Assembly: GCA_031763025.1 (NCBI GenBank)
Contig: JASSKH010000002.1
Location: 798,929 to 862,928, forward strand
DNA from: Macrocystis pyrifera
Taxonomy: Eukaryota; Sar; Phaeophyceae; Laminariales; Laminariaceae
DNA: 64,000 nt
Direction: 5' to 3'
The notes beneath the pieces were generated by a model. The model made no database searches. It worked only from the letters and a program-made list of their open reading frames with translations, and had not been told where the DNA came from. This document shows, in pieces, positions 1-64,000 of the stretch. Position 1 is the stretch's first letter; each line of letters starts with the position of its first letter. The translations under genes were made by a program, and so were the position numbers.

Positions 1-2794
1 CAAAACAAGAGCCGCTGTCGACTGTTTAGCAAAGCGGATAAATTTCAAACGGGCTAGACCCCCCCCAAAACTCACCTGTTTAACCAATCAGCTCTTCACG
101 CAGGTTTTATATATCTGTCAAAACCTCAACCCAGGTGGACTGTAGCGAACACCCTATTCACACCAACTCATCAGTTGACTTTCTTCATTTGATCGTGTGC
201 TTCCTAACACGGTATTTACATCAACTCCAGTCAAACGTCTCTCCCGCCCATATCCTCTTGAATTTTCTTGAGATGGCATGATGCAAAATTTCTACACAAA
301 AGTCTCTCGTGGTTGGGCTCCCGGCTTCGGATGTCGCTTTTGCCTTACGATCGAACGGTATAATAGTTCATCTCCACGTGTTATCTCTGATCATGTGTAC
401 GTTGAATTCGGTGGGTGATTGCTGACTAAAGCCGTTCTACCAGAGAAACACCCCAAACCAACAGTTTTCGATGAGTGTGTAAATGGAGGCGCCGCCTATC
501 CCACCCTCGGTCGCACTTGCCCCTCCCGCCACAGCGAGAGCGCACACAATATGCAACCGCACCGATAGGAGTACCCACGAATTGTGGCGAGCGGCCTCTG
601 CCGTACGAAGACAATTGCATCCGAAATGCTCCTACAACGAACGGGAAACTCACGAGTTGGGGCGAGCAGCCACATCATCACATCGTTCCAGAGAGCCCTA
701 CGCCGATCGGGGAGCTCACTACCGGTAGCCGGGGCGAGCGAGTTGAGCTCGATGGCGTAGAGGAGGACGCAGAGTGGACCGTGAAGTCAACCCGTTGTGC
801 CAAGCGAGTTGGGTCTGGAGAGGAAGGGGAAAAGGGGCACCCCTCCCTTATATCAGAGCAAATTGCCGCGACTTGGGACGCGGGTACTCAGCCTCGGACA
901 CTGCGGGACGGCATCGAGCAAGCTCTGTTCGGGGTGAGCCCTTTTCTGTCGCGGGGTTTCCTAGCCGGCTCCGCATACCCAGCTAGGGCTTTGTGTGTTC
1001 GTGTAAACCATAGTTCGATACCGGTTCCTCCGTGGTCAGAGATGAACCCATAGTTTCTTGTTGTTGTTTATTTTTCGTGAAAAAATCTTACGGCGGATTG
1101 GTTGGAGTAAAGCGTATCCCTTTCAATACCGCAGTCTCATTTCGGGGGACAAACTATTAAGAAAGACGCTGAGTAGTTTGTCCCCAAACCGGGACTGGAG
1201 TCCTCGAAGGAGGGGTTAAGAGCACCAGATCATGGTTAAGCAAACCATCGGTGCTCTATGTACCAGTATGCACCGGGTGCTAAACGATAAAGCACAGTCA
1301 GTGTACGCGGGAGACATGGTAGAAATCACACCCCCCAAACGACGAGCCCAAAAACAACAGATCTCCGCCATGATTGCATGAGCCATATCTAGCTCTGATC
1401 GCTAAGTTCCCTCAAACTAGAATACGCCGCCGTAGAGCTCTCAACGCTACGACCTACGCGAGGGTGAACTAGTTACATCACCGTGACCATCTTAAGGCTC
1501 CGATGGCCAAGTTCCTCCGAGATAGTATACCAGGTACGCTGCACGGCCCTCATCGCTACTATCTACGCTGATTTACATGACATCTGTTACGGTGGGGGTG
1601 CACCATGTTTGTTCTGAGGTCCCTCACTAGACCTTAAGTCGCCGAGAACCTGATTTTGATACAAATAAAGCGCACACCGATGGACCATCGCGAATCCTGT
1701 TGTAGGCAACAACAAACCATTCATGTTGCTGAACACTGGTGGCATCCCGACAATCTTGGTTTGAGCAGCAGCCCCGAGGTTTAGACACTGCGTTGACTCA
1801 AGCATGCTGTATCGCTACGGTAGCACGCGTCGTACAAGGCCATCAGCTGACGCGGGCTTGATGCGCCTCCTGAACCGTTTCCAGCTACCAGGTAAGCCCG
1901 ACACGACTCAAAAGGCTCTGGTCCGAACGAGATGGAGACGCGTGCTATGGTAAGGGAAACATCTGTTTTTTTTTCTGAGGCACCTCACTCAAGGGGCTAT
2001 TTTTTATTTGCCTCACGTTAAACAACCACCTCGACATGATTTACACCGGACAACCCAACCAGTCGTTCCATGGCTCAGGTATGGCAGGACGAACGCTATT
2101 GTTCGAACAAGACGATGTCGGGCAGTTCGCCGACTTGAGGGAGGGGCCCCGCCGGACGTCTATCGTACCACGCGTCCGGGACCGGGGCTATGGATCTCGA
2201 GCCTTCCCCGCCACGTCCTTCAACGTTGGCGGACGTTTTTTTTGTCAACTCGAATCTGTCGAAAGTCAGCGAGTGATGGCACCCCCCGAGAGTTCGAAAA
2301 GGGATGCTATCGCAATAACTATTATACTGCGCGGAGACATATGTTTACGTATTGTTTCAAATATTTCAGCCTTGAACATATAATGTTCTTGCCATGTTCC
2401 TTGAGCCGCGCAAAGAGGGCAGGGGCCCGCCCCCCCCGGCCACACCAGAAAATAAATCAATTCATTGATGCTGTCGTCCATACGCGAGAAAATCCACCTC
2501 TAAAGCGGTTCATAGCAGGATGCAGCTCACCCTTCATGCGACTCGCTCAACACCTCACGGTGCTTCGCGCTTGGTGCAAGCAATGTCTGCCTGGTAGGTG
2601 AAAACCCGACGTGCTCCGTCCCGGCATTGTAGGGATGCGAGGGTCTACGGTCATACGACTACGGCCATGCACGATAATGAGTCCCCCGCCCTGGCACTAT
2701 GTGGCCGTCAAATACTTCTTGTGGAAGTTGAGCAACGTAGGAAAGAAAACCTACAAGGTGTTGACAACCTACCATGTTTGTTACGCGTAATGGT
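1..2794. other. Stretch without a recognisable gene
   Basis: No gene could be supported. Two open frames on the plus strand (475-1053 and 2008-2601) run for 192 and 197 codons but look Arg/Pro-rich, show no domain and lack a partner exon. From about 520 to 760 the sequence has phrases such as 'ACGAACGGGAAACTCACGAG' and repeated 'GGGGCGAGC', resembling the array units of 4.6-6.3 kb, so this may be the worn edge of that array. Nothing structural was seen in 1080-2000. Confidence 0.4.
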
Positions 2795-2880
2795 GTGTGC
2801 CGCATTTTTCAATGTCAGAAAAATGATGTGTCCACGCCCATATTGTGTGGCGGGGGGGGGGGGTCTTGGCCACCCATGTT
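2795..2880 (+). repeat. Header repeat, copy 1, before CCATGGG array
   Basis: A ~100-bp element recurs at 2795, 3150 and 6555. Shared landmarks are a TTCAATGTC-type block and, about 50-60 bp later, a block related to CCCGGCCAC(A/G)TG. This copy is the most diverged ('TTGGCCACCCATG' at its end) and includes a run of 12 Gs. Each copy sits just upstream of a CCATGGG-rich array, so header and array probably form one repeat unit. Confidence 0.45.
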
Positions 2881-3440
2881 ACCATTTGACTGCGACCCCA
2901 TGATCGTCCCATGGGACACACTACCGTGAGGAGACCCACGAGTAGGCTACCTATGTATCGGCACTGTAAACCCATGGCAACCCTATGGATGGCCCATGGA
3001 CCAGTACCAAAGTACACACCCACCGGTGACCTATGTGAGACCCGTTGCTGTGCGCCGGGACCCCACCCCCCCGTGCACAATGTGTCCGTGAAAAAAACAT
3101 TGTGGAGACCTTGGACAACATAGCACACCTTGTGGGGTAACGAATTGAGGGGTGATCAACGCATTGTGGGCTTCACGTCACTTTTCAATGTCTCCACAAG
3201 GGTATCCGTACGTTCGCATTATACACAGGGGCGGGGGTCCCGGCCACGTGTACGACAGATCTATTCGCCAAAACCGACGGGAGTCCCATGGACAACCCGC
3301 GGGCAACTCCTTCAGGCCATCAGAGCCCCACGGAAATCTCGTGGCAGGCCCATGGGAGAGCCATGAGTAAGCCATGGGCTCTTCACTGTTACCCAAGCGG
3401 GTACCCATGGGCGCAGGCAGTCACGAGAACGCACTGGTTA
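2881..3440. repeat. Degenerate CCATGGG-rich arrays
   Basis: The sequence is dominated by loosely repeated 9-12 bp phrases built on ACCCATGG, CCCATGGAC and CCATGGGAG, with many CCATGG palindromes (for example near 2910, 2970, 2995, 3287, 3350 and 3406). Units are too diverged for a fixed period. Two blocks, about 2881-3125 and 3285-3430, are separated by the second header repeat. Open frames here give repetitive peptides and are judged by-products. It resembles an old minisatellite. Confidence 0.55.
3150..3255 (+). repeat. Header repeat, copy 2
   Basis: Contains TTCAATGTCTCCACAAG followed about 50 bp later by GTCCCGGCCACGTG. The same two blocks in the same order occur at 6595-6650. It lies between two CCATGGG blocks. 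Confidence 0.55.
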
Positions 3441-3529
3441 AGACAGCGCGCGGCGATCTCGAACCTTGCGTAGAAACAACAGTCGAGGTCAACGAAGGGG
3501 ATGTAGCGGAAATAGTAACACCTTTAGCC

Positions 3530-4280
3530 TCACTAGAAGGAACGACCGACCACACACGACGATCATGTGTCGAACGGGAACTCGTCTGACGATAGTCGCA
3601 TAGGTAGACCGGGAGATGCACGCGAAGACCGACACATGGCAATCAAACCTTCGGCCGAGGAGGACGAGGACGCGGCCGAAATGACGTAAAACAATCGCCA
3701 CGGCCGACGTCATTACCGCTGCAGCTCCACCGCTGAGTACGGCTGGAAGGATTTCCCCCTTATCGTACGTACCGTATGAGCGAAGCAACGACTCCCAGCA
3801 TGCCAATCGTGCACAGACCGGTGCCACGGAAGCAACCGTTTCTCATGCTGGATGCACCACGATTGACGCAATGGGAAACGCAAGCGTAGAGAAGTTTCAG
3901 GTTGCTTTTCACGCGACAGCGAAGACTGCTCTCCAGACTGGCGTTCTCCGTCGTACCAATCTTGGTGCACCCAGCATGAGAAACGGTTGTTTTCGGGGTG
4001 CCAACATGCGAAGAACTAGCATGCTGGGTGTCGTCGCTTTGCTGGTGCGATAGGAGAAGGGGACAAACATACCTGGTCCAGCCGTGTTCAGTGGAGCTGC
4101 GAAATTATGGCATCGGCAGGGGCGGCTCTTTCCGTCATCGCGGGCCTCCCTGAGCAATCAGCCGGAAGGGTTTATATTGAAGCTTGTGTCAAGGAAGGTA
4201 CATCGAGGGGTTACAATGTACTTGTGTAATATGCGTGTGCGGTACATGATTGTTGACTATGGTTGTGTTTTGTGATCGAG
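3530..4280. repeat. Long imperfect inverted repeat (foldback element)
   Basis: Left arm (about 3530-3866) and right arm (about 3957-4280) are reverse complements of each other around a ~90-bp spacer. The match is best near the loop: 3821-3866 against 3957-4003 pairs at nearly every base, including CAGCATGAGAAACGGTTG in one arm and its complement in the other. Further matching blocks are GCATGCTGGG(A/T)GTCGT and CCAGCCGT(A/G)(C/T)TCAG. Outward of about 3660 and 4150 the match weakens. No coding capacity fits it. It could be a foldback transposon, a MITE, or a template for hairpin RNA. The arms were matched by eye, so ends are approximate. Confidence 0.6.
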
Positions 4281-4599
4281 CGGGCAGTCAGTCTCTACTC
4301 ATTGTGGACAGGTTTGTAGTGTGTACGTCTTCAAAAAACATGTCTGGGTGTTCGAAGCGCAAGAAACTCTCAACAGCCATCTCAGTATTACTGGACGTAT
4401 CGGTTTAGCGCTGTATTACTTTGGTAGATTGCTTGGATAAGAAAATCATCAGTGCTCTCAGAGTTCTTCGACTCCTGATCTGTGTTATATCCATTATTTC
4501 GGATATCATTCTACCCGAACTTCCTCTTGGTGCTAAATAGCTAATGCGTGTTGTTCTTGTGCAGAGATTTCAGTACTTCATGCTTTACTGCTGCAGTGA

Positions 4600-6300
4600 A
4601 GGCACTTGACACCCACGTGAAACAGACGCGCGACCGACGAGGGATCCACGGGCCAGCAGCCTTACCGACGGGAGACCGATGGGCGACCCTTGGGCAACTC
4701 ATGGCAGGCGATCGGTCAGGTTGTACCAATGGGAGTCCCATAAGGACCCATGATGACTCATGGTTGACCGGTGGGTGACCCGTGAGCGACGCTTCACCAA
4801 GCACAGAAAACCACTGAGAGGGTCGTGGGTGACCCATGGGTATCCAAGTACGACAAATGGCTACCCCATTGGGCAGGCATGAGCCAGCGCCACGACCCAA
4901 AGGCGAGCCGTAGACAGTTAATGCCCCAGCTATATTTATAAACGCGAGACACACGGGATGTACCAGCGGGAGACCCAGGAACGAATCCTCGGCTACCTTG
5001 TGAATCACCGAAACTCGCATGGGTTGTCTATGGGAAACTCGCGAGTGAATCATGATGGGTTGTCTATGGGAAACTCACGACCGATTCATGAACGAGCAAT
5101 AGCCCAATACTACACACACGCGAGACCAATATGAGCGAGACGTGGGCGACCCTGATGACAACCATATTAACGAACGGGAGACGCATAGGCGACTCGTGGA
5201 AGACCTGTTTTCCTTCCCAATCAGTATCTCGCAGAATTGATTCAGATCCGTTGTCACAAAAGCAGGTCATCCTCCCCCCCTTCTCACTACAGTGCATGCC
5301 CTAATAAATCGAGAGGAGTGCAGCACTTTCTTCCCTCGTCCATTCGCGTTACGTTTGGCAACCCCTTGAACCGCTTCGTACAACCGTGGGCGACCCGCGA
5401 GCCAGTCCCGTGAACACGCGCTAAGGCACCAAACAATCTATGGGTGACACGTGGGTATTCCATGGGTCAGGCCGTATTAACGAGAGAACCATATGGGGGA
5501 TCCATGATGATCCATGGACGGACGACGGATGGTCCATGGGCAACCCATGATCCAGCACAGCTGTGAGCCCCTTGATGAACGCATTAATGACATATTGATA
5601 TATTTCGAAGGACACCCACGGATACCTTCCGTGGGCGAGCCACGGGGGGCTTATCCATGCCAATGGCATATATATCGGCAAGCCATAGACCAGCTTATAC
5701 ACCAACGGGTTACGAGTGGGTGAGGCATGGGTAACCCGTGGCCTCGGCACTCTCAACCCATGCCTGGTGCATGCCTGACCCATTGGTCAGAAGTACGCTC
5801 CACTTAGACGGCCCATGGGATGGCATCGTCAACCCCCAAAAGTCTCATTGGCGACCCGTGGGTCAGCTAATACTCAAATGGGGAGAAAATTCGGTGACCG
5901 GTGGGGATCCATGGGCCAACAGCACTGCAAGCACGTGACGGACCCATTGAAGGCTGTTGGGCGACCCATGGACGACCCATGAGCCGCCTATATGCACCTG
6001 GTGTATAAGTCATGCTTGAGGCGTACGCTGTGATTCAGTTGCGATGTGTATTGTGCTGTTTAGAATGTTGATATTCCTTTTTTTTTGCTATTGGTTTCCG
6101 GAGGTATTCGTTGGGGGAGCACTGCGTGCACCCATGATACTACTGGACATTATGTGTGAGTCCCCAATGCTACAACGGTTGGCCCATGGACGAACTATTT
6201 TCAACCCACGGCCCAGCGCTCAAACTTTTAAGGAAGAGCCATGGTTGGAGCAATGACCGACCCGTGGATATGAGATATGGGCGACCAATGGGCCAGGAAG
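4600..6300. repeat. Main CCATGGG / GGGCGACCC degenerate array
   Basis: About 1.7 kb in which phrases such as GGGCGACCCATGG, GGGTGACCC, GGGAAACTC(A/G)CGAG and CCATGGGCAACCCATG recur every 10-40 bp on both strands. Because the core is palindromic, both strands give open frames rich in HGSP/MGHP-like peptides; these are not genes. A direct near-duplication, ATGGGTTGTCTATGGGAAAC, occurs at about 5018 and 5054. No single period fits, so this is either an old satellite or several short units mixed together. Confidence 0.55.
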
Positions 6301-6303
6301 CGT

Positions 6304-6470
6304 ATCACACGGGTGATATTTGAACGCGCTGGTGACCAGACGACACATGGGTGATAAGACTACACAACGATGATAATATATCACACGGGTGATAAACATA
6401 ACGCAATGGCGAAAACATTTCACACGGGTGGTATATAGCACACCGGTGATCAATTATGACATGCGTGATA
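6304..6470. repeat. Cluster of 14-bp palindromes ATCACACGGGTGAT
   Basis: The imperfect palindrome ATCACACGGGTGAT occurs exactly at 6304-6317 and 6380-6393. Close variants lie at 6342-6355, 6419-6432, 6437-6450 and 6457-6469. Spacings are about 38, 38, 39, 18 and 20 bp, near multiples of 19. It lies at the end of the CCATGGG array and may be a specialised array unit or a cluster of protein-binding sites; the sequence alone cannot decide. Confidence 0.55.
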
Positions 6471-6554
6471 ATATGAAAACTCCTTGCATACTGCGGGCGC
6501 CAAACACTGCCTGCGGAGATGTTGAATAATATAGCACACCACACGTATTAAAAT

Positions 6555-6660
6555 TGTGACGTTATCGCACCTCGAGGGGTTTGGTAGACTGTTCAATGTC
6601 TCCACAAGATATTTTCATGTTCTACCAGGGATGTGGATCCCGGCCACATGCATAGGTTTA
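6555..6660 (+). repeat. Header repeat, copy 3
   Basis: TTCAATGTCTCCACAAG followed by GGATCCCGGCCACATGCA, the same block order as at 3186-3250. A short CCATGGG-rich block follows at about 6700-6860. Confidence 0.55.
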
Positions 6661-6699
6661 ACGTTGTGACCTGCGTGCCCCCTTTGTGGTGCCCAAGGA

Positions 6700-6860
6700 T
6701 CCCGAATGCATCCCCCCTCATGGAAGTTCTGGTTGATGTCACTAACCCATGGCCTCCCATGAAAGTCCTGGCTGATGTAGCTGACCCGTGGATCGTTCAG
6801 AAGTCTCCCCGTGGATCGTTCAGAAGTTGCGCATGGGCCACCCATGGGTCCCCCCCTAAT
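6700..6860. repeat. Short CCATGGG-rich block
   Basis: Contains ACCCATGGCC and a tandem copy of CGTGGATCGTTCAGAAGT at about 6786 and 6810, then GCCACCCATGGG. It follows header copy 3 and has the same character as the blocks at 2.9-3.4 kb. Confidence 0.45.
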
Positions 6861-7064
6861 CCTACGAAGTGCACGGATGGCCTTTCTGTTTCCAATATTG
6901 TTACAGCATCCATATCGCTCGTTAGGTAGTATTTTGTTTCCTTGTTTGGTATTCCTCCATGAACCTACACAATATAGCTCCGTTACCGTGGCCATTGACG
7001 TTAACCATTTTTACTATCGGCGCGTGTCCATTGAACCGGAATTCCCGACGAAATCATTTCTTGG

Positions 7065-7778
7065 ATGAATCCCAGGGTGCCAGTTTACTGTCAGAGGCGT
7101 TCCACACTTGACAATAGCGAGCCTTTTCTGGTATGCAGTACGTCCCTTATTGTAGACCTCTCTCCACGCAAAAAAAATAATTTCCCTCAACACGACAGCG
7201 AGTACGAGCTCCAGGCGAACGTTTTTTTTTGGGTTTTGCAATACTTCGGCGAATCATATCTGACCGCAGGGTTCCCTCAACCGAGGAAAATCGTCGAAAT
7301 ACCACTTCAATTGTCGTTTGTACACGGTATGCATTCTATATCTAGGACCACCGGGTTGCGTTTTAATATTTTGTTCAAGTTAGATAATCCCGTTGCGGAT
7401 CTACATTCAGCAGGGCTGATGTGCACTGCAGCAGTCAGTTTAGTAGCTCTGCCTGCGTATGAATATAGTTGGTTGCGGGGGGTCCCATACGAGCCCACCC
7501 CCCCGTGTGATATCCCCTTCAAAGAACTTCGACGCTACCTGGTCGCCTCACACGACCTCACACGGCAGCGAACGTTCGGTCGGCGTTCTGGTTGCTGCAG
7601 GTTTGGAAATCTTCAAGCGAGGAGGCCCAGAAGGCAAACATTTGTGCAGCGCCCCTGTCTTATAGTGCGTCTGTCCTCACCCCTCCTACATGTGACGAAT
7701 GCTTCCGTAGGGGTGCACCTAGTATTTTTTTGTGAGGCTCCCCTCTTGAGTTTGAGAAAACGTACCAGGTACGCTTAA
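7065..7778 (+). CDS. Unrecognised open reading frame, 237 codons
   Basis: This is the longest stop-free frame in the window that is not simple sequence. A frame this long is somewhat unlikely by chance at this base composition, which is the only support. No domain, signal peptide or clear membrane segment was recognised; the C-terminal third is Arg-rich. No introns, promoter or poly(A) signal could be assigned. It may be chance. Confidence 0.2.
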   Translation: MNPRVPVYCQRRSTLDNSEPFLVCSTSLIVDLSPRKKNNFPQHDSEYELQANVFFWVLQYFGESYLTAGFPQPRKIVEIPLQLSFVHGMHSISRTTGLRFNILFKLDNPVADLHSAGLMCTAAVSLVALPAYEYSWLRGVPYEPTPPCDIPFKELRRYLVASHDLTRQRTFGRRSGCCRFGNLQARRPRRQTFVQRPCLIVRLSSPLLHVTNASVGVHLVFFCEAPLLSLRKRTRYA

Positions 7779-8604
7779 CCCCGATGAAGGATCGCACGTC
7801 ATGGACAGGAGACGAACCTCACTTGAAAAACGAAGTACGTTTGAACAATATCGGTTCAATAAATCCCGGCAGGCAGATGTGCTACCTACGGTACGGATGG
7901 AAGCCTGCCATTTGCCGGGGCTCCTCGCTTGGACAGTCGTATTATACTAAACAGCGAGTCACCGCGAATTACTGCGTTTCTTTACGAACACGAGGATGCA
8001 GACTTGAGCTGAGGAGCAACCCCATGGACCTAGGCATTGTAACCGAAAACTATCAAGATGCTCTGTATATTGCTCACCCATTAACCGCCCTTTACCAAGA
8101 GAACGAAGATGCACACTCGAACCGATGAGCGCGTAAAACCAAAAACGATTAAAAGAATACGAATAATGATGGGTGGTTTCCTACCTGGTTCTTGATAAGC
8201 CCCCTCATCAGAAAATGGTTTTGGCCCAAAGCGTGCTACGCACCTGTACTACAGGACGCGTCCCTAGTCTCATAACCCCGCGAGGGCCCATCTCACGATC
8301 CTCTCCGCGCTTTTCGTTTCCGGGGCTCGCAGATTTCTCGGCACGCGAAAATTTCGGTGTCGGCACCGAGAGAGGGCGCATTGCTAGCCGCGCGGCTTGC
8401 GGAGGAGGGCGAAGAGGGAAACTGGGCGGAAATCTCGTTGTTGGTAAAGGTGATAGCATGCGAGGAACGTTTCGGTTTTCACCCCCCTCTCTTCCGCTGA
8501 AACAAGTACAGCAGTGCAATGAACCATCACTGCCATAAAGCTCATGTAGCTTCGCGTACGTTCTTGCATATTATCTGCTTGCAAGTGCATCTAATGACAC
8601 TCAC

Positions 8605-8606
8605 AC

Positions 8607-8642
<36 letters not shown>
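8605..8642 (+). repeat. (CTGT)n microsatellite
   Basis: A perfect tetranucleotide run of about nine CTGT/TGTC units. Confidence 0.95.
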
Positions 8643-8982
8643 GTCCTTAAAGGTTCACCACTCACATTTTCGAGCCCCGGACGATGGCCAGTGGTGTGTC
8701 ATCCTCGACGGCATTGAGGTGGGAGGCGGTTTCAGAGCACCCATGGTCGATCAGCTGTGATCGCTATTCCATTTGCCATCTGACGAGGTGCAGCGCTTAT
8801 TCCAATCACACCATGGGGTTGTTTGTGCCTCTGCGCCAACTCTATAATCGGGTGCTCAGGTTTGAGCCAGCTACAGAGCCAGTCGCCTGAGGGGCGTTAC
8901 GCACGGTACGAGGGAAAAAGGGAGTACCCTCCCCACAGTAGCACCAGCCCTAGATACCCATTTTGAGATGGATGAATAGAAT

Positions 8983-9010
8983 GACCGACCGACCGACCGA
9001 CCGACCAACC
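8983..9010 (+). repeat. (GACC)n microsatellite
   Basis: About six GACC units, the last one changed to AACC. Confidence 0.9.
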
Positions 9011-10092
9011 GAGAACCAAGGCCAACAACTTGACGACAGTTTAAACTATCTTGCTCCCTGGCACTCACACACCCCTGAGAAGCAGGTAGGTTGCCGAGGC
9101 GACAATAAGGCACAAAGATACGGCTAAGTATTATGTCTGCCCAGGAGTATTCCCAAAATAAGAAGAACGAACACAACCCTTTTGTTGTTTTTGGGCTCAG
9201 ACATGCAGGGGAGGGGTATGTCCAAACCAAGTAAACCTGATTCTCCAGCTTGCCAACGGGTCCTGCTCGGCAGCAGAAAAACAGGGAATGATTACCTGTA
9301 CAAATTTCTGGCGTAGCTGGCCAATCCAGCGACTACAGCAGTGCCTCGGGCCTGCTCGCGCTCGTAGCAAGAACCTCGTGCATACTTGCGCCCGATGCGG
9401 GGGATGCTGTCCGGCACGTGGAGTGTTTCTCGAACAGGCTAGCGGTAGACCCCTTACAGATCAAACTGTCCATACTCTATCCCATTCTCCGACACAGACA
9501 TGCCCTAATGTCTCTACCAATAAGACCTGGATTGTTCGTAACTGTGAGTACGCAAGAGGCCGTTTGCTCGTCAACGTCCAAAGCTGCCCTTTTATGAAAA
9601 TCGTGCAAAACGCTGACGACTCTGTTCTCGTTTCTCATCTGCTGACCATGGGAAGAAGTGTATTACCGTAGTCAGTTGTTGCCTCCTTTTTTTGCGTGTG
9701 CTCTTGCGGTCTGCCCTGGCATTTATAGACCTTCAGGTAGTAGGCACCTCATCTTTCCTGATAGACGCGTGCTACGCTCACAGAGGTATATCGGTCTGGC
9801 TAAGAAAAACATTTTGAAACAAGTGGTGTAGGTGCACCTCTTTCGCAGCATGCTTCAATGTGCGATACCCGGTACATATATTTGCTACTAAGCAGGTAGG
9901 TTGCCGTGGTGACAGCGACCTTGGAGGGGTGGGAGATCGAGCCCAGAATCTCACCATGGCGATTGAGGTGGACCCGCTAGCTCTGCCCAGGCGCGCGACA
10001 ATCGAGACCGTTGTGAAGGGAGGGTCGCTGGAGGCGCCACGGGTATTGCGGAAGAGTACACCGATTTCGATCACTATATGGCCCGTCGTTCC

Positions 10093-10620
10093 TGGTGGTG
10101 GTGGTGATGGACTTGGTAGTGGCGGCGGCAGTGGTCATGGTGCTGCTGCTGAGGATTAGAGCTTGCCCGCATTCAACAATGCGGCAATTTGGAAGGATCC
10201 GTGATTATTTTGTTGGACTTCGTGGGAGTTGGGATGATGGTGATGATGGTTGTGGTGTTGGTGGTGGCCTCCGAGTTGGGATTATTTGAGCGTGCTCGTA
10301 CTCAGGGGCACGGATAACTGTGGGACTGGCTGATCTGGGTGTTCGTGATTGCAATAATGATCGCTGTGGCGGTGTTAATGGCGTTGGTGTGGGTGGCAGT
10401 GGTGGCGGGGTGGTCGTGGTAGAGATAGTGGTGGTGGTTGGGGTGGGTGTGGGGTGGGGGCTGTCGTGGTGGTGGTGTTCGTGGTGGTCGTGATGAAGGT
10501 GGCACTGGCGGAGGTGGTGGTGGCGGTAGCGGTGGTACTGACTGCTGTAGCTCGTGCAGGTTGCATTCCCGGCTACCGGAAATTTTTCTTGTAGTGGTGG
10601 CTGTGGTAGTGGTCGTGGTT
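10093..10620 (+). repeat. GGT/GTG-rich imperfect trinucleotide tract
   Basis: Repeated GGT, GTG, GAT and GGC triplets run for about 500 bp, densest at 10093-10145 and 10370-10620. Open frames give runs of Gly, Val or His depending on frame. No flanking exon suggests a real glycine-rich protein, so it is called simple sequence. Confidence 0.7.
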
Positions 10621-11003
10621 ATATTTGTTTGGCACGGGCCGGGTGGCTACGCTCAACCCAGGACAAGGGTCGCTGAATCACCTGAGAATCACCTTCGTTC
10701 TCACAAGTGAAATATCGACATGAATGAGTCAGAAGACAAGGTTAAACGCAAGACCGTACCGACTGCCTTCGCCCATATTTCAAGCAGCAGAAAACAACAT
10801 CCGCTATACCTCGAGATCGATATCCACCTATAATACGAAAACGCTGCGACATACAGTACCCCAGACGTCCAGTGATGACCACATGTTGCTAATCTTGGTG
10901 GTCGTGGTGCTGCTGGTAGGTGCGGTGTCGCTGACGTTTGTTTGTGCTTCCACACTCTCAGGACCATGCAGACACAAACAATGGTTGAGATTTAAAGATA
11001 GAT

Positions 11004-11067
11004 GAGGAGCAGCTAAGCTGAGCACACCAAGCAGAGAGACTAGGAGCAGCTGAGCTGAGCACACAAA
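11004..11067 (+). repeat. Two-copy 37-bp direct repeat
   Basis: GGAGCAGCTAAGCTGAGCAC and GGAGCAGCTGAGCTGAGCAC start 37 bp apart. On the minus strand they encode a Leu/Ser-rich peptide resembling a signal sequence, most likely a by-product of the repeat. Confidence 0.8.
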
Positions 11068-11878
11068 AGTCACCGACGGCGACCGCGCGTATTAGACTCA
11101 GTGATCCATTGTGGTCTTGTTTTGTGGTGTTATTTTGTGGGGATCATGGCCGTTTGGTGCGACCCCTTACACTGTTGCTTAACCCTCTTCGGACATGAGA
11201 TTTACAAACTGACCATGCAAATTGACGATAGCAGAGACTGCCGTCAATGTGTGATCAACGGGTTTAGACAAAGTAGTGTCCGAATTCAGATGCAAGGAGC
11301 GGTACGACCCCGTCGCAACTTGATCTGACCCGCAACGCTGGGCGCTCTCGCTGCTTGTTGTAGACCGTTCATAAGACCCAGGTTACCAACCATTCTTTCG
11401 ATCGCCACTTCCATGCCCCTAAATAGGTTTACCTTTTTTGGACCCCGGGACAGGTCACAACTAATGACAGCAGCGTTAGGGTCACTTTTTCTTCGAAGGA
11501 CGTTTAGTGACAAATTTCCATATATTCCAAGAGATTTTTCATGCAGTTGTTTCATTTTCCAGATTTTCCACTTCAAGTTTGTTTTTTTCCAACTACCGGG
11601 ACGAATGCTTCGCAAGGGTCCTTGTTGTGCTCGCGCTGTGGGAAATTCCCAATTTCGAGATTGTTTCATGCTTTTTTTTTTCCATTTTTTTGTTTCCACA
11701 AACGAGGGAAAAAATCTGTATAAAGGTTTCTCCGATAGGAAGACTAGTTTTTTTCGACCAGCGTAGCCGTGCAGCAGCAGCAGCGGCAGCAGAACATCAG
11801 TACATGTGCTACAGCGGTTTCTCCAAGGACACGAGCGTTTCCAGATTATTGCCTTGATTTTTCATCGAAGGGGGTAAC

Positions 11879-12057
11879 CTGATAAAGCCTTGAGATAAAC
11901 ACCTGCTCGCAAAAAAGGATGTGCGGCCGATGCAGCTCTTCCAATCTCTCGTAGCTCCCCCCGTAGCTTTGCGTGTAACCCTCGACGCTGCTCCACCACA
12001 CCAGGAGAGCACCGGTCAGGACAGCGCCTACGATGGCTACCCAGCAACGTCCGCACA
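11879..12057 (-). CDS. Possible exon encoding one membrane helix
   Basis: The minus strand has an acceptor-like TTCATGCAG before 12057 and a CAG|GTTACC donor-like site after 11879. Between them is a 179-nt open frame. The predicted peptide begins with a hydrophobic stretch (WVAIVGAVLTGALLVWW), followed by a polar segment with Glu/Arg and Tyr. No family was recognised and no partner exon was established. It lies on the same strand as the ROCO locus but 8 kb downstream, so a link is speculative. Confidence 0.22.
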
Positions 12058-12180
12058 CTGCATGAACTTGGGCAGAGTGTCAACGTGGCATGTACGTCGA
12101 GCATAGGCTGGGTTGGAACTCTGGAAAAAAATGCAGACGCCAGTGCCACAACAAGCGCTTTAGAAATCAGGGTTAAAGGG

Positions 12181-12290
12181 CCCCTGCGCGGTAGCTCCTA
12201 TCCTGAGTGCTATGCATGCAGGTGTTGTGACTGCTCTCTCAGAACTGATACATGCACGCCATGGCTCTGTGACAATGGTGAATTATCCGT
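12181..12290. repeat. Dispersed ~110-bp repeat, copy 1
   Basis: Shares GCATGCAGGTGTTG, CTCTC(T/C)CAGA and CATGCACGCCA(T/C)G in the same order and spacing with 15772-15880. On the minus strand both copies encode a similar Cys-containing peptide (C-x-R-x-x-A-C-M…), but this copy has a stop codon. It may be a duplicated exon fragment. Confidence 0.6.
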
Positions 12291-12904
12291 TTGAGCACCG
12301 ACTGCCTGTAAGCAACTCCGCGGTGTCGCCAGTCGCGGCGTGAACCAATACGAGTAACAGAAACAACAGTATCGACAAACTTGAAGTGGAAGTGCGCGTG
12401 CCGTGTCCGGAAGCACTCGTTTCATTGCTGACAGCAGACCCGCGGCGTTCCTTGGACTCTAGGAAGTGCTCTCAGCGGGCGTTGCCCTAACGTTGGGCTG
12501 GCCGGTCTGCTGGCCGTCGGGGTGGTAACAGTCGTTTCCAGCTTCTGGAAAGCCATTTCCATGTTTGATAACTTTTTCTAGCGCCGGCGGGGGGGGGGGT
12601 TATATATGTTTTTTTCAAATTATTGTTTTAGTGTTGTTCCCAGATGTTGTGTTGCATTATTTTATTGGTGCGTTTTCAGATTCTTTTTTCATGTTTTCGT
12701 GTGGTTATCGGGTATTGTTTCTAACGTGGGGAGGACATACGCTGGGCAGGCCGTTGTGGTTTGTCTCCCTGAGTAGTTGCCGGAATGTTAGTATTGGGTG
12801 GTTTGGGATTTTTAGTTTCTGATATGTGCGGGACAAACGCTGAGCGAGGTTTGTGATGAAGTGGTACATCGACCGTACAGGAACGTATATATACCCTTTT
12901 GCGA

Positions 12905-13118
12905 GCCATATATGGTTGTATGTAGTGCTTTAAGAATATTCCCGAATACGAATTTTTACCTTGTTACACGCAGCGGTTTGGGAATATAACGGTATGCGAA
13001 TCTGCACGTAGCGCTTTTGGAATGTACCCGAAGACGAACCATATATGGCTACACGTAGCGTTTCGAAAATATATCCGGATGCGAATCTCGTATGGTGACA
13101 CATAGCGCCTTGCGAGGA
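12905..13118 (+). repeat. Degenerate minisatellite, ~45-50 bp unit
   Basis: About five units, each with a variant of CACGTAGCG(C/T)TTT, then GGAATATA or a related block, then CCCGAATACGAA. The order is constant and divergence is high. Confidence 0.65.
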
Positions 13119-13287
13119 TTCAGTGACGTCAGTCCAGAAGGCCTGTTGTGACCACAACATTCCGTCATAGTTTGGGAATCTTTCTCTTGGGAACGTCCCG
13201 GGAGACTGTACCTGCATACAGGTCAGTTTTGATCAACGTCTAGGCTGACTTGTGTTCCCGACGAAGCCCGCCCCCGCCCACTCGAGT

Positions 13288-13867
<580 letters not shown>

Positions 13868-14331
13868 GTGAGGAGCAACAATAACCAGATCGTGAACTAC
13901 AAGCAGCGTGCCCTACCCAGCATCGACATCCCTGTGTCTCTTACCATCTTTTACCCCTGGGCTATCTTCACAGGGTCCTGTGTTGAGCCTCCCTGTGAGG
14001 GATTTGGCTGTCATGCTTTGTGCGGATATCCGATGTTTCGTTTTTCTTTGTGGGTTTTTAACCTTGCAGGGAGAGAACAGATGCCGGAGGGAGGGGTATG
14101 CCTCCCTGCGTGGTTTTTGGGTGATATGTTTGTGTGTATGTGATGCATGTTTTGCGTGTTTTGAGGATCTTGTTTGTTTTGTGGTTCGGACGTATTGTGG
14201 TATGCCCCCCGATGTGTGTTTTGTGGGTGGGTGGGCGCCCGGCGGGGGGAGGGGGCCGTTCCGTGTTGTTTGGATGATTAGGTTTGTGTTGTTCTTGGAG
14301 GATTTTTTTGTGTGGCTTTAGGACTACTTTG

Positions 14332-14520
14332 CGAGGCGCTCTACGATAGAAGTTCACCCTAAGTTTTCTGAAGCTCCTCACTTGACTTTCAGCAGCTCCA
14401 CACCTCACCCGAAAACGGACTTCAGCAAAATTCAAATTTCATCCCGATGAATAATCCCATGGCCCTAGCATGCAAACGTGTCATCTTTCCACACAAATAT
14501 TGGCATTCCGACGATTTTCC
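14332..14520 (+). repeat. Dispersed ~185-bp repeat, forward copy
   Basis: Matches 19937-20112 in inverted orientation. Shared blocks in order: GCGCTCTACGATAGAA, TTCACCCTAA, CACCCGAAAAC, GACTTCAGCA, AATCCCA, and TGGCATTCCGACGATTTT at the end. No terminal inverted repeats were seen. Possibly a nonautonomous element. Confidence 0.7.
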
Positions 14521-14800
14521 AGAAAAAAAAAACGGAAATGTGATACCTCTATCGTAGAACGTGTCTTGCTTTGTGTGTTTTCAGACTTGTTTTGAATGTC
14601 TTCGTGTGGTTGCCGGGTGTTTTTTTCTGGCGTGGGGAGGACACATGCTGGGGTCGGTGTTGTGGTATGTCTCCACGCGCAGTAGTTGGGATGTTTGTAT
14701 TGGGTGGTTTTTGGGTGTTTTGTTTCTGACCTGTGGGGGACAGACGCTGGAGGGGGGTCCTTCCGCATGCCTCCCTTTGTGGACTTAGGACGTTCTTGTT

Positions 14801-14910
14801 GTTCATGGATGTGGTTGTGTGTGATTTGGGGGTGTTTTGCTGTGCCTCCCTGTGGTTCATGGATGTGGTTGTGTGTGTGATTTGGGGGTGTTTTGCTGTG
14901 CCTCCCTGTG
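14801..14910 (+). repeat. Tandem duplication, 54 and 56 bp units
   Basis: Two consecutive copies start GTTCATGGATGTGG and end GCTGTGCCTCCCTGTG. They are identical except for an extra GT in the second, so this is a recent event inside the ~98-bp repeat family. Confidence 0.95.
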
Positions 14911-15110
14911 CGTTTTTTTCCCGTGCTAAGTTTCTGTGTTTTTTATTTGGTTTTGGTGTGGCTCGTGTGTGGTGTGGTATGCCTTTCATAGTGTTGTTTT
15001 TGAAATATAGTTTGAGTTGTTTTAACATTCGTTTTTTTCCGACTGGGAGAGGACAGACACTGGGGTGTGGTTGTTGTGCCATGCGTCCTTGAAGGGGGGT
15101 GTCAAGGTCT

Positions 15111-16471
15111 GTCTCTCACGATTTCCTGCTGCGCGCGGGGGGGGCGGGCGTGGTCGCCACTTACCAACCTCCCATCGTCGTTGTTTTGTTTGTTTCGATA
15201 GTTCGGGCGAGAGTCTCTCCTCACAAGCAGCACCCACCCTCGTACCATGTTTGTATTCCGGGGTTCGATAGTCGGGGCGGTACCGCGCCGGCGGGAGTGG
15301 TGTTTTTCGTGCATGTGTCGTCGGATTTGGCTTCAGCGCTCAATTGGACCTGCATGGTCGGGGTGTTTGGAGGCGAGTTGGCACGGTTTGGCGCAAGAGG
15401 GCGTTATCTAGTTGCTTCCGGGGTGGGAGGTGATACGGTCGCTTGTTGCTGTTTCTCGTAGGCGTGGTGTCACATCTCTGGAGGTTGACTGTTGGCTGGA
15501 TTTCACCTTCTGTTTCTACACGAGGGCGGGAGCCCCCTGTGCGTGCGCGCGTAACCGGGGAGGCTTCGTAGACAAGGTGCGCGGTGAGCGTCCGGAAAGG
15601 TCCTGCTTTGAAGAGGGCGTCCCATTCATCGCGTCGGTGAGTAGCCGGCGCATGAGTGTGCGTGCTGCTGACTAGTTTTCCTGTAAGGAAAAAACCGGAT
15701 TTTCTATCTCCAGTTTAGGTGGCGCCAGTGTGAAAACAGGTGCTTGCAATAGCAGGGCTGGAGGGCTCAGGAGGGATGGCTCCAATCATGGGTGCTACGC
15801 ATGCAGGTGTTGGAACTACTCTCCCAGATAAGATCCATGCACGCCACGACTCTGTAGCATCTCCAGTAGGAGGCGTTCGAATATTCGGGAGCGATGTGAG
15901 TCTCAGGTTGTTCCTCTACCAGATCCTCCAGAAACAGAAGGTGTTCGTCCGTGAACGTTAATATATATTTCTCTTGTACTGAATTGGCCACATGTATTCG
16001 TGCATCTGATGGTAGTGTAGGTGGTGAATTCCCAGCCTCCGTTATCAAGTAATGGCGAACGACAGCTCGCATGGTTGCCGGTGTGGGATGCCTTGTGTCT
16101 TATCTCATGATTACTTCCACTGAAATTGCCGTGGCGAGCATCACCGATACCTGGCATGTCCTAAAGGCTACACCCTACAAGAAGAGAAGCTAGCTACTCC
16201 AAGCTCGCTCCTGAGGTACACACCTATCCCACGTATTTTGCCTGGTATTTTTTCCCTAGTGCTCTTGTCAGGTACCAGTTGTGTTTTTTTGCTTCTGTCC
16301 ACGCCTGCTTATATTCGGCAGACCACGGATGGTCGAACGCAGCACCAGAACAAACGAAATACAACATCCCTAAGATCGGGGTATTCTTTCTATCGATGTG
16401 GTAAGATTGAACGAAGAGAATGTGGCGTCTGTGGAGGGGTGATGAATCGTTACTATGTTTAGAAATACGGG
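15111..16471. other. Stretch without a firm gene
   Basis: Only short open frames. Minus-strand 15767-16072 gives an acidic peptide (about 101 codons, including FTDEHLLFLEDLVEE) that looks somewhat protein-like, but another minus-strand frame overlaps it and neither can be preferred. Confidence 0.3.
15772..15880. repeat. Dispersed ~110-bp repeat, copy 2
   Basis: Counterpart of 12181-12290 (GCATGCAGGTGTTGG and ATGCACGCCACG in the same order). Here the minus-strand frame stays open through the shared part, reading C-Y-R-V-V-A-C-M then W-E-S-S. Confidence 0.6.
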
Positions 16472-16732
16472 ATGGGGAAGAGGATCATCAAGTTGATCGG
16501 TGTTTTGTGTCTTCTGCTTGCTTTCTCCCAGTCAACATCCGGCACAACCAGTGTCCGTGCCGATTATTCAATCCTAGAGAGATACAAGTTCTGTGGTCAC
16601 GAAGTGTTGACACAAATATGCTACACACTGCTGTACAACATGCAGAGTAGACAATTCAGTGTCATTGGGTACGGTGGGCGGTTCTATGGGGGTATATTAC
16701 CGACGGAAGTACATTGTCCGGTATCGGAATAG
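16472..16732 (+). CDS. Possible small secreted protein, 86 aa
   Basis: The predicted N-terminus has a basic start (MGKRIIK), a hydrophobic core (LIGVLCLLLAF) and a Ser/Thr-rich stretch, like a classical signal peptide with cleavage near residue 24. The rest is short, with four Cys residues. No homologous family was recognised. A MITE starts 18 bp after the stop codon. Alternatives are a first exon of a longer gene or a chance frame. Confidence 0.3.
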   Translation: MGKRIIKLIGVLCLLLAFSQSTSGTTSVRADYSILERYKFCGHEVLTQICYTLLYNMQSRQFSVIGYGGRFYGGILPTEVHCPVSE

Positions 16733-16750
16733 GAAGGTTCCTTACCCAGT

Positions 16751-16851
16751 TATTACGGGGGTACATAGTTAATAGGACCTTTAAAAACCTATATATTTAA
16801 CTATTTTTACTAACAAAAATTGGTCCTGTTAACTATGGACCCCTGTAATAG
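16751..16851 (-). mobile_element. MITE copy A (TA-flanked, Tc1/mariner-like ends)
   Basis: About 100 bp, reversed relative to the copies at 38.5, 47.0, 52.0 and 53.3 kb. Ends TTACGGGGG and CCCCTGTAA lie inside flanking TA dinucleotides. The inner inverted repeat continues as CATAGTTAATAGGACC against GGTCCTGTTAACTATG. The core is AT-rich with a TTTTTACTAACAA block. The TA target site suggests mobilisation by a Tc1/mariner-type transposase. Confidence 0.8.
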
Positions 16852-18345
16852 TACAGATGGGAATACTGTACCCGTTGGCGAGACCACGGCATCACTTGGA
16901 TCAAAATATTTTCCTTACACAGTAGGCATGCAGTATTGGACAGAATTCCATGGTTGCATACAAGCGACGGAAAAATATTACCCGGTATTGGACGGGAGGG
17001 GTGTGTTCCCTACTTATTTTCATCCGACACCGGGCGTCAGAGCTCGATCCTACCGACAGAAATACGCTGACCGGTGTCGAATCCAGCGTATCATAGTGTG
17101 TCGCGGTGAGATATCCTTTTCCAACTGGTCGCTTTACTGTAGCACCGGCTGATAGTGCTTGTTTTTCTGCTGTGGAATGTCTGACATAGCTCAGGAGCCG
17201 CGCGCACTCGTCTACCGCGGAAATTCCGAGAAGAGGTAAATGAGCCTTCGATTTACTCCATCGCAATAGCGCCGCGAGCCTTCCGCATCATCGAAGAACG
17301 ACCACAACTGAGACCCGTAATGCTGCGACACGAAGCTTTTGCACCCCGAGCTCCTACGGTATTGTCACGACTACCTTTAGCTGCTGTGCCAAGAAAGACG
17401 AACAGACAAAAAATAATCCGCACAGAGAAGCCGCGATCATCTCCACCTGGGGCTGTAGATACAACAGACCACACACAGCCCCCACATCGCTATCCAGGCC
17501 ACTGTTGCGAACTACTAGTGTGCTATAGTACTGCTGTACACGTGGGGATGTGGGGCTCGTGGATGTGAATCTCAGTACTGCTGCCGAACTCTCGAAACGT
17601 TTCAAAACGCCCATTTAAAAGTAAGTTTTTTTGTACGTGACGGGTTGCTCTCAGACTATCACCCCTGCTGCTTCACTAATGCTGCTGGAATCGTGATAGT
17701 GCCAACGCGAAAACTAACTATCGGGGGTCTCTGGATCGGTTGCGGACTGCTGCTGTAGCGTACGGTGGGATTTACACCGCTGCTCGAACATGGGCGATTT
17801 CAACGCGAATGGCAGCCCTTTCGAGCACATTGAGAAGAAGAAGGCCTATCGGTGATACGAACCCCGACGAAGTTGACGACTGGAACAATATGGACAGCTG
17901 AAAGCTGAGTATCTCTCGCTTGGATGTCTTCTCGATACTGGAGGTGCAAGCCAGGCCACGCAAAACGACGCCAGGGCAAATACTTATATGCAAGAGTCTC
18001 CTGAATAACGCCAAGACCCGTGTGACGGAGGCAACTAGGTTGTTTCGATAGTATCAACAAAATCGCCGACAAACCGACGGCGCTGCTGGCGACCAAGCAC
18101 GCCGAGGGCGCACGGGGAACTCTCGGCAATGATGACTGTCAAAGAGCTGGGTTCGGAAACTTGAATATCGCAATCAAAACGATACACGTGTAGAAGGCAA
18201 TCGCGATCACGAGCTCGCCGCAGGGACAAGATCCCGACAACTACATCAAGGAGCCTACTCGGCTGCGCAACCTACCAACCGAGATCGAGGAACCTATACC
18301 GGACAGGCGATTCACCGAGCTTGCTCTCTAAATTCTGACGGGGCA
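16852..18345. other. Stretch without a firm gene
   Basis: A plus-strand frame at 16820-17152 runs out of the MITE and is not supported on its own. Minus-strand 17380-17560 contains a hydrophobic segment (MIAASLCGLFFVCSSFLA) that could be a membrane exon; splice sites are unclear. Confidence 0.3.
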
Positions 18346-18462
18346 ATGCTGGGACGCCAATCTCTTGATCCCAAAGACGCCAGAATTCGATCTCCCGAAG
18401 TTATAGTACGTACTACAGCACTCATATTTCGACATGCTGTCGATGAACCGAGCTCCACTGTC

Positions 18463-18504
18463 TGCCACAATTGTGGCGGGGTGGGCCATGCCGGTGGCGG
18501 CTGT
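18463..18504 (+). pseudogene. Isolated CCHC zinc-knuckle motif (possible Gag relic)
   Basis: A plus-strand frame (18346-18615) encodes C-H-N-C-G-G-V-G-H-A-G-G-G-C, exactly the C-x2-C-x4-H-x4-C spacing of retroelement Gag zinc knuckles. A basic region precedes it and a (TGCCC)n run of Pro/Ala codons follows. No protease, reverse transcriptase or integrase was found, so at best this is a fragment; one chance match in 64 kb is possible. Confidence 0.25.
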
Positions 18505-18718
18505 GCCCTGCCCTGCCCTGCCCTGCCAAGGCCCACGGGAAACGCGACAGGCCCGGCCAGGATAGGATTTCGAGGTCAGTATGCAGAGCTCGGCAGGATT
18601 CCGCTCTTTGCATAATGCAACGACACACCACGACGCCGAAGGCTACACGCAGGGGACTCCAGGAAAACAGACGAGTAGCACACGAACGACTGTCGAGGTG
18701 GGGAGCCCTTAGTTAAAT

Positions 18719-19208
18719 TGCACGGCGACTTCGACAGGGGCTTCATATATTTGAGCACACGACAAGGAGCATCAGGACGCCGTCCGCTCGGTTCATAGAG
18801 TCTCACCGTACATCAACGACCCCGCGGTAGTTGTTGCACCGTACAAGTACTGATATATGCAGTTGTAGTTGTACTCCTCCCTTCGTCCCTCCACCCCAGG
18901 CATACAAAAACAAACTGCATTTTCAGAGAGCCAACTCACGCCTCCAACTTCGAAGACCTATTGTATACACAGTATTCCTACTAGATTGCATAACTTGATT
19001 TGTTTACGCTCCATACACAGTTCCCGTCACTTCTTGTCTCCTCACCGGCGACACGTCTCTAATGTACGGAGCATATAGACATCACATGGCACAGCTGGAT
19101 TTGTCTAAACTGAATATACTGCCCCCACCTCTCTCAACTGTGCATTATGCACCACCACAATTTGGGTTGATGGAGCTCTCTCGAACACGGGTCTGTGACA
19201 AGCCAATA
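18719..19208. other. Stretch without a recognisable gene
   Basis: Only short unconvincing frames. No repeat from this window was recognised here. Confidence 0.3.
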
Positions 19209-19646
19209 TCAGGCCATGTGTACTACTTCGTCGACCCTGGTCTGGTGCACTGCCCGGTGTCGGTTAATGGCGACACACCCCGCTGCACAGGCTCCGATCA
19301 CAAGGAGGCCGATGACGCCAAGCACCACATATGTGTTCACCGCGGACAAATCCTCTACGAGAAATACCACGAACAGGGTAAACGCAGTACCAAAACACGT
19401 CGTCACGGTTTTCCACGCATCGGGTAGCCACACCGAGAACACATCGTTACAGATCGAGAACACATCGTCACAGCAGGTATGCCGTGATGCCGTACCCTCG
19501 GCCTGCTCCTCCTCTTCATCCTCGTCTTGCTTTTCGTTGTCTTCCTCTTCTTCCTGTTTGTCTTCTGTTTCTCTCTGTTGGTCAGCGTCAGGGTCTTCGT
19601 ATCGTAGGAACGGATCATCTGTCCACCGATTAGCGTGAAGAGACAT
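19209..19646 (-). CDS. Candidate acidic two-helix membrane protein, 145 aa
   Basis: A minus-strand frame starts with ATG; an in-frame stop immediately precedes it. Residues about 17-50 are very acidic (Glu/Asp/Gln/Lys) and could be disordered or coiled. Two hydrophobic segments follow: residues 81-98 (VTTCFGTAFTLFVVFLV) and 105-127 (a TYVVLGVIGLLVIGAC-type stretch), then a short basic tail. A DNA duplication of about 18 bp (near 19436-19470) gives the twin DDVFS/NDVFS peptides. It lies 0.9 kb downstream of the COR exon on the same strand, so it could be a separate gene or a 3' exon of the ROCO gene. No family was recognised. Confidence 0.35.
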   Translation of the reverse strand: MSLHANRWTDDPFLRYEDPDADQQRETEDKQEEEEDNEKQDEDEEEEQAEGTASRHTCCDDVFSICNDVFSVWLPDAWKTVTTCFGTAFTLFVVFLVEDLSAVNTYVVLGVIGLLVIGACAAGCVAINRHRAVHQTRVDEVVHMA

Positions 19647-19936
19647 TCAACATTAGAGACCCAGACATATCTGGTGCCTGTGATATCCGCACACGACGAG
19701 CTTTACATCTCCCAGGAGGTCTATACATCGCCGCCAGAACCAAAGTTTGGATGTGGCTTGCACAATAAACTCAACGGACAATCCTATGGGGTCCTTGTAC
19801 GATACAGGCCTGGAGATACAGCGAACCGGATAGGAAATTTCGAAAGGAATCTGAATGATACGATTTATGACGCCTTCTACGATAGAGGTAGCACTTTTCC
19901 GCTAATTTGTTTCTGAATGGCAGGGCTTCTTAACCT

Positions 19937-20112
19937 AAAATCGTCGGAATGCCAGTATTGTGTCGAAAAAGGACGTTTTTGCGTACTTGGGCCCTGGGAT
20001 TTATCATCGAGATGCTATTTAACCGTTGCTGAAGTCAGTTTTCGGGTGAGGTAGGGAGCTCCTGAAGCGAGGAGCCCCAGAAACGTTAGGGTGAAGTTCT
20101 ATCGTAGAGCGC
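19937..20112 (-). repeat. Dispersed ~185-bp repeat, inverted copy
   Basis: Reverse complement of the element at 14332-14520, with the same block order and about 75-80% identity by eye. Related fragments (GGTGAGGTATATAGCTTCTG type) may exist near 25504. Confidence 0.7.
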
Positions 20113-20529
20113 TTCTTAAGCCGAAAATGTATGACTCAGCCGCATCGCAACTGTACTCCGTGCCGTGATGACAAGGAGAGTCATGTCGGACACAAAGCAG
20201 AAAGGTATTCACATTGAGATGACCGCAGAACGCACCTGTGTTCGTGTAGATTACATCGCCAAGCCGAACGACCGCCTGCCCGACCACGGTACCTTTATCC
20301 GACTTGCAGGAACACCCGACGCTGGTCAGAGGGATCAGTGGCGCTCCGATCCTCGCCTGCCGCCGAATCCGGAGTCAGCAAAACAAATTCCGAGAAGGGG
20401 TTGCTTGATTGTGGCCGTGCAGGATCTAGGAGTATCATCAGTGATTTGGAGTAAATAGTGAACGTGAGAAATCGGATGACTGGGGAAGCGGTCGATATCA
20501 GCACAGGAAAAGGGTAAAATTTTGTATAC

Positions 20530-21376
20530 CTCTGTTGGCGTAGCCAGATAGAGGGCCGAAGGGGGTGCTCGGCGCACTCGATGCACCCTGCCCACAGAGC
20601 ACCGGTCCAATCTTTGGAAATGTTCACCATCACCGACGCCACAAAGCGTAGCACCCTCCACACCCGGCAGCTCTGCAGCGTTCCGAATATCGCTACTGAA
20701 AGAGCCCTCTCTGTGCTGTCGTAAACGAGTTCGACGACATACGGTAAGTGAATGCCTGCTGTTACCCGAGCACTGCAGAACACGGCTCCAGATCTCCAAC
20801 ATAGTGCCTCTTCAGCCTCGCCCACAACGTGACAGCGAGCTATCAAGCGCTCAATCAGCCCACGAGGAGCTCCCGCTGAGTCGAACGTCCACCTCAGAGT
20901 CACCTCATCGTGATCACCCCAACTCCACCAAAAGACGTTTGAACTTGGCCTCCCTATGGTCGCACAAATCGTCAGGCAACCACCTCCACACGAGCATATT
21001 CGGCTGAATGATTATGCTGCTCTCGTATGGAGGCAACCAGGGGCTGCCGTGAACGATCGTTGGGAGCGGTACTCGTCCGAGTGGGAAAGCCAGGCCGAGC
21101 TTGATCAACTCATCAAACAAAACTCTCTCAAACTGAGACGTAGAGGACTGCGCGGCGTGCCTCAGAGAGATGCTGTCCCACAGATGCCGCGCGAAGGCCG
21201 GACTGAGAACGCCTGTGGTGACCAGCGTGTTCTTCGACTCGTTGAACGGGGTTACCTCGAAAATCCGTCCCGGGAGCTTATGGTCCACGATGGGGCGGAG
21301 TGCCTCCGACAACAGCCCCACGTCGAGGAAGATTCCATCGCCGCCGTCTACGCGAAGCAATTGACCAGCGAATTCG
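20530..21376 (-). CDS. COR-domain exon of ROCO GTPase (two frameshifts)
   Basis: Encodes the C-terminal-of-Roc dimerisation domain. An acceptor GTGACCAG precedes 21376; a donor GAG|GTATAC follows 20530. Recognisable segments: GQLLRVDGGDGIFLD at the start, then VTTGVLSPAFARHLW, PRGLIERLIARCH, CRVWRVLRFVASVMVN and SKDWTGALWAGCIEC, ending SALYLATPTE. Joining to the exon at 22527 restores a Ser codon (AG|C). The frame shifts at the C-run 20917-20920 (GGGG on the coding strand; three Gs would restore frame) and again at the G-run 20561-20565 (two fewer or one more needed). Domain content is convincing; whether it is a pseudogene or an assembly error is open. Confidence 0.85.
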
Positions 21377-21761
21377 CTGGTCACAAAATCCATAGCGGCG
21401 GTGCAAGGTTAGAAACGCACTGTGAATGTGTTGTCGTTAACGAGTAGCTGGCTGGCGAATTGATTGAAGAGATAGCCTCGAGCGTCGGCACAAGGTTACG
21501 TACAGACAGTACTGCCGCAATTTTGACCACAACGCTCGTTTCAGTTTTTTTGCCTTTGTCTTTGATTTTCTGCTCAAGTCTAAATACCGCCCTACGGCCA
21601 CTGAAGGCACGCGGAACAAGCCACGTGTTTAATCTTAGCCCCTTGGGGACGTACTCATCGAGGTCACATCGTCTCGAGAGCAGTTGGCATTGCCGCAAAT
21701 TGTGGACAGGTGGTCTTGGTGCCTACAGCTTTTTTTCGTTCTTTCAACCACGGAATTTCGT

Positions 21762-21873
21762 CTATTCCGGGGGTCCATAGTTAATATGACCTATGGTATA
21801 CATAAAAACCGATATATTCACATATTTTTACTAACAAAATTTGGTCCCGTTAACTATGGACCCCCCGTTTTAG
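21762..21873 (-). mobile_element. MITE copy B, inside the ROCO intron
   Basis: About 110 bp with the same ends as the other copies (TATTCCGGGGG at left, CCCCCCGTTTTA at right; the outer bases are worn). It shares CATAGTTAATATGACC and GGTCCCGTTAACTATGG and is reversed relative to the 38.5-kb copy. It lies within the intron between the COR exon and the Roc G4 exon. Confidence 0.8.
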
Positions 21874-22526
21874 TTTCCGTCACACTGTCCACGTGCAGCG
21901 GACTGTCCGCGTACAGTGGAGACAATTTAATATCACCGCACACGCAGTGAGTGTGCGAAACAGACGATTGCAAGCGTGCGAGGCGGTGGACCCCACCAAT
22001 CGTGCTTGCGCTGCAGTAAATAGGCCGCAAATACGCACTCTCGTTCTCCCTGGATGTAGACATTCACAAAGAGATTGCTCCTGCAACACCAAAGATGAAT
22101 AGAACGGCCGTCCAGCCAACATTAGACTGCCGTGGACGGAACAAGACTGAACAAGCATAGTCGTGGCCAACGAACGCAGACAGCGTCATAGGCAAGCGTA
22201 CGACAGGGGCATATTCCTGCATATATTATACCCTGGTAGACACGTTGTTTTCGGTGTTGGTAGCAAATCATGTCCGACATATATTTCAATCTTGTTGTCG
22301 ATATCACCGCCAGCGTATACACCCTACGGTCACGGAGTACAATAGCGAAAAATACGAACACCAGACTGAGACTGGACTACTATTGTATCACTTGGGAGCT
22401 GCTGTACCAACACAGCAGTGTTGTAGTATTAAACCCTCCCTGAAATAGATTAGACCGACCCTCGGTCAATACATCGTATTTTTCGTCCTGGCCTCTTACA
22501 CGACTCACAGGAATCGTTTGCCTCAC

Positions 22527-23119
22527 CTAATCCAGAGCGCACCCTCCAAGGCAGTGTCGGAGTTCAGAACCGCCACCCACCCCAAGGATGTGGACTCTAG
22601 TTCGCCGCTTCCGGTCAATACCCGCAAGAGATCATCCCACTGCCGACTGAGGGACGTCTTCGACATGTATAAATCTGAAGATCTATCTTCACAGAGGGAG
22701 GGGCCCGATGGTAGGTTGAGATGGTCTCGGGCAGCGTTTAGGGGCGCCTTCTTGTTTCGGAAGGCGTCCAGAAAACACCAGGGCTAGATCCCACAAAGGT
22801 GGAACGCTGATAGAAGTGATACTCTGGGCGGAAACGACGTCGATGACGTCCGCGAGACCCAGCCCGTCCTGGCAGCTCACCTTACTTGTTTTCAACCAAC
22901 AAGTTTACAGTAGGCAAGTGGCTTGCACTCTGCCCAGAGATGCCGCGGCTGGCATTCCATAAGTCGAGTACCTCCCCTACACGCGTTCTGACCTTGTCAA
23001 CGGTTTTTGAGTAGCTGTCGATCGATCCGTCGCACTTATTGGCAACCAAGATGACGGTGGAATCGGGTGCGCGTAGGTGGAGGGCGTACAACCAGACCAT
23101 CACGTCCTCTTTCGATGAT
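22527..23119 (-). CDS. Roc G4 to pre-COR exon (two frameshifts)
   Basis: Contains VMVWLYALHLRAP and the G4 motif in ILVANKCDGS (NKCD at 23029-23040), which selects guanine in Ras-like GTPases. It continues as VSCQDGLGLADVIDVV, SISVPPLWDLALVF, NKKAPLNAARDHLNLPSG and LEGALWI before the donor ATTAG|GTGAGG. Two one-base shifts occur: the T-run 22889-22892 and the A-run 22772-22775. In each, one base fewer restores the family-like reading. The 5' edge uses a CAG near 23120; an AG a few bases further in is also possible. Confidence 0.8.
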
Positions 23120-24410
23120 CTGTCGTCGTGCACACCGGAGAATACAAGGTTTGGTATTGGTGCAGAGACCCGAGATACCGGGGCTGTAGGTTCTGATTGT
23201 TCCAAAGTTCCTCGCACAGGTGGCGGGACCATGCCCCTTGCAATATGTGGCTGTTAAAAAATCCTTGTGTAGATATCGAACTGTACAGCAAACGCAACAA
23301 TAGGTTTGACGACATCCCCAGTGGGTACGCCTAACAGTGTTCATATTATCCCAATGCCTTCATGAGGAATATTTTGGCCCATGTTTTACAGGGAAGATCT
23401 ATGTATTCGAGGACCTCCACCTGTCGCTCAACAGCACACCTTGGGCGCACGTGTAAGCTACGAGATCGCCCGATAGACAGCTTCAGGCGTTAGGTATATC
23501 AAGGACTACGTTGTGTAAACACACACACACGGCCGAATACACAGGATTGTATAAGGCTTGAAGAACTCCGTCATCGACATAATTCTGGGCCTCACAAATT
23601 CAACCGTTGCTGAGAAACGGCTCTTAATCGAACATTGAACGACGAAGGTCAACATAGCATCTAAAGCGTGTAAGTGTATGCTATCGAGCAACATTTCTTT
23701 ATCGATTTTAGGGTGGTACTATCATTGGTTACGCAAACTTCTGTGCCCACTAAGCTGCAACGGGCTCCCGGCGTTCTTTCCCATGCCCTCCCGTGGCACC
23801 GGGGTTTGAGATGGTCGAAACAAACAGTGAGTCTACGGTGAGGTGTATGGTCGGCCAAGCAGGCAGCTGAACAAACACACTACCTACCCCAAAGAGAACA
23901 AGAAACAAGTAATGCGGTAGGCGTGGCACCTATGCGTTCGGGCGAAAATCACTGGATGAGGTACATACCTCAGACTGGTGCTACGCTGAGGGGGACTAAG
24001 ACACGCGAGAGATGGCCTCTTAATCTCGCCAGAACCAAGACATAAAAAATAATGTGATGGCACAGCGAAAAACAACCCCATGGCAGTGCAAATCGCGAAC
24101 GCTAAAGATGTGAATGAAGCCTGCATAGAGACAGGGTTGTCACTCGGCCTAGTAGCGTTGAGCAGTTGAACAGCCGGGACCTTAATCGTGACCCACCTAC
24201 TACAGCACCAGTCCGCACCTAACAATCGAAGTTTGACAAGAATGTACGGGTAAGCGCTATGGTCATCTCACGTGGGCTCAGTACGCATCACACAATATTC
24301 ACATGTCCTCTCGCGCCTAGGCTATGCCGCCGTCAGTGAGAAATGTTCGGGCTCACAAGTTCAACCTTAATATATGCCGTAGCGTGGCTCAACTCTTGCG
24401 AGGCACCGAC
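23120..24410 (-). other. Roc intron between the G3 and G4 exons
   Basis: No coding segment was recognised on either strand beyond short chance frames. A (CA) run lies at about 23517-23530. Confidence 0.5.
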
Positions 24411-24655
24411 CTTATCAAGGATACTGCCAGTCTTTCCATGGCACTTCCTCACGTCCCACACCAGGAGATAGATAGCTCGTCTACTGAGGAAAACCTGGTG
24501 CATTCCGGCGTAATCGAGCTGGCCCGCACAATCGTAAAACTCGACCCGCACGTCTTTTTAGCTCATGTCGCCGAAGTTGGATGCCGATGGTGCTGACCTC
24601 CTCGGGCGTGCCCTCCGTAGGCGTGCCTTCCCTTTGAACAATGCTGTTCATTAAG
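24411..24655 (-). CDS. Roc G2-G3 exon (one frameshift)
   Basis: The acceptor GCATGCAG ends at 24656, and the first base completes a Ser codon with the previous exon, giving GKTSLM after the P-loop. A switch-like segment VSTIGIQLRRHE is followed by the G3 motif in VEFYDCAGQLDYAGMHQ (DCAGQ at 24519-24533), as expected for a ROCO DxxGQ box, then YLLVWDVRKCHGKTG. The frame shifts at the T-run 24555-24559; one base fewer restores VRVEFYDCAGQ directly after the upstream segment. The donor is set at AAG|GTCGGT but is weak, so the 3' edge is approximate. Confidence 0.8.
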
Positions 24656-25796
24656 CTGCATGCAATCGATACATTTCGAGAGAGTACATGTCAAGATAGC
24701 GGGAATATGGAGGGGGATGAATGGACCAGAAATGGCATGGGTTCACAATCGGGCCTCTCCGATTACGGTCGACGCATGCCGTGGTAGGGCTGGCAGAAAA
24801 TTAGTTGGGGCTCTTCACTCGATCAACTACTTGCTCGGAGGACCGTTGTAAGCCATGATACGCGCTTGACCACACGGGTCTAGGTATCTCACCAAATATA
24901 TCGCATACTACACGCTAGCATCCATAACCATTGAAGTCTTTTGATAGCTGACGACCCAGTTATTAATAGTGGTAGCTGTTTCGGTTGAAAATTACAGCCC
25001 CTATACCTGCCCTAGAACGATACGCCCGTATAACGGCCATTCAACCGGGGAACCCGTTTTGGAGCGCTATATGTCAGACACTTCAACCGCATCAAACATC
25101 CAACCAGCTTCAAACAATTGCGAGAAGCAACAGCAATTCCGTCCCGTCAAGCCGCCTGTTATAAATGTATGGTATCGTTGGACAATTGCTGTTGGTAATT
25201 CCAACATATCATTAATCAGTCCTCGTCGTTGTCTATCAGTGCAGCTGAATGTTTTCTCGTTTCGGAATAAAGAGTAACCCATCTTTTTCATCGAAATTGG
25301 AGGCCACTCTGAACCCAAGACGTGAAGTGCCCAGAAACGCGGGTAAACGCTGTGCCACGTTAGCTCGGGACTTTGTCACTTGTGCAGGTATCCGAAACAT
25401 GGTTGGATTTGAAGTGAGTTGTAAGACCATCGGCTGGTTACCTGGGCACGACAGACTGATGAAAATGTAGGTCACATATACTGTGGTTCGTTCAATGTCA
25501 GGCTGTGGGTGAGGTATATAGCTTCTGAAGCGAGATGCTTGAGACGATGTATGTGCTAACACCACTACCGTCGAATTCGTCGGATCTGACTTCGACTTGG
25601 GGTACCCGTGTCCTTTATCTACCGCCGAAATTCCTCCATTAGCCGGGAAATATAGCAGCAAACTATGTATGGATATGCCGCGTGCCATACGTGTGGAAGC
25701 ATTTCAATAAAACCAAGTACAACGCTTCTGTACGGTGCCACGTATCTGTTAAAAATGTGGAGGTATATATGCTGCCAGGGGTACTGGAAATTATAC
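24656..25796 (-). other. Roc intron between the P-loop and G3 exons
   Basis: GTATAA donor and TGCATGCAG acceptor. Minus-strand frames inside (25236-25688) show no domain and are treated as intronic. Confidence 0.6.
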
Positions 25797-26097
25797 CTGG
25801 TTTTACCAGCACCCGACGACCCAACGAAGACCACCTTCAGGAACTTCGTTGTCTTGATCCCAACCCCGTCGTTGGCGGCTGTGCGCACATCCTGGAGGTA
25901 ATGTCTCGACGGCGGATAGTCCCTTCTCGACGACGGCTTGCGGTGGCATGGTCCACGGGTTTCCCTCGAGGTTAAGTCGAAATCCAAATCATCACAAGAG
26001 AACGCTTGCACAAGGTCCAAAGCATCTTGAACTTCGCCAAGGCCTGTTGATCCGGACAACGAACGAACGACATTTAGGTTGGTCGCTAGTGTACTTC
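25797..26097 (-). CDS. Roc P-loop exon, first ROCO exon
   Basis: This 301-nt exon is open throughout. The acceptor GCGCACAG precedes 26097 and the donor CAG|GTATAA starts at 25796. It reads STLATNLNVVRSLSGSTGL, an acidic/basic linker, then KTTKFLKVVFVGSSGAGKT, with the G1/P-loop GSSGAGKT at the exon end. The P-loop binds nucleotide phosphates and Mg2+ in Ras-like GTPases. The exon starts in phase 1 (two bases completing a codon), the phase in which every LRR exon ends, so an LRR exon could join directly and form a Gly codon. Confidence 0.85.
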
Positions 26098-28030
26098 CTG
26101 TGCGCTACTGATGATATTTCGTCTCAGTTAAAGCTCGGTACTACCCATCCAAAACGGTACGCCACCCAGACCACGCGTCTTGTGGTCAGCGACGAGCAAT
26201 TGGACAAGGTCTGACGTGTCTTGGACTCGGCTAGTACTTGCTGATATTTGTGAAAAACGCTGAAGATTTCGTGGGTCGCTACCGCTGTGCTTGCCGGGAA
26301 GATTGTTTCATATCTGTGAATGATATTCAGGCGTGGCAACTTGGTGCTGTTTCCCCCTGAGTGTCCCAGGATAAGTGGTTTGTCGTATTTAAACGATTAT
26401 CACCTCAACACGAACGTCTTCATTGCCTGGAGCGCCAGACGTACACCGTCTGCCACCGAACAACACGCACAACTTGACAGCAGCTATAAATACGACAACA
26501 TATATTTGCAGTCCGTTGGATATAGCTGTTGACGTGAATGCAGCACAACGAAAATGTAGCTCGTGCTGTTTTGGCGCCGTTATCAACCATCGAGGTTACG
26601 AACCGGCTGACTGACGACACAGGCGTGTAAGTGTTATAGGATACATAAACACGTTCATCCGTGCGTCGGATGGTTTAAACCATTGCGAGCACGTAGCCCA
26701 CCAATGCCCCGAGTCCCGAGGCTCATTGGACGTTTGAAGGAAGTCGAACACACGACGTACGCTTGCCCCCTAAACCCTATGTAGAAGAAAGTGTTGACAT
26801 TCACGGTTTTCATGTCTCTGAAAGCTCCCTCTCTGTAAATATATGTTCTCTCAGATATTACCCAGGTACGAATTTTGAACCAATCGAGGTCAACTCTTAG
26901 CTACTCGTAACCAATTTCCGTGCGGAGCGCTAAGTCTTGTTGCTACATTCTACCAGAAAAACGTTCCAAGCTGTACCTTGGCCATTGCAATACCGCAGAC
27001 ATTGATACGCGTGATTGTATGATGATCCCGGTATCCAGGTGTCATGATGTAACCAACACTTACGCCAACGGCAAGGGTAGCAATGAAGCCAAACCTCCCG
27101 CTATCCGCTACCACCAGACAACACGAGCACTGACCTAGAATACCCAAAGGCCTCGGCCAGGACGAATACGCATTAAAAAGGTGTATGCCACGTTTTCATG
27201 CGTATTCAACCCCATTCAAAACACTTACCATATACTGCCGCGCTTTGCACAGTTCTGGAACGAGAGGTGTGCGTGTTCGTTGTTATCGCTACGCAGGGGG
27301 ATTTTAGCATAAGGGGCTCTAGAACCAGAGCCAACATCCGAGGTTGAAGACCGGTCAAGAGAAGCCTGATTAACAATCCCATGGGCGAGGTATCTGACGA
27401 AAATTATAGTAAGGTATATATCGTATCCTAATGGATTGGGTGAGCTTGAAGAGTTGAGGAGCCCCGTTAGTGGAAATGGGGTGGCTTTATCACCTGTGAA
27501 ATCCTTTACCTAGCACATCTGACTAAAACCGAGAAGTGGTTTAATGCGATAGCATCCTGAAGATGCATGCATGCAGTGCTCGGCGTACTTTCAACAGTTT
27601 CACAACGGACGTTGTGACCGGACGTCAGGGGATTTGGGATTCCTACAAACGAGATACCTTGCGACAAATGCGGTTTGCACGCTGGTATCCGACGTTTCTC
27701 GATGGGTGGAAATAAGTGTTCTTGGATGCCTTGAACAAAATAGCAAACCCTACAACGTGTCGACAACATCCTACTTCAGCCCGCCTAATGGTGTGGTCAA
27801 AACCCACGAATTTACTTATGCCAACAGTGTGGGGGGCTCGGCCGCTTTTGAGGGGCTTCTTCGCCCAGTCGTTAAAATCCATTCCCACGAGTGTCTACGT
27901 GTATTGTACCCTATTAAACGCCCACCCCGTTGTGATACGTGTACTGTACTCGATCAAGCGTCCATACCGTCACAATATTTCAGCGTCGCGGTATGCGCCG
28001 CCATGACACTCTTAGGTACCGGTAACAAGC
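26098..28030 (-). other. Intron between LRR exons and the ROCO module
   Basis: No LRR exon was found here by reading for the 72-nt pattern. A plus-strand frame of 162 codons (27571-28059) and minus-strand frames are unrecognised. The right edge merges into the first tandem cassette. Confidence 0.4.
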
Positions 28031-28699
28031 CTGCACTTGCCACACGTGTGAGATCATGATTTGTCTGCTAATGTTCGCGAAGGTAATGATAACCTAAAAT
28101 GTGTGCTCACATCTACTACAAGGTAGCGGTGTGGTTGGTTTGTTCCCGCGCCTTGCCGGGGAGGAGTTGGCACTCTGACAAACCACCGGAACGAAACACA
28201 ATAAAATTCAACATTGGTCGAGTCAGGTATTGAAAACATGACGGGTGACTTAGCTACTTCTTTCGGCCTCTGGCAACTGTTGAACAAGAATCGGCCTACC
28301 GATCCCAGAAGGAATCGATTCTGCATGATAAGCGAACAATACAAGAACGTAATGAGGACGGGTCCGAACTATATACTAGTCATTATCATGGACAAACGGT
28401 GGCCGTAAACAAAAGACGACACCGGAACTACTGTAGATCGGAATGGTTGGGCTTGCCAAAGCAGACGCCCTGTCTTCAAAATACTGACCTCAACGTGAGA
28501 GACGACAGCCAACGAGGCAAACAGCTGTCTCCTAACATACGATAATGTCAACGCTACTGTAGATTTCAATTGTCACATTAAAGCTCTCTTTTTCAACGAC
28601 TTAACCCTCTGATAATTAGTCCACCCATCTGTTTTTGTAGGAATAACAAGTGATGTAATGATGAATGAGGAATATCTAACGTATATCTACCTACCGTTA

Positions 28700-29895
28700 T
28701 TGACCTCGATGAATACATTCGAGCGATGTCCTCTGTTCACGTGTGTATTTGTATTGTAAAGTCGCCGTTGGAGTTGGCGAGCGTGACCAGAAAGACCAAC
28801 CTGCACCAATATAGACAGCATCTCAGCGGTGGGTCTCGAAAAAGATCGAGTGTCTGCACGCATCAATAATAATACTCGTGGTCGAGCAGAGGCGGGGATA
28901 TGGGATACGGTATTTGGCGTCGTGGTAAGGAAGGGGCATTCATTACAGTGTGAATTTAACGAATCATCCCACGGTAGACGTTTCAGGCCCTGGGACACCT
29001 GTTTGCAGATTATGGTACTTGTTTTAGGACTGGCGCATGGATGCATTGGTCGGGAGCCGTGAGCGAGTTTATTCGGAGTACTGTTTTGGGCGGCTCAGGT
29101 GAAGAACTAGAGGATTCGACTGCACAGCTACCGTAACATGGTTCGATCTGACTTTTTCACTGTCCGGCTTCTGGACAAGCCCTGGTGACAGGTCAGATGT
29201 AGTTAATTCCCCCCCACCGGATGCTTGCTTTTATTTTTATCGCGCAAAGGGTTCAGCAAACCCGACTGCTCATCGCTTATCGTCGAATGTTACTAAACTC
29301 ATGCTGTCGCGCTTTCCGCAACGCTATTTTACGCAGAAGAAAAACGTTTTGTTATCGAGAGATAGTGGCTTAACCTTTGCCTTTATTGCATTGGTTGTGG
29401 GTAATGTCCCACAGGGTCAGAGACGACAGGAAATGGACATGTTTCCTATTTTCAACAGGGAGAGGTCCCTGCACCGCGGTTGTCCCTGCTTTATCGACGT
29501 CGAGAGCGATGGAGAGCCTCTACGGACGGCTTCATCTCCATCTCACACTACGCACTCTACCCGCAATGTACGGCTGTGCGACGAAACACGCACGACTCTT
29601 GCTACAAAGACAGGAGAACTTTGTACCCAAAGTAAATCAATAATCGTAAAAGACGAAGCATAAACGTCTACCAGGAGAGGGTCGTGATCCTCCAAACACA
29701 TTTCCGCAACAGCACTTCCCAAGTATTTTCTGTTTGCTGGTACTACGGCTGCGGTGGCGGTTGCGCAACGAAATATATGTGAAACTCGCATGACGGATAC
29801 GAACCAATCGAAAGACGAATGCGCAGGAGATTTCTATAACCACACGGTGGAAGGAAAAGGCGAAATGTAAGAACCCAATTGGGCTCGTGGTCCCC
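28700..29895. other. Unmatched segment replacing the exon part of a cassette
   Basis: Family-1 landmarks stop near 28740 and resume near 29840. Two frames are notable but unrecognised: minus 28687-29046 (119 codons) and plus 29301-29663 (120 codons). No transposon ends were identified. Confidence 0.35.
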
Positions 29896-29995
29896 NNNNN
29901 NNNNNNNNNNNNNNNNNNNNNNNNNNNNNNNNNNNNNNNNNNNNNNNNNNNNNNNNNNNNNNNNNNNNNNNNNNNNNNNNNNNNNNNNNNNNNNN
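29896..29995. other. Assembly gap, 100 Ns
   Basis: Exactly 100 N characters. Both flanks match consecutive parts of the family-1 cassette; sister units have a T-run (ATTTTTTTTG near 33728) at this spot. The true gap may therefore be short and caused by tandem repeats or a homopolymer. Confidence 0.99.
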
Positions 29996-31309
29996 TCTCC
30001 TCGTATATTTTAGCCCGATTGTACGTAACGTATTACGTGCTAAACGCGGTACCAGTACATGGATATCAACAGTACCATGCGAAACTGATTGATCAAAGCC
30101 GCGCTGGGTCACGCCGGACAATTCAAACTGTAGCGATGGTGTCAATGTCTGAGAAGTATAGATCGCCGACCAGATTGCAGCGCGAATTGAGAAGGTTTAT
30201 GTTGAGGTTATTGGTAGCAAGCGTGCACCTGCAAGCAGCGTGAACTCACGTGTATCTACTCGTGGTAGCTCAGGGAATGATACCATGAGGGGTGCTTCAT
30301 TTCTTCAATGACTTGTTGGAGGGTTTGATTTGTTTCCGCGCCTTGCCAGCTTGGAGTCAACACTTTTTCAAACCGTCTATTAATCAACAACAAACAAATG
30401 GCAAACAAAGCGTTGATCTAAGCAGGTATTATCAACACGATGGGTGACCTTTCTTAGTGATTTCGTGTACCACCTGAGTTCACGAAGATCGACGACGAAA
30501 AGCCAAAAGAAAATGGTATATACATGAGACACATACCTGGTATAACATGCCAATACAGTCAGGACGGGCCCGGTAAGTTTTCTCTAGATATCACAGGGAA
30601 ACGGACACCGTGTACCTGGTACGAAATACGTCACGGATGCTAGATCGGTTATTCTACTACGCTTGTCAAGGCCAAAGCTCTGTCTTTATTAAGCTGGCTT
30701 GTGCATGGCGTCTCCCAGCAAACATTGCTGTCAACACTATACTTCAATCCAGCGGTAAACGTTTCGTTTTGAACGCCGGAGCCCACTAATACCGGCTCGG
30801 ATGTTGGTAGGAAGACACGAGATCTGAGATGCAGAATGAAAACCACCTAACGTATACTACCTATGATCATCATTATTGGTTATCCCGTTGCGTGCGGTAA
30901 GGCACAACCAGAGCAACGCCGGTTGTGATTGCAATGTTTCACCCCATTCAGTCAACTGAAGCGTACGACTTTAGCTCTGGGTTATCTCGCGGCGTAGAAC
31001 CTACCCGGTATCCGAAACGGCGGCATACGTGTTGTATGATGTGCCGTAGGAGGTCAACTTTGTATACGAAAACATATCAGGCAGATGCATGTTTTATGTT
31101 TGCGTTGGGTATCCACGATGCACTTCTTCCCCAACTCGCTTTTGTCGTCACCAGCTTAACAATGTCTTCTCGGACTGAAGGTGGGTATTTGCACTTGTGC
31201 ATAAATCGAGACAGTGCAAAACGTGAGCAACGTTCGAAGAACATCAGGGATATGACGAGCAGGCAGGACTAGCATGCACGCAATAGACATTTTCGAAACC
31301 ACACTTTGC

Positions 31310-31381
31310 CTGTCAAACCGTTTCTGCAGAGGCTAAGGTCAGATAGTAATGACATCTTGACGATGTCCGACGGGATCGCAC
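31310..31381 (-). CDS. LRR exon 9 (72 nt, GC donor)
   Basis: One LRR per exon, phase 1 at both ends: reads AIPSDIVKMSLL…LCRNGLT between split Gly codons. The acceptor is CTCGCAG|GTGCG. The donor is G|GCAAAGT, a GC rather than GT dinucleotide. Compared with its neighbours a Cys replaces the usual small residue after LSL. This is the last recognised LRR before the ROCO module. Confidence 0.85.
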
Positions 31382-33134
31382 CTGCGAGAGCGACAGGCAC
31401 ACAGAGGGGGATTGGAACGACGGAAGAAAACACTGAACCGCCTTCGACTACAGACTAGAGTCGCACAAACCTTACGACAATGCTGGACACCTGACCGACG
31501 AACAGGTTGAGGTCCTTAATACGACAGCACTAGTGATCATTCGTCAAAAACAGTGCCCTTGGACACCAACATAGCCTACCTCAGAAACGGGTATCACGAT
31601 AGAAAAACATGTCAGATGAGATGCGTCTATCAGTGAGTTTTCCATCCCACATCAACCGAAAGGCGATGGACGTTTAGGCTACACTAAGCATTGTATGTAT
31701 ATACGTGTTCCTCATGTCGGCAGCAAGAACGCAGAGGCAGCATTGCCAGGAAGAAACAGTTCCGTGTGTTCCGAATATCGAGCAGGTGCATGTTCTGACT
31801 GGCGGCTTTCCACCACGCTCATTGGCGTGATCCAATACGCCACAGGCCCGATTCTCAACGCTGCGGGAGATGAAACTACCACGGTTCACTTTCTTTCCGG
31901 TACATTCCGCGGGATCGTACCAGATGGTACCAACACGTCGATATAGGCCACGTTAAGCGAAACTGATCGATCAAGACCGCGTTGTGTTGCGCCGGCAAAA
32001 TTAAACTTCAGCAATGGTGTCAATGTGGGGGGGTTTTTGAAGCGCCGATTAGATTGCAGCGCGAGACGAGACGGTACCGTTGAGGTTAATTGTAGCGAGC
32101 CCGCACCTGCCAGAAGTGTGAAATCATGTATATTTGTTCATGGCGGCCGAGCGAACGGTAACATAACGGGTGTGTTTACGTCTCGAATGACTTGTTCATG
32201 TGTCTTGTTGTTCTCACGTTTAGACCGCCAGGGGTCAACACTTCGACTTTACCGTAAAAACAACACAAAGTATCACATTCAGCGTTTATCTAGGCAGGTA
32301 CTGTCAAAGTGATGGGTGACTGTTCCCAGCAATTCAGTCCAAAACTGACATCACGAGGGTAGGCCGCAAAAAGGAAAAGTTAAATGATATATGCACGAGA
32401 AGCGAAGAACATACATGCGAATATAGTCAGGACAGGTCCCATTTAGTTTTCTCTGGGCGTCATTGGGAGACCGACAACGTAAACGAAATACGTCACTCAT
32501 AGTAGATCGGTTATTCCGAGCTCGTCAAGGCCGAAGCCCTGTCGTCAGGTCCTCATTATACTGGCGTCCGTGTCTGCCGGCTCCCAGCCGACGTTGCTGT
32601 CCACAGTACATTAAATCTGGGCAGTAAAGCCTCTCGTGTGCAACGCCGTAGGCCATAAAATATACGCTCGCGTATCTGTAGGAAGACAATTTTACTTTAC
32701 CGCAGACTGAAGACTACCCAACGTATATCCTCTCATTAACGACATTCTTTGTTGTTCTTTCGCACGCGTCAAGGCACAACACAAGCAACGCCGGTTATTA
32801 GTGCAAAGCTTCATCCCTTGTAGTCAAGTATGGCGCGGAAGTCTCACGCTGGTCTTCATAATTCGTAGAAACTACCAAGCATCCGAAACGGCGACATACG
32901 TGTTTTTTGGAAGTGCCGTAGGAGATTAACGTAGTCAGATCCATCTTTACCTTTTGCTCCAAATTCGTTATTGTTGTAACCAGCTAAACGTGTGCTTTCG
33001 AACTAAAGGTGGGTTTGTCCACTGGTGCATGTTCGAGACGTTCCAAAACGGCAGGAACGTTCGGCTTATTCTGGATATGACTCGAAGGGAGACCATACGA
33101 CACACGCAGTCAATACTTTGGGAATCACACTTAC

Positions 33135-33206
33135 CAGTCAAACCGTTGCTGCCGAGGTTGAGATGAGATAGTGATAACATCTTGCCGATGTTTGAAGGAA
33201 TCGAAC
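33135..33206 (-). CDS. LRR exon 8 (72 nt)
   Basis: Reads SIPSNIGKMLSL…NLGSNGLT between phase-1 split Gly codons. The acceptor TTCTTGCAG and donor G|GTAAGTGTG are both strong. It is the only family-1 exon with a canonical GT donor. Confidence 0.9.
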
Positions 33207-35066
33207 CTGCAAGAACGACGGGGTCACAAAATGACGGGACCAAGCATTATCCAGGCTGGAAAACACCGATCGTATTCAACTACGAACTAGAGTTGCTCAG
33301 CACTCACGACTATGCTGAATATCTGACCGACAAACATGTGGCGGCGGTTACATAAACACGACAGCAATAGTGGTAATTCAGCCAATACAGCACACTTCGG
33401 CACCGACACGGCCTACTCCTGAAACGAAATAACGATAGTAACAACATCTCAAACGAGATGGGTTTATCTGTTAGTTTTCCTTCCCGTCAACTCAGACGCG
33501 TTTATGCCTATACATGAACCGTTTATTTACGTGAACGTGGTCTGTAGGTCGGGGCAAGCAACGAAGAGGTGACATCGCCAGACCAAACCAGTTCTGTGTG
33601 TTCCGTATTATTGGGCAACTCCATCTGCTGATTGGCGACTTCGATTAGAGCTCATTGGCGTAAAAGCAATACACCGCAGCCCTGAATCTGAGCCCTGCGG
33701 GACAGAAGCAACTTTCCACGGCTCCCCATTTTTTTTGTACATGCGTAGGATTGTACGTATTGTATAACGTGCTGAAGATGGTACCAGCACGTGGATACAC
33801 GCCGTGTTATGCAAACCTGATCGATGAAAACAGGTTTGGGTTAGGCCGGGCAAATCCCAACGTAGCATTGGTGTCAATGTTGGGGACGTTTTAGAGCGCC
33901 GACTAAATTGCTGCTCTTGATAAGAAGGTTAGTTTTTTAGATTACTCGTATCAGGTCGGCACCTGCCAGCAATGTGAAATCATGTATCTCTGTGCAAGTT
34001 GGCCGAGGAAATATTACAGTAAATATGTATACGAATGTTTTAGTATTTTTGATGACTTTTGCATGTGTTGTCCTTGTTCCCTCGCCTTTCCAGCTAGGCG
34101 TCGACACTCTTTGACAAAACCGTCCAAACAACACAAAACATTCCATTCAACGTTTTCGCAGTCAGGAATTATCAAATTGATGGGTGGCTGAACTCATGCA
34201 TCCAGTACACGAACCGATTTGTCGGGGAGCAGCCGCAAACGCCGAAAAGTAAAGAAGTACGCATGAGAATCGTAGAACATGCCAATGAAGTCCGGACGAG
34301 TTCAGATGATTTTTCGGTGAATACCATACGGACACCGACACCGTGCGACACCGTGGACGCAGTTCGTCAAATGTAGTAGATTGTGTTGTCGAAACTTGTC
34401 AAGGGCGAAGATTTGTCCTCATTATACTGGATCCAGCGCATGCTGTTTCCCTGCATACGTTGCTGTCAACGCTAGATTGATATCGGTCGGCAAAATATAT
34501 TTCATTCTTTTCCAACAGTCGTAACTCACAAATACCCCCTCGCGTACTTATGTCGATACGAGGGAACTGTAGTGGTGCAGAATAAAGATTTCCCGACGCG
34601 TTGTTCCGTTTAAACATCAATATTTTGTCCGGTCGCACGCGGCAGAGCACCAAAAGCGTAACGCCGGCTACGATTGCGGTACTTCACGCCATTAAGGCAG
34701 ATGAAACGTAGGCGACTCACGCTGGGTCTGCACACGGCGTGGAACCTCGAGTGCTTTAGAAACGGCGACATACGCTTTCTATGAAGTACCGTAGGAGATT
34801 CACGCGGTCTCTACATTTTTTTGTATACGAAACCACATCAGGCAGATGCATGGTTGTGTTTGCGTTAGGTGTCTCCAATGCACTTGCTCCCAACTAGTTG
34901 TCGTCGTCATGAGCTAAACCTGTGATCTTGAACGAAAGGTGGGTTTATCCACTTGTGCATAGTTCGAGACATTTCGAAACAGCAGAAACGTTGAACGATT
35001 TCGGCGATATGACGCGCAAGGAGCATATATCATAGACGCCATCAGACAGTTGGGGATCACACTTGC

Positions 35067-35138
35067 CAGTCAAACCGTTACGGGCGAGGTTGAGATCGGA
35101 TAGAGATGACAGCTTGACGATGCCCGAGGGAATAGCAC
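35067..35138 (-). CDS. LRR exon 7 (72 nt, GC donor)
   Basis: Reads AIPSGIVKLSSL…NLARNGLT. The donor is G|GCAAGTGTG, matching GTAAGT except for the T-to-C change; the acceptor is CTTGAAG. Phase 1 at both ends. Confidence 0.85.
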
Positions 35139-36438
35139 CTTCAAGAACGACAGGGACACAAAGAGCGATTGCAACGACGGGGCCAAGTATTATGCAGAGA
35201 CGAAAACACTGACGGTTGTTGACCTCAACCTAGAGTTGCTCAAACTTCACGACAATGCTGTACCTGACCGAAAAACGTGTTGAAGTCTACAGTATAGCAT
35301 CAGTAATGGTCATTCAGCAAATACAGTGCCCTTCGACACCGACATGGCCTATACTAGAAGCTGACATCGCAATGGTCACAATATGTCACGCGAGATGGGT
35401 CTGCCGGTAAGGTTTTCTTCCCATCCACTCAAACGTGATATACGTTCGGGTATAGGCTAAACCATGTATGTGTATACGTGATCTTTAGGTCCGGCGGAGG
35501 AACAAAGAGGTAATTTCTACGTCAAGCCCAAACCGTTCTGTGTGTTCTGAACATCGGACAAGTGCACGTTCTAACTGGCAGCTCGAAACTGAGCTCGTGA
35601 ATGTAAGACAAAACACCACAGGCCCGACTCTCAGCCTTGCCGGACAGATGCAACTACCACGGTTCACGAGCTTTGCCGTACATTCCGTGGGATTATACCT
35701 AATATTGAATGTGCTACGGGTGGTATCAGTACGTGGATATACATTTTGCTATGCGGGTTACCTCCTTATGTCATCGAAATAGTAGATCTGTATTTTCATA
35801 CTCGCGGAGGCGAAAGCTCTGTCCTCACTATGCTGACTTCACTGGATACCGTCTCCCAGAATACGTTGCTGTTAACGCTAGACTTAAATGGTGCTACGCC
35901 TCTCTTCTTCAACGTCGTAATGCACAGATATCCTCACGCGAAGCACAGGAGTAGTCCGCACTGACGTATGTCTGACATATATATCTACCTATAAAATTAC
36001 CCTTTGTTGTCCGGCCTCATTCGGTAAACCACAACAAGAGCAACGCTGGTCGTGATCGTAATGCTTCATCCAAATGGGTCAATTAAAACGTAAGCGTCTC
36101 ACGCTGATTCTTCGTACAACCGTGAAACCTACCAGGTATCGCAAGAATTGACACGCATGGTTTCGACAAGTGCTGAGGGAGAATTCACGTAGTCTATAAA
36201 GTATGTGCACATAACGACATACCAGACATACCGCTGTTTGTAGGATCTACCATGCGCTTGCTCCCAACTTGTTCTCGTTGCCACCTGCTAAGGCTGTCAT
36301 ATGAAACTAAACGTAGGTTTGTCTACGAGTGCGCAGTTCCAGACATTGTCAAACGAAAACGAATTGTTGGAAGCACTCCAGAAGCCCCACGTGCAGGGAA
36401 CACGCACACGCAGTCACCGATTTTGAAACGATACTTGC

Positions 36439-36510
36439 CGGTCAGCCAGTTGTTGGAGAGGTCGAGGCACCGAAGAGATGACATTTTGTCTATGTCCGAA
36501 GGAATCACAC
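36439..36510 (-). CDS. LRR exon 6 (72 nt, GC donor)
   Basis: Reads VIPSDIDKMSSL…DLSNNWLT. The donor is G|GCAAGTATC and the acceptor GTGCAG. Phase 1 at both ends. It belongs to cassette family 1, but its second half resembles family 2 (NWLT as in the 41.5-kb exon), hinting at exchange between families. Confidence 0.87.
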
Positions 36511-38521
36511 CTGCACCGATTTGGAGGGCACAAAGGTCGAGTATGATGGCACGACAATGACGCAACTGGCGATTTAGATGACACGACAGGAACACTAAGG
36601 GCGATGAAGATGACGGGGCCAAGTGTTGTGCGAAGATGCAAGCAGACAGAAAAACACTGACGGCTTGCGACCACAAACTAAGTTGCTTTAGCCTCACGAC
36701 ATCGTTATAGAAGTGAGCGACGAACATGTCGACATCTACCGTACCACAGTAAGAGTTACCATATAGCAAGTACAATACGCTTCGCCACGGCGAAGTCATA
36801 CGCAAGAATATGACATGACACTAGTAGCAACATGTCACGTGTGATGGTCCATCAGTAAGTTTTGCCATTCCCTGAACTCAGGAGGTGGTGGACGTTTACG
36901 CCTTTAGTAGACAATATAATGCGTAAACTTGATCTATGGGTCGGGCAGCAGAACAAAGAGGAAACAATGGTCGGGTCAAAAGAGTTGATGTGGTTCTAGT
37001 GTCGACTAAGTCCATGTTGCCACTGGCGGCTTGGATTCAGTTCATTGTTTTAAAGAAACAGAATGAAGGCACGATTCTCAGTGCTCCAGGACAGAAGCAA
37101 CTACAAAGGTTCGCGATTTTTCTCGCACGTTCTACGGCATTGTACGCGCTAATACCGTGCTAATGGTGGTGCCAGCACGTCAATAAACGCCGTATTATGC
37201 GAAGCTCGTCGTTGGAAACCACGTGGGGTCACGCCGGGCATACCAAACCGTAGCAATGTTGTCACTGCCGGAGATGTTTGGAGTGCCTAGGAGCTTGCTT
37301 CGCGGAATGGAAAACATATGTTTATGCTACTCGTAGGAAGCCTGCACCTGCTAGCGATGTGAAATCATGTACCTCTGTTTAGATTGATAGTAACAACAGT
37401 GATCTAGGAAGTATCTTAACATCTTCACATGCCGACTTGTTCATGTGTTTAGTTTTTTTCCGCGCGTTGCCGGCGAGGAGTAGACGCTTGAGCAAGCCGT
37501 CAGAACACGAGATGGTAGTATGCAACACCGGTCGTGTCAGGTAGTATCCATGTGCATGGTGACTTATAGTAACTCCTCCATCAAGTCGACTATTTTCACA
37601 ACGTTCGGGCGACCGAGACACGAAACATTCGTACATGAGAGATAAGTGAGAACTATGAGAACGGAACAAGGACGGGTCTAAATCGTTTTCCCTATGGATA
37701 CCATAGGGGCACCGGCACAGTGGTGAACGATATAGGTCGCCGGCAGTAGATCGGTGCTTCCAAGATCGTCGAGCCTAACGCCCTCTCCTCCTGATACTTA
37801 CTTCAATGTGACGGAAAGACAACCAGGCACACAGCCTTCATTCAGAAAAGGTTTCTGTCAACGCCCTAGCATAATTCGATGGTGAAACTATCACGTATAT
37901 CGACTGGCGAGACATTTTTCACTGGATCTGCATTGAACCATCCATTCAAACGACTATCAATTTCCGCGAAAATACGCAGATGGCAACCAAACGAGTATGT
38001 GAACAAAGACGGAGGACCATACATACCCCGTGTCAACAACGATGTTCATGGCGAAAGAGGCTAATCAAGCCAACGAGCTGGTCGATCTCGACGGAAATGA
38101 AACCTTCGACGAGGGCGAACGCAAAAGTCAAGCGAGTCGATGCGAACGACGGCCCAATGTCAATAGTCAACGTGCTGTGAGTTACATAACCGTTCGAAGT
38201 GAAGGCATTAAACCATGCTTTACCGCTTCATATTGCGTGCAAACCTTGGACGCATCTACAAGTAATGTAGCTACGCGACTTTCTAACCTTGGCTGTGTAC
38301 ATTTGTGAACACTTGCTGGCAGTGAGTACACCAACCAGCGGAATGTATTCCGCAGAATTTCAGAAATCTGCATCTATTTATCTATCTACATACCTCACAA
38401 TTTCAGAAATTTGTGAGATATACGTACGAAGAAATGCGCTGTATTTATATGTGTTGAGCATAATGGGCAGACGTACTTCTATTCAGTATACAACACTCAC
38501 GTTATTATAATAACCGCATTA

Positions 38522-38628
38522 CTATTACGGGGGGCCATAGTAAATAGGACCAAATACTGCTAGTAAAAATAGCGAAATATACAGGTTTCTGTGTGCACCG
38601 TGAGTCCTATTTAATATGGTCCCCCGTC
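38522..38628 (+). mobile_element. MITE copy C
   Basis: TA-flanked ends TTACGGGGGGCCATAG at left and CTATTTAATATGGTCCCCC at right; core GCTAGTAAAAATAGCG then GGTTTCTGTGTG. About 106 bp between the TA dinucleotides (the right outer end is worn to CGTCAA). Confidence 0.8.
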
Positions 38629-38629
38629 A

Positions 38630-39559
38630 AAACAAACCAAAGCCGACGAGTTCACAATATCCAAGCGTCTATGAAGGCTGTGCAACTGCACGATTTTGAC
38701 CATACTAGGCGTGTGAGGCACTGCCCCTCTATACTAAAAATCGGGACTTGTCGTATACCCTTGCAGCCGAGCCCGACTCGTTTGGCCGATGCTTTAGTCA
38801 GCGAAAATATTCGGACATGCTTTTCCTCTAGAGCAACAAAGAAGCCACATCTAGTCTGTACCGCATAAAGCTAAGATTCAACTACGTGCGATTCCTGTTT
38901 TAGGCTGATAATAGCGCAATATTGCACATGTGTATATCTATCACCGCAATAGGGGTAGAGAGGGCGGCAGAAGGCAAGCGTTTGAGTAGACAGACTGAAT
39001 ATTGATCGCAACGGCATCTCGTAATTTCCCAGAAACTTGGCGCCAATGCTCATACTCGGCGTATATCCCAGGGCGTCCAAGTCAAAGCCTAGCAAAATGA
39101 TATCTGAAGTTCAGCGAATACCTGGTGCAGTCTAATCGGTATCTACGACCGCACGAGCGCTGCGCCGGCACGAGCGAGCACAGGCAAGTGTGTTGTTTCA
39201 ACAGGGCTCATACTGTATGGTACGATCAAAGCAGATAAATTGTGTAACACCGGGCCAATCATCATCGGAATGTTCAGGTTTTGTCATGGGCCGATGCTGG
39301 TGGGCCCGCCCGGCCCGACAAAATTCATATGTTGGGCTACGCCCCGGCCCGGTCCTGCCCATCAAGTGTCGATATTTTGGGCCGCCGACAGGCTCGACCC
39401 GTTCAATGTTAAGAGGACGTTATACGTGGGTCAACTGGTTTCTCACGCCTAAAGCTTCGACTTGTCTGCTACCATATAGTATTTTGCGCCAACTTAAACA
39501 TCGCATCGTGTGTACACTACGTTTGACAACTAATGTACCACGTATATGTTCGCGTCATT
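38630..39559. other. Stretch between cassette families
   Basis: No gene. 39285-39410 has a GC-rich run of GGGCCCGCCCGGCCCG and CCCCGGCCCGG phrases, a possible short GGCCCG repeat. Minus-strand 38871-39095 is an unrecognised frame of 74 codons. Confidence 0.35.
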
Positions 39560-39630
39560 TAATGATACGCCATGAAACAAAGAGTAGCTTTGCCAAGGAC
39601 GTCCGCTGGCTGATCTGAGTTGGGAGGGTA
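39560..39630 (-). pseudogene. Decayed LRR exon (relic)
   Basis: Aligned with the exon at 43224-43295, the minus strand reads TLPTQISQRTSLAKLL and then loses the LxLxxN pattern. The acceptor has lost a base (GTAG|TACC where the sister has ACAG|GTACC), which would break phase, and no donor remains. It is a third family-2 exon that has died. Confidence 0.65.
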
Positions 39631-41467
39631 CTACATCCAATTTTAGGATATATTAGGCCATGAGCAATAATGGCTGCTTACAGCACAGAAACACTCAAAT
39701 TGTTTTAATTGTCCTGACATGCAACGCTGTCATTCGCAACAACGCCGGCAAGCGTCGTACGTCCGTACAACATGTGTTATGGAAAATTGTGTGATGAAAC
39801 TCACGAGTGTCTGCAGGTCGCTAAACGTCAATGTTCTATACGCATCGCTTGTACCTCATACACGCAAAGGTTTCCTCGAATGATTCATCCTTACCAAATC
39901 TATGATAGCCAACACCGACGTGACAGCCAATCAGAACAAGATGCGTATTTGCATTATCTACTAAGGTTGCAGGCACCTTTCCTGATTGTATCAATTTTAT
40001 ATTGAAGTTCCCCTTCGGAAGCATGAGTGATGGATAACTCCTTTTCCGACAGCTACAAAAGTGTCGCCGTGATAAAATGCAGCGACACAACTGATCTCTA
40101 TCCGTTTTAGGTTGACTCGTTTCCGGTTGCTTAAGCATTGTCGAGCCCTGTGGAGTGCAATTTTCTACGGTGTTGTCTTTCAACCCTACGCCGTCGCGCC
40201 TCAGAGACATGCTTACCAGGTGAGATACTAGTAGTCTCCAAACGTGCAGGAGAAAGATCAAGCGATCAATGAAAGCGAAAACAATATTTGGAACGATCGA
40301 TCCTGCCGTAGCGCGGGCGTTGCACATCGTTCACATTCTGAGTTCCGGTATGGAAAACTAGCTTCAAACCAACACTCGATAACATGCCTCGCTTTCGATA
40401 CAATGCTGCTACTGTAGTGAATGGGCAACACGCCTCGAGAACGGATGTAGATCTCCCTGTTTGCTAAGCACAAAGCATGTTTCCGCGCCGTGCACAGCAG
40501 CTGTGTATCGCTTTGTTCAGCGGCGTATATAATAGTCGTTGCCATACAATACGCCGCCAAAGCAGCAACACACCCCTCGACACCAACGTGTTGACATTCA
40601 CGCTCAAGCAATGCAGACATGATATGAACAAATGTCACAGCAAATGGCACGACTGTAGTTTTGGTTGCCCTCGTGCTGCATGCGTGCCACGCTACAAGTA
40701 GGAGGTTTGCTCGGCTCCAAAGCTGCTTTTCATGGCATTTTCAAAACGAAAAAGTGCTCTGCATTTGTTTTTTTCATCATATACGTCCAAAATTAGGTAG
40801 TAATAACTTTGTATTCTTTAATGACAACGCCATTTCCGGCAATGGTTAGGTAAGCTGGGCTCTCGTCTTCCGCATGGCTCGGCCACACACACAGGTTAAC
40901 TCAACCCGCGGGAAAATTAGGGTCACAGGCGAAGGTTGAAAGGAATATTGAAACCCGAGGATGTAACCGTTGTACACGGAAGCAACAACACTCCCAACCA
41001 CTAGAATAGGAATAGCAACAAACGAAACTTAGCCACATCGCCAACATGATGAGCAGCCCGCTTTTGGGGTAGACCAATGGATACACACGCCCACCCATTG
41101 GTACTGTCTCTACCGCATCATCACTCCGGAACGCATAAATAGATGGTGATTCCGAACTCCGCGCCCATTGAAGTAGGCAATAAATAACAGGGTCGGTGAT
41201 ATTGCTCGCGTGAACCTTCCTTGAATACATAGGCAAAAAAAAATAATGCACGTGATTAGTTGGTGATACGCACGACCACGTCAGTACGGGTAGCGAAACA
41301 ACACCCAACTTGCCTTCGATCATGAGGTATTTTACTCCAACGTAAACATCGCATCGGGTATACATAACGTTCAGCACTTGTGTATCAAGTAGTTCTTCAC
41401 GTCATGAATAGATAGTCGATAAAACAAAATAACTGAATAGCAGGTTAGATTACCCCCGCAACCTCAC

Positions 41468-41539
41468 CTGTCAGCCAGTTCAAGCTGATGTGTAGCTCTC
41501 TCAAGGCCGTCAGCTGACACATTTCAGACGGAAGAGCAC
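41468..41539 (-). CDS. LRR exon 5 (72 nt)
   Basis: Reads ALPSEMCQLTAL…HISLNWLT. The donor is G|GTGAGGTT and the acceptor AATGCAG. Phase 1 at both ends. Sister of the 43.2-kb exon; they differ mainly at exposed LRR positions (SEMC/SDIG, REL/SEL, HIS/YIS, LNW/VNR). Confidence 0.9.
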
Positions 41540-43223
41540 CTGCATTCAAGGTTTGCATATTTTTGGCCATGAGGAATAGTGGCAGCGTGCAGTCACTGAA
41601 ACACACAAGTTGTTGATGGGTCCTACGATTCAAGGCTTGTATTCACAACAATACCGGTAAAACGTCCCGAGTCAATACAACGTGCGTCCTTCAGAGTACT
41701 ATGATTGAAGCTTCTAGGTTCTGCAGGGTTGGCAAACGTCACGTTCTTACGTGTGCTGTTTATACTTCATACACGTAGAGGTTTCCTCGAACCGTCCAGC
41801 CTGACCAATGCATGATAGCCAAGATCGACTCAACAGCGAACCGAAACAAGATGCGAATTTGCAGTTACTAGTAAGGTTGCAGGCACCTCTGCTTAGGACG
41901 GTAATTTGATATTCAAGTCGCATTTTGGAAGCATAAGTTATGGATAACAAGTTAACTGAGAGCTTCAAAAACTAGGCTTGTGAGAACTACAGTAGCACAA
42001 TGGATCTACGTTTAATTTATTCGAGAATAACGTTCATAGGCTAACTCGTTTCTGTTTACTTGTGCTTTGTCGAGTCCTGTCGCGTTTGGAACCAGGCATA
42101 TTAGTTTTAGTCTCTTTGGTTCAAACTGTGCGCTGTCGCGTCTCAAAGACGCTTATCCCGGGTGAAATGCGAGGAGTTTCCGAACATGTACGAGCAAGCC
42201 TGACCGACCAATGAGAGCGAATCTAATGCTCCCAGGGATAGGCGCCGGCGTTGCACATCGTTAACGTTTCGGTTTGGGTCAGGCCTGAGTCCCCGTGGTA
42301 AGGGGCATCTTCGCTTTCGATACACTGTTGCTACACCGACTACAGGACATCACGTCTTAAGAACGGATGTAGCTCCCCAAATTTTGAACACAAAACAGGA
42401 TTGCACAGTGCACAACAGCTAGCTGTGCATCCCATCATTCGGCAGCGTATAGTCGATCGCACACACTACGCAGCTAAAGCGGCAACACACCCTGAACATC
42501 AACATGTTGACATTCACGCCCAAGCATGGCAGACCGCGTAAGTGGCGCAATTACTGCAAGCAGAACGACTGCCTTTCTGGCTACGCCCATGTGGCATGCT
42601 TGCCAAGTGACAGGTAGATGGTTCGTTCGGCTTTAAAGACCTTTTTCATGGCATTTTTAAAACGAAAAGCATCTGTCATGGGTTCTTAATCATCCGTGTG
42701 GAATGTTAGGTCATATGATGACACCATCTCCGGCATCCGTTAGCAAGCTAGGTACGCGTCTTCTGCTTGATACGGCCTCACAAACATCAACTCGACTAAC
42801 GGGCAGACTAGGGTCACGGACAAAGGGTGAAATGGATATTGAAACCGAAAATGTAACCATTCTACACGGTACTAAATAACATTCCAACTTGCAAGGAATA
42901 TCAACGAAAGCAATTTTTGCTGCATCTCCATTATGCCGGGCAGCGCGTCACTGGCCTAGGACCACTAATACACACGAGCACTTAACAGTGCTATATCTTC
43001 CACATAGTAACTCGGGAAAATAGAGTGATTCTAAACCCGCGGCCATTGAAGTAGGCAAAAAAAACAAGGTCGGTGATATTGTTCGCGTAAACCATCCTTG
43101 AATAGGATATAAATAACAATCTACGCAGTTAGTTGTTGACCAGGAATTGTTTCACGTCATCAATAGATACTCGATGAACGGAAGGAAATGAATGGTAGGT
43201 TAGATTACCCCCCGCAACCTCAC

Positions 43224-43295
43224 CTGTCAGCCTATTCACGCTGATGTAGAGTTCGCTCAAGGCTGTCAGCTGGCCGATGTCTGAAGGAAGGGTAC
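43224..43295 (-). CDS. LRR exon 4 (72 nt)
   Basis: Reads TLPSDIGQLTAL…YISVNRLT. The donor is G|GTGAGGTTGC and the acceptor GGATACAG. Phase 1 at both ends, in cassette family 2. Confidence 0.9.
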
Positions 43296-44999
43296 CTGTA
43301 TCCAATTTTTGCACAATTTTGGCAACGGGGAACAGTGGCTGAGCGCAGTCACTGGAACACACAAGTTGTTGATCGGGTCCTAGGACTCAGCCGACTCAAC
43401 GCTGCCGTTAAAACAAACGCCGGCAATCGTCCTGTGGCAATATAACATGCGTTCTCGAAAAGAGAATGCTCGAATCTTCACGAGTTTCTGCAGGGTCGGC
43501 AATCGTCACTTTCTTGCATGCACCGTTCGTACCTCATACCCGTAGAGGTTTCCTCGTAGTTTTTGGTCTCATCAATCTATGACAGCCAAGATCGACATGA
43601 CAGCCAGTCGAAACAAGATGCGAATTTGCACTCTCTACTCAGGTTGCAGGCACCCACAGTAATTTGATATTTATGTTCCCTTTTGCAATCATAGGTTATG
43701 GATTACACTTTACCCGTCAGCTACAAAAATTCAGCGTGTGAGAACTATAGTTAGTAGCACGATTGATCTCCGTTTCGTTTAATGTATTCGTTAATACCGT
43801 TTATAGGTCAACTGATTAACGTTTGCTTGTGCGTTGTCGATTCCTGCCGCGTGTGGTTACCGACATATTGTTCTATGTTGCTGTGGTTCAAACTACCCGC
43901 TGTTGCGGTTTAGAGACGTGCGGTCCGAGTGATATACTAGGGGTTTCCGAGCGTGCACGAACAAGATCAACCGATCAGTGACAACAAACAAAATACTCGC
44001 AGCGATCGACCCTGCTACGGCGTTGCACATCGTTCAAATTTTTAGTTGGAGTAAGGAGTGATCACCCGTGGCAAGGAAGAAGGCTAGCTTCAAGCCAACA
44101 CCCGATTCACGTCTTCGCTTTCGACATACCGTTTCTACTGTGATTAATGGGCGACACGTCCCGACAACGGATGTAGCTCTCCGTATGTGCTAAAAACAAA
44201 ACATGTTCCCCTGTTGTGCACAGCAGCGATGCATCGCCTTATTTGGCAGCATATACAATGCTACAGCCGTTTCAAAACACTCCGCAGCCAACGCAGCCAA
44301 CACACCCCGGACACGAACATGTTGACATTCACGCTCAAGCATTGCAGACCGCGTGGTTCAAAATGTTACATAACACGAGGCGATTATTGTTCCGGCTGCA
44401 ACCATGTGCAATGCTTGCCAAGGAACAGGCAGCAGGTATGTTCGGCTCTAAATACTCTTTTTATGCCATTTCCAAAACGAAAATGATTGACCATTGTTTT
44501 CATTTTGCATGTCGGAAATGTAGCCATATCAATATTCTATTCGTTGATGATGACGCCTTCTGCGGAAAACATTAGGGAAGCTGGGTACGTGTCTTCAGCT
44601 TGACTCTACCACACACAAACATCAACTCCACCAGCAAGAATATTAAGGTCTCGGACACAAGGTGAAATGTATATTGAAACCCGCGGATTCAAACCCTCAA
44701 CACGGCACCAAACAACACTCCAAACCGGTAGGAATATCAACATCAAAAATATTGCTACGTCGCCAACATGTTGGGTGCCGGTTCTCGGCGTAAGCCCATC
44801 GGGTACACACCCAATGGCACTGTCTCTACCGCATGATAACTCGGGAATTTCGAGAATAAGGAGGGATTCGAAACCCCTAGGCTACAGCAGTAGGCAATAA
44901 ATAACAAGGTCGGCGATATTTTATGCGTAAACCTTCGTTGAACAGTCCACGGAAACAACCCACGCGATCAATTGGAGATGTGCAGGACGACTTAACCAC

Positions 45000-46649
45000 G
45001 TTCAACAAAGCACCATCCCAATCTACCTACATTAGCACAGAGTCGGTAGCCAAACTTGCTTTAGAGCCCGGGCGACCGACAACACAACTTTGCGCACAAA
45101 CAAACGTTAACCGCATGAACATGCATTAAACAGACCAGAAAAGAAAACATTCACGTACGAGGTATGAAGTCATCATTATTTCCACATATCTACGCGATAT
45201 ATTTTGCAAGAGACACACCGAGTTTCAAACAGGGTATCGAATCGTGTTATTTACGTTTTTTTTGGACTTGCAAAAAGTACGCGTGGTAGATGACTGTGAG
45301 CAGGTCTAAGCTCCTCTCTACGTAACATGATCATCGATAATTAAGACTGAGTCCCTGCGGGAATTCAGCAAGTAACGCGTTCGACCGAAAGTAATTAATC
45401 CCCACCGGGGCAATCGTCCATCGTACGGCCGTTATCGGCGACGTAGCGAAAGGGCAGGAACAACGTGTTTTCGTGCATGAAATAAATTTCACGTGTTTCG
45501 TTGGATATCCGGTTGAATTGTGGGCATCACGCACGCTGTCTTGAGCGATTATGATACAACATGGGCGAGAGTTGTGTCCGGTGGAGTGATTAAATACGAT
45601 GTAGACGTGGCAGTGCCGGTGGACAGCCGAGCCTAGGTCAGGTACGTTGAGTTCCCGCCGTACAGGATTGAAATAACCAGTCACAGCGAGGGATGGAGCG
45701 CATCGTTCGGAACAAACACATATTTTTGATTCAACGCTAAACGTGGCTGATACGTAAAGCGTTCTGTATTACAAACACAAGACAACACAGGCGCGACCGT
45801 TGTCCAACATTGGGTATCAACATCCTTAGAACTTTCATTTAGTCGATTGGGATCGACGGCAAGACATGATAGACGCACCAGCTCGTTGAATGATAAATAT
45901 GTACAAACTGGACACGAATATGTCATCGAGCATACTTGAGCAGCACTGACGTCACACGTCACGATGAAGGAGGAAACGGACATTGTTTGTGCTCTGGACA
46001 TTATATCTCACTGCCACCAACAACCAGAGCCGGAGACTAGGTGTGCGCGCAGCCTCATGAGCAGTCTCGTTGGGTATGGATTTACCAGCCACACGAACAA
46101 ATAGAAATACGAATAGGGTCCCGAATGTATACTCATACCATTGGGCTTTAACGAACCCGCCTCCACTACTGTGGTGTTACCCCCAGCTGGTTAATTCCTG
46201 GTCAAGATGGCCAAAACCTTTGGACCCTTGCTGCTAGATTTTAGGGGTCCACGTGTCGCTCGATATTAAATGTTTTGTCTTGCAGACGGCGATATTTTTC
46301 AGCAGGGTATTCCACATATTTTCTCTTGAGACGTTTGGGTATTTTTTGCTCGATAGGGACTGAAGTATGTTCTGGATTTCTCCTATTGAGAAAAACGTAC
46401 GTAGCTGAAAACGCGGGCGCATAATGAAAAGCTGCGTACCAGGTTATATATAATGCTCTACTGCCACGAGTTGAAATGAGCTTCTTTTTGTTTAGACTTT
46501 CCTTCGTCGGATACAACCGATCATAACAGACACAACAGGAAGACACTAAAAGCGTGTTTCGTGGGGGACGGGTCGAGAGTGACATGCCAACATGTTTGAG
46601 CTGGAATAAACGTTAGCACTGCGTGTCAATCGTATGGTGTGGTGTGCGC
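45000..46649 (-). other. Intronic stretch between family 2 and the segmental duplication
   Basis: Apart from the Cys-rich candidate frame at 45331-46001, minus-strand frames at 46234-46585 are open in two phases at once, so neither can be supported. Confidence 0.35.
45331..46001 (-). pseudogene. Possible Cys-rich coding remnant, two overlapping frames
   Basis: Two minus-strand frames of 106 and 117 codons meet near 45684 and could be one ~220-residue protein broken by a one-base shift. Together they have about 14 Cys and three N-x-S/T sites, as in a secreted or surface protein, but no signal peptide or family was seen. It lies inside an intron of the LRR locus on the same strand. Confidence 0.2.
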
Positions 46650-47021
46650 AACAGACTTGCTTCAGATCACGTCTGCCCGACTACGTCATGATGGTGTGTA
46701 TAGCGGTAATCTGTGGGTTGAACATTACACCAGGCACACGTCATGTTTCGAGTGGACTCGCTCAACATCTAGGTGGCCACATGACTTATTTCCCAAGCAC
46801 GTTTGTAGCCGCTGAGTAGATCTGACACTGCCGGACGCCCGTCGGAAGCCGCGACCGCAAGGGGACAGGCAGAGAGGAGCGAATGCCGATCTATACAAAA
46901 TATAGGCTTCTACTCTTTATCCAATCTACATATATGGAAATAAACAGGAGTCTAGTTTCGTCCTGATTCAGGCCAGGGGAAACAATATGTTGTTTGCCGT
47001 ACAAATGGGCGGCAGTAGGTC

Positions 47022-47130
47022 TATTACGGGGAACATAGTAAACAGGACCAATTATTATTAGTAAAAATACCTGAATATATAGGTTTTTATGTATGCCATA
47101 GGTCCTGTTAACTATATACGCCCGCAATAG
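47022..47130 (+). mobile_element. MITE copy D
   Basis: TA-flanked TTACGGGGAACATAGTAAAC at left and CTATATACGCCCGCAA at right, with core ATTAGTAAAAATACCTGAAT. It was present before the segmental duplication, since copy E sits at the same place. Confidence 0.85.
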
Positions 47131-47689
47131 TTGGGGCAAAACTGGTCGTCCCAGCATGTGGACTCGGCTTGTTGGTTTCGCGATTCAAAGCACATTGTTG
47201 TTTTGGTGACAGCTTGGCGTGGTAGGCATGGTTGTGGCAAGCTACGAACGAGAACAGACTGGTGGATATTGGTGTGTGGTCTTTCCAAGGTCGGAAGTAC
47301 AGATTCAGCAGTACGACACCGTTTGGAGGCGACTCTAGACGAACTTAACGTGAGCCCGACCTCTGTGCCTAGGAACGGTCGATCACTTAGATTGTTTTGC
47401 GTGCTTTTGGCCATCAACGAAAGGAGCACAGGTGTACCCATAGGCGCATGCTCCTCTCTGGAACAGGTCTTACCTAGCTCCCTATAAGGCTCAAGAAACA
47501 GTGATGACGCAAGTCGATGGCCTAGCTATAGAACCAATGAAAAACAGCTTCAAACGTGTTTCAAACATACTCATATAGTTTTTCAGTTGAGAAGGGCCGG
47601 CAGCCAGAAGTTGTCTGGACAATAACTACATAGATGCACTCAGTTTACTGCGCGTATATTGGTGAGAATCGGGCACATTTCGCCGACCG

Positions 47690-48290
47690 AGTGCCGAGAG
47701 CGTTGCGGTACTGACGGCTTCAATACCGCGAGTACCGGTCGTCTGAGCAGTACATAACCTCGAGTACAAGCCGTGCCCGCAGTGTAAATACACGAACGTC
47801 TTGGAGTACTTTGAGCATCATGTGTATTGAACCCGTGAATACTGCGAAGTACTCGAGTCACCCCCCCCCCTAGTGTCATTCGCTCCAACACCCACTCGTG
47901 GGACCATTCGTGAACGATGTCTGCTATCATGTCAAGAAAGTTTGTTTTCAACGTTGCACAGATGATCCAAGTACTTCACGTGCACTGCGAACGTTGATAG
48001 CATTTTAGTACTCCTTGTACTCGTCGCCGTACTAACGGACGCAATACTGCCAGCACTCGGCAGTACCCGGCGTACAAACCTTTGAATGTTTGAGTAAACC
48101 AATGTTTCACAGTGCTGGAACCCGAAATGCTGCAACTACGGCAGTATCCGCATGTACAGCATGCACTCGCAGCATCCCTCAGTCCATAAAGCCCCAATAC
48201 TACGCAGTACACGAAGCACCTGAACTGTGTTACTGTCGGAAACTGTTTACGCCACTCACAGGTACTGGGAGCACCTGTGAAAATACTCCT
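47690..48290. repeat. Degenerate GTAC-rich repeat
   Basis: CAGTAC, GAGTAC and GTACTG words recur densely. Two ~60-bp blocks share GTACT(G/A)ACGG…AATAC(C/T)G(C/C). Its twin is at 53930-54530. No function is evident. Confidence 0.45.
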
Positions 48291-49319
48291 ATGGTACCAC
48301 GCGTCCGTAGTCGACGAAGCGCATAACAGCACCGGCTGTAAGGATGTAAATAGCTCTTGCCGCGAAAGCAGCATAAATACAAAAAACGATGAATATTTCT
48401 GTGTTGTTTCCATTTTTTCGGAGTTTCTGATACGGACGTGATAGCCTATCTACAGTCAGCAAGAAAATAAGCGTCGCTATTGCACAGCAATCACACGCGT
48501 GTGGGAGTAGTCTTACTTTGGGAAACGAATGACCCAATCGGTTACGCAGCATTGGTGAACGAAATCGCAGAGAGCCCCGGTGCTGAGTTCTGCATGGGTG
48601 GCGAGGCGTATCATGACCATTTTTCTACCACAGTGAGAGCATCAAGACAACCACGCCAGAATAAAATCCATGTTATCATGTTTGGGTCATGATCAAAAGT
48701 TAGCCTCCTCCGTCTACTACTACATTGCTCTATCGATCGCAACACGTCAATGCTTAGAACACCAACAAGCGTGACGATGATGGCGCCGCATGAAACGCCA
48801 CGACCTATTAAACTAATATCACGTCGAACAGTGGTGGTTTTTAGTCCTCGACGTAAAGCCAAGGGGAAATCATTGTTAGTGCTTAATATAAGACGCAGTG
48901 CATCAAATGTGCTTCAACTTTAGCACTTGACAAAGTAGGTGGAATCTATGGAGTTGTAATTGCTGTCTGAATGTAGCATTTATTGGTTCATGTCGACCAC
49001 CACCACCTGCATCCCTTCATTCGCGTACAGTACAACGCGGCAGGGTCTGGGCAGTGATGCATCGACGTTCTCGTATCGTAGAGACGAGTATAAAAACGTG
49101 CTACCCTTCCTCAAGTCTACAAAAGACCGGCATTGTAATGAAGCCCTGCCTTGTTACTAGCCCAAGACCGACCACAGATCGATAACGTGTAAATCGTCCA
49201 TTCCTTAGTTCGACGAGTGTATATTAGCCTTGATTACGTCCGCGCACCGACGTCTATTGCAATGAAAATGTTAAATAAACCTGGGAACATTCATGAAGGC
49301 TGGTGCTGACCTATCTCAC

Positions 49320-49391
49320 CGATCAACTTATTGAAGCTCAGGTCGAGGATCTTGAGGGCCACCAGATTGCTGAGACAAGCCGGGATGGAAC
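49320..49391 (-). CDS. LRR exon 3 (72 nt, duplicate copy 1)
   Basis: Reads SIPACLSNLVAL…DLSFNKLI. The donor is G|GTGAGATAGG and the acceptor TATCCAG. Phase 1 at both ends. It differs from its duplicate at 55561 by four bases, all changing amino acids (F/L, K/D by two changes, I/T). Confidence 0.92.
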
Positions 49392-51538
49392 CTGGATACG
49401 TCCCGAGGGCAGCACGGGAAGAAGGGAATCGAAATTATGCTTCATGGCAGTGGACTAGGAATGCACAGACACGGAGGAACAGAAACAAGACAGAACTCAC
49501 CACGACCTGACTTTAGCATAATCCAGCGTCATTCGCGTTTCAGGTACAAAGTGAAATTCGCTGCGGGGCAAGAGAATCGAAATCGCGACTCCTGCAGGAA
49601 ATACCGCATCATATTATGTTGCAACAGTCTTTGATAATTACCTCACTCAGGTTCTTAAACGGCGCAAATAACAACTCGAAAACCGGTTTAGTAACAGTCG
49701 CCGTACAAAACCACGCAAGGCGCGTGTGTATTCCCAAATGTGTCAAGTTTGACTCACTTGTAAGTGAAAGGGCGAGCACTTCATCGTTTACTGAATTTCC
49801 GAGTTCATCCCTATACGTTTATCCGCAGTTCTTTATCAAACCTCTATATCCATTTTACCACTCGCCATTTTTAGATTCCCTCTGATATTTCAGACACATG
49901 CACCTTGGCACCTTCCGTGTCGGCCTTTCCTACTGAGGTTCGGGCTTGCGATTCGATTCCTCGCTGGTTTGAATACAGTCAAAGACAACAACGCACCTAT
50001 ACCGGTACCTCGTAACTAGCTTGCGGTTATTCATGACAGGTGATCATTTCACGGGGTACAAGGGTAAGCAACAAGATATTTTGTTCACGGAAGGCACGGT
50101 AACCCTACAATGTTCGCACGTGATGTCAAGAACAAATGTAACGGTCCTAGTTCCTCATGCGTTTCCACGGCGCTATGCTAAACCAAGGTTAGGTCTAAAA
50201 CGTCAAAATGTTTTTCTGACAACCACACGTCCTGACATTCACTCTCCAGCAGGCAATATTTGTATACACCATAGGGATAGCTGCCAGCCTGCACTACTGT
50301 GGACTGCTTATGCGCGGGCGGTGCGAATAATTCAATATCAAAATTTATATATGCCGGCCACAGCGCAGGTCAATATATTTTTGGCAGTATTCGTCTGGTC
50401 TGGTCCACACGCAACAACCTACTGTAGTATGTGCGACTTGACACCCCCCACCCTATAGCCCCGTAGTCAATATGGTGCGCAGCGCCATGAGGTCAATGCT
50501 GGGTTCAATTCTCGGGATGTGATGCTTTTTTATTGATATTTTTGCATGCAACGAGTCTCATACAAGCAGGTGTTACAACAGTATAGAAGAACAGAACGAT
50601 TCTGTGTTCGGTTATTTTGTTGTCCTGTACGTATTGAATCCACTCCTTGGATCTCATGCGGTAGGTACATCATGTACATAGTGTTTGTTCCCAATAGCAA
50701 CATCACCACTTGATGTTGCATGTGTTTCTTTTGGAGAAATTTTAGCATGTAACGCAGAGTAAGAAAATGTACGCTTAACGGGAGGAGGTATTAAGGATGA
50801 TACTTGTCAGTAGCATCCTTAATAGTCGTTACTCGATAACACTTGCGTCATCTGGTATACATTTACGCATTTCTAAGTACCGCGGACAGTTTTCCAGTCT
50901 GTGAGTAGCAGCAGTATACAGCAGCAGCAGTCCTACAATAATATCTTCTGCTGTGCACTCGTGCATATTGCATAATAATAGGTCTCAACAACAAGCAGCG
51001 CATCGTGGATCTACTGTATTACGTACGCACAGAATATACAGCCAGCAGCACACATGTACAGCAGTACCTGGTGCGTGCGCACTGGTAAATAATGGACAGG
51101 GTATCTTCAGTATCCCGTCGGGACCAGTAGCATAGTTCTAGTTGTGGTTGAAGTAACAATATAGGCTACAAGAGGGTCATGAGTACGTACCCCAAGTTTT
51201 ATTGTTTTTAGCAGTAGAATTGCGGGTCTCCGTGTTGTTTTATATTGAACTGAATGCAAGGGTATTTCCCTATTTTTGTTTTGAACGAATTTGTAGGGGT
51301 CGTCCTTTGTTTCGAGCCGTGAGCGCACACGCGCATCGCTCCCCTTTGAGCTCACTCTACTTTTGCTCACCATCATCAGCTTCCAGCTGAGCAAATGAAC
51401 CAACACTGTGGCTTGGGGTCACCACATCTTCTTCTCTTCTATTGAAGCTTCTCGTAAAAGTCACCTAACAGTGGCTATACGTTTGCCTCGAACATTTATT
51501 TTGACTGTGTATTGACCGGCCATCGGCAATCGAGTCTA

Positions 51539-51573
51539 GGCGTACACACCAGCTACGAGCTGGTATACACGCC
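51539..51573. repeat. Small hairpin
   Basis: GGCGTACACACCAGCT and AGCTGGTATACACGCC pair at 13 of 16 positions around a 3-base loop. It lies near the end of the ~1-kb insert in element R. Confidence 0.6.
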
Positions 51574-52024
51574 AATCGCCATACCTAATACGTTCCACGA
51601 TTTCTGGCCGTTCACGGTCCGCGCTCCGCGCTCACGGCCTCTTGCGGCTCCTACGAAGGGCTAATTATATGTCTACAACTTGTGGGTCGGAGCAGGGTGC
51701 CGAACGGCATCACATCCGGGTGAGAGCAAGAGAGCGAACCAGTCGTTTTCCCGCCTTAATGGAGAATTTTCCAGAAACGTATTTCCCTACAGCATGGAGA
51801 ACTATACTGCCAAAGGTGTCCTGGGCTTGTTCGCGGCCGCAGTCAAACATAGGCGAAAAAGAGTGCGCGAAAGGATGCATAGATGCAAGAGGTATTTGCT
51901 CGGCTGCACTCTGAACAGATTGCTATAGCGCACTGGGAAACTATTCACAGAAAAAAAAACGGGTGGGCGCCTGCCACATCACAAGTCCGTTTGTATTTTG
52001 CAGGAGATTATTGCTTATTCCGTG

Positions 52025-52133
52025 TATTATGGGGCACCATAGTAAATAGCACCAAATATTGTTGGTAAAAATAGGGAAATTTATAGCTTTTTGTGTGTAC
52101 CGTACGTCCTATTTACTATGGTCTTCCGTAATA
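52025..52133 (+). mobile_element. MITE copy F, within element R
   Basis: Left end TTATGGGGCACCATAGTAAA, right end CTATTTACTATGGTCTTCCG then TAA; core GTTGGTAAAAATAGGG. The same insertion is present in R copy 2, so it predates R duplication. Confidence 0.85.
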
Positions 52134-53265
52134 GTCTACTCCAAATGCGAAATAAGCATGAGCGACTTGACACCTTGCATTATTGCGGTGCTCGCAAACG
52201 TTCCAAAACATTAAAAAACAAATTACCACAGCAATCCAGCTTTTCTACGGGTGAGGTCGGTATCATCTACACTGCAAGACTGTGCCGAATATGTTACGTG
52301 GCTGGGTATACATACGTTCGTAAAGTTTTCGGGCATGTATCCGTCCTCAATGTTTTAGCACGGTAGGCACGACCGCGGATCCTTAAATAATACTGCGATA
52401 ACATGACTACTGTCTCCAAATTTGTATCCAAGTTAAAGGTACGATTGGTACTCCGCCTTGTACTATCAATACCCGGATATCGGTGTACCCGGGGACGAGA
52501 TATCCGGGTATGGATACGAACTCAAACACTATACCTACTCCTTCCCAACAATCTGAAACCTTGGGTGTGTCATGTTGCGCGGTCTGTGACACAGGCCAAC
52601 TACACTTTTCAAATTCTACTACTTTCGTAGCCTGCGGCCTAACTCCGTACACAAGTAAGGCGCATTTTCCGATCCCACACGCAAGCTACGAGAAACGCAC
52701 CCTTGTAATACATTGATAAACTATTTCAACACGATGGAGTGAAAAAGGCGCAAATAAACCATGGGGTTCGTGAAGCGAAGAATTATATTGTTGGCGAAGA
52801 GTAAGCGGATGTTATTAATAGCAACTATTCGTGATTTTGGAACGAAAATATTGTTTTCAGATATTTTCTGTCGGATCGCAAGTGATCGTGTGTGCAGCAG
52901 ACTTGCTTCAGATCACGTCTGCCCGACTACGTCATGATGGTGTGTATAGCGGTAATCTGTAGGTGAACATTACACCAGGCACACGTCATGTTTCGAGTGG
53001 ACTCGCTCAACATCTAGGTGGCCACAGGACTTATTTCCCAAGCACGTTCGTAGCCGCTGAGTAGATCTGACACTGACGGACGCCCGTCGGAAGCCGCGAC
53101 CGCAAGGGGACAGGCAGAGAGGAGCGAATGCCGATCTATACAAAATATAGGCTTCTACTGTTTATCCAATCTACATATATGGAAATAAACAGCAGTCTAG
53201 TTTCGTGCTGATTCAGGCCAGGGGAAAAATATGTTCTTTGCCGTATAAATGGGCGGCAGTAGGTC

Positions 53266-53374
53266 TATTACGGGGGACCATAGTAAACAGGACCAATTAT
53301 TGTTAGTAAAAATACCTGAATATATAGGTTTTTATGTATGTCATAGGTCCTGTTAACTATAGACGCCCGCAATA
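53266..53374 (+). mobile_element. MITE copy E
   Basis: Twin of copy D inside the segmental duplication. It has the more complete left end, TTACGGGGGACCATAG, while copy D has lost bases there. Confidence 0.85.
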
Positions 53375-53929
53375 GTTGGGGCAAAACTGGTCGTCCCAGC
53401 ATGTGGACTCGGCTTGTTGGTTTCGCGATTCAAAGCACATTGTTGTTTTGGTGACAGCTTGGCGTGGTAGGCATGGTTGTGGCAAGCTACGAACGAGAAC
53501 AGACTGGTGGATATTGGTGTGTGGTCTTTCCAAGGTCGGAAGTACAGATTCAGCAGTACGACACCGTTTGGAGACGACTATAGACGAACTTAACGTGAGC
53601 CCGACCTCTGTACCTAGGAACGGTCGATCACTTAGATTGTTTTGCGTGCTTTTGGCCATCAACGAAAGGAGCACAGGTGTACCCATAGGCGCATGCTCCT
53701 CTCTGGAACAGGTCTTACCTAGCTCCCTATAAGGCTCAAGAAACAGTGATGACGCAAGTCGATGGCCTAGCTATAGAACCAATGAAAAACAGCTTCAAAC
53801 GTGTTTCAAACATACTCATATAGTTTTTTTCAGTTGAGAAGGGCCGGCAGCCAGAAGTTGTCTGGACAACAACTACATAGATGCACTCAGTTTACTGCGC
53901 GTATATTGGTGAGAATCGGGCACATTTCG

Positions 53930-54530
53930 CCGACCGAGTGCCGAGAGCGTTGCGGTACTGACGGCTTCAATACCGCGAGTACCGGTCGTCTGAGCAGTAC
54001 ATAACCTCGAGTACAAGCCGTGCCCGCAGTGTAAATACACGAACGTCTTGGAGTACTTTGAGCATTATGAGTATTGAACCCGTGAATACTGCGAAGTACT
54101 CGAGTCACCCCCCCCCCTAGTGTCATTCGCTCCAACACCCACTCGTGGGACCATTCGTGAACGATGTCTGCTATCATGTCAAGAAAGTTTGTTTTCAACG
54201 TTGCACAGATGATCCAAGTACTTCACGTGCACTGCGAACGTTGATAGCATTTTAGTACTCCTTGTACTCGCCGTACTAACGGACGCAATACTGCCAGCAC
54301 TCGGCAGTACCCGGCGTACAAACCTTTGAATGTTTGAGTAAACCAATGTTTTACGGTGCTGGAACCCGAAATGCTGCAACTACGGCAGTATCCGCATGTA
54401 CAGCATGCACTCGCAGTATCCCTCAGTCCATAAAGCCCAAATACTACGCAGTACACGAAGCACCTGAACTGTGTTACTGTCGGAAACTGTTTACGCCACT
54501 CACAGGTACTGGGAGCACCTGTGAAAATAC
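53930..54530. repeat. Degenerate GTAC-rich repeat, twin
   Basis: Copy of 47690-48290 in the second segmental duplicate, with a 3-bp deletion near 54260. Confidence 0.45.
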
Positions 54531-55560
54531 TCCTATGGTACCACGCGTCCGTAGTCGACGAAGCGCATAACAGCACCGGCTGTAAGGATGTAAATAGCTC
54601 TTGCCGCGAAAGCAGCATAAATACAAAAAACGATGAATATTTCTGTGTTGTTTCCATTTTTTCGGAGTTTCTGATACGGACGTGATAGCCTATCTACAGT
54701 CAGCAAGAAAATAAGCGTCGCTATTGCACAGCAATCACACGCGTGTGGGAGGAGTCTTACTTTGGGAAACGAATGACCCAATCGGTTACGCAGCATTGGT
54801 GAACGAAATCGCAGAGAGCCCCCGTGCTGAGTTCTGCATGGGTGGCGAGGCGTATCATGACCATTTTTCTACCACAGTGAGAGCATCAAGACAACCACGC
54901 CAGAATAAAATCCATGTTATCATGTTTGGGTCATGATCAAAAGTTAGCCTCCTCCGTCTACTACTACATTGCTCTATCGATCGCACCACGTCAATGCTTA
55001 GAACACCAACAAGCGTGACGATGGCGCCGCATGAAACGCCACGACCTATTAAACTAATATCACGTCGAACAGTGGTGGTGTTTAGTCCTCGACGTAAAGC
55101 CAAGGGGAAATCATTGTTAGTGCTTAATATAAGACGCAGTGCATCAAATGTGCTTCAACTTTAGCACTTGACAAAGTAGGTGGAATCTATGGAGTTGTAA
55201 TTGCTGTCTGAATGCAGCATTTATTGGTTCATGTCGACCACCACCACCTGCATCCCTTCATTCGCGTACAGTACAACGCGGCAGGGTCTGGGCAGTGATG
55301 CATCGACGTTCTCGTATCGTAGAGACGAGTATAAAAACGTGCTACCCTTCCTCAAGTCTACAAAAGACCGGCATTGTAGTGAAGCCCTGTCTTGTTACTA
55401 GCCCAAGACCAACCACATATCGATAACGTGTAAATCGTCCATTCCTTAGTTCGACGAGTGTGTATTAGCCTTGATTACGTCCGCGCACCGACGTCCATTG
55501 CAATGAAATTGTTTAATAAACCTGGGAACATTCATGAAGGCTGGTGCTGACCTATCTCAC

Positions 55561-55632
55561 CGGTCAAGTCATTCAAGCTCAGGTCGAGGATCTTGAGGGC
55601 CACCAGATTGCTGAGACAAGCCGGGATGGAAC
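55561..55632 (-). CDS. LRR exon 2 (72 nt, duplicate copy 2)
   Basis: Reads SIPACLSNLVAL…DLSLNDLT with donor G|GTGAGATAGG and acceptor TATCCAG, phase 1 at both ends. It matches the NxLTG consensus better than its duplicate at 49320. Confidence 0.92.
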
Positions 55633-56691
55633 CTGGATACGTCCCGAGGGCAGCACGGGAAGAAGGGAATCGAAATTATGCTTCATGGCAGTGGACTAGG
55701 AATGCGCAGACACGGAGGAACAGAAACAAGACAGAACTCACCACGACCTGACTCTAGCAAAATCCAACGTAAGTCGCGTTTCAGGTACAAAGTGAAATTC
55801 GCTGCGGGGCAAGAGAATCGAAATCGCGACTCCTGCAGGAAATACTGCATCATATCATGTTGCAACAGTCTTTGATAATTACCTCACTCAGGTTCTTAAA
55901 CGGCGCAAATAACAACTCGAAAACCGGTTTAGTAACAGTCGCCGTACAAAACCACGCAAGGCGCGTGTGTATTCCCAAATGTGTCAAGTTTGACTCACTT
56001 GTAAGTGGAAGGGCGAGCACTTCATCGTTTTACTGAATTTCCGAGTTCATCCCTATACGTTTATCGGCACTTCTTTATCAAACCTCTATATCCATTTTAC
56101 CGCTCGCCATTTTTAGATTCCCTCTGATATTTCAGTCACATGCACCTTGGCACCTTCCGTGTCGGCCTTTCCTACTGAGGTTCGGGCTTGCGATTCGATT
56201 CCTCGCTGGTTTGAATACAGTCAAAGACAACAACGCACCTATACCGGTACCTCGTAACTAGCTTGCGGTTATTCATGACTGGTGATCATTTCACGGGGTA
56301 CAAGGGTAAGCAACAAGATATTTTGTTCACGGAAGGCACGGTAACCCTACAATGTTCGCACGTGATGTCAAGAACAAATGTAACGGTCCTAGTTCCTCAT
56401 GCGTTTCCACGGCGCTATGCTAAACCAAGGTTAGGTCTAAAACGTCAAAATGTTTTTCTAACAATAGCGGCAACCGTACGTCCTGACATTCACTCTCCAG
56501 GAGGCAATACTTGTATACACCACAGGGGATAGCTGCCAGCCTGCACTACTGTGGACTGCTTATGCGCGGGCGGTGCGAATAATTCAATATCAAAATTTAT
56601 ATATGCCGGCCACAGCGCAGGTCAATATATTTTTGGCAGTATTCGTCTGGTCTGGTCCACACGCAACAACCTACTGTAGTATGTGCGACTT

Positions 56692-57620
56692 TTTTGCACC
56701 CTAGTGACGCCACGGCAGTAGATTTGTCCATGTTTGAGGTTGGCGTATAAAAACGTTGCACGGTTGTGTCAAGCAACGAAGGCAGTTGGAAATATCCGCC
56801 CAGGAAACCGGGGCATGTGTCCGAACCCGACTCTCGAGCACGTAAAGAACGACCGTCGACACCTTCGTCAAGTTACGAAAATACAACCGCGACGGCCTCA
56901 TGCGCATTGGCTTACTATACCGTTCTTCATCTATGTAGCCCAACCCGTCCTCCGGCTAATTGATATGCCTGTCGACTACATCGCTGGACATGGGTACGAC
57001 TCCAAATACCGTTTTTGTTGTCGAACTGAGCAGGCGTGGGTTATGTCAGGTACGAAGTTGGGTATTTAGTCAGACTAAGCTTGTGTTGCTGTCTATTGTC
57101 GTCATGATTCGGTAAGCTGGGTGAGCGTCGTCTGCATTGCACGGCCACGCACGAACGTCCACTCAACCAACGAGTACCTTTCGTTCTCGAACATTGATTG
57201 TATAGTACTGGTGCAACCCGAATGTTTAACTATTGTACACGGCACCAAACAACACTCTAAACAAACTGCTTGGAATCTCAACATCAACTGCAAGTTCACT
57301 TCATCGCAACCTCATGAGTGCACAAGAGCACCCAACGGTACTGGTGCTGTCTCCGCCTCTAAGCTTAGTCCGGAACTCCCGCGCTGGAGTTTTGTTCAAC
57401 CCCCCGCGCCTATTGACGTCGTCAATTATTAGCAGGATCGGCGGTATTTGCTTGCAAATGACTCTGTTGAACAGTCGATGAGACTTTCCATGCAACACGG
57501 ACACAGCCGTCGTCCGAACGTGCTTTATTTCCGCTGCGATCAACAACCCAGCTATGTAAGCAGAAACTCTTAACCAATTCGAAGATCGTCGGCGAATCAA
57601 CAAGCATTCCCAAGTCTTAC
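56692..57620 (-). other. Intron; third copy of family-2 flank
   Basis: 57100-57300 matches 40850-40990 and 44575-44760 (AAGCTGGGTG…, CACCAAACAACACTC, ATCAACATCAA). Plus-strand frames (56734-57069, 57121-57432) are unrecognised. Confidence 0.5.
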
Positions 57621-57692
57621 CTTTCAGCTTATTAGTCCCGAGGTTAAGCTTTTCCAAGGTCACTAGCGTGCTGATGCCGGAAGGAATCGTAC
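57621..57692 (-). CDS. LRR exon 1 (72 nt), most upstream intact
   Basis: Reads TIPSGISTLVTL…NLGTNKLK. The donor is G|GTAAGACTT and the acceptor GCATGCAG. Phase 1 at both ends. Sequence beyond its acceptor (GAGCC AGCGAATGCC, CAGATCAAACCG) recurs beside the truncated LRR exon at 61.7 kb, so both derive from one cassette. Confidence 0.9.
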
Positions 57693-59760
57693 CTGCATGC
57701 GGGATGAGCACCGAGCCAGCGAATGCCGATGGTCAGATCAAACCGATCACACGCACCTCGTGTTGGCGAAGCTCTCACGCCACACCATGCAAGCATATGA
57801 TCATGCACGAGTGAAAGGCATTTGACACGTGCTATACGGAGAGCATCGGTTGCACGTTGGAGCCCAAAACTTTAGTGAACGGCGGGGGTATTATTTTGAC
57901 GAGGCACCTAACATAATATGATCACATGCATGCGAAGTTCTCAAATATTTGAGGTGAGATATCTAGCCTGTGAGATCGTGTGTCGGGAATAGCTTAGTTA
58001 CATCTTCTCTCAGAGTTTTTCGACGGGAGAAGTTGGCATCGTCTCATGGTAGGAGCGAAAATGAGCATTAGGTACTACTCCTATCTTGACTAAAAGTCAC
58101 TTTAGCATACTAAAGGTTGCAGCCACAGCGGTCATCGCGCTTTTGCCGCCAAGTTGTGATTGTTGGTGCATTCATAGTCGTCTTAGTTCCCCCTTGTTCT
58201 CGAACTGTGCGTGGAAGGCCGGTGACGCCTCTAGGTGAGGAGAACGTTCAACACCGGAGTTAGTTGCCTCATGTTTAACCTAGAAGACAAGGGGTTGCCT
58301 TGGAATACGAGGAACACGCTATCGAGACTGGTGTGATAAGACGGAGTTCGAGCCATCATGGCCATCACGCAGATCTGTGTAGCTTTGAAACGGTGTGAAT
58401 ACCAGCAGCGATGAGCATTTTTTTCGCCGCTGAGAAAAACAAAAACACGATGTGGTTGGTTCGCCAATAAAAGGTGACGCCCGAGAGGCTCACGCACCAC
58501 GATGGTCGCCCAAAGCAGCGGAATTGCCAAACCCTCTGGTATGTGCGGCAAGAAATTTCAACATCGATTGGGTCGTCGGGGTCACGCATTGCTCGAACTG
58601 ATACGTGTTCGTGTTAGAGTGCGTTAGCTAAGATCTTACTTCATCAGGATGCCCAAATACATACAAACAAGCATTCAGTCATGTTGATCTGGACCGTTAT
58701 TCCTTGCGTAAATGATGTAACACGATGACTCCGAAGGGAACTGTATTATTACTACTACTATCGGAGTCGCGGCTGCCCAACAACCGTACCATGTTTCCAT
58801 ACTCGTTGTTGTTGTTGCTGGCACTGCTGCCTCCAACCCCGTGCCGAACCCTCCTCGAATCAATGTCCTCCCCATGCAACAACTCGACCCTTGCCCCGTT
58901 CTAAAATAGTACGTCGTATTGCTTCGTTTTGTTAATCGCGGCGTTTAAACCTTCGTACTCTTATGTATGTCACCCGCTCATCGGTGACATTGTTTGTATT
59001 TCGGTTTCTTACACAAAGACAACTTCGTGTGGTTGGTTGTCTATAGGCTACTGCCCCAATTGCAGCATGTAACGGCGATACCTCTGATGTTGTTTTTTCA
59101 TGTTTCCCCATTGGCCTAGAGATGAACCGCCCCAGCGAGCAATTGCTGTCCAGGTGCAAGCCGCGGGGCCTGTCTGTTCGCGTGTTCTATCAGTTTACTA
59201 GCACCGTTCCGTGCGGTATCTAGTTGGTATTCCCACAAGCGCGGTCAACCAAATAATGCCAGCTGCTACTGTCGACGTGAGGTACGTACTACTGATACGT
59301 ACCCAGCCAAAGCATTTGAACAACAACGCGGACTTCTCTCTACAACAACAAACTGCAGAATAATGTCAAATCGGTTCCCGATCCCTCGCAGTTTTTTTTT
59401 TTTTCCATTTGCTCAAAGCCAACCAAGCGAAGTCATCTTGGTACAGAAAAAGATTGAATCGTGCTACCACTCCGAAAGAAAGCCCTGGATATATATATAT
59501 ATATATATTTATATGCTATTAGCAGCACCATACTCAACGTTCAGATAAGCTAAGATCCAAACGGCAGCTGGATTCACCGCTTGTAAATAAAATAACATTC
59601 CAGGAATATTCATATGCTTTGCATATGCATGTGGGTACAGGTATTGCAGCTATAAAGCGCCTAAAAGGACGTGAAGGGGGTAGGACGGTGAAGGGTGATA
59701 TAGTTCCGCGTGTCCAGCACCATGGTTTCGATGCTGGATTCAATGGTGGAGGGTGGTATG
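57693..59760. other. Stretch without a firm gene
   Basis: Minus-strand frames at 58231-58589 and 58675-58882 (the latter Ser/Asn-rich) are unrecognised. No N-terminal LRR-ROCO exon was found. Confidence 0.3.
59489..59509. repeat. (TA)n microsatellite
   Basis: About ten AT units. Confidence 0.9.
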
Positions 59761-59835
59761 GCCCCGCAGTCAATATGGTGCGCAGCGCCATGAGGTCAAT
59801 GCTGGGTTCAATTCTCGGGGTGTGATGCTTTTTTA
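59761..59835 (+). ncRNA. tRNA-like head of element R
   Basis: GGCCCCGCAGTCAATATGG resembles a tRNA 5' half. GCTGGGTTCAATTCTCGG forms a T-arm (5-bp stem with G-T pairs, TTCAATT loop) containing a B-box-like GGTTCAATTC. A run of six Ts follows about 15 bp later, like a Pol III terminator. The same head starts R copy 1 at 50458. A weaker second copy (CTGGATTCAATGG) lies just upstream at 59735. It is not a functional tRNA by eye. Confidence 0.4.
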
Positions 59836-60284
59836 TTGATATTTTTGCATGCGACGAGTTTTGACCGTTCCACGATTTCTGGTCGTTCACGGTCCGCGCT
59901 CCGCGCTCACGGCCTCTTGTGGCTCCTACGAAGGGCTAATTGTATTTCTGCAACTTGTGGGTCGGAGCAGGGTGCCAAACGGCATCACATCCGGGTGGGA
60001 TTTAAAGAGCGAACGAAGGGTCTGTTTCGTTTTCCCGCCTTAATGCAGAATTTTCCAGGAACGTATTTCCCTACAGCATGGAGAACTATACTGCCAAAGG
60101 TGTCCTGGGCCTGTTCGCGGCGGCAGCCTAACATACGCAAAAAAGAGTTCGCGAAATGATACATAGATGCAAGAGGTATTTGCTCGGCTGCACTCTGAAC
60201 AGATTGCTATAGCGCACCGGGAAACCATACAAGCTGCCCACATGTCGGCAACCGAGGAGAAGGGCTGCGGGGTGGTCATGAGGC

Positions 60285-60524
60285 GCCCCGGATAAAGCGT
60301 GGGCATGAGGGACGGGTATTGGCTGCCCGTAGTGCCGCGTACAATCTCGATGACCATGGCATCGCTCGGCTTGAAGACCCGTTCCGTGCCTTGTGCGACG
60401 GACACACGTTCTTTAAAGGCACGGACGAAGGTCGCGAAGTCCGTCAGATTTGGGACGCCGAAGGTGTGGAGCTGCTCGACGACGGCGACCACGAAGCACT
60501 GCTTTCCAGCTGCCAGAACAACCT
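60285..60524 (-). pseudogene. Captured coding fragment inside element R
   Basis: Minus strand, after an acceptor-like GGACGCAG: reads VVLAAGKQCFVVAVVEQLH, TFGVPNLTDFATFVRAF, KERVSVAQGTERVF and VIEIVRGTTGSQYPSLMP, stop-free for about 80 codons with protein-like composition. It is absent from R copy 1. The family was not recognised; it could be a fragment of a host gene or a retroelement. No start codon or intact gene is present. Confidence 0.45.
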
Positions 60525-60656
60525 GCGTCCCTTGCCACTACCCTTACCACTACCCTAGAGCCTTCCCCGCATCACAATACACAGAAAAAAAACGGGTGGG
60601 CGCCTGCCACAGCACAAGTCCGTTTGTATTTGCAGGAGATTATTGCATATTCCGTG

Positions 60657-61105
60657 TATTACGGGGGATCAACCGGCGTCCCCGGTGGCTTGGTAGGTGG
60701 TCCGCGTGCCTGTCAAGATCAATTTCGTGGGTTCAAGTCCCACCGAGTGCATGCGCACAGGGACTATTTCTTGCATAAAAAATTGATAAGCGGAAAGCGC
60801 GAAAGCGTGAGTTGGCTACATTCGATGAAAATCGACGAGCAGTGGGAATGCTGAACCCTATGCGCGACAAAAAATAAAGGCACGTACGGGAGGGAGAAGG
60901 GACGACACCTGTGACCACGGCTTGTCCAGAAGATCGTCGAGGGTAAAACCTCCTACGAGTGGGCTCGGAAGTAAAAGTGATGGATAAAAAAAAACAAAAC
61001 AAAAAAACAAATAGTAGATAGCACCAAATATTGTAATTATGAAAGGGAAATACATATATTTATTTGCGTACAGTAGGTCCTATTTACTATGGTCTTCCGT
61101 AATAG
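60657..61105 (+). mobile_element. MITE copy G, split by a SINE
   Basis: The left 14 bp (TATTACGGGGGATC) end at 60670. The MITE resumes at about 61011 (ATAGTAGATAGCACCAAATA) and ends CTATGGTCTTCCGTAA at 61103. The 340 bp between are the SINE. The uninterrupted equivalent is copy F in the other R element. Confidence 0.8.
60671..61010 (+). mobile_element. tRNA-derived SINE
   Basis: Pol III A box TGGCTTGGTAGG (60686-60697) and B box GGTTCAAGTCC (60730-60740) are 32 bp apart. Between them GCCTGTCAAG resembles the anticodon arm of a GTC (Asp) tRNA with part of its 3' stem missing. A ~220-bp unrelated body follows and it ends in an A-rich tail (AAAAAAAAACAAAACAAAA). It inserted into MITE copy G. 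Clear target-site duplications were not seen. Confidence 0.7.
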
Positions 61106-61662
61106 TCTACTCCAAATGCACAATAAGCATGAGCGACTTGACACCTTGCACTATTGTGGTGCTCGCGAACGTTTCAAAATATTAAAAAAAATATTTACCA
61201 CAGCAGTCCAGCTTTTCTATGGGTGAGGTCGGTATCATCTACACTGCAAGACTGTGCTGAATATGTTACGTGGCTGAATATACATACGTTCGAAACGTGT
61301 TTGGGCATGTATCCGTCCTCAGTGTTTTAGCACGGTAGGCACGACCGCGGATCCTTGAGTAATACTGCGATAACATGACTACTGTCTCCAAATTTGTATC
61401 CGAGTTCAAGGTACGATTGATACTCCGCCTAGTACTCTCAATACCCGGATATCGGGTGTACCCGAGGACAAGATACCCGGGTATGGGTACGAACTCTAAC
61501 ACTGTACCTACTCCTTCCGAAAATTTGAAACCTTATGTGTGTCATGTTGCACGGTCTGTGACACAGGCCAACTACACTTTTCAAATTCTACTACTTTCGT
61601 AGCCTGCGGCCTAACTCCGTACACAGGTTACGCGTATTTTCCGATCCCGCACGCAAGTTACG

Positions 61663-61709
61663 CATATTTTCCAATGCCGAAAGCTTGCCAAGCCCTGGAG
61701 GAAGCGGGC
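61663..61709 (-). pseudogene. Truncated LRR exon
   Basis: After the acceptor TTGCCTGCAG, the minus strand reads PLPPGLGKLSALENM in the standard phase, about 45 nt of a normal 72. It then runs into the end of element R, with no LxLxxN half and no donor. Upstream flank (GATCAGCGAGTGCTGACG) matches that of the 57.6-kb exon. Confidence 0.6.
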
Positions 61710-61711
61710 CT

Positions 61712-64000
61712 GCAGGCAACATAACCACTGGATCAGCGAGTGCTGACGATTAGATCACAAACGGATTACACCACAACTTCTGCGGACAAAGCTACTAAGA
61801 CATCCCTGCATTGCCCAGACGTTTCACGCCGAGCTACGCCGTAGGATTATCATTTTTGAGACCAACTATTTCCGCCCAACAGGATTCCCTATCTACTGCA
61901 GCTGACGAGGTGCTAAATGACGTCGCAGTTTGATTTTGGTTTGTGGAACGATCTCGACATATAGCTAAGCTATTGCCTTGTGTGACCGGCCTAAGACACA
62001 CACACTTTGTCGACGTCGGTTGTTGAGTGGGGTGTATACCTTTTGAGTAGGCAGTTTCATTTCCGTATCACTCACCATGTCGCGTAGAATTGCTCCAATG
62101 CTGAATGTTCATCAATTAATCCCCGCCGATATTGTGACCACCGGAATATCTTACAGTATATACGTTTACCCACTGGACTCATGTTTTGTGTATAGAGTTA
62201 GTGACGAGTAAGTGAAAGTTTGTGGTGATAGTTTATATGGCTTCAATGTTCAGCCTTGGCAGGGAAATGCGTCACTAAATCAAGGCACTCGCCACTGGAC
62301 AATCTATCTCGTGACAACAAGGGGATAGGTAGCACGCCGTAAGTTCGGGCTAGATCTGGGTGGTGCGAAAGCGGTGGTATTGGTATTTATCTGCCTTGAA
62401 ACCAGAACAAAAATTGGTGGTTGAAAACCAGGTATGGCAAAACCGAGCGGATGATCGATCACGAGAAGTGTTCTTAGCGAAGGGACTCGAACCGCGCCCT
62501 CCAGCGTTTGACAAAAGAGGTGTCTCGGTTTGACGGTCGCCCACAACCTGTTCCAACCTGATGGTTCTATGTGGAACGTGTGGTGAGTAGGATCTCAGTC
62601 GAACACGATGGTCGGATGGACACTCAGAACTGCCGAACGCCTCTTGGACGATGCTGAAACAGGACCTATTTGTCCGATCTTCATCGGTAGGAACGTTTGT
62701 GGTTACCATGTTTGTGAAATCAGGTTTTGTGCACAGCGGAAACGATAACCCAAGCTTGTTTGTAATGAGTTTCACGAGCGCGTCTTATGCTCGCAGATAG
62801 ATACTGGCATGTTTTTGCAATGCGCTATGTTCTTCAAGGGTTTATCCAAAAAACGTCGAGAGCCTGCAAATAGTAGCAATCGCACCTACAGCAAATCAAT
62901 ACACTTCCTCACAAACATGGAGAACTTGTTCTCGCGCGCAACGACACTATGTACACACATACGAATCAGCAGACGCCTGTCATATCACATATCTGTTTAT
63001 ATGCAGCAGAGAAATTTCACTACCGGTGTGGTCCGATCTACGTGAACGATGACTTAGCATCTTGCAGCACCGCTGACACAAGATACGTGGGCTTAAAACA
63101 CATTAAAAGCGCTAAATCACACGGTTTTCATCATGAGGAAAAAAAATATCGTAGGTTTGTTTGAAATTAAGAACGTGACTAGAAACATCCCCATAAAAAT
63201 CTCCGATGTGTCATTGCCGAACACTCTGTAGGGTTGGTACGACCACCAATTCTCTATTATTACTGCGATCGATCGGTACTTGACGACCGTCACGCATTCA
63301 ATGCCCTCGTATCGAGTAGATTTATCAACGAAACCCGCGTGATGGGTACAAATTTGATAACGGTGCCCAGACCGGAAATGTGATGCCGTGGGTATGTAAA
63401 GTACGGTCCCGGATATTTGGCACTTTCATTCCCTAGCACCTGACGCCCTATGCCGCGCAAATGAGGAACGTTGCGCACACGTCTTCCCCGGCACGCAGTC
63501 GCACACACGGCCACCTAACCCACGAGTAGAAATAGTCCCAGAGAAATATTTCAAAAAAATGGTAGGCCTGATAGGTATATATATTGCACATGGAACTCGA
63601 CGACCAATCCATACGGGTAGGTATACCCCAGCTGCATGATTTCTACCAAACACAATGCACTGCAAATGCGCGAATGTGTTGGGCAGCCCGTTATTCGAAA
63701 AGACCCGGTAACCACGAATACCTCAAGGTACCACTTTGACAGCAGATTGGCGCCGTTAATACGACGTTAACAGACAGTGGTGGAAACGCCAATAGAAATC
63801 AGAAAGACATACCAGGTATTTGATGTCAGCGCAGATCCCGCATGCGTTTTCCTCAATACACCCAAAGGAACCAGATCAACCCTAGACGCGCGTTGGTGAT
63901 GTGCTAGCTCATGTACTTTCGCCAGCGAAATGTCTGATCGATATCATTGTACGCCAAAGAAGCGCATATCCGTTTGACTTCCACACCATGGCTGAACGAC
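61712..64000. other. Stretch without a firm gene
   Basis: Apart from the tRNA-like segment near 62.5 kb nothing was supported. Frames at 62350-62775 (minus) and 63426-63665 (minus) are unrecognised. Confidence 0.3.
62455..62560 (-). ncRNA. tRNA-like segment (possible SINE head or tRNA relic)
   Basis: The minus strand has a perfect B box, GGTTCGAGTCCC (62482-62493), preceded by an A-box-like GTGGGCGACCGTCAAACC about 40-55 bp upstream and a CTTTTGTCAA loop-like stretch. The anticodon stem and acceptor stem do not pair well, so it is not called as a working tRNA. Confidence 0.35.

Follow-up and report, generated by a model that had tools for sequence, protein, structure and literature searches.

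A probable LRR-ROC-COR gene of the giant kelp Macrocystis pyrifera with tandem one-repeat LRR exons

LRR exon shuffling and diversifying sites were reportedly described by Zambounis et al. in 2012 for the LRR-ROCO and NB-ARC-TPR genes of Ectocarpus, and it is the ROCO genes of that set which the kelp locus resembles in both respects. In the parts of Teng et al. 2024 (PMC11378527) on which we draw here and below, brown-algal ROCO genes are described with shuffled 72-bp exons of one LRR each, with N-terminal LRRs followed by ROC, with variable sites 14, 16, 18 and 19, with a discussion of pseudogenes and with a COR that is seldom recognised by profile (18 of 111 brown-algal ROCOs); all of these are shared with the kelp locus, and what that paper calls 'phase 2' (residues from nt 3 to 71) is intron phase 1 in the usage adopted here. 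Splice variants of those genes are likewise on record there. The earlier note on this DNA had offered the visible cassette structure as an extra detail; one LRR per 72-bp exon is already in print (PMC11378527), and because the arrangement is described in other brown algae, the kelp gene represents a well-documented new example and no new kind.

Exon census and domain order

The window, which is the whole analysed stretch of 64,000 nucleotides, contains nine 72-nt LRR exons on the minus strand, all stop-free and in intron phase 1, each encoding one complete 24-residue plant-type LRR (Table 1). All nine had been claimed before and all nine are present within the span 31310..57692 given for them; the array itself runs beyond the window. 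An AG stands before each window exon, the dinucleotide after it is GT (6/9) or GC (3/9), and a codon split after base 1 at either side makes every LRR exon symmetric (1-1). The profile of the nine exons disclosed 12 additional LRR exons in 324 kb of the chromosome, five of them directly upstream of the window, which gives a total of 21, with 14 assigned to the main gene. The nine-exon profile alone, at a threshold of 10, already recovered all 21; with the final profile, whose training set is the same 21 exons that it scores, they range from 39.8 to 58.8, and no score between 0 and 39.8 occurs in the 324 kb of real sequence. The maximum in shuffled sequence, with base composition preserved per 200-nt block and dinucleotides not preserved, was 6.3 for the final profile (15 shuffles) and 8.0 for the nine-exon profile (5 shuffles). 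When the splice-site requirement was dropped (score 8 or more), one extra LRR unit with a GC donor was obtained, and no LRR unit with a GA or GG donor. The Rfam search of the window returned 0 matches.

Table 1. Features of the locus, in window coordinates
Feature	Position	Strand	Remarks
LRR exon TIPSGISTLVTLEKLNLGTNKLK	57621..57692	-	GT donor; downstream flank distantly family-B-like
LRR exon, family C	55561..55632	-	GT donor; within copy 2 of 3.8-kb duplication
LRR exon, family C	49320..49391	-	GT donor; within copy 1 of 3.8-kb duplication
LRR exon, family B	43224..43295	-	GT donor
LRR exon, family B	41468..41539	-	GT donor
LRR exon, family A	36439..36510	-	GC donor
LRR exon, family A	35067..35138	-	GC donor
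LRR exon, family A	33135..33206	-	GT donor
LRR exon, family A	31310..31381	-	GC donor, weak (gcaaag)
Family A, four head-to-tail units of ~1.8-2.0 kb, 59-67% alike	30017..37790	-	self-BLAST, flanks
Family B, three head-to-tail units of ~1.7-1.9 kb, 67-69% alike	39584..44974	-	
3.8-kb duplication, copy 1	46629..50439	-	97.7% identical to copy 2 (BLAST)
3.8-kb duplication, copy 2	52875..56691	-	
Family B relic LRR exon	39560..39640, edges approximate	-	8-nt insertion, altered acceptor, no donor
Truncated LRR-exon relic	61667..61718	-	nhmmer E 4e-6
Gap of 100 N	29896..29995	.	only gap in 324 kb; separates LRR array from ROC-COR exons
C-cap (LEGNPW) and ROC G1/P-loop (GSSGAGKT) exon	25797..25990, 5' edge approximate	-	
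ROC exon, G3 motif DCAGQLDYAG	24411..24655, 5' edge approximate	-	
ROC G4 motif NKCD	23029..23040	-	by eye
COR exon	20530..21381, 5' edge approximate	-	COR-B PF25497
Post-COR exon	20236..20375, approximate	-	matches spliced-looking protein P0004
C-terminal exon	19209..19622	-	acidic stretch, then two hydrophobic segments; matches P0004

Read along the minus strand, an N-cap is followed by the 14 LRR exons of one repeat each, then by C-cap/P-loop, ROC and COR, and finally by a hydrophobic segment at the C terminus; this series extends over roughly 74 kb from the N-cap exon (LYRTTGGDLW..GTWYGV, upstream of the window at genome ~891.9 kb) to the C-terminal exon (window 19.2 kb). The LRR-ROCO assignment made earlier agrees with the ROC G1, G3 and G4 motifs (GSSGAGKT, DCAGQLDY and NKCD) and the COR, which lie downstream on the same strand. 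The COR exon matches PF25497 at E 1.6e-4 and 22 bits, below the 27-bit cut-off, and the near-identical P0001 scores 21 bits. The Pfam COR-B search of the kelp's own genome (1 genome) yielded 0 matches while a protein query gave 11 rows, so the sensitivity of the COR-B profile is insufficient in this case. In the relative P0004 the COR, post-COR and C-terminal exons form one intron-free span, and the two C-terminal hydrophobic segments of the kelp gene have 19-residue Kyte-Doolittle means of 1.76 (borderline) and 2.64 (strong). Four frame breaks were observed in the ROC-COR exons of the window: one at AVET/YLQD in the C-cap/P-loop exon, unbroken in P0161; one in the G3 exon relative to the paralogue and P0137-P0139; and two in the COR exon, absent from P0001. 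Further possible frame breaks, seen by eye near 22885 and near 25980, were left out of this count.

A paralogue at C200:1042.7-1062.2 kb exhibits the same order of N-cap, LRR exons, G1, G3 and COR with no N gap; five of its LRR exons have 72 nt and one has 69 nt, and no stop or frame shift is present in the exons read. Its ROC exon exceeds the Pfam Roc PF08477 cut-off (30.8 vs 27 bits), its joined LRRs pass LRR_1 and LRR_8, and the Ectocarpus protein P0141 carries LRR plus Roc within a single protein. The locus is best explained, with a probability of about 0.83, as one large minus-strand gene of giant kelp of the LRR-ROC-COR (ROCO) type, with 14 cassette LRR exons as its sensor. Points that count against this explanation are the 100-N gap between array and ROC-COR, the four frame breaks, the COR score below its Pfam cut-off, the dead cassettes, the weakness of the concave-face excess at non-scaffold positions and the two protein searches given below, among whose listed matches no protein spans LRR exons of the locus.

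Cassette families, duplications and selection

Self-BLAST and flank comparison resolved three flank families of cassettes, where two had been proposed in the earlier note. Family A holds the four exons starting at 31310, 33135, 35067 and 36439; family B those at 41468 and 43224 plus a relic, with 57621 partially related; and family C those at 49320 and 55561 plus three exons upstream. The tandem multiplication suggested before appears as head-to-tail units in families A and B, and the larger duplications as the 3.8-kb pair, for which a haplotig artefact is unlikely because both copies share one gap-free stretch and the gametophyte used for sequencing was haploid (PMC10498591, in the part of that paper drawn on). 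Dead cassettes also occur, such as the family B unit at 39.6 kb, whose exon is dead, and one family-A cassette stands inverted near a neighbouring locus. A candidate relic was also seen at 28297-28327 (nhmmer E 0.0085).

Differential divergence was observed between exons and flanks. In families A and B the exons display 66.7-79.2% identity with zero gaps, which is partly built in as the exons were found by length; identity in the flanks is 60.6-73.8%, and every ~700 nt of flank contains 6-17 gap openings. The earlier contrast of diverged introns with preserved exons holds in these two families to that extent. The selection suggested before is measurable, since six disjoint exon pairs changed at 61.8 of 310.3 replacement sites vs 49.2 of 103.7 silent sites (p=2e-7). 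Moreover, amino-acid changes in seven disjoint pairs fall at 18/28 of the sites 14/16/18/19, the published variable sites on the concave face, vs 36/133 elsewhere (p=3e-4), an excess that is weak against non-scaffold positions only (18/28 vs 29/70, p=0.047). These comparisons support purifying selection on the LRR scaffold, with replacements that appear to favour the concave face, as would be expected for a ligand-binding surface. Positive selection in the recent duplicate was considered and rejected, as divergence along the 3.8 kb is uneven: exons 49320 and 55561 differ by 4 nt, all replacement and within the last 14 nt; at least 4 differences occur in 278 of 3739 72-nt windows of the duplication; and the Poisson values of p=0.037 (72 nt) and 0.013 (replacement sites) ignore this unevenness.

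Since the units lie head to tail with their edges in introns, we infer unequal crossing-over between introns, by which one repeat would be gained or lost; the frame would stay intact because each exon is symmetric (1-1) and holds exactly one repeat. Copies would then be kept by purifying selection on the scaffold, while exposed concave-face residues may change more. The LRR horseshoe is the presumed ligand sensor, the ROC GTPase/COR pair the presumed switch and the C-terminal hydrophobic segment a possible protein anchor. Splicing of the LRR exons to one another, their optional inclusion and the receptor diversity evoked in the earlier note are likewise presumed. The product is a candidate immune receptor; roles other than immunity are possible as well, because ROCO-linked markers were associated with growth in Ecklonia (PMC12913910, in the part drawn on). 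This one kelp locus, in which recent (97.7%), older (59-69%) and dead cassettes adjoin and which can be compared with a paralogue nearby that has no gap, offers a readable fossil record of whole-repeat gain and loss in a receptor gene.

Alternative readings and GC donors

It is unlikely that the window copy is a decaying pseudogene with a broken ROC-COR part whose clean LRR exons are kept as a cassette reservoir; this reading bears on the function of this copy and, as to the kind of gene, partly coincides with the explanation favoured above. The four ROC-COR frame breaks relative to relatives, with none seen in the paralogue exons read, would fit such decay, and pseudogenes are known among brown-algal ROCO genes (PMC11378527), but the near-identical P0001 and P0161 lack three of these breaks, and their contigs, which continue into the same introns, show only a few other residue differences. 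An intron likewise carries an indel difference, the ROC-COR exons lie ~4-10 kb from a contig end, and the assembly description, in the part used, names PacBio/Canu with Racon polishing and no other polisher; the frame breaks are probably assembly indels. The LRR exons, with silent divergence far above replacement divergence, also argue against decay. Still less probable is that Hi-C scaffolding joined two loci, an LRR-only reservoir as in Saccharina japonica and a separate ROC-COR gene: the 100-N gap does lie between array and ROC-COR, and LRR exons that shuffle have been reported in sequences other than ROCO genes (PMC11378527), yet a family-A flank fragment (~59-63% alike) occurs in the same orientation at 28.0-28.7 kb, on the ROC side of the gap, and the gap-free paralogue agrees in strand and order.

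Diversification of the array by somatic DNA recombination, an adaptive-immunity hypothesis credited to Zambounis 2012 (PMC11378527), is very improbable. Modular in-frame cassettes would allow for it and the inverted family-A cassette might be taken in its favour, whereas graded old divergence (59-69%) beside one 97.7% pair, in the one haploid assembly analysed, points to germ-line duplication over time, and according to PMC11378527 no report exists of ROCO loci recombined somatically. That the LRR exons are chance look-alikes in repetitive DNA has a practically negligible probability, being contradicted by the score gap (39.8 vs 8.0), the selection statistics and the domain context, and the sole point in its favour is the lack of transcripts. 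In a set of 5.8 billion proteins, one search (7990 candidates scored) gave no transcript-like protein spanning the LRR exons of the locus among the 120 of 3234 matches listed, and a second (854 candidates) gave none in all 69 matches.

GC donors were observed in 8/21 LRR exons vs 0/12 other exons read (two-sided p=0.030; p=0.067 previously, when 9 non-LRR donors were compared), a biased comparison in that non-LRR donors were set by eye where GT occurs in frame and donors are passed on among related exons. They are found in 4/5 LRR exons of the paralogue and 3/4 family-A exons of the window, and half of them (4/8) read GCAAGT, otherwise the full consensus. In well-studied genomes, ordinary introns seldom have a GC splice donor. 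It is conceivable, although doubtful, that they mark skippable in-frame repeats, so that LRR cassettes would be optional, T-to-C donor changes would tune this optionality and one germ-line gene could give many receptor surfaces. If so, donor strength would be tied to repeat choice, and the diversification of brown-algal recognition would become directly testable.

Comparison with known systems

The metazoan ROCO proteins LRRK2 and MASL1 have the LRR-ROC-COR order of the kelp gene, and we know of no layout of one symmetric exon per repeat in them. In arthropod DSCAM the exons are alternatives that exclude one another, each set at a fixed position, whereas the kelp LRR exons are additive repeats whose alternative use is hypothetical at this locus. 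Alike are the tandem duplicated exons with one module each, which in DSCAM serve in alternative transcripts (via the parts of PMC11378527 used). The closest system is that of Teng et al. 2024, in which four species are treated, giant kelp not among them; its main text has 0 instances of 'donor', 'GC-AG' or 'splice site', and its abstract and sections 10, 11 and 15 do not contain the sharing of cassettes by neighbouring loci with an inverted copy (PMC11378527). Compared with it, two features of the kelp locus are possibly new, namely the GC donors on LRR exons and one cassette family common to neighbouring loci, once inverted.

The 72-nt LRR exons and the gene around them

The locus is a real, selected LRR-ROCO gene built from cassettes, and the window occupies C200:798929-862928. 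The nine one-repeat exons that the earlier note had placed at window 31310-57692 were all recovered there, on the minus strand, by a scan for AG, 72 nt and GT or GC with an LRR core required. Every exon boundary splits a codon after its first base: an exon opens with the remaining two bases of one codon and closes on base one of another, so the introns are uniformly phase 1 and all exons symmetric. An amino-acid profile of the nine exons, run over 324 kb of the chromosome including fetched flanks, detected 21 LRR exons in the first round, 12 of them outside the training set, and the count stayed at 21 in three later rounds. The final profile scores range from 39.8 to 58.8, the range from 0 to 39.8 being empty, and the best scores on block-shuffled copies (five per profile round) were 8.0 for the nine-exon profile and 2.3, 4.5 and 6.3 for the 21-exon profile. 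The 34 nhmmer rows include 25 with E <= 1e-3; these are the 21 exons, two truncated relics and two further units, one 69 nt long and one lacking a single base.

Downstream of the nine exons follow, in order, a C-cap and P-loop exon, a ROC exon (DCAGQLDY), NKCD, a COR exon, another exon and a C-terminal exon, and the gene spans about 74 kb overall. In its C-terminal exon the gene codes for an acidic tract plus a segment of strong hydrophobicity, with a counterpart in the protein-set match P0004; transmembrane prediction appears in the methods of Teng et al. 2024 (PMC11378527), and a term search of that paper found no result of that kind. The paralogue has the same exon order without the N gap, its LRR exons being five of 72 nt plus a single 69-nt one, and a third ROCO locus is also present. 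A COR query against the genome gave 11 rows, representing five places on C200 (the contig of the window) and one each on C199, C206, C169 and C129; the window's place accounts for three rows, that at 1242 kb is a fragment, and those on C169 and C129 are weak. The five C200 places, the window's among them, fall within about 425 kb (819-1243 kb).

Coordinates of features at and around the LRR-ROCO gene
Feature	Coordinates	Position or strand	Source
Five further LRR exons	genome 869339, 872521, 876723, 877182, 890758	upstream, strand as the nine	profile scan
N-cap exon (LYRTTGGDLW...GTWYGV)	near 891.8 kb	beyond the five upstream LRR exons	
C-terminal exon	window 19209-19622		
100-N gap	window 29896-29995		
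Third ROCO locus	920-927 kb		
Paralogue	1042.7-1062.2 kb		
Other COR-bearing loci	G000:C200:1127545-1128420, 1242266-1242553; C199:3828934; C206:3298799		COR query
Lone family-A LRR exon	C200:931608-931679	plus	
Duplicated stretches, ~90% identical	window 51591-51947 / 59866-60231; 52039-52690 / 61011-61662	beyond LRR exons	
MITE-like element copies	window 16836, 21769-21865, 38527-38627, 47028-47122, 52025-52133, 53280		
TC dinucleotide run	window 13288-13853		

Cassette families and selection on the exons

The proposed tandem multiplication is evident in the self-comparison, which displays head-to-tail units and a larger duplication. Family A comprises four head-to-tail units of 1.8-2.0 kb each that are 59-67% alike, family B three units that are 67-69% alike, and the 3.8-kb duplication has copies 97.7% identical, with one family-C exon in each. 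Two families had been described earlier; there are three, and the third, C, takes in three upstream exons as well (flank comparison, exons masked). The family B unit at 39.6 kb holds a relic exon, known by its position, that has gained 8 nt by insertion, has an altered acceptor and lacks a donor. With exons masked, family A flanks reappear at 926672 on the minus strand and at 931608 on the plus strand, 91-101 kb off and for the most part 58-68% alike, and therefore cassettes of one family lie in or beside two ROCO loci, one inverted. The lone plus-strand exon has a GC donor, and its orientation is the reverse of that of the three ROCO genes read in the vicinity.

Duplicated stretches were also observed beyond the LRR exons. 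Copies of an element of about 100 bp that resembles a MITE, its inverted ends reading like GGGGNCCATAGTWAAYAGGACCAA in a consensus made by eye, occur at several window sites, some between exons of the LRR-ROCO gene and one within the 3.8-kb duplication. The TC run (283 copies, 98% matches) lies in a strongly strand-skewed region at window 12-16 kb.

Exons of families A and B share 66.7-79.2% identity with zero gaps, against 60.6-73.8% and 6-17 gap openings in their 700-nt flanks, so the claimed contrast of diverged flanks and exons of kept length and frame is present, although the lack of gaps partly follows from how the exons were located, namely by length. The substitution test is free of that bias and bears out selection, silent change exceeding replacement change (49.2 of 103.7 silent versus 61.8 of 310.3 replacement sites, p=2e-7; six disjoint exon pairs, recent pair excluded). 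Amino-acid changes affect 18 of 28 cases at the published variable sites (14, 16, 18, 19) versus 36 of 133 at other sites in seven disjoint pairs (p=3e-4), and 18/28 versus 29/70 when only other non-scaffold positions are compared (p=0.047). The recent pair, from the 3.8-kb duplication, shows four differences, all replacement, a signal not significant given uneven divergence.

Protein matches and the ROC-COR reading frame

The joined LRR query (405 residues), whose length limits leave out short transcript pieces, scored 7990 candidates and gave 3234 matches; none of the best 120 came from the locus, the top listed match being 45% identical. The LRR-plus-ROC query (236 residues) gave 69 matches out of 854 candidates, among which one, P0161, is near-identical and genomic rather than transcript, and the Ectocarpus protein P0141, 36% identical across 98% of the query, combines LRR and Roc. 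In P0004, which is 73% identical in the matched part, the COR, post-COR and C-terminal exons run together without introns, a pattern pointing to spliced mRNA in a relative.

The N gap, the sole gap in 324 kb, parts the LRR array from ROC-COR, and their join is argued to be right because a family-A flank fragment lies on the ROC side. The assembled ROC-COR exons contain four frame breaks relative to relatives; three of the four are absent from the near-identical proteins P0001 and P0161, both genomic since their contigs run into the gene's introns. As intron sequence also holds an indel difference of this sort, and the giant-kelp assembly was polished with Racon, assembly indels are the likelier cause of the breaks and a null allele the less likely one.

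Splice donors and known brown-algal ROCO genes

GC donors sit on 8 of 21 LRR exons versus 0 of 12 other exons at the three loci (two-sided p=0.030), a comparison biased in that non-LRR donors were set by eye at in-frame GT and related exons inherit donors. PMC2490688 places GC at less than 1% of donors in mammals and cites enrichment of such donors where human, nematode and Arabidopsis genes are alternatively spliced. Nothing on GC donors in brown algae appeared among the titles listed by a literature search or in a term search of Teng et al. 2024 (PMC11378527), and the donor pattern is the part of the locus worth following.

A literature search on Macrocystis, ROCO and LRR found no paper titled on this locus. 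In Teng et al. 2024 (PMC11378527), 111 ROCO genes are described across four brown algae, giant kelp lying outside these species; LRR exons there measure 72 bp, Ectocarpus has splice variants, and sites 14, 16, 18 and 19 vary. The 'phase 2' of that study, in which codons occupy nucleotides 3 to 71, equals the split of the kelp exons. The likeness to Ectocarpus LRR-ROCO genes drawn in the earlier note therefore holds, and the gene's kind is already known, since 72-bp LRR exons with an equal split are reported there.
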